Part shown: positions 1-64,000 of the stretch, in pieces
Layout: the number at the start of each line of letters is the position of its first letter
How positions within the stretch are numbered: the first letter of the stretch is position 1
DNA from: Halichondria panicea
Taxonomy: Eukaryota; Porifera; Demospongiae; Suberitida; Halichondriidae
Direction of reading: 5' to 3'
Assembly (NCBI RefSeq): GCF_963675165.1
Contig: NC_087377.1
Coordinates: 15,682,198-15,746,197, forward strand
DNA length: 64,000 bases
Program-made: the position numbers and the translations under genes
Notes under the pieces: model-generated
Told to the model about the DNA's origin: nothing
The model's input: the letters and a program-made list of their open reading frames with translations, nothing else
Databases searched by the model: none

Positions 1-47
1 GTGCGGCCTTTATACAAGAGCGGCCTCTGATCGAGCATATACGGTAA
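1..47. repeat. Right end of an inverted-repeat transposable element (MITE-like)
   Basis: The first 47 bases match the right end of the complete inverted-repeat element at 26561-26962, including the terminal part that reads GATCGAGCATATACGGTAA. The rest of this copy lies outside the window. No coding capacity is visible in either copy, so it would be a non-autonomous element. Confidence 0.6.
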
Positions 48-182
48 CATGGAATTTAATAGCATATTAAATGGAGGCCGCAATGACGTCACTCATCTCA
101 ACGCATGTGCACTAAAGTTGAAGCCTCGTGGCAGTCTCAGAACTATTAGCAGTCACTTTGTGAGCATATCAGACGTCCATCA

Positions 183-297
183 TTCATTCCCCTCCTCATT
201 CCCACCCCTTGTACTTATAATTATGCTTAGTTCTTTTAGTTCATTCCCCTCCTCATTCCCACCCCTTGTACTTATAATTATGCTTAGTTCTTTTAGT
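183..297. repeat. Direct tandem duplication, about 57 bp x 2
   Basis: Two adjacent near-perfect copies of a pyrimidine-rich unit (containing CTCCTCATTCCCACCCCTTG and then CTTATAATTATGCTTAG) lie back to back. An open frame of 99 codons across this stretch is simply the repeat translated and has no recognisable protein signature. Confidence 0.75.
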
Positions 298-1006
298 TCT
301 TTTTGTATCTCCAGTGTCGGTCAGTTTGCACCCTGTCCGGCACTGTGACAAGAGCATATCATGTGCATGGGCACCAGATTGAGTAATAGGTTACTGTGGT
401 AAAATACCATTTTAAAGAAAATAAGATCTGGCTAAAATATAACCCCCGAAAGGCTGAGGGGTTAATCCCCTAGGCGGGGATGCCCATTCAGATGAACAAT
501 GCTCTTGAACCCCAACCAATATCATTATGCTATTGGTTTGCATATAATATTATTAGCAAGTAATTCTGCATAACGATATACTCGTAGAATTATACCCGAT
601 ACTGCGACACAAGTTGTTAACAAATTCACATGTAGACAAATATTTTCATATGCAGCTAGCTAGCTCTTGCTTGGTCTGAGCTCCTTGTAACCAAGTTCCC
701 TCGCAACCAGGTATAGTTCAACACTAAAATTAGCCTTTGCTAGAGTAATAATCCTTCTTTTCACGTTCATTTTATGCTATAATAGGAAAATATACGGGGT
801 GTTACCCGCCCACTATGACGTGGACAAATCTGATTGGCACTGCAAACATTCTGGCAGTGGTCCACGGAATTGCTGCAATAGTTACCAGACGTTCCCTCCC
901 TCCCACGTCTACTCGCGAGACTACATATTCCGTACCAGTACATGTGTTGTGTGTGGTGTCCCTTTTGCCTACTTAATCTTGTCACTCTATAGGGGTTTTA
1001 TGTTAT

Positions 1007-1113
1007 AGTTAGAACATGGGCATGAGGTATCTATGTGTTATAGTGTCCCAAAACTTTAGCCCGAGGGATGAGGGACACTATAACCATAGATACCGAATGC
1101 ACATGTTCTAACT
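1007..1113. repeat. Near-perfect long hairpin (foldback) with arms of about 42 bp
   Basis: The left arm 1007-1049 and right arm 1072-1113 are inverted copies (left starts AGTTAGAACATG, right ends CATGTTCTAACT) around a loop of about 22 bases, with a few mismatches. It may be a foldback element or a hairpin transcript. No other copy is seen in the window. Confidence 0.7.
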
Positions 1114-1319
1114 GATTTAGATCCCAAAACCTATTGGCTACTAGAAATGCACTAGCTTAGCAACAGTCAACCTATATAAACAGCCTTCCTAGCAACTGCA
1201 TCATTATTTTTTTGAAAACTAATATCTGAAGAGTTGGCATCTCTGTGTCTCTACTAAATCTGTGGTCTCTATTCAAGTCAACCCTGTTCCTCCATCTCAG
1301 TTTGATGGACAAAATTATA

Positions 1320-1692
1320 GTCCTATATATAGCTCCACCCACAAAAAGGAAACATCCAGCTGCAAACAAGCCCAGCACACTTCCCAAGAAACGAGCGGCT
1401 CTCACAAAGCGAAAGGAAGACACCTATAAGCTATAATTTGCAGCAAACAAGCGGCTCCTATACTACTCTTAAACAAAGCGAAAGGAACTTTAGGAAGAAG
1501 CCAAAGCTGGAATCCCAGCACTTCCATACATCCAGCTCCTCCCCCATGCAGCCTTGCAGCAAAAAAGCACAGCACAATGCCCAAAAAACGAGCGTCTCCT
1601 ACTGCTTTCGAACAAAGCCAAAAAAAGAAACTAGAGCTTCTCTCTTTCATTCTAGTTCTGTTATTATATTACTAGACAAAGCATCTAGCTAG
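1320..1692 (+). other. Degenerate repeated lysine-rich coding-like stretch, unassigned
   Basis: The plus strand holds short open frames with repeated basic words (PKKRAALTKRK near 1390 and, in another frame, PKKRASPTAFEQSQKKK near 1590-1630). Frames shift between repeats and no domain is recognisable. It may be the decayed end of a nuclear protein gene or a chance repeat. Confidence 0.2.
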
Positions 1693-1799
1693 CTACAATA
1701 ATTTTTATGTTATTACATGTGTATCTTCTTGTAAATCACAATACAATGTACAATATTGTAGTTTGTAGCCCAGAGCAATCTGTAGTACCGGTACTATAG

Positions 1800-2160
1800 C
1801 TCATAGTTCCCTGCTAAATACACTCAAGTGGGATCTAAAAATTATAGAGTACAGCTACTGTTTTACTGTTTCACTGGAAGTATTATAATTATATAGTGCA
1901 ATAAAGTACGTGTCTATGATTCTACTAAAACTCTTTTCTCAAAAGTTTCAGCCTATAGTCTAGTTTTATTTTATTACTCACGTTACTTGCTTAGCCAGAT
2001 CATACATACTATTGTACACTGCTTACAAGACCTCAACTAAGGACCTGAACTTGTTATGAACCTGAACTTGTTATAAGACTGTTAAATATTATTTTGTCTG
2101 TTTTTGTACTATTTTCTGCCAATGTAATTATGTATGTACCACTTCATGTCATCATAATAA
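1800..2160 (+). pseudogene. Debris of upstream array paralogues (3' end fragments)
   Basis: Positions 1840-2020 match the untranslated sequence after the lysine-rich terminal exon at 62502-62562 (counterpart about 62680-62880). Positions 2035-2160 match the last codons and 3' UTR of gene X (ending KDLNLL and a stop) as found at 12830-12950 and after every other gene X tail. The segment therefore records an older unit at the left edge of the array. A further fragment at 925-965 matches the gene X intron near 12590-12640. Confidence 0.65.
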
Positions 2161-2452
2161 TATATGCGATAAAATTCTGTTGCAACTTAATTTCTCAACA
2201 TGATAAAAGAATATCAATATCGTTATAAACTCATCGCACAAATATAAAGAGAAGCAATTAACAAAATAATTAACTAATTAGCACTTATAGAGAAGAAATC
2301 AACAGTTTGTAAACCGTTTTGTCTGCATGTCTACATGCCACTTCATATTAACTACGATGAAATTCTGTTGCAACTTAACAAATAGAAAAGCTTTCTCACA
2401 GATAAAAAATATCAAGATCATTAACACTACAAAGAGAAACACTAACTAATCA

Positions 2453-5400
2453 TTATTTTATAGAGAAGAAATCCACGGTTTGAGTAATAACATTAGTATG
2501 TGAATTTGTCTGTACTCCGGCTACAATGACCTCTCCACTAGGAAGTACTGAGCATGTGCAGCAATATCGTGCAGTAGGCAGGTCTCCCACTTTCACCCAC
2601 CTCCTGGTGTCAGGCTGGTAGAGGTGGATCAATGAACTTAGGTTGGCTCTGTCGTCCGCTCCACCAACGGCTAATAGTGACTTCCCAATACTGAGAGGAG
2701 CTGACCACACGAGTGGTACTTCCTGTAAGGTCTGCCAGAGAGTGGATGTGTCCTGGTGGGAAGGGGCTTTTGCAATTAGTTCATCGAGGTCGACGTGATG
2801 CACTGTTGTGGTTGCACTCCCATTGTGATCGTACCCTCCCATTAGGTAGAGGGTGTTTCCTATGAGAGTTGATTTCAGTTCTGATCGTGGGTTAGGTAGT
2901 GACTGAGCAATGTACCATCTTCTTGATGCCACATCCAACACCTCCACAGAGGAGAGGGCATGTCCTTCATCATCACGCCCACCAGCTACAATGATGTGGT
3001 TGTTGAAGGAGACAGCTGTTGAGGAAGAACGAGCAATGTTCATAGGTGGGTACGGGTGAATCCATTCCCCTGACTCAAACACTGCAAGCTCATCGGTGCG
3101 TTTCTTGTTTTTTGGATCAATTCCTCCTCCCACCAGCACTAGTCGATTAGCGAGTGATGTCATAGCGAACCAGTAGGCAATGTACTCTGGTAGTTCGGTC
3201 CATTGATCTTGCTCGAGCTTCATCACTGTACAGCTATTACGATCATCGCCTGCATCACCTCCACCAACATACACCGTGTCACCGATAACAACACTCTGTA
3301 CCGAGTAGCCCATCTTGATTGGCATGTCTTTTCCTTTTCTCCATTCCAGAGTGAGTGGAGGTCTCAACTCTCTGGGAGGGGGACCCTGAATAATGAATGA
3401 GTGTAATTAGGATAGTGTCTACTAACAAGCAAGTGTTACTTGTAGCATTAATTGCATGCACACTAAATCACTTTCTCTAATTAGCTTAAGAGGCCAAGCC
3501 CACCAGTCTAATAGAATGTACAGTACGATTATAAGAGATCAAAGCTTCTACTATAGCTCTGCAATAATAATTATAATGGTGCATTTTGTCTCACCTGTCT
3601 CTGCTGTTGAATGATGGCGTCTCTCCTGACCAGCTCAGCATATTTGTGCTCAGTCTGTTCCCTGTGTGGCTGTACAGGGGAACGTTGGTGGAAATCTTTG
3701 AATTAAAACACAGACGTGAATATCATTAGTGGAAATTCTACAACAGAACGAGAACCGCTAAAGGAAGTACATAATTATAGGCACACTCAAACGGATGTGT
3801 AGTTACGGCTTAACACATGAGACAGCATCCATGCATGTTAAGGTACAATACTATTGTTGCTGTGGGAATCTCATTCACACTACATGTACGCACCATCTTG
3901 ACTTGTTCAGTGTCCTTTGACTCCTTCTTTGTTGCCTCCACTGGGTCCGAGCTTGTTGTTAGGTAAGTATCTAAAATCGATACCAACATTAATAGACGGA
4001 TATGATTTTTTCGTTAGGGTTACAGTTAGCTGAAACGTAAAACACATAATATACTTATCATTGACTCACAGACGTCCCTGGCAGATGGTCTCCTCCTCAT
4101 GTCTTCTTGCAAACAACTGTCGATAAGCTTCCTCAACCTGTGTGTGTGAGGTATCTGGGCAACATGGAATGATCGATCTTCCACAGATTTGATCGTCTTC
4201 AGCTTGCAAACAATCTGCATCATAATCGCCCCAAGAGAGAACACATCCAAGCTATTATCGTAAATATCCTTGTCCAATCGAATAGCCTCGAGAGGTAGAT
4301 ACCCCATACGGTGACCAATGGCTGTGAGGGTGTGGCTAAGCTTGGAGGGATCGTATAGCCGTGACATGCCAAAGTCAGAAATCTTTGCAACAGGCACTGG
4401 TCGTGTAAGCTTCAGCAAAACGTTATCGCCACAGAGGTCACGGTGGATAATCTGCTTGCTGTGAATGTAGGCCAGACCACAAGCCATGTCTTTGGAGAGG
4501 CTTATTTCACATTCGCTAGTGAGGAACTCTTTATCAAGGCCAGAGTAATAGGATCTCAGATTGCAATCCATCAGCTCAACAACGAGGATTGTACCACCTG
4601 ATTTGGGGTGCTTGGCAGTCGACAAATATTGTACAACGTTTGGGTGCTGGAACGACTTGAGAAAATCACACTCACGATCAAATGCTTTGCTGGCTTCTTC
4701 TTTTTTTCCGGTTGGGAAACCTGTCTGCATTTCTACAACCTCATAAATTAGAAGTTTGACTGCACAAATCCCTTCCCTGTAGCTGCCTTTGAAGACTACT
4801 CCAAATGCACCTTTACCGAGTGGCGCCTCTAGGAAAACAGTCAAATTGTCGTTGATCTTCTGGTGATTTTGGTCAACTGTATATAGAACATTGTGTGCAT
4901 GTGTTTGTGAATACTATATTATCAGCTAACTAGCTAAACATCATGTATTAGATATGCATTCCTGTGCGTTGCAAGCTGCGCTGTCCTATATAATGCCTCA
5001 GTCTTCCTATGTTTTGCTTTGCTAATGGAGTTGATGGAGCACAAAAGGGGAGGCCCCTGTCAGCCCCCCTCTGCCTACGCCACTGATGATAATACTGATT
5101 ATTTATAATTTCTGATGCATAACCTTATTTTAGTCATTCGTATATCTAGTGTTCTAGAAGTAGTTTTGGTTTTATATCGCCTTTTTATTCTGATTATTAT
5201 CATGCAGAGTTGCTCACCTGTGCTTCCACATGTTAATGTGTGGCTTCCGGTCAAAGTTTTTCGGGGCGGCGCTTGCTTCCCAAAAAGGGTAAATTTTGCA
5301 ACTCTTACCTTTAGATTCCTGGGCAGCCTTGACGACAACATTTCGTTTCCTGACAGTGGTGGTGATCTCTGGTTTCGAGTAAGGTTTCGCCTCTTGTGTT

Positions 5401-6520
5401 GTGGGGGTTGCCCTGGTACTGGTATCACCCTGAGGGGGAGAAACTGTCACGTGGTGTATAAATGGAATGCTATTGAATTATTCACAATACACTGTAGATA
5501 AACACTGATACAATGAATGTTGGTCAAGTGGTGTCCGACCTCCTCTGAGCTATATCTAGTTGGTTCATGTGTTCCACTGAGACACCAGCACTGCGGGTGC
5601 TTTCATTTTAACTCCATGCAACCTCTGACAGGAAACTATACCGGCCGTCTCATTTGGAGTGGAATTACAGATCTTTTCTGACTCTTTAGCTCTAACGCTT
5701 TTGGTGCAACGCTATTACCGATAATAACTTGAATAGTGCGAACAGACGAAATATTCTGAGAGGCCTTCATAACTCGAGAAAGAAGCTGCAAATCCACGAA
5801 TCAAAATCTAAGAGAACGGCTATATAGAAGCTGTTGCATTGCACAGTTGAGTATAGTTACAGCTGGAATACACACACACACACACACACACACACAGTCA
5901 GCTTTACTGTATTCCTACGGCTCAATTAAGGCATAATTATGGTTAATATAATTAGCAAAGCAAAGCTAAGTAACGTGTTGATAGCAGAGGAGGTACGACA
6001 GTGGGCGCGATGCGGCTCAGCCTTTGATTGGACACTAATTATCCGCCTATATACGCGGTGTGTTATTACTGAGTGTAATCAGAGACTAATTGCTTGAGCT
6101 GCACCATGCATGCCTGTCGGACCTCCTCTGTGTTGATATATTCTGAGTAAGCATAGCATAAGATGAGAGGCTCCTATGATCTCATTATAGAATACTGGTT
6201 TTTCTAGAGCCCATGCATAATGCTTGGGCATATTAATATGCAATAATTATGGCTCGAGAGAGAAACTAGTCTTAAGAACAAAAGAGGATCAAACAATGTA
6301 TGGTCACCTGTTTTTCGGCCTTTCCTTCGTTTATCTTTTTGCCAAACCTCGCCTTGGTACCACCTCCAGACATTTTTGACTGATCATCGAAAGAAATTAG
6401 AGGGGGCTGTTCTTGCTTACCCCGTATTGCCAGGCACGCCCGTAGGATAATTACAGCTAGTGCTGTGACTATGAATATCACAAACAGTGGGGTATAATCT
6501 AGAAACTGGGTGAGATCCAT
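2453..6520 (-). CDS. Membrane-anchored kinase-coil-Kelch protein (chimeric first unit), 741 aa
   Basis: Predicted exons, in transcription order: 6308-6520, 5309-5429, 4070-4876, 3894-3970, 3595-3669 and 2453-3385, with GT-AG borders. They total 2226 nt and make one open frame. Exon 1 encodes a short N-terminus, a hydrophobic segment (about residues 11-32) and a basic, polar tail. Exon 2 encodes a Thr/Lys-rich linker. Exon 3 is a protein kinase with GKGAFG loop, CAVK lysine, HRDLCGDN catalytic loop and DFGM. Two short exons give a linker and a coiled coil (the AELVRRDAIIQQQ motif). The last exon is a six-blade Kelch propeller. The usual Death-domain exon is absent and its place is taken by the membrane exon, joined in the same phase (1). 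Predicted: a single-pass membrane protein with kinase and Kelch on one side. The exon 1-2 joins are inferred from splice sites only. Confidence 0.72.
5770..5935. repeat. Dispersed repeat with CA tract, second copy at about 53.9-54.1 kb
   Basis: This intronic stretch of the membrane-kinase gene (GAGAAAGAAGCT, then AATCAAAATC, AAGAGAACG, AGAAGCTGTT, then (CA)n followed by CAGTCAGCTTTAC) recurs at about 53936-54100 within an insertion in the USF-like copy at 51.4 kb. No coding potential is seen. Confidence 0.6.
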
Positions 6521-7778
6521 TCTTGGTTGCTCTTCTCGTTGAGGGATTGAAGGGAGAGGAAAAACACGATCACAACAAAAAGGACAGATTAGGCTAGATT
6601 CGGTAAAAAAAGAAATAGTGTTATCAGTTTAAGGCGACATATTTTGTTTACCTTAAGTATTAAAGACGAGTATAGATTAAGTTTGAAATTACTCGTGTAT
6701 TTTTAATGAGATTCCAATTATCTTGCGAGTACGCGATTTTACTCTCACTCGCAGAGACTGATCAGAAGTTAGATATCCATTGACCAACTTATAGTCTGCA
6801 ATTATTCAGAGAAATGAACTTTGAAGCAAATTCGTTGAAGTAATTCATATAAGGAACCGGAAGAACAAAGAAGAAGGAATTAGAGATAAAAAAAGGTGCC
6901 TGCCTCGATAGTTACGTGATGCTACTGACGTAGCCTAATTACATGCTTCACAAATGCAACGGGTCTCTTTTTGTGGTAATCTAAAACCCATTCCATACCC
7001 TTATAAGGCTTATTTGTTAACCATGTTACCATACTTACCAGTGCGTTTGGGAAGCCTAACAATTTACCTAAGAGTCTAAAAACTCCCACTCTCCCTTAAT
7101 TTAACGAGGCCCTGCATGATTTTTACAGGCCTGCCTGGTCCATAAATTATTAATGTCCATGAAACAAGTTGGCTTGGCCTAACTGTCTAGAGGCAAAGCA
7201 AGTGTGTGTGTGTGTGTGTGTACCCCCTCTCACTAACTGCACGACTGTATGTGTTGTGTTATTATTTATTAAGATCCATCTACAAGATTTATAATTATAT
7301 TGAAATAATCATGTAAAGTAAAATTGTCTGACTTACAGATTTTAATCCAGAGGATACATTAATCAGTATATTTATAATTCACACAGCATGATAGAGATTT
7401 GAAGTAGAACAACAGCTGGTAAACATTTGGTGTGTGCATCATCAAAACCATGTACCGTAGATCTATATGCAGAAAATAAAACAGTGCTGTCTGCACTTAC
7501 TGATAATAATCCAGAGCTACAGTATCTTCACAGCTTGATACCAGGCACAATACAGAAATACAGGACAACAGCTAGCTCAGCTACAACGAGACCCTCCCTC
7601 TTTCTCTGCAGAAAAACAATAGCTGTCACGTGCGATAACATTGCTAAACCACGTGGCTGGTCTTCCACTTCCCAGAGCTAGCTAGCTACATGTAGAGAGA
7701 AAAAGAAATTGTGCAGCCAGTTTTGAAGCTCTGAGCAAGTGGTCAAACTATATGTCTGTATTGGTGGAGGCTGAAGAC
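6521..7778. promoter_or_regulatory. Divergent intergenic region of unit 1 with paired CACGTG E-boxes
   Basis: This lies between the start of the membrane-kinase gene and exon 1 of the first USF-like copy. CACGTG occurs at 7627-7632 (within GTCACGTG) and again at 7650-7655 (within CCACGTGG), 23 bp apart. The block 7390-7760 is conserved upstream of the other USF-like copies. About 6521-7390 is unique to this unit and contains a short GT repeat at 7201-7222; nothing else is recognisable there. CACGTG is the established USF/Myc-family binding site. Confidence 0.55.
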
Positions 7779-8257
7779 ATGAGTCCATGGACAGGGACTA
7801 CTGAGGAACCTTCATCAAGAACAAGGTAATGTACTTATTCGACAATTTTAAATAATTACAAAGCGAGAGGTCATTTCTTTTGGAGGTTGGGAAAAATTCC
7901 TGGTTTCACATATTTAGAGGGTCGCATCTAATTGGAGGTTACTCTACTATCCTCGATTATAGGCCGCTTAAATTATATTGTTTCTAGCGGCCTGGAATCG
8001 AGGCCGTGGTTTGACCTCTATTTAGGACGCGACGCGACATAAAAAAATAATTGTGAACGCTGCAGTCGCTACTTTTAGAGGTCAGAATATAACCTAAGAT
8101 CAAGAGTGTCGCATATTTGGAGGGTCGCCTTAAATTGAACAAGTACGGTACTTGTGTATATGTGTAGTTGGTTATAATGTGGACCCTAACTTTGGACGTT
8201 TCGCTTTCGTATTATTTCGTTAGAATTTGCATGATGGTAACTACCTCCCAAATAACG

Positions 8258-8294
<37 letters not shown>

Positions 8295-9450
8295 ACACAC
8301 GCTTGTTGTTCCCGCCCACTCACACAGGAGGTCCACACGCTTACTAGCGATGATGGTTTGCCCTCTGACATGACCTCTGAGGATGGCTCCACCCTCAACG
8401 CTATAGGCCACGCCCTCATCCGGATGCAGCAAGGTGGACAGACCACCACCTCATCTCAGTTCCTCATCACTAGGAGCACCTCTTCTGGTTCAGAGTCTGG
8501 CCAAAAATTAATGGTGAATAAAGAAGACCAAATTTATCAGTGTGACGATTGCTTCAGTGTGACGATTGCTTTTTGGCCAAATCCAAAAGTTATAGTCCTC
8601 GATAAGTTATCCAAGTGCTTGTACGTACTAATTACATGTAGAACCATGAGTATTATTGCTAATGTTTGATATAAAATAATTATAAAATAAGGTTTCTTGG
8701 AAGTGGTGTTGAAAAATAGTCAGTTTTTACTATGTTGTTGTGTGTGTTCAGGTCCTCTGTATGTGATGATCCCACCATCCAGTAGTGCTGAGATACTGCA
8801 TGCAATGGGTCGACCTATAGCACCCAAGATGAGCAAGATATCAACTATGGATTATCACACGGCCGACCCCATCGTTCAAATGCAGTTGTGAGTACACAGT
8901 TCATGTGATTGCCTACCTCTGCATAACATGTATGACAGTATGTTAGGAAAAGCATCATTCTTGTTACATACACAGGGTTCTGCCTACAGTGGTCGTTTAG
9001 GTAAGCTGCGACCACCACTAGATATTTTCCGACCACCACTTAGCCTTTCCGACCACTGCTTTACATTCTACAAGTACTGGCTAGTCCAGTTTAGCTGCTA
9101 GTCTTCGCTTACCAGTTTTACTGTCTTGATGTGCCTTATATAGAGCTAACTATTAATTGAACTCTACTGCATGACCAGAACAATTAATTGAATTAATTGA
9201 AGCTGCAGCATGGCTTTGTTGAGTTTGAGGAGTACTGCAGCTAGCTAGCTTAGCTATACTCTGCCTTAAAACAGGGAGTTGGACCACCTGCTAAGGAAAA
9301 GACAAGCTAGAGAGTGAGCAACTGGGTGCAGTTAACACTTCCAAGTACTGATTATGACCCGGCCTGTGATGAAGAAATCTTAGTATAGCACCATACTGTA
9401 CTGATGCAAGTACAACAATGTACATATATAATTATTTCAGCTACAGTACC

Positions 9451-10276
9451 CATCAATAAAAAGTTCCCGTTCCGTTCCGTTTGCGTAAAACGCACAATTC
9501 CGGTTTAAACGCATAAAAAAAACCGCATAATGAACGCATTGTATTATGCAAAACGCTACCGTTTTCACGCATGTGCAGAAAAATTGCTGAGTAAGCAGAT
9601 TCGTTAACTTGTGATTATGCGTACAGTGTAGCAGTAGCTAGCTAGCTAGCTTGTGTACTACAGTATAGCTGATTGTCTAGCGCTTTAATCCTCTTAGTTA
9701 GCTTATAGATGCTATTTTGCAACAGTGGACCGTTTCCCCAGTTGTTCTCGGTCTCGCATCAGCCCCAAGACTAAGTTGCCCTCCATGCAAGTTATTTGTG
9801 ACCTGGAATGACCGTTTTTGAAGACCATCGTCTCTTCTCCAGTATGTCTGACTGCGTACTTTATAATAACTAGCTAGCTAGCTCATTGTACTACAAATCA
9901 TACAGTATCATTGTCAGGGTTCTATCTAGAAGAAATATTTTGTGGGGGGAAGCACGAGCCGTAGGCTGAAAGGGGGGTCCAGGGGTCCTTCCTCGGAAAA
10001 TTTTTTATTCTAGATGGCCAGAGACGCAAATAAGGTGGAAGGTTTGGGGGGAAAATTGGATAGTTTGGGGGGGAAGTTGGGTAGTTTGGGGGGGAAGCTT
10101 CCCCCCTGCCCCCCCCCCCCACTAGATAGAACCCTGATTGTGTAAGTAATTTCAATTTTTCATGATGACGTCACCATTTTAATTTATAATGAGAAATTGG
10201 TCGCGTTGTGCATCCAGTTTAACGCTACCGTTTATACGTGCGTTTTTAGAAACGGAACGGGAACTTTTTATTGATG
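9451..10276. mobile_element. Middle nested inverted-repeat element
   Basis: The left end CATCAATAAAAAGTTCCCGT and its inverted counterpart ending ACTTTTTATTGATG define a second element wholly inside the outer one. The interior is AT-rich and non-coding. It is also present in the 44-kb copy (44398-45178). Confidence 0.65.
9915..10136. mobile_element. Innermost nested inverted-repeat element
   Basis: The ends CAGGGTTCTATCTAG and CTAGATAGAACCCTG are exact inverses of each other. ATTGT flanks both sides as a 5-bp target duplication. The interior is G-rich then C-rich. The first nine terminal bases (CAGGGTTCT) are shared with the outer element, so the two are probably the same family inserted at different times. 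It is also present at 44873-45038. Confidence 0.75.
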
Positions 10277-10407
10277 TATACTTACATGGCTTACAACACA
10301 TGCTTGTTCAAATTTGTGTCCCCCTTCTCGTACACACCCCCTGCATGGGCAAATTTGTGTCCCATCATTTTTAACCACCTCTCAAAATTCCTAGGCAGAA
10401 CCCTGCA

Positions 10408-10592
10408 TACCGTATTACTAGAATACTTTGCTGTTGGTGAAAAACCTTTGCGAATCAGCCAAATCGGCAACCCTTTGCGATCTAACTATTGCGTTCTGGC
10501 AAGGATCGTGTGTATTTACCCAAAATTAGGTTTTGCAATTTTATTGTTTAAAAATTCGCATAATGCTCGTAAAACATTCTAGTAATACGGTA
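10408..10592. mobile_element. Short inverted-repeat element in a USF-like intron (copy A)
   Basis: The termini TACCGTATTACTAGAAT and the inverse ending AGTAATACGGTA bound about 185 bp. The same element occupies the same intron in all five USF-like copies, so it predates the duplication of the unit. Confidence 0.65.
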
Positions 10593-12457
10593 ACTGTGAG
10601 GAGTGTTGTTATTATAGTGGTTGGTTTGCAGGTCTGGGGATATGGCCACCAACAGGGAAGCTCAGAGGAAGGCTACACACAATGAAGGTGATGCAAATTC
10701 AATACTGAAAGTTAGAGTGTACAACAGATGTACATGTACGTACGTGGTCATAATCAAATAGAAGCATTTCCCACAAAGTACAGTTACAAAGCTTTAACAT
10801 CAAATCTGCCACTTTCAAAACTAATAACTTGTTGTGTAGAGGCTATCTAATGCTGTAAACGCATTATTGTCCATCTTAATTATTAATTATGCCTTGGTTT
10901 TTATACTGTACAGTAGGTGTACGTGTGTGTGTGTGTGAGGTCAAGGTTCATTCATTTTGCCAATTGGCTCAGCTTCATTGTACATGCCCTAAACACGATA
11001 ATTACCAGTTGTTGTTGTTCTTCCCACGCCCAGTTGAGCGTCGGCGTCGGGACAGGATCAATGAGCTCATCAAGGTACTGGCTCAGATAGCGCCTGCTTG
11101 TCAGAAGAAAGACGCAACTACTGGTTCCATTGTCGGGGTGAGTGTGTGTGTCTGTTCATGTGTGTACTAAAGTACTATTGAAAGCCATCGAAATATCTAC
11201 TAACTTGGTTTTTTTTAAGCCTAAATTTCCTAATATTATTGCTAAGCATGCATTAGTGTAGAGCCCAGTGTTATGTTAGTTACTAGTAGCATAGAATCCA
11301 GCAGAGGCCATCGTATATAACACATGTAGTTAGTTGCACATAAAATTAATAATTTATGCTATTTTTTAATAGCTAAGCATGTTTTTTTGTTATCTCCACG
11401 TTCATGTCTCACCCTCACGTCATGTTTCCTTGACTGCAGTATGTGTACAGCAAGGGAACGGTACTGGACAAGACAGTCTGGCACCTTCGCAAGCACAACC
11501 TATGCACTTGTCAGCTTCGTCACAATTCTCTCCCCTCTTACAATCATCGCTGCCGACTGGAGCCTCTAATCCAAACACACCACTCTTAAGCTCACTCGTA
11601 CAAACTCTATCCTCCATTGCGAGCACGACCACTTCTCCATCCACTCCTGTACCGAAATCCTCCATGCTGTCACAAGCCAACAACAATGGCGGGGGTGGTG
11701 GTGGTGGTCTCTCTGCCGCGGCTGCTGCTAGTCTGCTCAACACTCTGATTCTGGCTCAGAATGTGCTCACAAGCAACTCAAGTGCTGGTAGCCCCGGGCA
11801 AGATTCAATGTCTATGGAAACGGTGGACCAATCCTCTCAACAGTAGTGTACAGTATATTATAATTGTGGACTGTTTATACTGTTCTAGTTTTAACGTGTG
11901 TTTTTTAGTAATCTCTCCTTCACTTACTATAGCTACATTGTCAGTATTATTATGTATACATAGTTTTTATACATGATATTTGTGTGGAGCTCTTTGAGAA
12001 AAATATTGTAGCAAAGCCCATTTATATGTAACCACGCCCATTATAATTATGTGCAGCCTAGCCTCCATCTCAAGCCGCACTTCCTGGAAAGTTGGCCTGG
12101 TAAATTTTATCGACTGCTTTCGCATTAGCTATTACTGGCATTGAGAAGAACCTTCATCAAGAACAAGCTAGGTACGTGTGTATAATGTGTAGTTATGCAG
12201 TGCAATGAGTCCACTGTGTACTATTGAATGTACAGTACACAGAATGGGAACCTAGCATGCTTACTAGTCTGTATGTACATGCACTTGTGTACAAGGTATG
12301 CTTCAATGTATGCAGTTTAGGTGTGTACAGGGAAACGTGTGTCAATTGAGAACACTAGCTCACAATATTTGTACATGACATTGTACAGTACGTGTACCAG
12401 ACCCTTCATCACACTACCAGTTTGAATGTGTCCATGTGTTGTTTATCCTGGCTACAG

Positions 12458-12865
12458 AACACTGACTCAGGACGAGGAGGACTTTGACAAGTTCCTGGAG
12501 AGTGCCAAAGCTCAGCAGCTCTCATTCTTCACAAAAGGTATCACTCTAACTGACTCTTACGATTATTCTAGTATTCATAATGTAAGTACGTACATATTGT
12601 ATACCAGTACATGTGTTGTGTGTGGTGTCCCTTTATCATAGTTATAGCTACTGTTATCATGTGATTTCCTCACCCCTTACTAAATTCCTAAGCCCTCAAA
12701 CTTCCACTCAGTATGACTATGACCATGTGACTCTTTAACCCCTCAGTTCCCGAGCCCCACCCCTCACTGTCCGACTCAGAAGAGAAGATAGACTTTGTAT
12801 TCTGGGAGAAAGCGTCCACCCTACCCGAGGACAAGACCCCAACCAAGGACCTGAACTTGTTATGA
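12458..12865 (+). CDS. Gene X (copy A), 3' exons of a small acidic protein
   Basis: Two exons are well defined. Exon 12458-12537 encodes TLTQDEEDFDKFLESAKAQQ, and 12747-12865 encodes a tail with PEPHPSLSDSEEKIDF and the C-terminus KDLNLL. Phases match (2 into the first, 1 between them). The USF-like candidate first exon at 7779-7825 ends in phase 2 and would splice to 12458 to give an intact 81-residue protein, which would place the USF-like exons inside a gene X intron. A second fragment of that exon end (CTTCATCAAGAACAAG) lies at 12155-12170. The family is not recognised. This is the only copy with both exons in matching phase. Confidence 0.5.
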
Positions 12866-13003
12866 GACTGTTAAATATTATTTTGTCTGTTTTTGTACTA
12901 TTTTCTGGCAATGTAATTATGTATGTACCACTTCATGTCATCATAATAACTATAATTATATGCGATAAAATTCTGTTGCAACTTAATATTCTCTTACCAG
13001 CTA

Positions 13004-13121
13004 TACCGTGCAAATATTTAAGGCATGGCTTCTGGTGAGCAGTCATTCCGCGAACATTGTGCAACGAAAAGAGGCCTATCTACAAAATATAAATTCCTCA
13101 AAAATTTCGCGCTATACGGTA
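13004..13121. mobile_element. Short inverted-repeat element between converging genes
   Basis: About 118 bp bounded by TACCGTGCAAATATTTAAGGC and an inverted counterpart ending in TTTCGCGCTATACGGTA. It sits between the gene X stop and the Kelch stop. The same insertion occurs at about 18895-19014 and 38812-38932 but not before the Kelch exons at 48.1, 56.7 and 63.6 kb, so it marks two lineages of units. Confidence 0.55.
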
Positions 13122-13234
13122 TTTAGCACTTATAGATCAACAGTTCGAATAAAAATAAACGAAATATGTAAACTTAATTAGAAAACTTTTTTCAAAAAGA
13201 TTGTTAACAATGCACAACATATTACAATAACTAA

Positions 13235-16045
13235 TTAATCGCTTATACAAAAGAAATCAACTGTTTGAACAAAATTACCAACTGGTTTTGTCTGTCCTCC
13301 GGCTACAATGATCTCTCCACTAGGAAGTACTGAGCATGTGCAGTGGTATCGTGCAGTAGGCAGGTCTCCCACTTTCACCCACCTCCTGGCTGTGTCAGGC
13401 TGGTAGAGGTGGATCGATGAACTTGGGTTGGCTCTGTCGTCTCGTCCACCAACGGCTAATAGTGACCTCCCAATACTGAGAGGAGCTGACCAGAAGAGTG
13501 GAACTTCCTGTAAGGTCTGCCAGAGAGTGGGTGTGTCAAGGTTGGAAAGGGCCTTTGCAATGAGTTCATTGAGGTCGACGTGGTGCACTGTCTTGGTTAC
13601 AGTGTGATCGTACCCTCCCATTAGGTAGAGGATGTTTCCTATGAGAGTAGATTTCAGTACTGATCGTGGGTTAGGTAGTGACTGAGCAATGTACCATCTT
13701 CTTGATGCCACGTCCAACACCTCCACAGAAGAGGTACGTCCTTTATCACCACGCCCACCAGCTACAATAATGTGGTTGTTGAAGGAGACAGCTGTTGAGG
13801 AATCACGAGCAATGTTCATTGGTGGGTACGGGTGAGTCCATCTCCCTGATTCAAACACTGCAAGCTGATTGGTGCGTTTGTTGTTTCTTGAATCAATTCC
13901 TCCCACTAGCACTAGTCGATTAGCGAGTGATGTCATAGCGAAGTACCTGGCAGTGTACTCTGGTAGTTTGGTCCATTGATCTTGCTCGAGCTTCATCACT
14001 GTACACCTGTCACGATCATTGTCTGCATCACCTCCACCAACATACACCGTGTCACCGATAACAACACTCTGTACCGTGGAACCCATCTTGATTGGCATGT
14101 CTTTTCCTCTTCTCCATTTCAGAGTGAGTGGAGGTCTCAACTCTCTGGGAGGGGGACCCTGAATAATGAATGAGTGTAATTAGGATAGTGTCTACTAACA
14201 AGCGAGTGTTACTTGCAGCAATAATTGCATGCACACTAAATCACTTTCTCTAATTAGCTTAAGAGGCCACGCCCACCAGTCTAATAGAATGTACAGTACG
14301 ATTATAAGAGATCAAAGCTTCTACTATAGCTCTGCAATGATATAATGGTGCATTTTGTCTCACCTGTCTCTGCTGTTGAATGATGGCGTCTCTCCTGACC
14401 AGCTCAGCATCTTTGTGCTCCCTGTGAGCCTGTACAGGGGAACGTTAGTGGAAATCTTTGGATTAAACACAGACGTGAATATCATTAGTGGAAAACTACA
14501 ACAGAACGAGAACAAACAACAATTTTTGCTAAAGGAAGTACATAATTATAGGCACACTCAAACGGATGTGTAGTTACGGCTTAACACATGAGACAGCATC
14601 CATGCATGTGAAGGTACAATACTATTGTTGCTGTGGGAATCTCATTATCACACTACATGTACGCACCTTCTTGACTGGTTGAGTGTCCTTTGACTCCCTC
14701 TTTGTTGCCTCCACTGAACCAGAACCTCTCGTCAAGTAAGCATCTAGAAAATTGATACCAACATTAATAAAGACAAATGTGATTTTTTTTGTTAGGGTTA
14801 TAGTTATAGGGTTAGCGGAATTGTAAAACACATAATTATAATTAACTCACAGATGTCCCTGGCAGACGGTCTCCTCCTCATGTCTTCTTGCAAACAACTG
14901 TCGATAAGCTTCCTCAACCTGTGTGTGTGAGGGATCTGGGCAACATGGAATGATCGATCCTTGGCTGATTTGATCGTCTCCAGCTTGCAAACAATCTGTA
15001 CCATAATCACCCCATAGGAAAACACATCCAGGCTGCTATCGTACTTCTCCTCTTCCAATCGAATAGCCTCGAGAGGTAGATACCCCATACGGTGACCAAT
15101 GGCTGTGAGGGTGTGGCTAAGCTTGGAGGGATCGTATAGCCGTGACATGCCAAAGTCGGAAATCTTTGCAACAGGCACTGGTCGTGTTAGCTTCAGCAAG
15201 ACGTTATCGCCACAGAGGTCACGGTGGATAATCTGCTTGCTGTGAATGTAGGCCAGACCACAAGCCATGTCTTTGGAAAGGCTAATTTCACATTCGCTAG
15301 TGAGGGACTCTTCATCAAGGCTAGAAAAATAGGATCTCAGACTGCAATCCATCAGCTCAACAACGAGGATTGTACTACCTGATTTGGGGTGCTTGGCAGT
15401 CGACAAAAACTGAACAACGTTTGGGTGCTGGAATGACTTAAGAAAATCACTTTCACGATCAATTGCATCGCTAGCTTCTTCGTCTTTGCCGACTGGAATA
15501 CTTGCCTGCATCTCCATAGCATCGTGAAGCAGCACTTTGACTGCACATATCTCGCCCCTGTAGCTGCCTTTGAAGACGGCTCCAAATGCACCTTTACCGA
15601 GAGGTTCGTCTAGGAAAACAGTCAAATCATCGTTGATCAACTGGTGATCTAAAAAATATTGTGTGCATGAGGTTGAAAGATAACGTATTAACATGTATAA
15701 TCATGTATTAATGTGCCATTGGTACTTACCCTGTAATTTTATTCTTTTAGGATTGCTTGCACTAGGATGATCTTTCTCGATGGTCTTGGCTATGTGAACG
15801 TGGCCCACAGTAGGACTTGACAAAGCTTTGACAACATCTTCCCAGCTTCTCTTACCACAGTTCAGCCATTCTTTCAAACCCTCCCTATAGCAGTCATCAG
15901 GATCATCTCGCCATTTCGTACCAATGCTGTCGATTGTCTCGGAGGGTATTTTAAGAACCAGCAAGAAGTTTCGCCACTTGATTCGAGCATCAAACGTAGC
16001 TATGTATAGATCTCCTAGATCTGCTATTGTGAGATAGTCAGACAT
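13235..16045 (-). CDS. Death-kinase-coil-Kelch protein, 726 aa
   Basis: Exons in transcription order: 15730-16045, 14851-15648, 14667-14743, 14364-14429 and 13235-14158. They total 2181 nt and form one open frame. Residues about 1-95 are a Death domain (MSDYLTIADLGDLY to AKTIEKDH, with the helix motif KRSWEDVVKALS). Residues about 120-370 are a kinase with GKGAFG, CAVKVL, HRDLCGDN and DFGM, so the catalytic residues are kept. HRDL is followed by C rather than K and resembles tyrosine-kinase-like kinases. Short linker and coiled-coil exons follow, then a six-blade Kelch propeller to the C-terminus. No signal peptide or membrane segment is present, so a cytoplasmic location is predicted. A splice acceptor 5 nt before the ATG suggests a 5' non-coding exon. 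It is divergent from USF-like copy B and converges with gene X of unit 1. Confidence 0.82.
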
Positions 16046-16496
16046 CTTCTCTGTAGAGAGTGGAATAAGATAAACAATGAATGTATAATATAAATTATAT
16101 ATTATGTCAGAATTAGCGTGTGCAAATTATATCATGCCATCTAAATCATGTACATGCAGTAAACAGTGCTGTCTGCACTCACTGATAATAATCCAGAGGC
16201 TCTGTACAGTACAGTATCTTCACAGCATGATACAGAAATACAGAAAAACAGCAACTAACAAGATACGCCCTCTTTCTCTGCAGAATAAACAATAATCTGT
16301 CACGTGCAATATATAACACGTACAATGCTAAACCACGTGTAGCCTCGATCCAAGGTGAAGGAGGCTTAACCACGTGTGGTGCTTCCACAAAAGAAAAGAA
16401 AAAGAAATTGTGTAGTCAGTCAAAAATTGTGCAGTCAGTTTTGAAGCTCTGAGCAAGTGGTCAAACTATTTGTCTGTATTGGTGGAGGTTGAAGAC
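16046..16496. promoter_or_regulatory. Divergent promoter region of unit 2, three CACGTG E-boxes
   Basis: About 450 bp separate the Death-kinase ATG from the ATG of the USF-like copy on the other strand. CACGTG occurs at 16301-16306, 16334-16339 and 16371-16376. The conserved block 16190-16500 also contains the segment GAAGCTCTGAGCAAGTGGTC that precedes every USF-like first exon. Regulation by an E-box factor is inferred, not shown. Confidence 0.55.
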
Positions 16497-18400
16497 ATGA
16501 GTCCATGGACAGGGACTACTGAGGAACCTTCATCAAGAACATTAACAAGGTACAGTTATTCATAAATATTAAATTACAAAACGAGAGGTCATTTCTTTTG
16601 GAGGTTGAGAAAAATTCCTGGTGTCACATATTTAGAGGGTCGCATCTAATTGGAGGTTACTCTACTATCCTCGATTATAGGATGCTTAAAATTATATTGT
16701 TTCTAGCGGCCTGGAATCGAGGCCGTGGTTTGACCTCTATTATATTTAGGACGCGACATAAAAAAAAAATTGTCACACGCAGCAGTTGCTACTTTTAGAG
16801 GTCAGAATATTACCTAAGATCGAGGGTGTCGCATATTTGGAGGGTGGCCTTAAATTGAACAAGTACAGTACTTGTGTATAATGTGTAGTTGGTTATAATG
16901 TGGGCCCTAACTTTGGCCTTGTGCATGATACCCAGGTAACACACACACACAGTTCACACCAAGTAATATACAAAAACTAGCGCTTAAAAACGCTTTTTTA
17001 AAGGTATTATCCGGCTTCTAAGACGTTTCGTTTTCGTATTATTTTCGCTTTCGTATTACATGGTTAGAATTTGCATGATGGTAACTACCTCCCAAATAAC
17101 GAACACACACACACACACACACACTTGTTGTTCCTGCCCACTCACACAGGAGGTCCACACGCTAACTAGCGATGATGGTTTGCCCTCTGACATGACCTCT
17201 GAGGATGGCTCCACCCTCAACGCTATAGGCCACGCCCTCATCCAAATGCAGCATGGTGGGCAGACCACCCCCTTTCAGAGTCTGGCCAAAAATTAATGGT
17301 GAATAAAGAAGGCCAAATTTATCAGTGTGACGATTGCTTTTTTGCCAAATCCAGAAGTTATAGTCCTCGATAAGTTATCCAAGTGCTTGTACATACTAAT
17401 TACATGTAGAACCATGAGTATTATTGCTAATGTTTGAGGTTTCTTGGAAGTGGTGTTGAGTTTTTACTATGTTGTTGTGTGTGTTCAGGTCCTCTGTATG
17501 TGATGATCCCACCATCCAGTAGTGCTGAGATACTGCATGCAATGGGTCGACCTATAGCACCCAAGATGAGCGGGATATCAACTATGGATTATCACACGGC
17601 CGACCCCATCGTTCAAATGCAGTTGTGAGTACACAGTTCATGTTAGGGAAAGCATCATTCTTGCTACATACCGTATTACTAGAATATTTTGCTGTTGGTG
17701 AAAAACCTTTACCAATCAGCAACAAAGTTAATCCTTTGCGATTGTGCTAACTATTGCGTTCTGGCAATAATCGTGTGTATTTATAGTCATACTTTAGGTT
17801 TTGCGATTTTATTGTTGCGAATTGATCAACCCTCGCAAAATGTGCATATGCTCGTAAAACATTTTAGTAATACGGTAACTGTGAGGAGTGTTGTTATTAT
17901 GGTGGTTGGTTTGCAGGTCTGGGGATATGGCTGCCAACAGGGAAGCTCAGAGGAAGGCTACACACAATGAAGGTGCTGCAAATTCAATACTGAAAGTTAT
18001 AGTGAACAACAGATGTACATGTACTTACGTGGTCATAATCAAATAGAAGCATTTCCCACAAAGTACAGTTACGAAACTTTAACATCGAATTTGCCACTTC
18101 TAAAACATTATTTGTTGTATGGAGGCTATCCATCCATGCTGTAACGTCTTAATAATTAAGTATGCCTTGACTGTACAGTAGGTGTACGTGTGTGTGTGAG
18201 GTCAAGGTTCATTCATTTTGCCAATTGGCTCAGCTTCATTGTACATGCCCTAAACACGATAATTACCAGTTGTTGTTGTTCTTCCCACGCCCAGTTGAGC
18301 GTTGGGACAGGATCAACGAGCTCATCAAGGTACTGGCTCAGATAGTGCCTGCTTGTCAGAAGAAAGACGCAACTACTGCTTCCATTGTTTTGGTTACTCG
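16497..18400 (+). pseudogene. USF-like factor, copy B, truncated in the basic region
   Basis: Recognisable exons: 16497-16549 (candidate first exon), 17150-17298, 17489-17624, 17917-17972 and 18295 to about 18390. Exon 17150-17298 has lost about 37 nt before its end and keeps the frame-shifting extra bases. The basic region reads VERWDRIN, with the arginine run deleted. After KKDATTASIV the sequence jumps into the intron of gene X (about 18390-18420), so helix 2, zipper, tail and the gene X exon TLTQDEED are all missing. This is a decayed copy. Confidence 0.7.
17669..17877. mobile_element. Short inverted-repeat element in a USF-like intron (copy B)
   Basis: TACCGTATTACTAGAATATT and the inverse ending TTTTAGTAATACGGTA bound about 209 bp. 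This copy has no nested element beside it and so serves as the empty site for the insertion at 8973-10405. Confidence 0.65.
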
Positions 18401-18641
18401 AAAAACCAAGTGCGTAGATATTACGATTATTCTATTATTCATAATGTAAGTACGTACATATTGTATACCAGTACATGTGTTGTGTGTGGTGTCCCTTTTA
18501 TCATAGTTGAGCCATTTTGCATTTAGCCAGTATAAATTATAGCTACTGTTATCATGTGATTTCCTCACCCCTTACTTCCTAAGCCCTCAAACTTCCACTC
18601 ATGCAGTATGACTATGATCATGTGACTCTTTAACCCCTCAG

Positions 18642-18761
18642 TTCCCGAGCCCCACCCCTCACTGGTCTGTCTCGGAAGAGGAGATAGACTTTGTATTCTG
18701 GGAGAAGGCGTCCACCCTACCCGAGGACAAGACCCCAACCAAGGACCTGAACTTGTTATGA
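18642..18761 (+). pseudogene. Gene X terminal exon, copy B, one-base frameshift
   Basis: It matches the terminal exon of gene X (119 nt in copies A, C, D, E and the last one), but is 120 nt because of one extra G in CACTGGTCTGTCTCGG. The upstream exon is deleted. Translation into the conserved KDLNLL end is therefore broken. Confidence 0.6.
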
Positions 18762-18894
18762 GACTGTTAAATATTATTTTGTCTGTTTTTGTACTATTTT
18801 CTGGCAATGTAATTATGTATGTACCACTTCATGTCATCATAATAACTTTATATGCGATAAAATTCTGTTGCAACTTAATTTTCTCTTACCTGCT

Positions 18895-19014
18895 TATAAC
18901 GTGCAAATATTTAAGGCGTGGCTTCCGGTAAGCAGTCATTCCGCGAACATTGTGCAACGAAAAGAGGCCTATCCACAAAATATAAATGCCTCAAAAATTT
19001 CGCGCTATACGGTA
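18895..19014. mobile_element. Short inverted-repeat element between converging genes (unit 2/3 boundary)
   Basis: This is the counterpart of the element at 13004-13121, at the same place before the Kelch stop, ending CGCGCTATACGGTA. Confidence 0.5.
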
Positions 19015-19127
19015 TTTAGCACTTATAGGTCAACAGTTCGAATAAAAATAAACGAAATATGCGAACTTAATTAGAAAACTTTTTTCAAAAAGATTGTTAA
19101 CAATGCACAACATATTACAATAACTAA

Positions 19128-22100
19128 TTAATCGCTTATACAAAAGAAATCAACTGTTTTAACACAATTACCTATTACTAGTACAAATAGTTTTGTCTGT
19201 CCTCCGGATACAATGACCTCTCCACTAGGAAGTACTGAGCATGTGCAGTTGTATCGTGCAGTAGGCAGGTATCCCACTTTCACCCACCTCCTGGTGTCAG
19301 GCTGGTAGAGGTGGATCGATGAACTTGGGTTGCCTCTGTCGTCCCGTCCACCAACGGCTAATAGTGACCTCCCAATACTGAGAGGAGCTGACCACATGAG
19401 TGGTACTTCCTGTAAGGTCTGCCAGAGAGTGGGTGTGTCCAGGTTGGAAAGGGCCTTTGCAATGAGTTCATTGAGGTCGACGTGGTGCACTGTCTTGGTT
19501 GCCCTAGTGTCATCGAACTCTCCCATTAGGTAGAGGGTGTTTCCTATGAGAGTTGATTTCAGTGATGATCGTGGGTTAGGTAGTGACTGAGCAATGTACC
19601 ATCTTCTTGATGCCACGTCCAACACCTCCACAGAGGAGAGGGTACGTTCTTTATCATCATGCCCACCAGCTACAATGATGTAGTTGTTGAAGGAGACAGC
19701 TGTTGAGGAATGGTGAGCAATGTTCATTGGTGGGTACGGGTGAGTCCATTCCCCTGATTCAAACACTGCAAGCTGATTGATGCGTTTTTTGTTTCTTGGA
19801 TCCTGTCCTCCCACCAGCACTAGTCGATTAGCGAGTGATGTCATAGCGAACCACTGAGCAGTGTACTCTGGTAGTTTGGTCCATTGATCTTGCTCGAGCT
19901 TCATCACTGTACACATGCCACGATCATTGTATGCAAACCCTCCACCAACATACACCGTGTCACCGATAACAACACTCTGTACCGAGTAGCCCATCTTGAT
20001 TGGCATATCTTTTCCTCTTCTCCATTTCAGAGTGAGTGGAGGTCTCAACTCTCTGGGAGGGGGACCCTGAATAATGAATGAGTGTAATTAGGATAGTGTC
20101 TACTAACAAGCGAGTGTTACTTGTAGCAATAATTGCATGCACACTAAATCACTTTCTCTAATTAGCTTAAGAGGCCACGCCCACCAGTCTAATAGAATGT
20201 ACAGTACGATTATAAGAGATCAAAGCTTCTACTATAGCTCTGCAATAATATAATGGTGCATTTTGTCTCACCAGTCTCTGCTGTTGAATGATGGCGTCTC
20301 TCCTGACCAGCTCAGCATCTCTGTTGGTGGATATCTAAAACACAGACATGAATATCATTAGTGGAAATTCTACAACAAAACGAGACAATTTCCGCTAAAG
20401 GAAGTACATAATTATAGGCACACTCAAACGGATGTGTATTTAGCAGCTTAGCTTGATTTATACAATAGCATCAATTGTTGAGGTATAATACTATTGTTGG
20501 AATCTCATCGACACACTTAGCTACATGTACGCAAACAAATATCATTATTGTAGTATAATACTAGCGTATAAGAGTGTGTGCATTTGGTGACTACTATAAT
20601 ACCTGTAAGAGAGCGGCCCTCTCAACTAGAGCAGCCTCTCTCTGGGAAATGAGATCAGCGATCCTTGACTCTTGTTCACTGAGTTGTCTGTCCTTGTCAG
20701 CAATCACACCATCTTTGGTGGCAGCATTAGCACGGACACTATTCAATATCTGTATAAAGTGAAAAAAAGATTATCAACATGCTAGCTCGTTGAACAAAAT
20801 AGCTTATAATGAACAAAATAAACTGGTTCTGCTGACCTGTTGCTGTCTAGCAAGCTGAGTATCTTTGTCCGCTATTTCCTCATCTTTTTGAACAAGTAGC
20901 CCATCTTTTTGTACCAGAAGTCCGTCCTTTTCATCTAGTTGATCGTCTTTTTGTGCCAGTAGTGCAACGCTCTGTTCGAGTTGGTTGTCTTTTTGCACTA
21001 GAAGTACATCTTTCTCAGTAAGTTGCTCATCTTTCCTCTCCAGTATCCTGTCCTTCTGGACCACCTCTCTCTGAGAACAGAGTACAGCATGCAGTGTCAG
21101 ACCCTTGCACCCACTAGCTCACTGGACTGGACTCACCTGTAGAGCCTCTATCCTCTTCTCCTTTGCCCTGAGGGTCCTGGCAGTCTTCACTCGCCCAATG
21201 TCCAGCTGGAGCAGTCCTCCGTCCATCTCCCTCCCCACCTCCTCCAGAGACGAGAGGAGCTCAGCGGTGGTCGGTCTTCTCTCTGGGGTGTTGGCCAGAC
21301 ACTCCCTCACCAGACCAAACAGAGGGTGCTCACGTCCACCCGCCAGACTCCTCTCAAGGAGAGCCGTGTAGGGACCTCGACGCTCAAACTCTGAGCGAGC
21401 CAGGAGGTGGTCTGGGTTGTTGGGGTCGCTGTACGTGGGGGCAAGGAGATCTCCTGGAAACACCTAGTCCAATGACACGAGTGGAAGAACATGTGAATAC
21501 TGACTGTCATGATTGTTTTTATGTATGTCTGTATGTATGGAGAAAACGAGTGCACGTATTATTATTCACAATCATACATACAAAATGCATTTGCTGAAGG
21601 TCAACAATATTAAAGGGGGATCTCCCCAACACATACAACCACAATACTTATAAGGTAATTCACTGCATGAATGGTCACCAGGAATCTAACCTATGAATAT
21701 CATTAACTACACACATACTTGTGTGAGTGCAAATAATTGCAGCACTCCGAAAGAGAAGACGTCCAGACTGGGTCCGTACACACTGTGGCCTCTGTCAGAG
21801 AGGGCCTCGGGCGGCATGTACACCAGTGTCCCAGGAAACCTCGTCAGAGTCCTGGCCAGTCGACCAGGCTCCAGATTCACGATACGAGAGTTACCAAAGT
21901 CGGTGATCTTGGCTCTCAGAGATGCCGTCAGTAGGACGTTCCTGGAAGTGAGGTCACGATGGACCACGGACTCACGATGCAGGTGGAGCAGCCCTCGAGC
22001 CACACAGACCAGAATGTACTGGGTGACAGAGAGGGGGATGTTGGGCGTGGACTCCAGGAGATCGTCCAGACTTGAGTCCAGTCTCTCCATGACCAGGAGG

Positions 22101-22481
22101 GGCAGTCGAGAGCCAGTCACGAAACACAGCCCAATGAACTGGGTGATGTTGGGGTGACGGATGCGAGCCATGAGTCGACACTCTCGGCGGTAGTTCCCAG
22201 CTAGGTTGGCCACTCCACCACGCTCGTCCGTCTCCAGGAGAACCTCGTGGATCTTCTTGGCTGCATACACCTCACCATTGATCATCACCTGTGCATGGAG
22301 GCAGTCACACTTGAATAGCTAGCAGATACACGAGAGACAGTGCACAGAAACAGAGCATGCAGTGACTGACCTCTTGAACAGAGCCATAGGAGCCAGTTCC
22401 TAGAACTCTCTCCTCTCCAAAGTGCTCCACATTCTCCAGCACAAACTCCCTCAAGTCAGCATCATCTCGCAAAGAAAACAT
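19128..22481 (-). CDS. Tyrosine-kinase-like kinase with long coiled coil and Kelch propeller, 796 aa
   Basis: Exons in transcription order: 22371-22481, 21719-22288, 21137-21463, 20837-21070, 20603-20749, 20272-20334 and 19128-20066. They total 2391 nt with all internal introns in phase 0. The kinase spans about residues 22-300: GTGSYGSV loop, AAKKI lysine, RREC helix-C glutamate, HRDLTSRN, DFGNSR and MPPEAL. A coiled coil of about 150 residues follows, with a repeated KDxxL heptad-like pattern (LLVQKDGLLVQKD), then the short AELVRRDAIIQQQ coil and a six-blade Kelch propeller. There is no Death domain or membrane segment. The kinase half is unrelated in detail to that of the neighbouring units, whereas the coil and Kelch exons are clear paralogues. 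It is nearly identical to 56655-59987 outside the Kelch exon. Confidence 0.85.
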
Positions 22482-22539
22482 TGGTAGTTAAGTTAAGTTG
22501 ACTCAGCTAGCTAGCTACAAGATACGCGTAAGTGGCTAA

Positions 22540-22956
22540 CTAGTTGGGCGTGGCCCCACCCTGGACGCGAACGTAGGGTTGGGCACCACTGCAATGTCAG
22601 GTTTGTTCCACCGGCACTTATCTTTAGGGTGTGGCTAAGCATGAATACGATTAATTCCAAGTGGGCGGTAACCGCAAAGCTCAGTTAGAATGCTACTGCA
22701 GGAGTCATTTTTGCATACCACTAGCTCTAACTGACCTGGCGTGTTCCTGGATCAAGCTGGCTTGTCTACTATTGTTGCATTTTGATTTAACTAAAGAGAA
22801 TTACTAGTTACTGACTCGTTCATTAATGAGCCACTCCTTCACACTTGAACTCTGCAATCTGATTGGGCTGCAAATTTTTTGCAGCAGACACAAACCTGAC
22901 ATTGCAGTGGTGCCCAACCCTACGTTCGCGTCCAGGGTGGGGCCACGCCCAACTAG
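22540..22956. mobile_element. Inverted-repeat transposable element, 417 bp, 7-bp target duplication
   Basis: The ends CTAGTTGGGCGTGGCC and GGCCACGCCCAACTAG are inverse, and the inverted arms extend about 65 bp. TGGCTAA flanks both sides (22533-22539 and 22957-22963). The paralogous site upstream of the 56.7-kb gene (about 60130-60160, AAGTGGCTAACTATTGTCTC) is uninterrupted, giving a natural empty site. No open frame is present inside. Confidence 0.88.
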
Positions 22957-22963
22957 TGGCTAA

Positions 22964-24853
22964 CTAACTATTGTCTCAGTGTTAGGTCATAGATAGTAGA
23001 GGAAGTGGATTGTGAACGAGATCACGTGCGCTATAGATCATACATGAGAGCTGAGGTCTATCCGCGTTAGACCGCGAATTGACTAATTTTGAGCGGGCTA
23101 AAGACTTTTCAGAGTTTTACTCGGTTCTAAAGGTAAGAAACGACTATCTAAACGACTATCTAAGAGCTTTAATTTCAGTAGTAATCTATACTAACAATAT
23201 TTTGAGCGTTTTAAGTAATAAGATATACCTGTTGAGCTACAAGTTGGCTATGACTCACCATTTACCTGTTTTTAGCACTGTTTGGGGAGAATCTAGTTTC
23301 TGATACACTTTTAGAAGCTAGTAAGCATATTGGCTGTTTCCTTGACTTGAGCTTTAACAGGATAGCCCCTTTTTTTGATATATAAGCTTTTTGTTGTTCT
23401 CCAGTGTTGTGAAATAAGTCGAATGGGGTGCCTTCTTTGTGTGGGGTGTCCTGATCTGACCGTTCACAATTGAAAGTTTTAGTGTGCATTTTCTGATTCT
23501 TTTAGCTTTACTCTATGAGAATAGCTATTACATAGTAGTTGTACTAACTCGAAAGAATAATTTTGCCTCAATGAAAAAGTGTGAAAATGTCATGTTGCTC
23601 TTTTCCCACACAGGTGTGATTGTAAACAATGGGCATAGGAAGTCAGAAATTGCGTTTTTTTCAGCGATAGAAAAGCAAGAAGCAGCAGACATCCCCCGTC
23701 TGCTCTCATCAGCCTTTACCTGAGTCGACCAGCAACTCTTGAATCTCTCCACTTCTTGGTTGCCAAGTCAGTGTTGAACTAATTGCCGTCAAGAACGTGC
23801 TCACCATTGTCAAGCTACCAAGAGTTGATGTCATCGTCACCTCGTGTGTTCAGTGCCAGCTCATTTGGAATTTGTCAGTACGTTCTGAATACACCCTTAC
23901 ACCCCCTCTCTCAACTCATCACTCCAGTTCTTTACCAGCGTGCTGTGCTATTTTGATTGAGATACATCGATTCCCTGAACTTTTGTGATGAAAATCCTGG
24001 CCTTAAATGTTTAATTAGATTTGTGAAAGCATCACTCTTCTACACTTATTATAGTTGATCAGGTAAGTTCTCTCAAAAAATTGTTCACGAACCGTTACAC
24101 AAACGCAGAAGACCGGACTCTGACAACACATTCTGACTCATATCATTCATAATGTACGTGTATCTTTACAATGTCATGGCTTGTCTGCAGTTCATAATAA
24201 TGTTATATAGAATCTGATGATGAGTTGTCATGGATATTTTATATTGTATAATTGTAGCATGGACACATTTCCAGAGTAGAAAGAACCTACAAAAAAAAGA
24301 ATTTCAAAACTAAAAGCTTGCATACACACATAGCTCAGAGTCCCTACTTCCTTGATATGTCTTCACTAGCAGGAGGGCCCACAGAGGAGGCTGCAACCAT
24401 ACCCAGCAACACAGATCTATATACTTCTTGTCTACTTCCGGCCATTCTGCTCCTGCCAAGGGTGGCCGAAATAACGAGAGTCTACTGTAATTAACTATAG
24501 TTATATGTGATAAAATTCTGTTGCAACTTAATTTTGTCAACATGATAAGGAATTCGTTATAAACTCATCGCACAATTAAAGAGAAAATATATTTTCCATA
24601 CTGAACTAAAAAGAATACCCTCAAATAATATTGCGCCATACAACGCAGCTGTCGCTACTTTTATAAAGAGGTCAAAAAATTGCTGAAGCTCTGGGTGTCG
24701 CATATTTGGAGGGTCGCCTTAAATCGAGGTCTTACGGTAGTCTCATGTTCACATTACACACTGTGCATGGCAAATGACACTATCATTAGTAACATACAAA
24801 TCTTGAGTATAAGCAATAAAAATAATGAACAGTTTGTGCTATGCTAATAATAA
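22964..24853. other. Non-coding stretch between units, nothing recognised apart from repeat fragments
   Basis: A CACGTG E-box lies at 23023-23028, in sequence that would be about 120 bp from the kinase start without the inserted element. Open frames of 60-79 codons on both strands overlap one another and show no domain. A fragment at about 24640-24735 (GTCGCATATTTGGAGGGTCG, then CTTACGGTA) matches a repeat found in the first intron of every USF-like copy. Confidence 0.45.
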
Positions 24854-25686
24854 TTATTTTTCTGATGATTTCCTAGAATTGTGTTCCGAGCTTTCACCTT
24901 TGACCCTCAGTGAGTCCCTAACCAACTTGCCATGGTGACTATAGGACGGACTTTGACCTGGGCTTGATACTGATTTCATCTCTGTCGGGTTGTCATAGTG
25001 ACTGTAGTCTGGAAACTCGGTAATAGTTTTAGAGAACTTGACTTTCGGAGCCGATCTCCTAGCGTCTCTACAGTGTGTGGGCGTGTGTGGGTGGGGGTAA
25101 TTTATAAAGAACAAAAATAATGCAACTAAAGTGACTGCTACAGTGTACACACACGATTGGTAATACACAGTGACACTAGCAAGTGTATGCAATGGCCGAG
25201 TGGTCTCCCAGTAAGTGTAGGGATAACTCACTCTGTGTGTCTCTGGCTCCTGGAGGACCTCTCACTCTTGCTATCAGCCTGGGCACAGAAATCAAACAAT
25301 GTAGGTGGCTATACTAAAGTGTATACTGTTGGCTACATTGAAACCTGTCTATACCCTACAAGTACAAGTAGCCTCTATAATACAGCCAGGTTAATGGACC
25401 CCAAAGTCTCCATAGCATGTGTCCCTCTATAATACAGCCAGGTTAATACACCCCCAAACCTCTGCCCGGTGCATGGCCACTGGTATGATACAGTGCGTAC
25501 GTAACTCTACTGTATTGCACACAAGCTACACACATGTACAGTGTCTCTCACCTCATCTGACTTGCTGTAGAGGCGCTGTATGATAGGAGTGAGGGGGGAG
25601 AAGGTTCGGGTCATACCACCACCACGTTGACGAGCCTCTCCATTAGCATTCATACGCTGAGCTACTCACGTCATCTGCTTCCTGTG

Positions 25687-25746
25687 TGTGTGTGTGTGTG
25701 GGTGTGTGTGATGGGAGGGTGTGTGTGGGGGGGGTGCAGTCATAGT

Positions 25747-25777
<31 letters not shown>

Positions 25778-25905
25778 TGCAGTCATAGTGTGTGTGTGTG
25801 GGGGGGGGGTGCAATCATAGTGTGTGTGTGTGTGTGTGTGGGGGGGGGTGCAGTCATAGTGTGTGTGGTGTGTGGGGGGGGGGGTGCAGTCATAGTGTGT
25901 GTATA
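25687..25905. repeat. GT/G-run minisatellite, about five units
   Basis: Units of about 40-45 bp consist of a (GT)n tract, a run of 7-16 G and the constant word GTGCAGTCATAG or GTGCAATCATAG. It is intronic to the ankyrin-type gene. Long open frames on both strands here are translated repeat, not genes. The G-runs on the plus strand could form G-quadruplexes. Confidence 0.85.
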
Positions 25906-26560
25906 GGTACACTAGTTATAATTCAAGCACGGACATGTTGCAGTAGTTGAACATCTTTCAGCAGCCATAACTTTAGTACCGTGACCCCAATTTCAAAAAT
26001 TTGATGATTTTCAGAAAGAAATGATGTATTTCAATCCAGATGTGGCCATAATTCAACTTTGAACCAAGGGCTATTATTACATGGTATCGTGCTAAATCTG
26101 TCATCTCCCAAATATCTGGTACCATTTGAAAGGTCTTTTTCTAAGCTTTCTGGGAGAATCATAAAATTGGATCCACGGAATTCAAATTATGGCGACTGAA
26201 CGAGTCCACTAACCAATTGATTAAACGGGGGACATGTACATGTAGTACATACCTGCACATTAATTTATACTATTCACTCACTCTAACACTTCTTGGGGGG
26301 TGGCTGTTCGATAGTCAATGGTATTATAGTCCTCCCCTTTATCTGCCGCCTCATGACCTCTGTCCTTTGACCCTTGCGACCTCTTCTTAGCGGCAGGATC
26401 CGGGGGTACAGGGGGACGATTGGAGGATCGTTGAGGGGTAGTGGGTGGTTCAGGGGGCGCCTTCCGCACAGGCACTTGACCCCTGCTGGGGGGAGGGATT
26501 GATAATTCACTTTTCGCATCATTTGATAGGATATAAAGAGAGCTGCTACAGAAAACGACA

Positions 26561-26962
26561 ATTACCATATATGCTTGATCAGGAGCCGCGGCTACTAAAT
26601 GTTTCATTTTGCTCGAAGAGGAGGCTACAATTCAAGAGAGGACACGTACTGTTCAAGAGCGGCGTTTATTAGCTCCAAAATATTTAGTTTGTCATTAAAT
26701 TGTTGTTTATAAACTTGAACTCTGCCATGAGAGAGTCTTTGTGAAGCACTAACAAGCTGCTACTTGTAGCTACGTACATGTAGCTAGCTGCTATATAGTA
26801 ATAATTTTTTTTGGCTGCCACGTGCAGAAATGCTAGAGTCAAAGTTCACTGAGGCTACTATTTGAGAGCGGCTACTAAATGTTCATTTTGCTAGCAAGGG
26901 AGGCTACTATTTGAGTGCGTCCTTTATACAAGAGCGGCCTCTGATCGAGCATATACGGTAAT
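26561..26962. mobile_element. Inverted-repeat element (MITE-like), about 402 bp
   Basis: The left end ATTACCATATATGCTTGATC and the right end GATCGAGCATATACGGTAAT are inverse with a few mismatches. The interior repeats the words GGCTACTAAATGTT and AGAGCGGC and has no coding frame. A second copy's right end lies at 1-47. Confidence 0.65.
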
Positions 26963-29900
26963 ACAAGAGTGCTTTTGTTTGATAAAATTGGGTCAAACGG
27001 ACCACGGATAATTACTAACTTTGGGCACAAAATAATTTCTGAGATACACCTACGATTATATATACGAACACAAGGAAATAATTACGTGTGTAGAATAATC
27101 ATTACAGAGTGATTGCACTTACTTCTTATTGGCTGATGGTGCAGTAGCCCCTCCCCCTCCAGTGGGCGGAGTGTCCTGGTTCATGTGCAGTATTGATGCC
27201 ATGAGGTCGACGTGATGTTCCCTCATCTTAGTCAGTCTCTCCTCGTGACTAGTCAGCAGTTTAGTAATGGCAGATTCAGGCTCTTTCTCTAGACTGGAGA
27301 ATGCATCTCGTAACTGTCCATTCTCCTTCTGTACACTGAGGGGGTGGGTAGGTGTGGCAAGGGGGAGGGGCTTATTACAGTAACAGTGCAGACAATTGAG
27401 TGGTGTAGTTAGGTTATCAACAATTAAATATCTAATACCGTATAGCGGGTAATTTTCGTGGGGCAAAATATTCGTGGTTTTCGTGGTTGAACACTATAGC
27501 TAGATCACGAATATTTTACCCACGAATGAAGCGACCTTGACTACCTTTACCTGCAGTGAAAGCAGCAACTACAAACATACTATCCACAAAGTGACTAAAT
27601 ATTGCTCAACCCCGAAAATTACCGGCTATACGGTAGACACTAGCAGTAGCAATTCTCCCAGTGACACACTCTCATACAGACTTGCACACACACCACCATC
27701 ACACACACACACTACACAATCACTAATTAAAGGCCCTCCACTTACATAGCGAGCTGCTCGGCCATGTGTGTCAGTTCTCCGGAGAGTGCCCAACAAGTCT
27801 CGTACATCATGAGATAGTGGACACAGATATTCTGACCCATAGCATCAGCCCAATCCACCGGCTTCTGGTTATCCCTGTCCGTGTGGACCATGCTGTAGCC
27901 AAAGTCCATGAGCAGCTGTGTGTGGGTGGTGTGTGTGTGTGTGTGGTGTGTGTGGGCATAGATTGAAAAGGAAGGGGATTGAAAACGAAAATGTTTGCAT
28001 GAAACACTCCGCGTTATAGGGTGTGGCTAAAACTACAAAGGATTAAATTTATAGTCAGCATGCTCATTACCTGTCTTGCTGCCATACAATGTGTTGTACA
28101 TAGAAATGGTGAAATTGATCACTTTTAATGTTGATTATTCTAAAAAGTAAAGAGAATCTAGCTCTAAAAGGTAGACTAAGCAACGCAGCCACTATCACTA
28201 AACAAATAAATGCTATACAAGAAGGAATAGCTCTTACTATGAAGTCGTGGGAGGTCAAGGCCCGTGGTGTCTCTAAAAGTATACTAAAGCAGTTTAAAGG
28301 ACTATACTGCAAACGTTTATGAACAGTACAGCTTATCCATAGCATGAAACCATCCTATATAGCACTTAGATACATAATAACCAAGTCAAGCAATGTCCTT
28401 TGCTGTTTCGGCTTCACAGCAGGGAAAGAGAAAAGTTGACATGGAGTATTTCAAGCTAAACTAGTAAAAACAAAGTAAAGACAAGGGACTTAGAGCTTGT
28501 CAGTGGTGTAAACTTACTTCTCTAGAGTACCTCCCAGCTCCTGAGTGATTGCTAGTGGATAGGATAGCTAGAAACAGTTGAAATACAACCTGAGTACGGT
28601 AAATATTCGCGAGCGTGAAATCATAACGCGGAGTGTTTCACCAGTTTACACAGGGCGGCCTGGTCATTTCCAATCCCCTTCCTTTTCAATCTATGGTGTG
28701 GGGTAGGGGAGTGATACAGCTAGACTTAGAAACTAAATATCTAAAAACCAACAATATGACAGCATTATTTTCAGTTATCGTTGCTACAGTAGCTAATGCG
28801 ATACACACATTTTAGACTTGAGCAAGCACTTATTACACTAACAGCACACATCCACCCACCCACTCACACATCCGCCCACCCCTATAACGCAGCGTGATGC
28901 ATGAGAGTTTCTCCCCCAGTGTCCCTCACTTGGAAGGGGATCTTAGCCTCCTCCACTAGCCATTGGAGACACTCCACTGAACCACCCTAGTGGAGGGGGC
29001 AATGGTAGTCAATTATTAGGAGACTGAACGTAAAATTGCAAAATAATATTCTCAATTTTCAAACACAATTAATTTTATGATAGCGGGTTATTTTCAAGGC
29101 ATTAATTTTTCACATAATTATTGCCCAAACTAAACATTTCGAGATTTTCGATGATATACAGAAATGTCGGTGTCAAACGGACAACCAGTAACTGCCTACT
29201 AGTAAGTGTGTTCCCTGTACCTGTATAGCGAGCATGGCGGGTGTGGTGAATGAGTCATCTGGTATCTGCAGTGCGGAGGAGGGCAGTCCACTCTCCACTA
29301 GGAACTATATGATGGGCAGGCGGCCATGGAGGGCAGTCTTGTGGGCCAGACTGAAGTGGTGCTCGTTACTACCGTACGTGTCCACCTCGTGACTGCTCAA
29401 CATGTGATACTATGTGGGGGGTAGGACCATTTCCAGTCCAACAAAACACGAGAAAATAGTGAAATCCTCGAGCTCTTTGAGAGGACAGGCATCCAGTTTA
29501 GCCCTCATACCTGCAGTGGGGAAACAAGAGTCTCAATTAAAGTGGATTAATCAATACATGTATAGGTACAGTGTAGGCAGGCCTTCATACTTGTGTACTA
29601 AGCAAAGCAATTAGTGAAGGAGCTTGTACATTAATTAAAGAGCCCTAACAGATATTTAACGCATGGAACCATTGTCTAGTGTAGCATCTTCAGACGCCCA
29701 TAACTTGTTACAATGATCTAATTTCAACCACTTTTGGAAAGCTATATAAAAGGAGCACTGTTTAACGTCACACACATGTACATTAATAAAGAGCCCTAAA
29801 CTGAGCTACTACAATTAAGACAACTATCATCACCTGACAGCAACTCCCTGGCGGTGTAGAGGGAGCGAAATGGTTCCTCTGATGGATCTCTCTTACTCTC

Positions 29901-30454
29901 CTCCATCCTGAGTTGAGTGACAGTCGTCCAATCGGCTGCTAGATGGTCCGCTATCCACTCCCAGAGGTCACTGTGAAGGTCACTCTCATAACTTAGGTCA
30001 AATGAACACGACTGTCTTTATAATTAAGATGTGACTGATTAGTGGGCTCACTCTCGAGTAGTGGTTCTCTCCACGTCTCCTCAATCTGACGGGCGCTCAG
30101 GTTGTCTTGGTGAAGTATTTCCTCACCCACACCCTCTGGTAATGGTAGCTCGTATGTAGGTACCTCAATGTCCACCACTGGAAGCCTGCACACGAGGATC
30201 ACATGATCATTACTATACATACGGACATTGAACAAACGTACACACAACATAGAATGTTTAGGGTAGGTGTGATTGTGCTATAATGAAGGAGCTGCTTTCA
30301 CCTGTCTTTTCTCAAGGCCTTGTCCAAAACTCTCTCTCCAGGAGCCCAGAATTACGGTGTGCATATTAAAGACAACTTGCTGTCCATGTGTTCAGTCCTG
30401 TTATTAGATTTGAAGGTGTCTCAGTAATATTGAAACAAGCATTGACCTTTGAAC

Positions 30455-30510
30455 TCCAGTTGATTGTGTGGGTGTTGAACTCCAGTTGATTGTGTGGGTG
30501 TTGCTAAGTA
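30455..30510. repeat. Tandem duplication, about 27 bp x 2
   Basis: GAACTCCAGTTGATTGTGTG is repeated directly within 30450-30510. It is non-coding. Confidence 0.7.
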
Positions 30511-30658
30511 CGTGTATATACTGTGCATGCTCAGTTCAACTTTTCACAGACTACCACAACAATGTATGAAAAGCACAGCATCAATAATAAGCTCACACAT
30601 TATAATTACAGAGACACAAACAACATCAAAGTAAAGAACAGTTCATTATTGATCAGTT

Positions 30659-33600
30659 TCAGTTTCGGTCCGTATTGTCTACAATGAATCTACAAATGTC
30701 TGTAGCAGTGTCTCCTCTTCTCAGTCCTATGGCAATTTCCACCAAGGCCCTGAAGGTAGCTCTGGAAGGATTTACTCTTTGCCACGCTCTCAATGCATGA
30801 GCCACTCCAGCTTGATTGCCATAACGACTTGTAACATCAGTTACATCACCGAGGTCGGCTGGGGTGAGGTTGAGTCGATCCAGCAGGTTAGGAGTTGTGG
30901 ATTGATTCACTGCATGAAGAAATAAAGAAATCAATAAAATGACAATTTACAATTTTCGTGATAGTCTTATTAAAAATGACACACAGGCGAATAAAAAAAA
31001 TGCACACTGAAAATAGTTACCTACAATTTTTGTGGTAGTTTATATCAATCACTAAAAATGGTGAATAAAAAAAAAATGCACAAACAGTTACCTGTGATGC
31101 TATCAGCCAAATTGATGAGATCCACAGTGGGCCTTTTGAGAGCGTCTGATAGGAGACTCCATGTTACATGTTGTGTACTTAGGAGCTTGGCCAACATTTC
31201 ACGCAAGCACGATACATTATTTCCATGATGCTCGCTATCGATATATTGGTGAGAACAGGATGAGTTAGACCTAAAGCCAATCCCAGATTGAACCAGTGAG
31301 GGCTGGCACTTTCATGTAGTTTCTCGTAAACATGTTGTAGATCATTAATATTCAAAGCCTGTACAAAAACAACAATCAACAAGGTTTCATTTGGTGGGGG
31401 TACTCCCTCGGAAATACATTCTAGAAGAAACTCAATGGGAATACAATTGAGGGGTTTCTGGTGAATAATATTCTTAACAGGGCAGATATAGTAATGAATT
31501 CCTGGGGGTCGAACCCTCTAGATATATACATGTCATCAACACCCTAATATCATGCACGTGCACCATTAGCCTCAATCCCAGGCCGCTCTCCCTCGACTGT
31601 TTGCGCATGCGCCACATAATCCCCAGAAATTGGGGACTCCGGATATTATCGTATAATGCTCAGTAAAACAATGACGTCACAACAAACAAAAGTGGATTGA
31701 AGAAAGTGGATAGAAGTGTGATTGTGAAGGCTTCTAGCTCCTGTGATAGCATTCTGATAGCTATACCCTTAGCCTGCTATGTTAACAAAGAACTCACAGC
31801 CTGCAACAGTGTGGATGACAATCGTCTGAATGGAGGGAAGGCTGACAATAGCCTATATGGACAGGCCACGCCCATCTGACATTAACCTTGGTGAAAGTCT
31901 ACATGTAGACTCTATCAGAAGAAATAGCTGCTGTAACCAAACGTGTACAGCTCTGTCTCTAGCTAGCTAGCTATATAGCTCTGTGTATGTAGTATTCTTT
32001 GTGTGTATATGTTATTCAGGATATTTTTCGGGTAATATTTCAGAAACATTACGGGGAAATTATCCAATTATTTTGCGCATGCGCAAACAGTCAGTAGCAG
32101 GCCTCCTTTTTGAGGCCTTGTGAAGGAGGCTAGTGCACCATTTGCTCCCCTTGCCAAAATGTCAGGAGGATAAGTAGATACAAGATTTAGAGTACTGCCT
32201 ACCTTGTGCACGTTCAGCAGGTGAGGAAATTTCTCCGCGATTAGAATGATGTCACTCTCAGGGATTTCTTGATCTAGTTGTTGGTCCCTCACTCCAGTCT
32301 TCTTACACACATCTTCCATTACTGTAACAGAGGACAATTCACCTCAAGAAAAATATTGGGCCAAAAAGCAAAAGTATTCTTTATAAGCGACATAAAAAAC
32401 CAACCATTGGAGATATTATAAACTGTTAAGTCTGAGTTGGTGCTACAATTACATCAACTACACAGTATCAACTACACAGGCACTGAATTATACACGAGGA
32501 TTAACATGATCAGGCACAGGACAAATTAATGATCATAACCTGTCGATCAAACGACACTTTCTTACTGGTATGTTGATGTTGAATGATGGCGTCTCTCCTG
32601 ACCAGCTCAGCATCTTTGTGCTCAATCCGTTCCCTGTATGCCTGTACAGGGGAACGTTGGTGGAAATCTTTGAATTAAAACACTGACGTTAATATCGAAA
32701 TTCTACAACAGGACGAGAACTGAAGAAACAATTTTTGCTAAAGGAAGTACATAATTATAGGCACACTCAAACGGATTTGTAGTTACGGCTTAACACATGA
32801 GACAGCATCCATGCATGTTAAGGTACAATACTATTGTTGCTGTGGGAATCTCATTCACACACTACATGTACGCACCTTCTTGACTGGTTGAGTGTCCTTT
32901 GACTCCCTCTTTGTTGCCTCCACTGTGTCCGAGCCACTTGTCAGGTCAACATCTGCAGTCAAGTTATTATCTGGTTGAGTGTCCTCCCGAGGTTGTATCT
33001 GTAGAGACTTCACTAGATGATCAATTTCTCTGGGTTGAACTTCAAACTGTTCTTGTTGAGGAGTGATCACTTCTTCTAGTCCACAAACTTGCTTAGCTTG
33101 AAGCCGATCGATAGATGCTTGTGAATGAGTGTCTTTCTCAGATACTTGATGTTTTACTTGAGTGTCCTTGGACTCCCTCTTTGTTGCCTCCACTGTGTCA
33201 GAGTGGCTTGTCAGTGAAGCATCTAAAGTAAAAGTTAAATCTTCAATAAGGAACTTTTTCTGAACAAAATTTCAAAATCGTACAAGATACAATTGACTCA
33301 CAAATTATTTGCGGTATTATTATAATGTAAAACACATTAATTATTTAATTAACTCACAGATGTCCCTGGCAGATGGTCTCCTCCTCATGTCTTCTTGCAA
33401 GCAACTGTCGATAAGCTTCCTCAACCTGTGTGTGTGAGGGATCTGGGCCACATGGTCTAATCGATCTTCCACAGATTTAACCGTCTTCAGCTTGCGAATA
33501 ATCTGTACCATAATCACCCCAAGGGAAAAAACATCGACGCTATTATCGTAATTCTCCTTGTCCAATCAAATAGCCTCGAGAGGTAGATACCCCATACGGT

Positions 33601-34173
33601 GACCAATGGCTGTGAGGGTGTGGCTAAGCTTGGAGGAATCATATAGCCGTGACATGCCAAAGTCGGATATCTTTGCAACAGGCACTGGTCGTGTTAGCTT
33701 CAGCAAGACGTTATCACCACAGAGGTCACGATGGATAATCTTCTTGCTGTGAATGTAGGCCAGACCACAAGCCATGTCTTTGGAGAGGCTAATTTCACAT
33801 TCGCTAGTGAGAGACTCTTCATCAAGGCTGGAGAAATAGGATCTCAGATTGCAATCCATCAGCTCAACAACGAGGATTGTACCACCTGATTTGGGGTGCT
33901 TGGCAGTCGACAAAAACCGAACAACGTTTGGGTGCTGTAACGACTTGAGAAAATCACTCTCACGATCAATTGCATTGCTAGCTTCTTCGTTTTTGCCGAC
34001 TGGAATACTTGCCTGCATCTCCATAGCATCGTGAAGCAGCACTTTGACTGCACAAATCTCGCCCTTGTAGCTGCCTTTGAAGACTGCTCCAAATGCACCT
34101 TTACCGAGACGCTCGTCTAGGAAAACAGTCAAATCGTCATTGATCTTCTGGTGATCTTGGTCGACTGTAGAAC

Positions 34174-34206
<33 letters not shown>

Positions 34207-34611
34207 ATGTGTGGGGGGGATATAATTATTATAGTAGTTAAGCATCATGTATGAGATATGCATTCCTGTGCTGAACTAGTGCTTACCCTGTGACTTCACA
34301 TCAGTAGGATTGCTTGCATCAGTAGACTGTAGATGATCTTTCTCGATGGTCCTGGCTATGTCACTGTGGCCTACAATGGGACTGGACAAAGCTTTGATAA
34401 CATCTTCCCAGCTTCTCTCACCACCTTTCAGCCATTCTTTCAAACCCTCACGATAGCAGTCATCAGGATCATCTCTCCATTTTGTACCAATGCTGTCGAT
34501 GGTATCCGAGGGTATTTTAAGAACAAGCAAGAAGTTTCTCCACTTGATTCGAGCATCAAACGTAGCTATGTATAAATCTCCTAGATCTGCTATTGTGAGA
34601 TAGTCAGACAT
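30659..34611 (-). pseudogene. Death-kinase-coil-Death-Death variant with nonsense codon and frameshift
   Basis: Exons in transcription order: 34287-34611 (Death), kinase about 33341-34132, linker 32876-33222 (longer, 115 aa, with a duplicated VEATKRESKDTQ motif), coiled coil about 32565-32651, 32203-32321 (EIPESDIILIAEKFPHL), 31092-31358 (Death-type) and 30659-30909 (Death-type, LTPADLGDVTDVTSRYG). The kinase has all catalytic motifs, but codon 33566-33568 is TGA where paralogues have CGA (EAI-R-LDK). Exon 31092-31358 carries two extra nt (AATATATCGAT for AATATCGAT). Its length of 267 nt would need to be 265 to match flanking phases, and removing two restores HVTWSLLSDALKRPTVDLI. No Kelch exon is present. 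The copy is probably inactive, or makes a truncated Death-kinase N-lobe protein. Confidence 0.7.
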
Positions 34612-35023
34612 CTTCTCTGTAGAGTGTGGAATAAGATAAACAATGATATGAAGGTAAATGTAATTATGTTTAAATATTTGGTGTGTGCAAATTATATCAT
34701 TAAAACCATGTACCTTAGATCTATATGCAGAAAATAAAACAGTGCTGTCTGCACTTACTGATAATAATCCAGAGCTACAGTATCTTCACAGCTTGATACC
34801 AGGCACGATACAGAAGTACAGGAAAACAGCTAGCTCAGCTACAACGAGACCCGCCCTCTTTCTCTGCAGGAATAAACAATAGCTGTCACGTGCGATAACA
34901 TTGCTAAACCAAGTGGCTGGTCTTTCACTGCACTAGCTAGAGAGAAGAAGAAATTATGCTGTCAATTTTGAAGCTCTGAGCAAGTGGTCAAACTATTTGT
35001 TTGTATTGGTGGAGGTTGAAGAC
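34612..35023. promoter_or_regulatory. Divergent promoter region before USF-like copy C, E-box
   Basis: CACGTG is at 34887-34892. The second box of the pair found in unit 1 is changed here to CCAAGTGG (about 34910). The block from about 34680 to 35020 is closely similar to 7425-7775 and 51065-51410. Confidence 0.5.
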
Positions 35024-35870
35024 ATGAGTCCATGGACAGGGACTACTGAGGAACCTTCATCAAGAACATTAACAAGGTACAGTTATTCATAAATATTAAA
35101 TTACAAAGCGAGAGGTCATTTCTTTTGGAGGTTTAGAAAAATTCCTGGTGTCACATATTTAGAGGGTCGCATCTAATTGGAGGTTACTCTACTATCCTCG
35201 ATTATAGGATGCTTAAAATTATATTGTTTCTAGCGGCCTGGAATCGAGGCTGTGGTTTGACCTCTATTTAGGACGCGACATAAAAAAATAATTGTCACAC
35301 GCAGCAGTCCCTACTTTTAGAGGTCAGAATATTACCTAAGATCGGAGGGTGTCGCATATTTGGAGGGCCGCCTTAAATTGAACAAGTACGGTACTTGTGT
35401 ATAATGTGTAGTTGGTTATAATGTGGACCCTAACTTTGGTCTTGTGCATGATACCCGGGTATGTACCCACACAGAGTTCACACCAAGTAACATAAAAGCA
35501 AACACTTAAAAAAACTGTTTTAATACAGAGATACTACACGTAGGGACAGAGCCGACCGACGTGGAGACGGTTACTATCGCTACTGAAGAGGTGGTACCCA
35601 GTTCACAGTTTGAGATAGAGATAAGTCAGAGTGATGATGGGGAGAGTGTGGAGCAGCTACAGGCCAGTGACTTGGGCCCTAACTTTGGCCTTGTGCATGA
35701 TACCCAGGTAACACACACACACACAGTTCACACCAAGTAACATAATTATAAAAACTAGCACTTAAAAACGCTTTTTTAAAGGTATCCTAGGACGTTTCGT
35801 TTTCGTACTATTTTCGCTTTCGTATTACATGGTTAGAATTTGCATGATGGTAACTACCTCCCAAATAACG

Positions 35871-35904
<34 letters not shown>

Positions 35905-36947
35905 TTGTTCCCGCCCACTCACACAGGAGGTCCACACGCTAACTAGCGATGATGGTTTGCCCTCTGACATGACTTCTGAGGATGGCTCCACCCTCAACGC
36001 TATAGGCCACGCCCTCATCCAGATGCAGCAAGGTGGACAGACCACCCCTTCATCTCAGTTCCTCATCACTAGGAGCACCTCTTCTGGTTCAGAGTCTGGC
36101 CAAAATGGTGAGTAATGGAGGCCAAATTTATCAGTGTGACGATACATTTTTTGGGGCAAATCCAAAAGTTATATATAGGCTTCGATAAGTTATCCAAGTG
36201 CTTGTACGTACTAATTACATGTAGAACCGTGAGTATTATTGCTAATGTTTGAGGTTTCTTGGAAGTGGTGTTGAAAAATGTTAATAGTCAGTTTTTATTA
36301 TGTTGTTGTGTGTGTTCAGGTCCTCTGTATGTGATGATCCCACCATCCACTAGTGCTGAGATACTGCATGCAATGGGTCGACCTATAGCACCCAAGATGA
36401 GCGGGATATCAACTATGGATTATCACACGGCCGACCCCATCGTTCAAATGCAGTTGTGAGTACACAGTTCATGTGATTGCCTACCTCTGCATAACATGTA
36501 TGACAGTATGTGTTAGGGAAAGCATCATTCTTGCTACATACAGTATTACTAGAATATTTTGCTGTTGGTGAAAACCTTTGCGAATCAGCCAAATCGGCAA
36601 CCCTTTGCGATCTAACTATTTCGTTCTGGCAAAAATTCGCATATGCTCGCTGTAATACGGTAACTGTGAGGAGTGTTGTTATTATGGTGGTTGGTTTGCA
36701 GGTCTGGGGATATGGCCGCCAACAGGGAAGCTCAAAGGAAGGCTACACACAATGAAGGTGCTGCAAATTCAATACTGAAAGTTATAGTGTACAACAGATG
36801 TACATGTACTTACGTAGTCATAATCACATTTCCCACAAAATACAAATTTGTCACTTCTAAAACTAATAACTTATTTGCTGTGTGGGGGCTATCCATCCAT
36901 GCTGTAAACGTCTAAGTATGCCTTGATTTTCATTTTATACTGTACAG

Positions 36948-36993
<46 letters not shown>

Positions 36994-37816
36994 CAAGATT
37001 CATTTATTTTGCCAATTGGCTCAGCTTCATTGTACATGCCCTAAACACGATAATTACCAGTTGTTGTTGTTCTTCCCACGCCCAGTTGAGCGTCGGCGTC
37101 GGGACAGGATCAACGAGCTCATCAAGGTACTGGCTCAGATAGTGCCTGCTTTTCAGAAGAAAGACGCAACTACTGGTTCCATTGTCGGGGTGAGTGTGTG
37201 TGTCTGTGAGTGTGTGTACTAAAGTACTATTGGAAAAGCCATCGAAATATCTACTAACTTCGGTTTTTTTTTTTAAGCATGCATTAGTGCAGAGCCCAGT
37301 GTTACGTTAGTTACTAGTAGCATAGAATCCAGCAGAGGCTATCGTATATAACACATGTAGTTAGTTGCACATAAAATTGCTAAAGCATGTTTTTTTGTTA
37401 TCTCCACGTACATGTCTCACCCTCACGTCATGTTTCCCTGACTGCAGTATGTGTACAGCAAGGGAACGGTACTGGACAAGACAGTGGACTACTTGAAAGA
37501 GCTCGTGTTTCAAAATGAACAACTCACAGCCAGTGCCAAAATCGCAGAGAAATCTTTAGCAATGCTTCAAAACCAGATCCAAGTCCTAGAGAAAGAGAAC
37601 GCATTTCTTCAAGCACAGATTATCCAGTTTGGAATTGATGTAGCTGCCTCCTCTGGTCAGAAGCAACCTAACCAGCAACTTCTAAACTCTCCTCTGGCCC
37701 AGAATCTCCCCTTCACTTACTATAGCTATACATTGTCAGTATTATTATGTATACCACACATAGTTTTTATACATGATATTTGTCTTATTGAACCTGAGCA
37801 TAATAAAATGTTGTGA
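35024..37816 (+). CDS. USF-like bHLH-leucine zipper transcription factor, copy C (best preserved)
   Basis: Exons: 35529-35707 (acidic, QSDDGESVEQLQASDLGPNF), 35927-36107, 36320-36455 (GPLYVMIPPS, the conserved USF-specific region), 36702-36757 (RKATHNE), 37086-37189 (VERRRRDRINELIKVLAQI) and 37448-37816 (YSKGTVLDKTVDYLKEL helix 2, then a leucine zipper ending ENAFLQAQIIQFGIDV). Phases 0-1-2-1-0 match, giving about 340 residues after the first exon. The family binds CACGTG as a dimer in the nucleus. The candidate first exon 35024-35076 ends in phase 2, but exon 35529 needs phase 1, so the true start is unresolved. The C-terminus is odd: after LAQN it runs into sequence that is 3' UTR in the other copies (SVLLCIPHIV), so the normal Ser/Gly/Ala tail has been deleted. 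Confidence 0.75.
36539..36662. mobile_element. Short inverted-repeat element in a USF-like intron (copy C), internally deleted
   Basis: It has the same ends as 17669-17877 (TACAGTATTACTAGAATATT and TGTAATACGGTA) but is only about 124 bp, so it has lost internal sequence. Confidence 0.55.
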
Positions 37817-38265
37817 ACAAAGCTACGCCCATTATAATTATGTGCAGTCTAGCCTCCATCTCAAGCCGCACTTCCTCGAAAATTGGCCTGGTAGTATACG
37901 CTGCTTGTGCATGCGCTAACCATAATTATGCTACTGAACATGAAAACTGTGCTGATGAAGAACCTTCATCAAGAACAAGGTACGTGTGTATAATGTGTAG
38001 TTATGCAGTGCAATGAGTTGACTGTGTACTATTGAATGTACAGTACAGAGAATGGGAACCTAGCATGCTTACTAGTCTGTATGTACATGCACTTGTATAC
38101 AAGGTATGCTTCAATGTATGCAGTTCAGGTGTGTACAGGGAAACGTGTGTCAATTGAGAACACTAGCTCACAATATTTGTACATGACATTGTACAGTACG
38201 TGTACCAGACCCTTCATCACACTACCAGTTTGAATGTGTCCATGTGTTGTTTATCGTGGCTACAG

Positions 38266-38685
38266 AACACTGACTCAGGACGAGGAGGACTTTGACAAGT
38301 TCCTGGAGAGTGCCAAAGCTCAGCAGCTCTCACCCTCCACAATTAAAAGGTATCACTTTAACTGACTCTTACGATTATTCTAGTATTCATAATGTAAGTA
38401 TACGTGTGATGTGTGTGGTGTCCCTTTTATCATAGTTGAGCCATTTTGCTTTTAGCCAGTATAAATTATAGCTACTGTTATCATGTGATTTTCTTACCCC
38501 TTACTTCCTAAGTCCTCAAACTTCCACTCAGTATGACTATGATCATGTGACTCTTTAACCCCTCAGTTCCCGAGCCCCACCCCTCACTGTCTGACTTGAA
38601 AGAGGAGATAGACTTTGGATTCTGGGAGAAGGCGTCCACCCTACCCTCGGACAAGACCCCAACCAAGGACCTGAACTTGTTATGA
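38266..38685 (+). pseudogene. Gene X 3' exons, copy C, phase broken
   Basis: Exon 38266-38349 (TLTQDEEDFDKF, SPSTIK) and terminal exon 38567-38685 (DFGFWEKASTLPSDKT, KDLNLL) are both recognisable. The first is 84 nt instead of 80, which puts the terminal exon in the wrong frame. The fragment before it (GCTGATGAAGAACCTTCATC, about 37950-37980) resembles the end of the candidate first exon. Confidence 0.5.
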
Positions 38686-38811
38686 GACTGTTAATATTAT
38701 TTTGTCTGTTTTTGTACTATTTTCTGGCAATGTAATTATGTATGTACCACTTCATGTCATCATAATAACTATAATTAAAAGTCTGTTGCAACTTAATTTT
38801 CTCTTACCTGC

Positions 38812-38932
38812 TATAACGTGCAAATATTTAAGGCGTGGCTTCCGGTAAGCAGTCATTCCGCAAACATTGTGCAACGAAAAGAGGCCTATATCCACAAAAT
38901 ATAAATGCCTCAAAAATTTTGCGCTATACGGT
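38812..38932. mobile_element. Short inverted-repeat element between converging genes (before the 39-kb Kelch gene)
   Basis: This is the same insertion as at 13004-13121 and 18895-19014, ending GCGCTATACGGTA. Confidence 0.5.
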
Positions 38933-39044
38933 AATTAGCACTTATAGAGAAGAAATCAACAGTTCGAATAAAAATAAACGAAATATGTGAGAAAACTTTT
39001 TTCAAAAAGATGGTTAACAATGCACAACATATTACAATAACTAA

Positions 39045-41863
39045 TTAATCGCTTGTACAAAAGAAATCAACTGTTTGAAGATAATTACTAAATTGTTTTG
39101 TCTGTCCTCCGGCTACAATGACCTCTCCACTAGGAAGTACTGAGCATGTGCAGTAGTATCGTGCAGTAGGCATGTCTCCCACTTTCACCCACCTCCTGGT
39201 GTCAGGCTGGTAGAGGTGGATCGATGAACTTGGGTGGTATCTGTCGTCGTGTCCACCAACGGCTAATAGTGACCTCCCAATACTGAGAGAAGCTGAACGC
39301 ACGAGTGGTACTTCCTGTAAAGTCTGCCAGAGAGTGGGTGTGTCCAGGTTAGAAAGGGTCTTTGCAATGAGTTCATTGAGGTCGACGTGGTGCACTGTCT
39401 TGGTTGAGCTAGTGTGATCCCACCCTCCCATTAGGTAGAGGGTGTTTCCTATGAGAGTCGATTTCAGTACTGATCGTGGGTTGGGTAGTGACTGAGCAAT
39501 GTACCATCTTCTTGATGCTACGTCCAACACCTCCACAGAGGAGGAGGAACGTTTTTTATCATCATACCCACCAGCTACAATGATGTGGTTGTTGAAAGAG
39601 ACAGCTGTTGAGGAAGAACGAGCAATGTTCATTGGTGGGTACGGGTGAGTCCATTTCCCTGACTCAAAAACTGCAAATTGATTGGTGAGTTTGTTGTTTC
39701 TTAGATCACGTCCTCCCACCAGCACTAGTCTATTAGCGAGTGATGTCATAGCGACGTACTTGACAGTGTACAATGGTAGTTTGGTCCATTGATCTTGCTC
39801 GAGCTTCATCACTGTACACCTGTCACGATCATTGACTGCCTCACCTCCACCAACATACACCGTGTCACCGATGACAACACTCTGTACCGAGGTACCCATC
39901 TTGATTGGCATGTCTTTTCCTCTTCTCCATTTCAGAGTGAGTGGAGGTCTCAACTCTCTGGGAGGGGGACCCTGAATAATGAATGAGTGTAATTAGGATA
40001 GTGTCTACTAACAAGCGAGTGTTTCTTGTAGCAATAATTGCATGCACACTAAATCACTTTCTCTAATTAGCTTAAGAGGCCACGCCCACCAGTCTAATAG
40101 AATGTACAGTACGATTATAAGAGATCAAAGCTTCTACTATAGCTCTGCAATAATATAATGGTGCATTTTGTCTCACCTGTCTCTGCTGTTGAATGATGGC
40201 GTCTCTCCTGACCAGCTCAGCATCTTTGTGCTCAACCTGTTCCCTGTGTGCCTGTACAGGGGAACGTCGGTGGAAATCAAACACAGACGTGAATAACATT
40301 AGAGAAAATTCTACAACAGAACGAGACAATATTCACTAAAGGAAGTACATAATTATAGGCACACTCAAACGGATGTGTAGTTACGGCTTAACACATGAGA
40401 CAGCATCCATGCATGTTAAGGTACACTGCAATACTATTGTTGCTGTGGGAATCTCATTCACACACTACATGTACGCACCTTCTTGACTGGTTGAGTGTCC
40501 TTTGACTCCCTCTTTGTTGCCTCCACTGTGTCTAAGCCCCTCGTCAGGTCCGCATCTAAAGTAAAAGAAAATCGATACCAACATTAATAGACGGATATGA
40601 TTTTTTCGTTAGGGTTACGGTTAGCTGAAACGTAAAACACATACTTATCATTGACTCACAGATGTCCCTGGCAGATGGTCTCTTCCTCATGTCTTCTTGC
40701 AAACAACTGTCGATAAGCTTCCTCAACCTGTGTGTGTGAGGGATCTGGGCAACATGGAATGATCGATCTTCCACAGATTTGATCGTCTTCAGCTTGCAAA
40801 CAATCTGCATCATAATCGCCCCAAGAGAGAACACATCCAAGCTATTATCGTAATTATCCTTGTCCAATCGAATAGCCTCGATAGGTAGATACCCCATACG
40901 GTGACCAATGGCTGTGAGGGTGTGGCTAAGCTTGGAGGGATCGTATAGCCGTGACATGCCAAAGTCGGATATCTTTGCGACAGGCACTGGTCGTGTAAGC
41001 TTCAGCAAGACGTTATCCCCACAGAGGTCACGATGGATAATCTGCTTGCTGTGAATGTAGGCCAGACCACAAGCCATGTCTTTGGAGAGGCTAATTTCAC
41101 ATTCGCTAGTGAGGGACTCTTCATCAAGGCCAGAGAAATAGGATCTCAGATTGCAATCCATCAGCTCAACAACGAGGATTGTACCACCTGATTTGGGATG
41201 CTTAGCAGTCGCCAAAAACTGAACAACGTTTGGGTGCTGGAACGACTTGAGAAAATCACTCTCACGATCAATTGCATCGCTAGCTTCTTCGTTTTTACCG
41301 ACTGGAATACTTGCCTGCATCTCCATAGCAATCTGATGTAGAAGTTTGATAGCACAAGGATTGCCCTTGAAGCTGCCTTTGAAGACTGCTCCAAAAGCAC
41401 CACTACCGAGTGGTTCGTCTAGGAAAACAGTTAGATCATCGTTGATCAACTGGTGATTTTCATCAACTAAAGAATAGTGTGTGCATGAGGTTGAAAGATA
41501 ACGTATTAACATGTATAATCATGTATTAATGTGCCATTGGTACTTACCCTGTAATTTTATTCTTTTAGGATTGCTTGCACTAGGATGATCTTTCTCGATG
41601 GTCTGGGCTATGTGAACTTCACCCACGATGGGACTTGACAAAGCCTCCACCATCTCTTTCCAGCTCTTCCCTCCTTCATTAAGCCATTTACTCAAACCCT
41701 CACGATAGCAGTCATCAGGATTGTTGCTCCATTCTTTCCCGATGCTGTGGATTGTAGCCTGGGGTACGTCAAGAATAAGCAAGATGTTTCGCCATTTGAT
41801 TCGAGCATCAAACGTGACGAGGTACAATTTCTTCAGATCTGCTATTGTGAGATAGTCAGACAT
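39045..41863 (-). CDS. Death-kinase-coil-Kelch protein, 733 aa
   Basis: Exons in transcription order: 41548-41863, 40660-41466, 40479-40555, 40177-40251 and 39045-39971. They total 2202 nt in one open frame. The Death domain (residues about 1-95) differs from its paralogues in several helices (ADLKKLYLVTFDARIKW, GGKSWKEMVEALS). The kinase loop is GSGAFG with CAIKLL, HRDLCGDN and DFGM intact, and LPIEAI replaces LPLEAI. The Kelch propeller has its own set of loop residues (for example KMGTS, GGGEAVND, TVKYVAM). The Death-domain exon end (SNPKRIKLQ) is shared with the 13-16 kb gene, whereas its kinase C-lobe is closest to the 2.4-6.5 kb gene, suggesting a recombinant origin. The ATG may be preceded by a further in-frame ATG at 41951-41953. 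Confidence 0.82.
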
Positions 41864-42403
41864 CTTCTCTGTAAAAGATAAGTATGAATGTATAGAGCCA
41901 AAAACTGCATCTGAATCATGTACATTGTAATCAGTGCTGTCTGCACTACTCACTGATTAATTAAATCCAGAGACTTTATTCAGATCACAGCAAGTAGAAA
42001 AACAATACATGTACCGAGATACGCCCCCTTTTTCTATAACAATTGAATCAGCAAATCACGTTTTGAAGTCAGACTTTCCAGCCACTAGATCTACATGCAG
42101 TAAACAGTGCTGTCTGCACTCACTGATAATAATCCAGAGGCTCTGTACAGTACAGTATATTCACAGCATGATACAGAAATACAGAAAAACAGCAGCTAAC
42201 AAGACACGCCCTCTTTCTCTGCAGAATAAACAATAATCTGTCACGTGCAATAACACATGTGCAATATGATAATAATTATATCTACATTGCTAACCACGTA
42301 ATAGGTGATTCCAGAGAAACAGAAAAGAAGAAATTGTGCATTCAGTTTTGAAGCTCTGAACAAGTGGTCAAACTATTTGTCTGTATTGGTGGAGGCTGAA
42401 GAC
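41864..42403. promoter_or_regulatory. Divergent promoter region before USF-like copy D, E-box
   Basis: CACGTG is at 42242-42247 (GTCACGTG). The second box of the pair has become CCACGTAA (about 42295). The usual CTGAACAAGTGGTCAAACTA block lies just before the first exon. Confidence 0.5.
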
Positions 42404-43240
42404 ATGAGTCCATGGACAGGGACTACTGAGGAACCTTCATCAAGAACATTAACAAGGTACAGTTATTCATAAAATTTTAATTACAAAGCAAGAGGTCATT
42501 TCTTTTTGGAGGTTTAGAAAAATTCCTGGTGTCGCATATTTAGAGGGTCGCATCTAATTGGAGGTTACTCTACTATCCTCGATTATAGGCTGCTTAAAAT
42601 TATATTGTTTCTAGCGGCCTGGAATCGAGGCTGTGGTTTGACCTCTATTTAGGACGCAACATAAAAAAATAATTGTCACACGCAGCAGTCGCTACTTTTA
42701 GAGGTCAGAAAATTACCTAAGATCAGAGGGTGTCGCATATTTGGAGGGTTGCCTTAAATTGAACAAGTACGGTACTTGTGTATAATGTGTACTTGGTTAT
42801 AATGTGGACCCTAACTTTGGTCTTGTGCATGATACCCAGGTATGTACCCACACAGAGTTCACACCAAGTAACATAAAAGCAAACACTTAAAAACTGTTTT
42901 AATACAGAGATACTACACGTAGGGACAGAGCCGACCGACGTGGAGACGGTTACTATCGCTACTGAAGAGGTGGTACCCAGTTCACAGTTTCTAAGTCAGA
43001 GTGATGATGGGGAGAGTGTGGAGCAGCTACAGGCCAGTGACTTGGGCCCTAACTTTGGCCTTGTGCATGATACCCAGGTAACACACACACACACAGTTCA
43101 CACCAAGTAACAGAAAAACTAGCACTTAAAAACGCTTTTTTAAAGGTATCCGGCTTCTAAGATGTTTCGTTTTCGTATTATTAACGCTTTCGTGTTACAT
43201 GTTAGAATTTGCATGATGGTAACTACCTCCCAAATAACGA

Positions 43241-43271
<31 letters not shown>

Positions 43272-43921
43272 TTGTTCCCGCCCACTCACACAGGAGGTCC
43301 ACACGCTAACTAGCGATGATGGTTTGCCCTCTGACATGACCTCTGAGGATGGCTCCACCCTCAACGCTATAGGCCACGCCCTCATCCAGATGCAGCAAGG
43401 TGGACAGACCACCCCCTCATCTCAGTTCCTCATCACTAGGAGCACCTCATCTGGTTCAGAGTCTGGGCAAAAATTAATGGTGAATAAAGAAGACCAAATT
43501 TATCAGTGTGACGATTGCTTTTTTGCCAAATCCAAAAGTTATAATCCTCGATAAGTTATCCAAGTGCTTGTACATACTAATTACATGTAGAACCATGAGT
43601 ATTATTGCTAATGTTTGATATAAAATAATTATAAAATAAGGTTTCTTGGAAGTGGTGTTGAAAAATAGTCAGTTTTTACTATGTTGTTGTGTGTGTTGAG
43701 GTCCTCTGTATGTGATGATCCCACCATCCAGTAGTGCTGAGATACTGCATGCAATGGGTCGACCTATAGCACCCAAGATGAGCGGGATATCAACTATGGA
43801 TTATCACACGGCCGACCCCATCGTTCAAATGCAGTTGTGAGTACACAGTTCATGTGATTGCCTACCTCTGCATAACATGTATGACAGTATGTTAGGAAAA
43901 GCATCATTCTTGCTACATACA

Positions 43922-45315
43922 CAGGGTTCTACCTACAGTGGTCGTTTAGGTAAGCTGCGACCACCACTAGATATTTTCCGACCACCACTTAGCCTTTCCG
44001 ACCACTGCTTTACATTCTACAAGTGCTGGCTAGTCCAGTTTAGCTGCTAGTCTTCGCTTACCAGTTTTACTGTCTTGATGTGCCTTATATAGAGCTAACT
44101 ATTAATTGAACTCTACTTCATGACCAGAACAATTAATTGAATTAATTGAAGCTGCAGCATGGCTTTGTTGAGTTCGAGGAGTACTGCAGCTAGCTAGCAG
44201 CTATACTCTGCCTTAAAACAGGGAGTTGGACCACCTGCTAAGGAAAAGACAAGCTAGAGAGTGAGCAACTGGGTGCAGTTAACACTTCCAAGTAATGATT
44301 ATGACCCGGCCTGCGATGAAGAAATCTTAGTATAGCGCCATACTGTACTGATGCAAGTACAACAATGTACATATATAATTATTTCAGCTACAGTACCCAT
44401 CAATAAAAAATTCCCGTTCCGTTTGCGTAAAACGCACAATTCCGGTTTAAACGCATAAAAAAAAAACGCATAATGAACGCATTGTATTATGCAAAACGCT
44501 ACCGTTTTCACGCATGTGCAGAAAAATTGCTGAGTAAGCAGATTCGTTAACTTGTGATCGTGCAGTGCAGTGTAGCAGTAGCTAGCTAGCTAGCTTGTGT
44601 ACTACAGTATAGCTGATTGTCTAGCGCTTTAATCCTCTTAGTTAGCTTATAGATGCTATTTTGCAACAGTGGACCGTTTCCCCAGTTGTTCTCGGTCTCA
44701 CATCAGCCCCAAGACTAAGTTGCCCTCCATGCAAGTTATTTGTGACCTGGAATGACCGTTTTTGAAGACCATCGTCTCTTCTCCAGTATGTCTGACTGCG
44801 TACTTTATAATAACTAGCTAGCTAGCTAGCTCATTGTACTACAAATCATACAGTATCATTGTCAGGGTTCTATCTAGAAGAAATATTTTGTGGGGGGAAG
44901 CCTAAGGGGGGTCCAGGGGTCCTCCCCCGGAAAATTTTTTATTCTAGATGGCCAGAGACGCAATTTGAGCCAAATAAGGTGGAAGGTTTGGGGGGGAAGC
45001 TTCCCCCTGCCCCCCCCCCCCCACTAGATAGAACCCTGATTGTGTAAGTAATTTCAATTTTTCATGATGACGTCACCATTTTAATTTATAATGAGAAATT
45101 GGTCGCGTTGTGCATCCAGTTTAACGCTACCGTTTATACGTGCGTTTTTAGAAACGGAACGGAAACTTTTTATTGATGTATACTGTATATACTTACATGG
45201 CTTACAACACATGCTTGTTCAAATTTGTGTCTCCCTTCTCGTACACACCCCCCTGCATGGGCAAATTGTCCCCCATCATTTTTAACCACCTCTCAAAATT
45301 CCTGGGCAGAACCCT
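43922..45315. mobile_element. Nested inverted-repeat elements in USF-like copy D
   Basis: This has the same three-level nest as 8973-10405: outer ends CAGGGTTCTACC and GGCAGAACCCTG, middle element 44398-45178, inner element 44873-45038 (shorter in the G/C-run part). The insertion point is identical, so copies A and D descend from one already-inserted unit. Confidence 0.75.
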
Positions 45316-45318
45316 GCA

Positions 45319-45502
45319 TACCGTATTACTAGAATACTTTGCTGTTGGTGAAAAACCTTTGCGAATCAGCCAAATCGGCAACCCTTTGCGATCTAACTAT
45401 TGCGTTCTGGCAAGGATCGTGTGTATTTACCCAAAATTAGGTTTTGCAATTTTATTGTTTAAAAATTCGCATATGCTCGTAAAACATTCTAGTAATACGG
45501 TA
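45319..45502. mobile_element. Short inverted-repeat element in a USF-like intron (copy D)
   Basis: It has the same ends as 10408-10592 and directly adjoins the nested element. Confidence 0.6.
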
Positions 45503-47412
45503 ACTGTGAGGAGTGTTGTTATTATGGTGGTTGGTTTGCAGGTCTGGGGATATGGCGGCCAACAGGGAAGCTCAGAGGAAGGCTACACACAATGAAGGTG
45601 ATGCAAATTCAATACTGAAAGTTAGAGTGTACAACAGATGTACATGTACGTACGTGGTCATAATCAAATAGAAGCATTTCCCACAAAGTACAGTTACGAA
45701 GCTTTAACATCAAATCTGCCACTTTTAAAACTAATGACTTATTTGTTGTATGGAGGCTATCCATCCATGCTGTAACGTCTTAATAATTAAGTATGCCTTG
45801 ACTGTACAGTAGGTGTACGTGTGTGTGTGAGGTCAAGGTTCATTCATTTTGCCAATTGGCTCAGCTTCATTGTACATGCCCTAAACACGATAATTACCGG
45901 TTGTTGTTGTTCTTCCCACGCCCAGTTGAGCGTCGGCGTCGGGACAGGATCAACGAGCTCATCAAGATACTGGCTCAGATAGTGCCTGCTTGTCAGAAGA
46001 AAGACGCAACTATACTGGTTCCATTGTCGGGGTGAGTGTGTGTGTCTGTTCATGTGTATACTAAAGTACTATTGAAAGCCATCGAAATAACTACTAACTT
46101 GGTTTTTTTTAAGCCTAAATTTCTTAATATTATTGCTAAGCTTTTTTAAGCATGCATTAGTGTAGAGCCCAGTGTTATGTTAGTAGTAGCATAGAATCCA
46201 GCAGAGGCCATCGTATATAACACATGTAGTTAGTTATACATAAAATATAATTGCTATTTTTTAACAGCAACTAAGTATGTTTTTTTGTTATCTCCACGTA
46301 CATGTCTCACCCTCACGTCATGTTTCCCTGACTGCAGTATGTGTACAGCAAGGGAACGGTACTGGACAAGACAGTGGACTACTTGAAAAAGCTCGTATTT
46401 CAATCCTCTCAACAATAGTGTATAGTATATTATAATATAATAATAATAGTATATCCTCCATTGCGAGCACGACCACTTCTCCGTCCACTCCTGTACCGAA
46501 ATCCTCCATGCTGTCACAAGCCAACAACAATGGCGGGGGTGGTGGTGGTGGTGGTCTCTCTGCCGCGGCTGCTGCTAGTCTGCTCAACACTCTGATTCTG
46601 GCTCAGAATGTGCTCACAAGCAACTCAAGTGCTGGTAGCCCCGGGCAAGATTCAATGTCTATGGAAACGGTGGACCAATCCTCTCAACAGTAGTGTACAG
46701 TATATTATAATTGTGGACTGTTTATACTGTTCTAGTTTTAACGTGTGTTTTTTAGTAATCTCTCCTTCACTTACTATAGCTACATTGTCAGTATTATTAT
46801 GTATACATAGTTTTTATACATGATATTTGTGTGGAGCTCTTTGAGAAAAATATTGTAGCAAAGCCCATTTATATGTAACCACGCCCATTATAATTATGTG
46901 CAGCCTAGCCTCCATCTCAAGCCGCACTTCCTCGAAAGTTGGCCTGGTAAGACACTGCTTGTGCATTGCTAACCATTAGCTGGCATTGAGAAGAACCTTC
47001 ATCAAGAACAAGGTACGTGTGTATAATGTGTAGTTATGCAGTGCAATGAGTCCACTGTGTACTATTGAATGTACAGTACAAAGAATGGGAACCTAGCATG
47101 CTTACTAGTCTGTATGTACATGCACTTGTATACAAGGTATGCTTCAATGTATGCAGTTTAGGTGTGTACAGGGAAACGTGTGTCAATTGAGAACACTAGC
47201 TCACAATATTTGTACATGACATTGTACAGTACGTGTACCAGACCCTTCATCACACTACCAATTTGAATGTGTCCATGTGTTGTTTATCCTGGCTACAGGA
47301 CACTGCCGAGGGTAGCACTTCAGTGCTCTAGTTCTAATTGTAGATTGACTGATCGATTTGTCTTCTGTACTATTGTTTGATTTTTCTGCCCCTCATCTTT
47401 TCCGGCCCCCAG

Positions 47413-47944
47413 TTATGCGGCCATTTTTCAGCCCGGCCAAGTGTTGAGGAGACAAGAAGAGGCACTGAGAATGGAGGTAGAGGTACAGAGTACATTAGCT
47501 GGAAAATGCATTTGTGTCATACTTTGTAGAGTCCCTTAAAGTCATTCAAGGTCAGCTATAGTGTGTCCTATTTGAGGTGTGCAATGTACAATCATGTACG
47601 ACCCCCCCCCCACACACACACACACACACACACCTTTAGGCGTACTATGCTGCTAAGAAGGCCACTCAGTGTGACTATGACCGTGTGACTCTTTAACCCC
47701 TCAGTTCCATTAGGATAACTGGGGGCCGGAAAAGATAAGCCTACTATGCTGCTAAGAAAGAGAGGGGCCTCACGTAAACTGGCCACTCAGTGTGACTATG
47801 ATCATGTGAATCTTTAACCCCTCAGTTCCCGAGCCCCACCCCTCACTGTCTGACTCGGAAGAGGAGATAGACTTTGTATTCTGTGAGAAGGCGTCCACCC
47901 TACCCTCGGACAAGACCCCAACCAAGGACCTGAACTTGTTATGA
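47413..47944 (+). pseudogene. Gene X 3' exons, copy D, with an extra coiled-coil exon and lost TLTQDEED exon
   Basis: At 47297 the conserved intron ending GGCTACAG is followed by GACACTGCCGAGGGTAG instead of the TLTQDEED exon, so a different segment has been joined in. That segment brings an exon-like 47413-47482 (YAAIFQPGQVLRRQEEALRM) and about 47640 (AYYAAKK). The terminal exon 47826-47944 (SDSEEEIDF, KDLNLL) is intact. No continuous frame through all parts was found. Confidence 0.4.
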
Positions 47945-48144
47945 GACTGTTAAATATTATTTTGTCTGTTTTTGTACTATTTTCTGGCAATGTAATTATG
48001 TATGTACCACTTCATGTCATCATAATAACTATAATTATATGCGATAAAATTCTGTTGCAACTTAATTGTCTCAACATAATAAAAAGAATATCAATATCAT
48101 TATAAACTCATCGCACAATTAAAGAGAAACAATTAACAAAATAA

Positions 48145-50528
48145 CTAATTACTTATACACAAGAAATCAACAGTTCGAATATAATCAGTAATTATAAACA
48201 GTTTTGCACTTGTCAGTCCTCCGGCTACAATGACCTCTCCACTAGGAAGTACTGAGCATGTGCAGCTGTATCGTGCAGTAGGCAGGTCTCCCACTTTCAC
48301 CCACCTCCTGGTGTCAGGCTGGTAGAGGTGGATCGATGAACTTGAGTTGTCTCTGTCGTCCTCTCCACCAACGGCTAATAGTGACCTCTCAATACTGAGA
48401 GGAGCTGAGAACACGAGTGGTACTTCCTGTAAGGTCTGCCAGGGAGTGGGTGTGTCCAGGTTGGAAAGGGCCTTTGCGATGAGTTCATTGAGGTGGACGT
48501 GATGCACTGTCTTGGTTATCTCAGTGTGATCCCACCCTCCCATTAGGTAGAGGGTGTTTCCTATGAGAGTCGATTTCAGTTCTGATCGTGGGTTAGGTAG
48601 TGACTGAGCAATGTACCATCTTCTTAATGCCACGTCCAACACCTCCACAGAGGAGATACGTCCTTTATCATCACGCCCACCAGCTACAATGATGTGGTTG
48701 TTGAAGGAGAAAGCTGTTGAGGAATCACGAGCAATGTTCATTGGTGGGTACGGGTGAGTCCATTCCCCTGACTCAAATACTGCAAGCTGATTGGTGGGTT
48801 TGTTGTTTCTTGGATCACGTCCTCCCACCAGCACTAGTCGATTAGCGAGTGATGTCATAGCAAAGTACTTGGCAGTGTACTCTGGTAGTTTGGTCCATTG
48901 ATCTTGCTCGAGCTTCATCACTGTACACCTGTCACGACCATTGTCTGCATAGCCTCCACCAACATACACCGTGTCACCGATAACAACACTCTGTACCGAG
49001 GTACCCATCTTGATTGGCATGTCTTTTCCTCTTTTCCATTTCAGAGTGAGTGGAGGTCTCAACTCTCTGGGAGGGGGACCCTGAATAATGAATGAGTGTA
49101 ATTAGGATAGTGTCTACTAACAAGCGAGTGTTACTTGTAGCAATAATTGCATGCACACTAAATCACTTTCTCTAATTAGCTTAAGAGGCCACGCCCACCA
49201 GTCTAATAGAATGTACAGTACGATTATAAGAGATCAAAGCTTCTACTATAGCTCTGCAATGATATAATGGTGCGTTTTGTCTCACCTTTCTCTGCTGTTG
49301 AATGATGGCGTCTCTCCTGACCAGCTCAGCATCTTTGTGCTTATTCTGTTCCCTGTGTGCCTGTACAGGGGAACGTTGGTGAAAAAATTCTACAACAGAA
49401 GGAGACATTCTTCACTAAAGGAAGTACATAATTATAGGCACACTCAAACGGATGTGTAGTTACGGCTTAACACATGAGACAGCATCCATGCATGTTAAGG
49501 TACAATACTATTGTTACTGTGGGAATCTCATTATCACACTACATGTACGCACTTTCTTGACCGGTTGAGTGTCCTTTGACTCCTTCTTTGTTGCCTCCAC
49601 TGGGTCCGAGCTTGTTGTTAGGTAAGTATCTAAAATCGATACCAACATTAATAGAAGGATATGATTTTTTCGTTAGGGTTACAGTTAGCTAAAACGTAAA
49701 ACACATAATATACTTATCATTGACTCACAGATGTCCCTGGCAGATGGTCTCCTCCTCATGTCTTCTTGCAAACAACTGTCGATAAGCTTCCTCAACCTGT
49801 GTGTGTGAGGTATCTGGGCAACTCCACAGATTTGATCGTCTTCAGCTTGCAAACAATCTGCATCATAATCGCCCCAAGAGAGAACACATCCAAGCTATTA
49901 TCGTAAATATCCTTGTCCAATCGAATAGCCTCGAGAGGTAGATACCCCATACGGTGACCAACGGCCGTGAGGGTGTGGCTAAGCTTGGAGGGATCGTATA
50001 GCCGTGACATGCCAAAGTCGGAATTCTTTGCAACAGGCACTGGTCGTGTAAGCTTCAGCAAAACGTTATCGCCACAGAGGTCACGGTGGATAATCTTCTT
50101 GCTGTGAATATAGGCCAGACCACAAGCCATGTCTTTGGACAGGCTAATTTCACATTCGCTACTGATAGACTCTTCACCAAGGCCGGAGAAATAGGATCTC
50201 AGATTGCAATCCATCAGCTCAACAACGAGGATTGTACCACCTGATTTGGGGTGCTTAGTAGTCGACAAATACAGAACAACGTTTGGGTGCTGGAGTGACT
50301 GGAGATACTCACACTCACGATCAAATGCTTTGCTAGCTTCTTCACTTTTACTGGCTGGGAAACCTGTCTGCATTTCTACAGCCTCGTAAATCAGAAGTTT
50401 GACCGCACAAATCTCGCCCCTGTAGCTGCCTTTGAAGACTGCTCCAAATGCACCTTTACCGAGAGGTTCGTCTAAGAAAACAGTCAAATCATCGTTGATC
50501 TTCTGGCGGTTTTGGTCAACTGTAGAAC

Positions 50529-50599
<71 letters not shown>

Positions 50600-51006
50600 A
50601 TGAGAGGGACCCGGGTGAATATTATAGTAGCTAGCTAATAAACTAAGCATCATGTATGAGATATGCATTCCTGTGCTGAACTAGTGCTTACCCTCTGACT
50701 TCACATCAGTAGGATTGCTTGCATCAGTAGACTGTAGATGATCTTTCTCGATGGTCCTTGCTATGTCACTGTGGCCCACAATAGGACTTGACAAAGCTTT
50801 GACAACATCTTCCCAGCTTCTCTCACTACCTTTCAGCCATTCTTTCAAACCCTCACGATAGCAGTCATCAGGATCATCTCTCCATTTTGTACCAATGCTG
50901 TCGATGGTATTTTAAGAACTAGCAAGAAGTTTCGCCACTTGATTCGAGCATCAAACGTAGCTATGTATAGATCTCCTAGATCTGCTATTGTGAGATAGTC
51001 AGACAT
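48145..51006 (-). pseudogene. Death-kinase-coil-Kelch gene with two frame-breaking deletions
   Basis: Exons in transcription order: 50692-51006, 49729-50519, 49553-49629, 49286-49360 and 48145-49080. The Death exon is 10 nt shorter than the 34.3-kb paralogue (ATCCGAGGGT missing between direct GGTAT repeats near 50908), shifting frame after LLVLKIPS. The kinase exon is 791 nt instead of 807: 16 nt are missing near 49820 (GGGCAAC joined to TCCACAG), giving LPRYLTHTG and a stop. The residue before the DFG motif is also changed (AKNSDFG for AKISDFG). The Kelch exon itself is open and complete (312 codons including stop) with its own loop residues. Confidence 0.78.
50531..50597. repeat. Long (GT)n microsatellite
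   Basis: About 33 uninterrupted GT units lie in the intron between the Death and kinase exons of the 48-51 kb gene. A shorter (GT)n tract sits at the matching place in the 34-kb paralogue (34174-34205). Confidence 0.9.
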
Positions 51007-51411
51007 CTTCTCTGTAGAGTGTGGAATAAGATAAGCAATGATATACATGTAATTATGTATCAATATTTGGTGTGTGCAAATTATATCATCAAAACCATGT
51101 ACCGTAGATCTATATGCAGAAAATAAAACAGTGCTGTCTGCACTTACTGATAATAATCCAGAGCTACAGTATCTTCACAGCTTGATACCAGGCACGATAC
51201 AGAAGTACAGGACAACAGTTAGCTCAGCTACAACGAGACCCTCCCTCTTTCTCTGCAGAATAAACAATAGCTGTCACATGCGATAACATTGCTAAACCAC
51301 GTGGCTGGTCTTTCACTGCACTAGCTAGAGAGAAGAAGAAATTATGCTGTCAATTTTGAAGCTCTGAGCAAGTGGTCAAACTATTTGTCTGTATTGGTGG
51401 AGGCTGAAGAC
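51007..51411. promoter_or_regulatory. Divergent promoter region before USF-like copy E, E-box
   Basis: CACGTG is at 51298-51303 within CCACGTGG. The upstream member of the pair is CACATG here (about 51276). The block is otherwise closely similar to the unit 1 promoter. Confidence 0.5.
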
Positions 51412-52892
51412 ATGAGTCCATGGACAGGGACTACTGAGGAACCTTCATCAAGAACATTAACAAGGTACAGTTATTCATAAATATTAAATTACAAAGCGAG
51501 AGGTCATTTCTTTTTGGAGGTTTAGAAAAATTCCTGGTGTCGCATATTTAGAGGGTCGTATCTAATTGGAGGTTACTCTACTATCCTCGATTATAGGCCG
51601 CTTAAATTATATTGTTTCTAGCGGCCTGGAATCTCGGCTGTGGTTTGACCTCTATTTAGGACGCGACATTAAAAAAAAATTGTCACACGCAGCAGTCGCT
51701 ACTTTTAGAGGTCAGAAAATTACCTAAGATCAAGGGGTGTCGCAAATTTGGAGGGTGGCCTTAAATTGAACAAGTACGGTACTTGTGTATAATGTGTAGT
51801 TGGTTATAATGTGGGCCCTAACTTTGGTCTTGTGCATGATACCCAGGTATGTACCCACACAGAGTTCACACCAAGTAACATAAAAGCAAACACTTAAAAA
51901 CTGTTTTAATACAGAGATACTACACGTAGGGACAGAGCCGACCGACGTGGAGACGGTTACTATCGCTACTGAAGAGGTGGTACCCAGTTCACAGTTTGAG
52001 ATAGAGATAAGTCAGAGTGATGATGGGGAGAGTGTGGAGCAGCTACAGGCCAGTGACTTGGGCCCTAACTTTGGTCTTGTGCATGATACCCAGGTAACAC
52101 ACACACACACACTTCACACCAAGTAACATATAAAAACTAGCACTTAAAACGCTTTTTTAAAGGTATCCTAGGACTTTTCGTTTTCGTATTATTTTCGCTT
52201 TCATATTACATGGTTAGAATTTGCATGATGGTAACTACCTCCCAAATAACGAACACACACACACACAAACACACACACACACTTGTTGTTCCCGCCCACT
52301 CACACAGGAGGTCCACACGCTAACTAGCGATGATGGTTTGCCCTCTGGCATGACCTCTGAGGATGGCTCCACCCTCAACGCTATAGGCCATGCCCTCATC
52401 CAGATGCAGCAAGGTGGACAGACCACCCCCTCATCTGGTTCAGAGTCTGGCCAAAAATTAATGGTGAATAAAGAAGACCAAATTTATCAGTGTGACGATT
52501 GCTTTTTTGCCAAATCCAAACGTTATAGGCCTCGATAAGTTATCCAAGTGCTTGTACATACTAATTACATGTAGAACCATGAGTATTATTGCTAATGTTT
52601 GATATAAAATAAGGTTTCTTGGAAGTGGTGTTGAAAAATAGTCAGTTTTTACTATGTTGTTGTGTGTGTTGAGGTCCTCTGTATGTGATGATCCCACCAT
52701 CCAGTAGTGCTGAGATACTGCATGCAATGGGTCGACCTATAGCACCCAAGATGAGCGGGATATCAACTATGGATTATCACACGGCCGACCCCATCGTTCA
52801 AATGCAGTTGTGAGTACACAGTTCATGTGATTGCCTACCTCTGCATAACATGTATGACAGTATGTGTTAGGGAAAGCATCATTCTTGCTACA

Positions 52893-53079
52893 TACAGTAT
52901 TACTAGAATATTTTGCTGTTGGTGAAAAACCTTTGCGAATCAGCCAAATCGGCAACCCTTTGCGATCTAACTATTGCGTTCTGGCACGGATCGTGTGTAT
53001 TTACCCAAAATTAGGTTTTGCAATTTTATTGTTTAAAAATTCGCATAATTATGCTCGTAAACATTCTAGTAATACGGTA
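52893..53079. mobile_element. Short inverted-repeat element in a USF-like intron (copy E)
   Basis: TACAGTATTACTAGAATATT and TAATACGGTA bound about 187 bp, the same element as in the other four copies. Confidence 0.6.
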
Positions 53080-53309
53080 ACTGTGAGGAGTGTTGTTATT
53101 ATGGTGGTTGGTTTGCAGGTCTGGGGATATGGCGGCCAACAGGGAAGCTCAGAGGAAGGCTACACACAATGAAGGTGCTGCAAATTCAATACTGAAAGTT
53201 AGAGTGTACAACAGATGTACATGTACGTACGTGGTCATAATGAAATAGAAGCATTTCCCACAAAGTACAGCTACGAAGTTTTAACATCAAATCTGCCACT
53301 TCTAAAACT

Positions 53310-54125
53310 AGTGTTCAAGCTGGCGCTGTGCTAATGCCTCTCGCCATGTTTTTGCTTTCGCTCAAAAGTATTAGAGTATTATCTATAATGAATTTTATAT
53401 TAAAGTTAGCTTATCTATATAAAGTCACTGAGAAGAAAAGACTTATTTACATGCATCTATTGTTGTTATTTATTGTATTATGTGGCTTACCAGGACCTCA
53501 AGAAAGAAGAAAATTGATTCTTCCAGGATCTGTAGTTCAGTGTATATAATATCTAAGAAGAAAAGACCTGTGTACATGCATATTGTTATCTATATTGTTA
53601 TATGGTAGTGTTTTGTGGCTAATACCAGGCCCTCAAGACAAAGATGATTCTGCCAGGAGAATCTGGATCTGGATCTTGGATATCACACATGGGGAATGAG
53701 CGCGCATTCGCATTACATCCACAGGAATAATTAAAGAGTGTGTCCAAAGAGATAAATGGCTACTGCTAGCTAGCTGTTTTCACAGATATTTTCTGAGTAT
53801 TGTAGCTAACAAAAAGCTAGCGCTTTAGTGCAAAGCTAACTCATATGTTGAATAGAAAGTTTGTGAGGACAGATGATGCTATGAAAGATTCTGAAGAGAC
53901 TGCAACAGCCTTCAATGTGAGTCAAACTAGCCATAACTGGAGAAAGAAGCTTTAGTTTGCTAATCCAAGAATCAAAATCCAAGAGAACGTGGCTAGAAGC
54001 CTATAGAAGCTGTTAGTTTTCGTCGCATTGCAACCGTTGAGCAGTTATAGCTGGAATACACACACAGACACACACAGTCAGCTTTACCGTATCTCTCGTG
54101 CGGCTACGCCTCGAGGCATAACTAA
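53310..54125. other. Copy-specific insertion in a USF-like intron
   Basis: Absent from copies A-D, this stretch of about 0.8 kb includes two diverged direct copies of a word around AGAAGAAAAGAC, TACATGCAT and TTGTTAT (53430-53480, 53560-53600) and, at 53936-54100, the dispersed repeat also found at 5770-5935. An open frame of 73 codons at 53328-53549 has no recognisable domain. Confidence 0.5.
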
Positions 54126-55929
54126 TAACTTGTTTTGTAGAGGCTATCTAATGCTGTAAACGCATTCTTAATTATTAATTATGCCTTGGTTTGTGTGTGT
54201 GTGAGGTCAAGGTTCATTCATTTTGCCAATTGGCTCAGCTTCATTGTACATGCCCTAAACACGATAATTACCAGTTGTTGTTGTTCTTACCACGCCCAGT
54301 TGACCGTTGTTGGCGTCGGGACAGGATCAACGAGCTCATCAAGATACTGGCTCAGATAGTGCCTGCTTGTCAGAAGAAAGACGCAACTATACTGGTTCCA
54401 TTGTCGGGGTGAGTGTGTGTGTCTGTTCATGTGTATACTAAAGTACTATTGAAAGCCATCGAAATAACTACTAACTTGGTTTTTTTTAAGCCTAAATTTC
54501 TTAATATTATTGCTAAGCTTTTTTAAGCATGCATTAGTGTAGAGCCCAGTGTTATGTTAGTAGTAGCATAGAATCCAGCAGAGGCCATCGTATATAACAC
54601 ATGTAGTTAGTTACACATAAAATATAATTGCTATTTTTTAACAGCAACTAAGTATGTTTTTTTGTTATCTCCACGTACATGTCTCACCCTCACGTCATGT
54701 TTCCCTGACTGCAGTATGTGTGCAGTATGTGTACAGCAAGGGAACGGTACTGGACAAGACAGTGGACTACTTGAAAGAGCTCGTATTTCAATCCTCTCAA
54801 CATATATAGTCATTGTCTCCAGCCTGACACCTTCGCAAGCACAACCTATGCACTTGTCAGCTTCGTCACAATTCTCTCCCCTCTTACAATCATCGCTGTC
54901 GACTGGAGCCTCTAATCCAAACACACCACTCTTAAGCTCACTCGTACAAACTCTATCCTCCATTGTGAGCACGACCACTTCTCCGTCCACTCCTGTACCG
55001 AAATCCTCCATGCTGTCACAAGCCAACAACAATGGCGGGGGTGGTCTCTCTGCCGCGGCTGCTGCTAGTCTGCTCAACACTCTGATTCTGGCTCAGAATG
55101 TGCTCACAAGCAACTCAAGTGCTGGTAGCCCCGGGCAAGATTCAATGTCTATGGAAACGGTGGACCAATCCTCTCAACAGTAGTGTACAGTATATTATAA
55201 TTGTGGACTGTTTATACTGTTCTAGTTTTAACGTGTGTTTTTTAGTAATCTCTCCTTCACTTACTATAGCTACATTGTCAGTATTATTATGTATACATAG
55301 TTTTTATACATGATATTTGTGTCTTATTCAGTGAACATAAAATAAAATTTGTTGTGAACATAGCCAAGCCCATTTATATATAAACCACGCCCATTATAAT
55401 TATGTGCAGCCTAGCCTCCATCTCAAGCCGCACTTCCTAGAAAGTTGGCCTGGTATAAACCGGTAATGGACTGCTTGTGCATGAGCTAACCATTAGCTGG
55501 CATTGAGAAGAACCTTCATCAAGAACAAGGTACGTGTGTATAATGTGTAGTTATGCAGTGCAATGAGTTGACTGTGTACTATTGAATGTACAGTACAAAG
55601 AATGGGAACCTAGCATGCTTACTAGTCTGTATGTACATGCACTTGTATACAAGGTATGCTTCAATGTATGCAGTTTAGGTGTGTACAGGGAAACGTGTGT
55701 CAATTGAGAACACTAGCTCACAATATTTGTACATGACATTGTACAGTACGTGTACCAGACCCTTCATCACACTACCAGTTTGAATGTGTCCATGTGTTGT
55801 TTATCCTGGCTACAGGACACTGCCGAGGGTAGCACTTCAGTGCTCTAGTTCTAATTGTAGATTGACTGATCGATTTGTCTTCTGTACTATTGTTTGATTT
55901 TTCCGCCCCTCATCTTTTCCGGCCCCCAG

Positions 55930-56462
55930 TTATGCGGCCATTTTTCAGCCCGGCCAAGTGTTGAGGAGACAAGAAGAGGCACTGAGAATGGAGGTAGAGG
56001 TACAGAGTACATTAGCTGGAAAATGCATTTGTGTCATACTTTGTAGAGTCCCTTAAAGTCATTCAAGGTCAGCTATAGTGTGTCCTATTTGAGGTGTGCA
56101 ATGTACAATCATGTACGACCCCCCCCCCCACACACACACACACACACACACCTTTAGGCGTACTATGCTGCTAAGAAGGCCACTCAGTGTGACTATGACC
56201 GTGTGACTCTTTAACCCCTCAGTTCCATTAGGATAACTGGGGGCCGGAAAAGATAAGCCTACTATGCTGCTAAGAAAGAGAGGGGCCTCACGTAAACTGG
56301 CCACTCAGTGTGACTATGATCATGTGACTCTTTAACCCCTCAGTTCCCGAGCCCCACCCCTCACTGTCTGACTTGGAAGAGGAGATAGACTTTGTATTCT
56401 GGGAGAAGGCGTCCACCCTACCCTCGGACAAGACCCCAACCAAGGACCTGAACTTGTTATGA
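55930..56462 (+). pseudogene. Gene X 3' exons, copy E, same rearrangement as copy D
   Basis: Exon-like 55930-55999 (YAAIFQPGQVLRRQEEALRM) and terminal exon 56344-56462 (DLEEEIDFVFWEKAS, KDLNLL) are present, and the TLTQDEED exon is missing. The rearranged junction GGCTACAGGACACTGCCGAG at about 55808 is identical to that of copy D, so it arose once. Confidence 0.4.
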
Positions 56463-56654
56463 GACTGTTAAATATTATTTTGTCTGTTTTTGTACTATTT
56501 TCTGGCAATGTAATTATGTATGTACCACTTCATGTCATCATAATAACTATAATTATATGCGATAAAATTCTGTTGCAACTTCAACATGATAAAAAGAATA
56601 TCAATATCGTTATAAACTCATCGCACAATTAAAGAGAAACAATTAACAAAATAA

Positions 56655-59600
56655 CTAATTAGCACTTATAGAAAAGAAATCAACAGTTGGAATATAATCA
56701 ATTTCTGTCTCTCCTCCGGCTACAATGACCTCTCCACTAGGAAGTACTGAGCATGTGCAGCAATATCGTGCAGTAGGCAGGTCTCCCACTTTCACCCACC
56801 TCCTGGTGTCAGGGTGGTAGAGGTGGATCGATGAACTTGGGTTGAATCCGTTCGCTCCACCAACGGCTAATAGTGACCTCCCAATACTGAGAGGAGCTGA
56901 TCGCACGAGTGGTACTTCCTGTAAGGTTTGCCAGAGAGTGGGTGTGTCCAGGTTGGAAAGGGCTTTTGCAATGAGTTCATCGAGGTCGGCGTGATGCACT
57001 GTCTTGGTTGGACTACTCACAGTGTGATCCCACCATCCCATTAGGTAGAGGGTGTTTCCTATGAGAGTTGATTTCAGATCTGATCGTGGGTTAGGTAGTG
57101 ACTGAGCAATGTACCATCTTCTTGATGCCACGTCCAACACCTCCACAGAGGAGAGGGAACATAATTTATCATCACGCCCACCAGCTACAATGATGTAGTT
57201 GTTGAAGGAGACAGCTGTTGAGGAATCATGAGCAATGTTCATTGGTGGGTACGGGTGAGTCCATTCTCCTGCTTCAAACATTGCAAGCTGATTGGTGGGT
57301 TTGTTGTTTTTTGGATCACGTCCTCCCACCAGCACTAGTCGATTAGCGAGTGATGTCATAGCGAACCACATGGCAGTGTACTCTGGTAGTTTGGTCCATT
57401 GATCTTGCTCGAGCTTCATCACTGTACACCCGTCACGATCATTGTCTGCACTACCTCCACCAACATACACCGTGTCACCGATAACAACACTCTGTACCGA
57501 GCGACCCATCTTGATTGGCATGTCTTTTCCTCTTCTCCATTTCAGAGTGAGTGGAGGTCTCAACTCTCTGGGAGGGGGACCCTGAATAATGAATGAGTGT
57601 AATTAGGATAGTGTCTACTAACAAGCGAGTGTTACTTGTAGCAATAATTGCATGCACACTAAATCACTTTCTCTAATTAGCTTAAGAGGCCACGCCCACC
57701 AGTCTAATAGAATGTACAGTACGATTATAAGAGATCAATGCTTCTACTATAGCTCTGCAATAATATAATGGTGCATTTTGTCTCACCTGTCTCTGCTGTT
57801 GAATGATGGCGTCTCTCCTGACCAGCTCAGCATCTTTGTTGGTGGAAATCTAAAACACAGACGTGAATATCATTAGTGGAAATTCTACAACAAAACGAGA
57901 CAATTTCTGCTAAAGGAAGTACATAATTATAGGCACACTCAAACGGATGTGTATTTAGCAGCTTAACATGATTTATACAATAGCATCAATTGTTGAGGTA
58001 TACTACTATTGTTGGAATCTCATCGACACACTTAGCTACATGTACGCAAACAAATATCATTATTGTAGTATAATACTAGCGTATAAGAGTGTGTGCATTT
58101 GGTGACTACTATAATACCTGTAAGAGAGTGGCCCTCTCAACTAGAGCAGCCTCTCTCTGGGAAATGAGATCAGTGATCGTTGACTCTTGTTCACTGAGTT
58201 GTCTGTCCTTGTCAGCAATCACACGATCTTTGGTGGCACGGACACTATACAATATCTGTATAAAAAAAGGTTATCAACATGCTAGCTCGTTGAACAAAAT
58301 AGCTTATAATGAACAAAATAAACTGGTTCTGCTGACCTGTTGCTGTCTAGCAAGCTGAGTATCTTTGTCCGCTACTTCCTCATCTTTTTGAACAAGTAGC
58401 CCATCTTTTTGTACCAGAAGTCCGTCCTTTTCATCTAGTTGATCGTCTTTTTGTGCCAGTAGTGCAACGCTCTGTTCGAGTTGGTTGTCTTTTTGCACTA
58501 GAAGTACATCTTTCTCAGTAAGTTGCTCATCTTTCCTCTCTAGTATCCTGTCCTTCTGGACCACCTCTCTCTGAGAACAGAGTACAGCATGCAGTGTCAG
58601 ACCCTTGCACCCACTAGCTCACTGGACTGGACTCACCTGTAGAGCCTCTATCCTCTTCTCCTTTGCCCTGAGGGTCCTGGCAGTCTTCACTCGTCCAATG
58701 TCCAGCTGGAGCAGTCCTCCGTCCATCTCCCTCCCCACCTCCTCCAGAGACGAGAGGAGCTCAGCGGTGGTCGGTCTTCTCTCTGGGGTGTTGGCCAGAC
58801 ACTCCCTCACCAGACCAAACAGAGGGTGCTCACGTCCACCCGCCAGACACCTCTCAAGGAGAGCCGTGTAGGGACCTCGACGCTCAAACTCTGAGCGAGC
58901 CAGAAGGTGGTCTGGGTTGTTGGGGTCGCTGTACGTGGGGGCAAGGAGATCTTCTGGAAACACCTAGTCCAATGACACGAGTGGAAGAACATGTTAATAC
59001 TGACTGTCATGATTGTTTTTATGTATGTCTGTATGTATGGAGAAAACGAGTGCATGTATATTCACCATCATACATACAAAATGCATTTGCTGAAGGTCAA
59101 CAATATTAAAGGGGGATCTCCCCAACACATACAAACACATACAACCACAATACTTATAAGGTAATTCACTGCATGAATGGTCACCAGGAATCTAACCTAT
59201 GAATATCATTAACTACACACATACTTGTGTGAGTGCAAATAATTGCAGCACTCCGAAAGAGAAGACGTCCAGACTGGGTCCGTACACACTGTGGCCTCTG
59301 TCAGAGAGGGCCTCGGGCGGCATGTACACCAGTGTCCCAGGAAACCTCGTCAGAGTCCTGGCCAGTCGACCAGGCTCCAGATTCACGATACGAGAGTTAC
59401 CAAAGTCGGTGATCTTGGCTCTCAGAGATGCCGTCAGTAGGACGTTCCTGGCAGTGAGGTCACGATGGACCACGGACTCACGATGCAGGTGGAGCAGCCC
59501 TCGAGCCACACAGACCAGAATGTACTGGGTGACAGAGAGGGGGATGTTGGGGGTGGACTCCAGGAGATCGTCCAGACTTGAGTCCAGCCTCTCCATGACC

Positions 59601-59987
59601 AGGAGGGGCAGTCGAGAGCCAGTCACGAAACACAGCCCAATGAATTGGGTGATGTTGGGGTGACGGATGCGAGCCATGAGTCGACACTCTCGGCGGTAGT
59701 TCCCAGCTAGGTTGGCCACTCCACCACGCTCGTCCGTCTCCAGGAGAACCTCGTGGATCTTCTTGGCTGCATACACCTCACCATTGATCATCACCTGTGC
59801 ATGGAGGCAGTCACACTTGAATAGCTAGCAGATACACTAGAGACAGTGCACAGAAACAGAGCATGCAGTGACTGACCTCTTGAACAGAGCCATAGGAGCC
59901 AGTTCCTAGAACTCTCTCCTCTCCAAAGTGCTCCACATTCTCCAGCACAAACTCCCTCAAGTGAGCATCATCTCGCAAAGAAAACAT
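56655..59987 (-). CDS. Tyrosine-kinase-like kinase with long coiled coil and Kelch propeller, 789 aa
   Basis: Exons in transcription order: 59877-59987, 59225-59794, 58637-58963, 58337-58570, 58118-58255, 57787-57849 and 56655-57581. They total 2370 nt in one open frame with phase-0 introns. The architecture matches 19128-22481: kinase (GTGSYGSV, AAKKI, HRDLTARN, DFGNSR, MPPEAL), long KD-rich coiled coil (three residues shorter in the fifth exon), short coil, then Kelch. Over the kinase and first coil exons only about four residues differ from the 19-22 kb copy, whereas the Kelch exon differs at about forty positions, mostly in blade loops. No Death domain, signal peptide or membrane segment is present. 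Confidence 0.85.
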
Positions 59988-60180
59988 TGCTAGTTAATAA
60001 CTCAGCTAGCTAGCGACTCACTCCAGCTAGCTACAAGATACACCCTTTTTCCTATTCCAATGTCCAATCACATGCAATAACAGCTGAATCAGCAAACCAC
60101 GTGGTCACCCAGCACCCATGGAACATGGAGCAAGTGGCTAACTATTGTCTCAGTGTTAGGTGGAGGCTTTGTCCAGTACT
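59988..60180. promoter_or_regulatory. Upstream region of the 56.7-60 kb kinase gene, E-box and empty transposon site
   Basis: CACGTG is at 60098-60103 within CCACGTGG, about 110 bp from the ATG. CACATG lies 30 bp nearer the gene. The sequence AAGTGGCTAACTATTGTCTC at about 60133-60152 is the uninterrupted counterpart of the element insertion at 22540-22956. Confidence 0.5.
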
Positions 60181-60487
60181 ATAATTTGTAGACCACAGTG
60201 ACATAGTCAGGACCATGGAGAGAGACCATTGCTGAGGAGGTGGGAATGGCAAGTTCCTGGCCAATCAGATGATCCTACATGACGAAGTTGCTCGTAAAGA
60301 TGCAAGTCTGATGACAATCTCAGGATGATGAGTGAGTGATAGTGTTGTTATTTAATAGCCTGATAGGATATACCTACTGCCAACATTTTCATGTTCACTG
60401 TACCCAAGTATTGTATTTGGATGGTCCGGAAAAACTGTTGTAAACTAGTAAATAGTATATGTATGTTGAGGAGCCTTCGCACGCGAG

Positions 60488-60741
60488 GGACTGGCAAACT
60501 GCCTATCAGTCACTCGTCTCAGCTGCAACGAGCATTGCAGCCTATCAGATTGCTCAACGTCATATTAGCCCTGTAATTGTAACCGCACTTACACTTCAGG
60601 GGATTCAATACATTCCATAGTAGCTAAATCTCATAGCAAAATATAACCACATTATCTATAATGATATTCATGTTTGCTAGTGTCATAATTATGATCCATA
60701 TATTCCGCTGAGACGAGTGACTGATAAGCAGTTTGCCATTC
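60488..60741. repeat. Inverted repeat, arms about 34 bp, span about 254 bp
   Basis: The left arm contains TGGCAAACTGCCTATCAGTC and the right arm its inverse GACTGATAAGCAGTTTGCCA. Similarity extends more weakly outward. It may be a degenerate transposable element. No target duplication was identified. Confidence 0.6.
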
Positions 60742-60955
60742 GCTCACGCTACGCGCCAGTCTACCTTTTTAATATCATCGAAATATACCTGCTATATACA
60801 GTTTCTTCTTTATAGTGCATAGTGTGCTTAAATCAATATGAAATTCATGCCCAAATTGTGGAAAATAAGCGTGGACAATATTTAAATAACACGCATAGTT
60901 TAGTACATGTATGTGTATTTGTATGTGTACATGTACTGAGTTTGCAATTCCTCAG

Positions 60956-62562
60956 GGCCATGTTCAAGCTGAACCCCAATGCAAAGACGTCAAGTTCAAC
61001 CTGAATGCCTAAGACTTCAAACCTCCGAGAGCAAGCTTCTCTCCAGTGGTCACTGCCTCCTCCACACCTCTCCGGTAAATGCAATCATATTATAATTGTG
61101 AAATAGCTTTTCCCGAATTTCGAATGTCAAAATGTGCATACCCCGGTCATAATAATCTGTCTTTGAGCTCGTGCATGCATGAACAATCTGCCATGATGAT
61201 CTTAGTATTAGCATTGTACATGTACGGGATTGATCCCCATCCAGAACTACGAAACTAGCTGGCAAAAAGGACATCTAATTATTATTGCATATTGAGAATG
61301 CATTTTCAGTTGGTTGTATAATTGTTGCTTAGCAGTGGACTTCATAAATGCTCTGTAGTACCCAAAAGGACAACTCCCCTAGAAGTGTCCTACTGGAATC
61401 AATATTAGGAGTTTTCACACTTTTTGTGTTTGGCCAGAGCCATTTGTTTATGCACAAGTCATATTTCTGCCTGACAGGGCCTTTGGGCCATAGCCTTGGG
61501 CCTTGTCTGAGACCATGTTGGAGTCAAAGCTCCATTCTCAAATTGTGATTATGCTTATTTATATGCGTTTGTTAATTTATTTGTGGTTTACGTGTCTGTG
61601 TCCATGAATAACTATTTGAACACGTCATAAAATGCAATTCATAGGACAGGAATGTTGCCACCAAACCAGTGTGGGCCCTGTTTTAGTACTCCTATAAAGG
61701 CTAGAGTATTGGTTATTGTACCTGTAGAAACTGGATTATTAGCGCTTACTCGATTATAAGCCCATGCTTAACTGCAAGTTTTTGATTTTAAGGTCATCTG
61801 TATTCCTTCCATTTCTCTCTATAATTTCATGTCATAATTATTATTGAATTTATGATTTTACTAGTTACCCTTATTTCTCTGCACACACACACACACACAC
61901 ACCCGCCCCCTCACTCACCCCTGCCACAGAGACAAGGCGACTGTCGAGTCCTCAGCCTCTGCCCTACAAGAGCAAAATAATTCCGTTTCTGCGTGTGTCA
62001 CCAAACTGGAGGTAAAAGTTTACGTAAGGACTTTGAGAAGGAGCGGAAAAATGGGTACAACACGTTTCCCTGTACACACCTCTCGCTATTAGGTAAAGGT
62101 CATGTAATTTACTTACTGTTATTATAACGTGTTATGTTAGGTAAGATCTTAGTATTATATTGGAGCATATTAGGTAAAGGGTTATCGTGTAGTGTTTTGT
62201 AAAACAGTCATCATAATCCTTAGTTTTACCGTATAACGGCTCTTGGGCTATCAGAAATGCTCATGGGTTCTAATATTCATGTTTCAATGTTATGAAACCA
62301 CACCCATCAATAGCTTTATCCCAGTTTTAATGTTCACGTTGGCTGCTCTGCCCCGAAAAACGTGAAATGTTGCACCTCACCTGCTACGGTACATGCTAAC
62401 ACTGTATATCACTATACAACCACTTGAATGCAGATAAAGCACAATCACTCTCTTTATTGTCTCCCAAGAAGTTAAGTAGCTAACTGTTCTCTGTTGCACA
62501 GGATGAGTGCTGACTCGGCTCTGTTTAAGTCCAAGAGCAAGAAATCAAAGTGGCTCGACTAG
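60956..62562 (+). pseudogene. Exons of an unrelated gene with a PAM2-like motif
   Basis: Exon 60956-61074 starts MFKLNPNAK, resembling the PABP-binding PAM2 core (LNPNAKxFxP). It then carries a diverged duplicate of about 26 bp (VKFNLNA then a stop) before DFKPPRASFSPVVTASSTPL, which is in another frame. That second frame ends in phase 2 and joins 61930-62011 (DKATVESSASALQEQNNSVS). A terminal exon near 62502-62562 encodes MSADSALFKSKSKKSKWLD and a stop, but its phase does not fit directly, so an exon may be missed. The protein family is not otherwise recognised. Confidence 0.3.
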
Positions 62563-63024
62563 TGAGTTGTGTCACGTCAGTTAGTGTGTAGAGTTGTAGT
62601 GAAGCTTTTCTTATTCTAGTCACTCTATAGAGATTATTATAGAATACAGTCAGGTTAATTAATGGACTCCATAGCGGACCTATGCCACCTCTAGAGTACA
62701 GCTATACTGTTTCACTGTATATCTTGAAGTAAGATTATAATCTAGTGCAATAAGATACTATTAGTGTTATGATTCTACTAAAACTCGTTCTCAAAAGTTT
62801 CAGCCTATAGCCTAGTTTTATTTTATTGCTCCCGTTACTTGCTGCTTAGCCAGGTCATATATACTATTGTATAACACTCCTCTGGTTTCTATAGATCTTT
62901 ATTATTTATGTCAACAGCCGAGGGTAGCACTTCAGTGCTCTAGTTCTAATTGTAGATTGACTGATCGATTTGTCTTCTGTACTATTGTTTGATTTTTCCA
63001 CCCCTCATCTTTTCCGACCCCCAG

Positions 63025-63444
63025 TTATGCGGCCATTTTTCAGCCCGGCCAAGTCTTGAGGAGATAAGAAGGGGCACTGAGAATAGAGGTAGAGGTACAG
63101 AGTACATTAGCTGGAAAATGCATTTGTGTCATACTTTGTAGAGTCCCTTAACGTCATTCAAGGTCAGCTATAGTGTGTCCTATTTGAAGGTGTGCAATGT
63201 ACAATCATGTACGACCCCCCCCACACACACACATTTAGGCCTACTATGCTGCTAAGAAAGAGAGGGGCCTCACGTAAACTGGCCACTCAGTGTGACTGTG
63301 ACCATGTGACTCTTTAACCCCTCAGTTCCCGAGCCCCACCCCTCACTGTCTGACTCGGAAGAAGAGATAGACTTTGGATTCTGGGAGAAGGCGTCCACCC
63401 TACCCTCGGACAAGACCCCAACCAAGGACCTGAACTTGTTATGA
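63025..63444 (+). pseudogene. Gene X 3' exons, last copy in the window
   Basis: The segment from 62918 (AGCCGAGGGTAGCACTTCAG) matches the rearranged segment in copies D and E. The exon-like YAAIFQPGQ part contains TAA after LRR (near 63065). The terminal exon 63326-63444 (SDSEEEIDFGFWEKAS, KDLNLL) is intact and 119 nt. No USF-like exons precede it, so this unit's transcription factor is absent or outside the pattern. Confidence 0.45.
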
Positions 63445-63639
63445 GACTGTTAAATATTATTTTGTCTGTTTTTGTACTATTTTCTGGCAATGTAATTATG
63501 TATGTACCACTTCATGTCATCATAATAACTATAATTATATGCGATAAAATTCTGTTGCAACTTAATTAGAACATGATAAAAAAATTTATATTGTTAACGC
63601 ACAACATATAAAGAGAAACAAATTTAATTAACAAAATAA

Positions 63640-64000
63640 CTAATTAGCACTTACAGAGAAGAAATCAAGAGTTTGAATAATAGTATACACATCTGTCTGT
63701 CCTCCGGCTACAATTACCTCTCCACTAGGAAGTACTGAGCATGTGCAGCAATATCGTGCAGTAGGCAGGTCTCCCACTTTCACCCATCTCCTGGTGTCAG
63801 GCTGGTAGAGATGGATCGATGAACTTGGGTTGAATCTGTCGTCTCGTCCACCAACAGCTAATAGTGACCTCCCAATACTGAGAGGAGCTGACCAGAAGAG
63901 TGGTACTTCCTGTAAGGTCTGCCAGAGAGTGGGTGTGTCCAGGTTGGAAAGGGCTTTTGCAATGAGTTCATTGAGGTCGACGTGGTGCACTGTCTTGATT
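63640..64000 (-). CDS. Kelch exon of the next unit, cut by the window edge
   Basis: This is the C-terminal part of a seventh Kelch exon (HHVDLNELIAKAL to the stop at 63640), covering roughly the last two to three blades. The loop residues again differ (VPLFWS, AVGGRDDRFN, ARYCCTC, GGQTDVYTII). It is open to the edge. The kinase part lies beyond the window. Confidence 0.85.
   Translation of the reverse strand, partial: IKTVHHVDLNELIAKALSNLDTPTLWQTLQEVPLFWSAPLSIGRSLLAVGGRDDRFNPSSSIHLYQPDTRRWVKVGDLPTARYCCTCSVLPSGEVIVAGGQTDVYTIIQTLDFFSVSAN

Follow-up and report, generated by a model that had tools for sequence, protein, structure and literature searches.

In proteins of the IRAK/Pelle type a kinase follows an N-terminal death domain, and the NLRs, FREP and SpTransformer are expanded invertebrate immune receptor families, in some of which gene conversion and diversifying selection operate. 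For Kelch propellers, the cited passages place the substrate contacts of KEAP1 (S363, R380, N382, N414, R415, R483 and S508) in the D-A and B-C loops (PMC10146909), describe the KLHL20 Kelch domain as holding its substrate by the same two sets of loops (PMC6720452), and give the Nrf2 site of vertebrate Keap1 as completely conserved (PMC10146909). For the fungal HNWD NLRs HET-D, HET-E and HET-R, the corresponding passages report a few hypervariable WD40 positions under diversifying selection on a predicted interaction surface, with concerted evolution around them (PMC12222747, PMC4986451).

The Kelch genes of Halichondria panicea analyzed here would share with KEAP1 and the KLHL proteins a six-bladed propeller in which, according to the predicted model, the variable loops are the ones that hold substrate there, a comparison already drawn in the initial annotation that agrees with the substrate contacts in the cited passages (PMC10146909). 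Whereas those passages describe conservation at the Nrf2 site, the face here is hypervariable, and, unlike in the BTB-Kelch E3 adaptors, the N-terminal half consists of a Death-like domain and a kinase, with no Pfam match to BTB in these N-terminal parts. As in the HNWD proteins, going by the passages cited above, a putative beta-propeller sensor carries hypervariable positions under diversifying selection, but the propeller is Kelch rather than WD40, the variation lies between gene copies rather than between tandem repeats of one gene, and the signalling part is Death-like plus kinase; no match to NACHT or NB-ARC was found in the scanned kinase, Death-like and Kelch domains. Separately, NACHT has at least 102 matches elsewhere in the genome. 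Wnt genes are also present there and mark it as metazoan; innexin gave two weak matches (E ~ 7e-5), and a search for ligand-gated channels, run without a positive control, gave none. A resemblance to IRAK/Pelle would be that Death-like domain and kinase lie in one predicted 733-aa frame, with the Death-like domain under the Pfam cut-off and the kinase relatives not specific; the difference is that this protein carries its own variable, putatively sensing Kelch propeller. Like the expanded invertebrate families, SRCR among them, this is a large, lineage-specific germline family. Among the literature records listed in our searches, none describes a comparable Kelch kinase family.

Kelch copies and gene anatomy

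The window, the whole stretch of 64,000 nucleotides analyzed (C1:15.68-15.75 Mb in a genome of 131 Mb), contains the following Kelch exons. Seven had been counted initially; six are complete, and the seventh (63649-63996) is cut by the right end of the window.

2453..3406, minus strand: Kelch propeller exon; over the stretch matched, it does not differ from a copy in the other arm, at C1:16935 kb
13235..14179, minus strand: Kelch propeller exon (translation, family match and Pfam)
19128..20087, minus strand: Kelch propeller exon downstream of a type 2 kinase (translation and family match)
39045..39992, minus strand: Kelch propeller exon, reference copy, with an open frame from 39992 (Pfam Kelch, AlphaFold)
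48145..49101, minus strand: Kelch propeller exon (translation and family match)
56655..57602, minus strand: Kelch propeller exon downstream of a type 2 kinase (translation and family match)
63649..64000 (translated part 63649-63996), minus strand: Kelch exon truncated by the window end; whole match at C1:15745846-15746781

Genome-wide, the family numbers at least 126 Kelch matches; two inverted arms that span ~1.9 Mb contain 102 of these. A further Kelch array is present on C9. Within this one genome, the comparison set was assembled without sequences of that second array from 98 exon matches at 97 loci (one locus had been counted twice), which were reduced to 89 distinct intact exons by removing three with an in-frame stop and five identical repeats; 313 of the 372 alignment columns, those at least half filled, were kept.

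The best complete gene model was predicted from the DNA and ends in the reference Kelch exon.

39045..41863, minus strand: complete gene model, 733 aa, start MSDYL
41863-41548, minus strand: exon 1, Death-like
41466-40660, minus strand: exon 2, kinase
40555-40479 and 40251-40177, minus strand: exons 3 and 4, short linker
39971-39045, minus strand: last exon, Kelch and stop

All introns of this model are GT-AG with compatible phases, giving a single open frame of 2202 nt, and the linker might, at a guess, be a coiled coil. Other kinase and Death-like exons in the window are as follows.

4065..4856, minus strand: type 1 kinase (family match)
14846..15637, minus strand: type 1 kinase (family match)
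33353..34144, minus strand: type 1 kinase with an in-frame stop and no matched Kelch exon behind it (family match)
49724..50499, minus strand: type 1 kinase with matches in two frames (family match)
21710..22285, minus strand: type 2 kinase, partial domain in a single exon (family match and Pfam)
59216..59791, minus strand: type 2 kinase, 99.5% identical to the 21710-22285 copy
15722..16045, minus strand: Death-like exon (family match and profile)
34279..34611, minus strand: Death-like exon (Pfam Death E = 0.015, under the Pfam cut-off)
50684..51006, minus strand: broken Death-like exon, two overlapping pieces with an internal stop (family match)

The kinase at 33353..34144 looks like a decayed copy and that at 49724..50499 looks broken. 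Among distinct unbroken type 1 kinases, HRD and DFG are present in 17 of 17 and the catalytic lysine in 16 of 17, so that judged by these residues the type 1 kinase appears active. The best 60 of its 2316 PDB matches are headed by a chain labelled EGFR, followed mainly by B-Raf, with LIMK and others as well, and no IRAK is named among these 60. The type 2 kinase, with at least 48 genomic matches at 85-100% identity (47 of these at 91% or more), has among its best PDB matches a chain labelled EGFR, plant receptor-like kinases and then IRAK4. A profile built from 13 Death-like copies matched only FADD chains in the PDB (best E 0.0025), while Pfam Death was matched at E up to 1 by just 4 of the 13. 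Weak Pfam matches (E ~ 0.1) to HTH_SB in three of the 13 copies and to MBL_MAP1B in one were also recorded.

Selection on the propeller face

The reference exon matched PF24681 (E = 3.9e-34) as well as PF01344, identifying a Kelch beta-propeller. Its AlphaFold model had a pLDDT of 88.7 and a pTM of 0.87, and the best 50 Foldseek matches were, by title, designed or natural Kelch proteins with the exception of one antibody-design title. The variable residues quoted in the initial annotation (KMG-x: Y,S,Y,T,T,R; YTA-x: Y,R,Q,K,K,M; NIA-xx: RS,RD,HH,RS,RD,HD; PRS-x: E,V,S,V,E,D; VPL-xx: VW,FW,MW,VR,VF,VR; ARY-x: C,H,N,Y,S,C) are all present in the translations, the motif words flanking x changing by one letter in two copies (e.g. 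YIA, YTV). The proposal that variability recurs twice per blade was borne out across the 89 exons, with a mean entropy of 2.21 bits at 18 columns (in each blade, two ahead of the GG register and one behind it) compared to 0.40 bits elsewhere; when the profile of each blade was rotated independently, 0 of 20,000 rotations reached the observed value (p = 5e-5). The residue described as preceding the second strand is hypervariable, but in the AlphaFold model it precedes strand A and thus belongs to the D-A loop; the variable segment after GG is real and extends over about eight residues.

A per-site FEL-like test, run in our own grid version rather than in HyPhy, returned dN/dS above 1 at 29 of 313 codons, and 27 of these lie in the two stretches per blade of a pre-stated 60-codon face (p 4e-20). 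As this face was drawn from the observation in the initial annotation, more independent checks come from the loop test and from the off-array copies. On the predicted propeller (structure alignment of 87 of the 89 exons, the other two running across tile ends), the selected sites are clustered rather than scattered: the D-A and B-C loops contain 25 of the 29, strand C of the final blade three and a C-D loop one. In seven off-array copies, 25 of the 28 sites with at least four residues fall among the 60 face sites. Examples in the reference copy are given below.

39891-39893, 39840-39842, 39756-39758, 39708-39710, 39615-39617 and 39564-39566, minus strand: selected codons
39468-39470, 39420-39422, 39300-39302, 39249-39251 and 39153-39155, minus strand: further selected codons

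Omega was 4.79 on the 60 face codons and 0.63 on the other 253 Kelch codons, and a simpler model reached lnL -8743 compared to -8916 with omega fixed at 1, although recombination among the copies biases both the tree-based omega and the per-site test. The same pattern was seen without a tree, diversity at codon positions 1, 2 and 3 being 0.42, 0.49 and 0.20 in the 37 highest-entropy codons and 0.04, 0.04 and 0.06 in the other 276. Copies differ at a median of 20 of 29 selected residues per pair and at 28 of 284 non-selected ones, so that the framework, initially called almost invariant, is constrained but not to that degree, and 84 of the 89 faces are distinct. With dN/dS above 1 confined to one surface, this is a gene family under diversifying selection, which supports the initial reading of a recognition module under diversification. 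The chassis, initially proposed as a kinase or Death-kinase one, is a kinase with a Death-like domain under purifying selection, with omega of 0.42 for the type 1 kinase, 0.43 for the Death-like domain and 0.15 for the type 2 kinase, estimated with stop-bearing, shorter and identical copies left out.

Relaxed constraint or decay in a redundant array could also let copies diverge, and broken copies do occur, namely the kinase at 33353 with its stop, the split Death-like exon at 50684 and the three of 126 Kelch matches with an internal stop. This reading is scarcely credible given that face omega is well above 1, that 123 of the 126 Kelch frames are open, and that framework and chassis are under purifying selection. 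A local mutation hotspot was ruled out because synonymous differences between copies with the same residue are equal at the 29 selected sites (0.0535) and elsewhere (0.0534).

A targeted mutator writing the variable codons, as in diversity-generating retroelements, was considered since at several hot codons the first two positions are close to saturation and the third hardly varies (at site 34, C in 88 of 89). Such a mutator is very unlikely here. The hot bases are not mainly A, at odds with an adenine-specific retroelement, and hot codons 196, 254 and 305 keep an unchanging A in the third position; synonymous variation is not raised; and mean third-position diversity over 36 sites was 0.20 compared to 0.19 expected under plain selection, as calculated from a flat-omega model with independent lineages starting from the commonest codon. 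Diversity was below expectation at 22 of the 36 sites (34, 53, 196, 252 and 254 among them) and at or above it at 14, with 79, 190 and 300 among those above. Targeted mutagenesis thus looked strong at single sites and was dropped since the flat-omega model gives the same average.

Probable exchange between copies and a putative recognition role

Linkage between Kelch sites decays to near chance by 60-100 bases in 72 of the 89 exons, near-duplicates and the seven off-array copies having been dropped. At the selected codons the copies did not group by arm, by distance or by the kinase type attached (0.359-0.361), and the framework means in this comparison ranged from 0.048 to 0.053; the kinase-type comparison covered 82 of the 89 exons. 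Flank identity was taken over 160 random pairs from 31 records, two of them from the same locus and three identical. A search for donors gave mixed results: between near-duplicates L086 and L040 all four tested segments match other copies, from one or both sides; between the window copy at 48148 and L067 four copies match on one side, but none on the side that changed; and between L032 and L035 no exact donor was present among the compared copies. Gene conversion between Kelch copies is therefore likely but not proven.

False mosaics could also arise from collapsed or mixed haplotypes in the assembly, and some exons are indeed identical between the inverted arms. We consider such an artefact extremely unlikely, as the contig is 18.1 Mb long with no N in the retrieved stretches, the differences fall at in-frame codons and concentrate on a single face, and the copies off the array are variable there too.

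The gene anatomy in the DNA, the site-specific positive selection, the location of the sites on the predicted propeller and the loss of linkage are the observations from which a functional reading can start. The family is probably a germline-encoded repertoire of Kelch receptor-kinases under diversifying selection, whose face would be the sensor in a putative non-self recognition. The full gene would encode a Death-like domain, a kinase that looks active, a short linker and a Kelch propeller of six blades, with the second kinase type replacing the first in some copies, and the domains and the MSDYL start suggest that the receptors are most likely cytoplasmic. The sensor would be the D-A/B-C loop face. 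Selection strongly diversifies the residues of this face, and short patches of them are shuffled from copy to copy, for which gene conversion is the most likely route; purifying selection maintains the framework, the kinase and the Death-like domain. The face may bind foreign or altered-self proteins or peptides, and ligand binding may cluster the receptor and thereby start kinase and Death-like signalling in a putative non-self recognition role.

The same receptors have an outside chance of serving allorecognition between conspecific individuals instead of microbe recognition. Allorecognition usually involves one or a few highly polymorphic loci, compared with more than 100 copies here, but a large diverse repertoire could suit it. 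In the passages cited, allorecognition is served by fungal NLR propellers whose hypervariable sites evolve under diversifying selection (PMC12222747). It is also unlikely that the face picks kinase substrates in an internal conflict with transposons, selfish elements or paralogous partners rather than binding outside ligands. The catalytic residues kept in the type 1 kinases and, in the passages cited above, the choice of cellular substrates through short peptides by the KEAP1 and KLHL20 faces are consistent with this, but in our judgement so large a diversity (a median of 20 of 29 residues), together with the Death-like domain, better suits open-ended external targets.

Returning to the receptor-kinase repertoire, we put forward tentatively that the Kelch propeller may be the animal's variable immune-receptor face, carried by well over 100 genes and shuffled in the germline through patches some tens of bases long, with the 1.9 Mb array and both kinase types sharing one pool of face residues. 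The family would also be a clear natural example of a face kept under selection in copies that trade short patches. With its near-constant framework and known faces, many natural variants could be screened for their ligands on a common scaffold. If the proposal is correct, the organism would have a combinatorial recognition repertoire without gene rearrangement in the body, sensing and signalling would be united in one protein through the fusion of Kelch to kinase and Death-like domain, and Kelch would take its place beside LRR, Ig, WD40 and similar folds among the scaffolds for hypervariable recognition.

Putative Kelch receptor-kinase genes and their array

The reference Kelch exon falls in what reads as a five-exon gene with GT-AG introns and matching phases, predicted to encode 733 aa in the order Death-like domain, kinase, linker (two short exons), and Kelch with the stop codon. 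Two kinds of kinase, type 1 and type 2, were found ahead of Kelch exons, and the second linker exon was also matched ahead of those standing behind type-2 kinases. The kinase of the 733-aa gene matched Pkinase and PK_Tyr_Ser-Thr in Pfam (E ~ 2e-35), and all 17 distinct unbroken type-1 domains retain HRD and DFG, while 16 of them also keep the catalytic lysine motif. The Death-like domain matched Pfam Death weakly and below the cut-off (E 0.015), and 4 of 13 members had a Death match at E up to 1. A profile built from 13 copies, by contrast, hit 11 PDB sequences at E up to 1, every one of them FADD, the best with E 0.0025.

Features of the window
41863-39045, minus strand: the 733-aa gene
33353-34611: copy with Death-like and kinase parts, interrupted by an in-frame stop and not followed by any matched Kelch exon
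32573-33220: linker-like exons persisting with that copy
11373-11846, plus strand: open frame inside the array, rich in Ser, Gln and Asn
54611-55183, plus strand: similar open frame of the same composition; the two look like a duplicated piece of some other gene

The window spans C1:15682198-15746197. The initial annotation had counted seven Kelch exons; translation of the window and matches gave six whole exons, the seventh being a cut one, all on the minus strand. Kinase domains on the same strand number five of type 1, of which one contains a stop and another is split over two frames, and two of type 2; it also carries four Death-like exons, including a broken one. Across the genome (131.5 Mb, 39 contigs), the Kelch exon query gave at least 126 scored matches (461 candidates), a lower bound, and 3 of the 126 contain an internal stop. 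Two inverted arms on contig C1, the minus-strand one at 15.48-16.14 Mb and the plus-strand one at 16.71-17.39 Mb, hold 102 of these, with the others on C6 (16), C28 (3), C12 (1), and C1 near 11 Mb (4). The same part order recurs across 200 kb at C1:15.47-15.67 Mb, where 13 of 18 whole Kelch exons stand behind a Death-like exon and type-1 kinase, some parts being broken, and 3 behind a type-2 kinase; no kinase was matched there for the other two, one at the edge of the stretch.

The genome contains other arrays. At C9:0.04-1.6 Mb, with a few members up to 4.2 Mb, lies a second large group of Kelch exons, different in kind, many in tandem and with open frames mostly of 180-330 aa. Large kinase arrays, ~ 45-51% identical to kinase type 2 and with open frames of 267 to 1941 aa, lie at C3:0.87-2.46 Mb and C11:4.4-6.5 Mb, and a cluster of Death-like exons, ~ 45-57% identical to that of the window, at C12:5.9-6.14 Mb. 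NACHT matches number at least 102, many arrayed on C7, C13, and C14, and, judging from these matches, the animal seems also to have a large NLR set.

Selection on one face of the propeller

Variation, selection and array results all describe one genome, and 97 of the at least 126 Kelch loci were compared, of which 89 were distinct and intact. Overall piS was 0.082 and piN 0.086, with piN reaching 0.5-0.65 at the hottest codons. In codon models on a framework tree, omega was 4.79 on 60 face codons (two before strand A of each of the six blades and eight after each GG) and 0.63 on the other 253; a simpler model gave 4.33 and 0.52, and fixing its face omega at 1 worsened lnL by 173 units. On their own trees, omega was 0.42 for kinase type 1 (17 distinct copies), 0.43 for the Death-like domain (14 copies), and 0.15 for kinase type 2 (5 copies). 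Our own grid version of a per-site test (LRT > 6.63, beta vs alpha) found beta above alpha at 29 sites and the reverse at 23. The excess of dN/dS proposed for two spots per blade was borne out, as 27 of the 29 positively selected sites fall within the 60 face codons (p = 4e-20). Faces at the 29 sites are distinct in 84 of 89 copies, with 20 of these sites differing in a typical pair. Seven off-arm copies (C6, C28, C12, and C1 near 11 Mb) show their variation at the positions that vary in arm copies, with 25 of their 28 sites having four or more residues among the 60. Arg, Tyr, Phe, Cys, and Trp, frequent residues of binding surfaces, are enriched 1.5 to 3.1 times at selected sites, and Lys is depleted.

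An AlphaFold model of the Kelch exon (pLDDT 88.7, pTM 0.87) is a six-bladed propeller, with Foldseek matches to designed Kelch proteins, NS1-BP, KLHL12, KLHL20, and KEAP1. On this predicted structure the selected sites cluster on one face, as had been anticipated: B-C loops contain 18 of the 29 and D-A loops 7 (25 together), the last blade has three in its strand C, a C-D loop has one, and the A-B loops have none. By loop, 25 of 127 D-A/B-C positions are selected compared to 1 of 47 A-B/C-D positions (p = 0.003).

This face variation is due to selection and not to mutation. Where copies share a residue, their synonymous differences come to 0.0535 at selected sites, compared to 0.0534 at the others. 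Median identity is 91% over the 600 nt upstream (mostly intron, plus one linker exon), 92.5% for the exon, and 80% downstream, the upstream flank thus resembling the exon; background divergence is modest, and the faces are near saturation. Fixed third bases at some codons, which could be read as the mark of a mutator, on average match the selection-only prediction, and hot bases lack the adenine specificity of adenine-targeted mutation.

Exchange between copies

The Kelch copies behave as one shuffled pool. In a set of 72 copies, r2 drops from 0.10 for adjacent sites to 0.017-0.018 at a spacing of 60-100 bases and 0.014-0.016 farther apart, compared to 0.014 by chance, and all four combinations are seen for about half of the framework site pairs. 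At selected codons the mean difference stays within 0.359-0.361 whether copies are compared within or between arms, near or far, or by kinase type (82 copies, type assigned by position). Because copies exchange freely, any single tree is wrong, and tree-free contrasts were therefore weighted equally with omega. For one pair of recent duplicates, the patches that differ have matches in other copies; for another pair no donor was found among the fetched copies. Identical or near-identical Kelch exons occur across the inverted arms, and copies at C1:15825377, C1:16893863, and C1:17364525, in opposite arms and identical across the exon plus 600 bases of flank on either side, are very recent duplications across the array.

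Known parallels and interpretation

The substrate surface of KLHL20 is shaped by D-A and B-C loops (PMC6720452), and the published list assigns the KEAP1 residues holding Nrf2 to D-A or B-C loops, a site completely conserved across vertebrate Keap1 (PMC10146909). Given this conservation and the selected sites in the same loops, a face that Keap1 keeps frozen is hypervariable in the present family, a likeness by loop and not residue by residue. Among the literature found, the closest working parallel comes from fungal NLRs, whose WD40 propeller has hypervariable sites on its interaction surface and evolves in concert (PMC4986451, PMC12222747). In sponges, Kelch-motif and Death-domain genes are listed among responders to microbial cues (PMC6208332), and niche-dependent families are said to include Kelch propellers as well as kinase domains (PMC11000336); the passages concerned do not describe a hypervariable Kelch-kinase family. 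No published Kelch kinase family of this kind was among the matches listed, in a search lying outside preprints and most subscription literature. The overall picture is that of a diversifying recognition module carried by a constant signaling chassis, and this putative Kelch receptor-kinase family may have an immune role.
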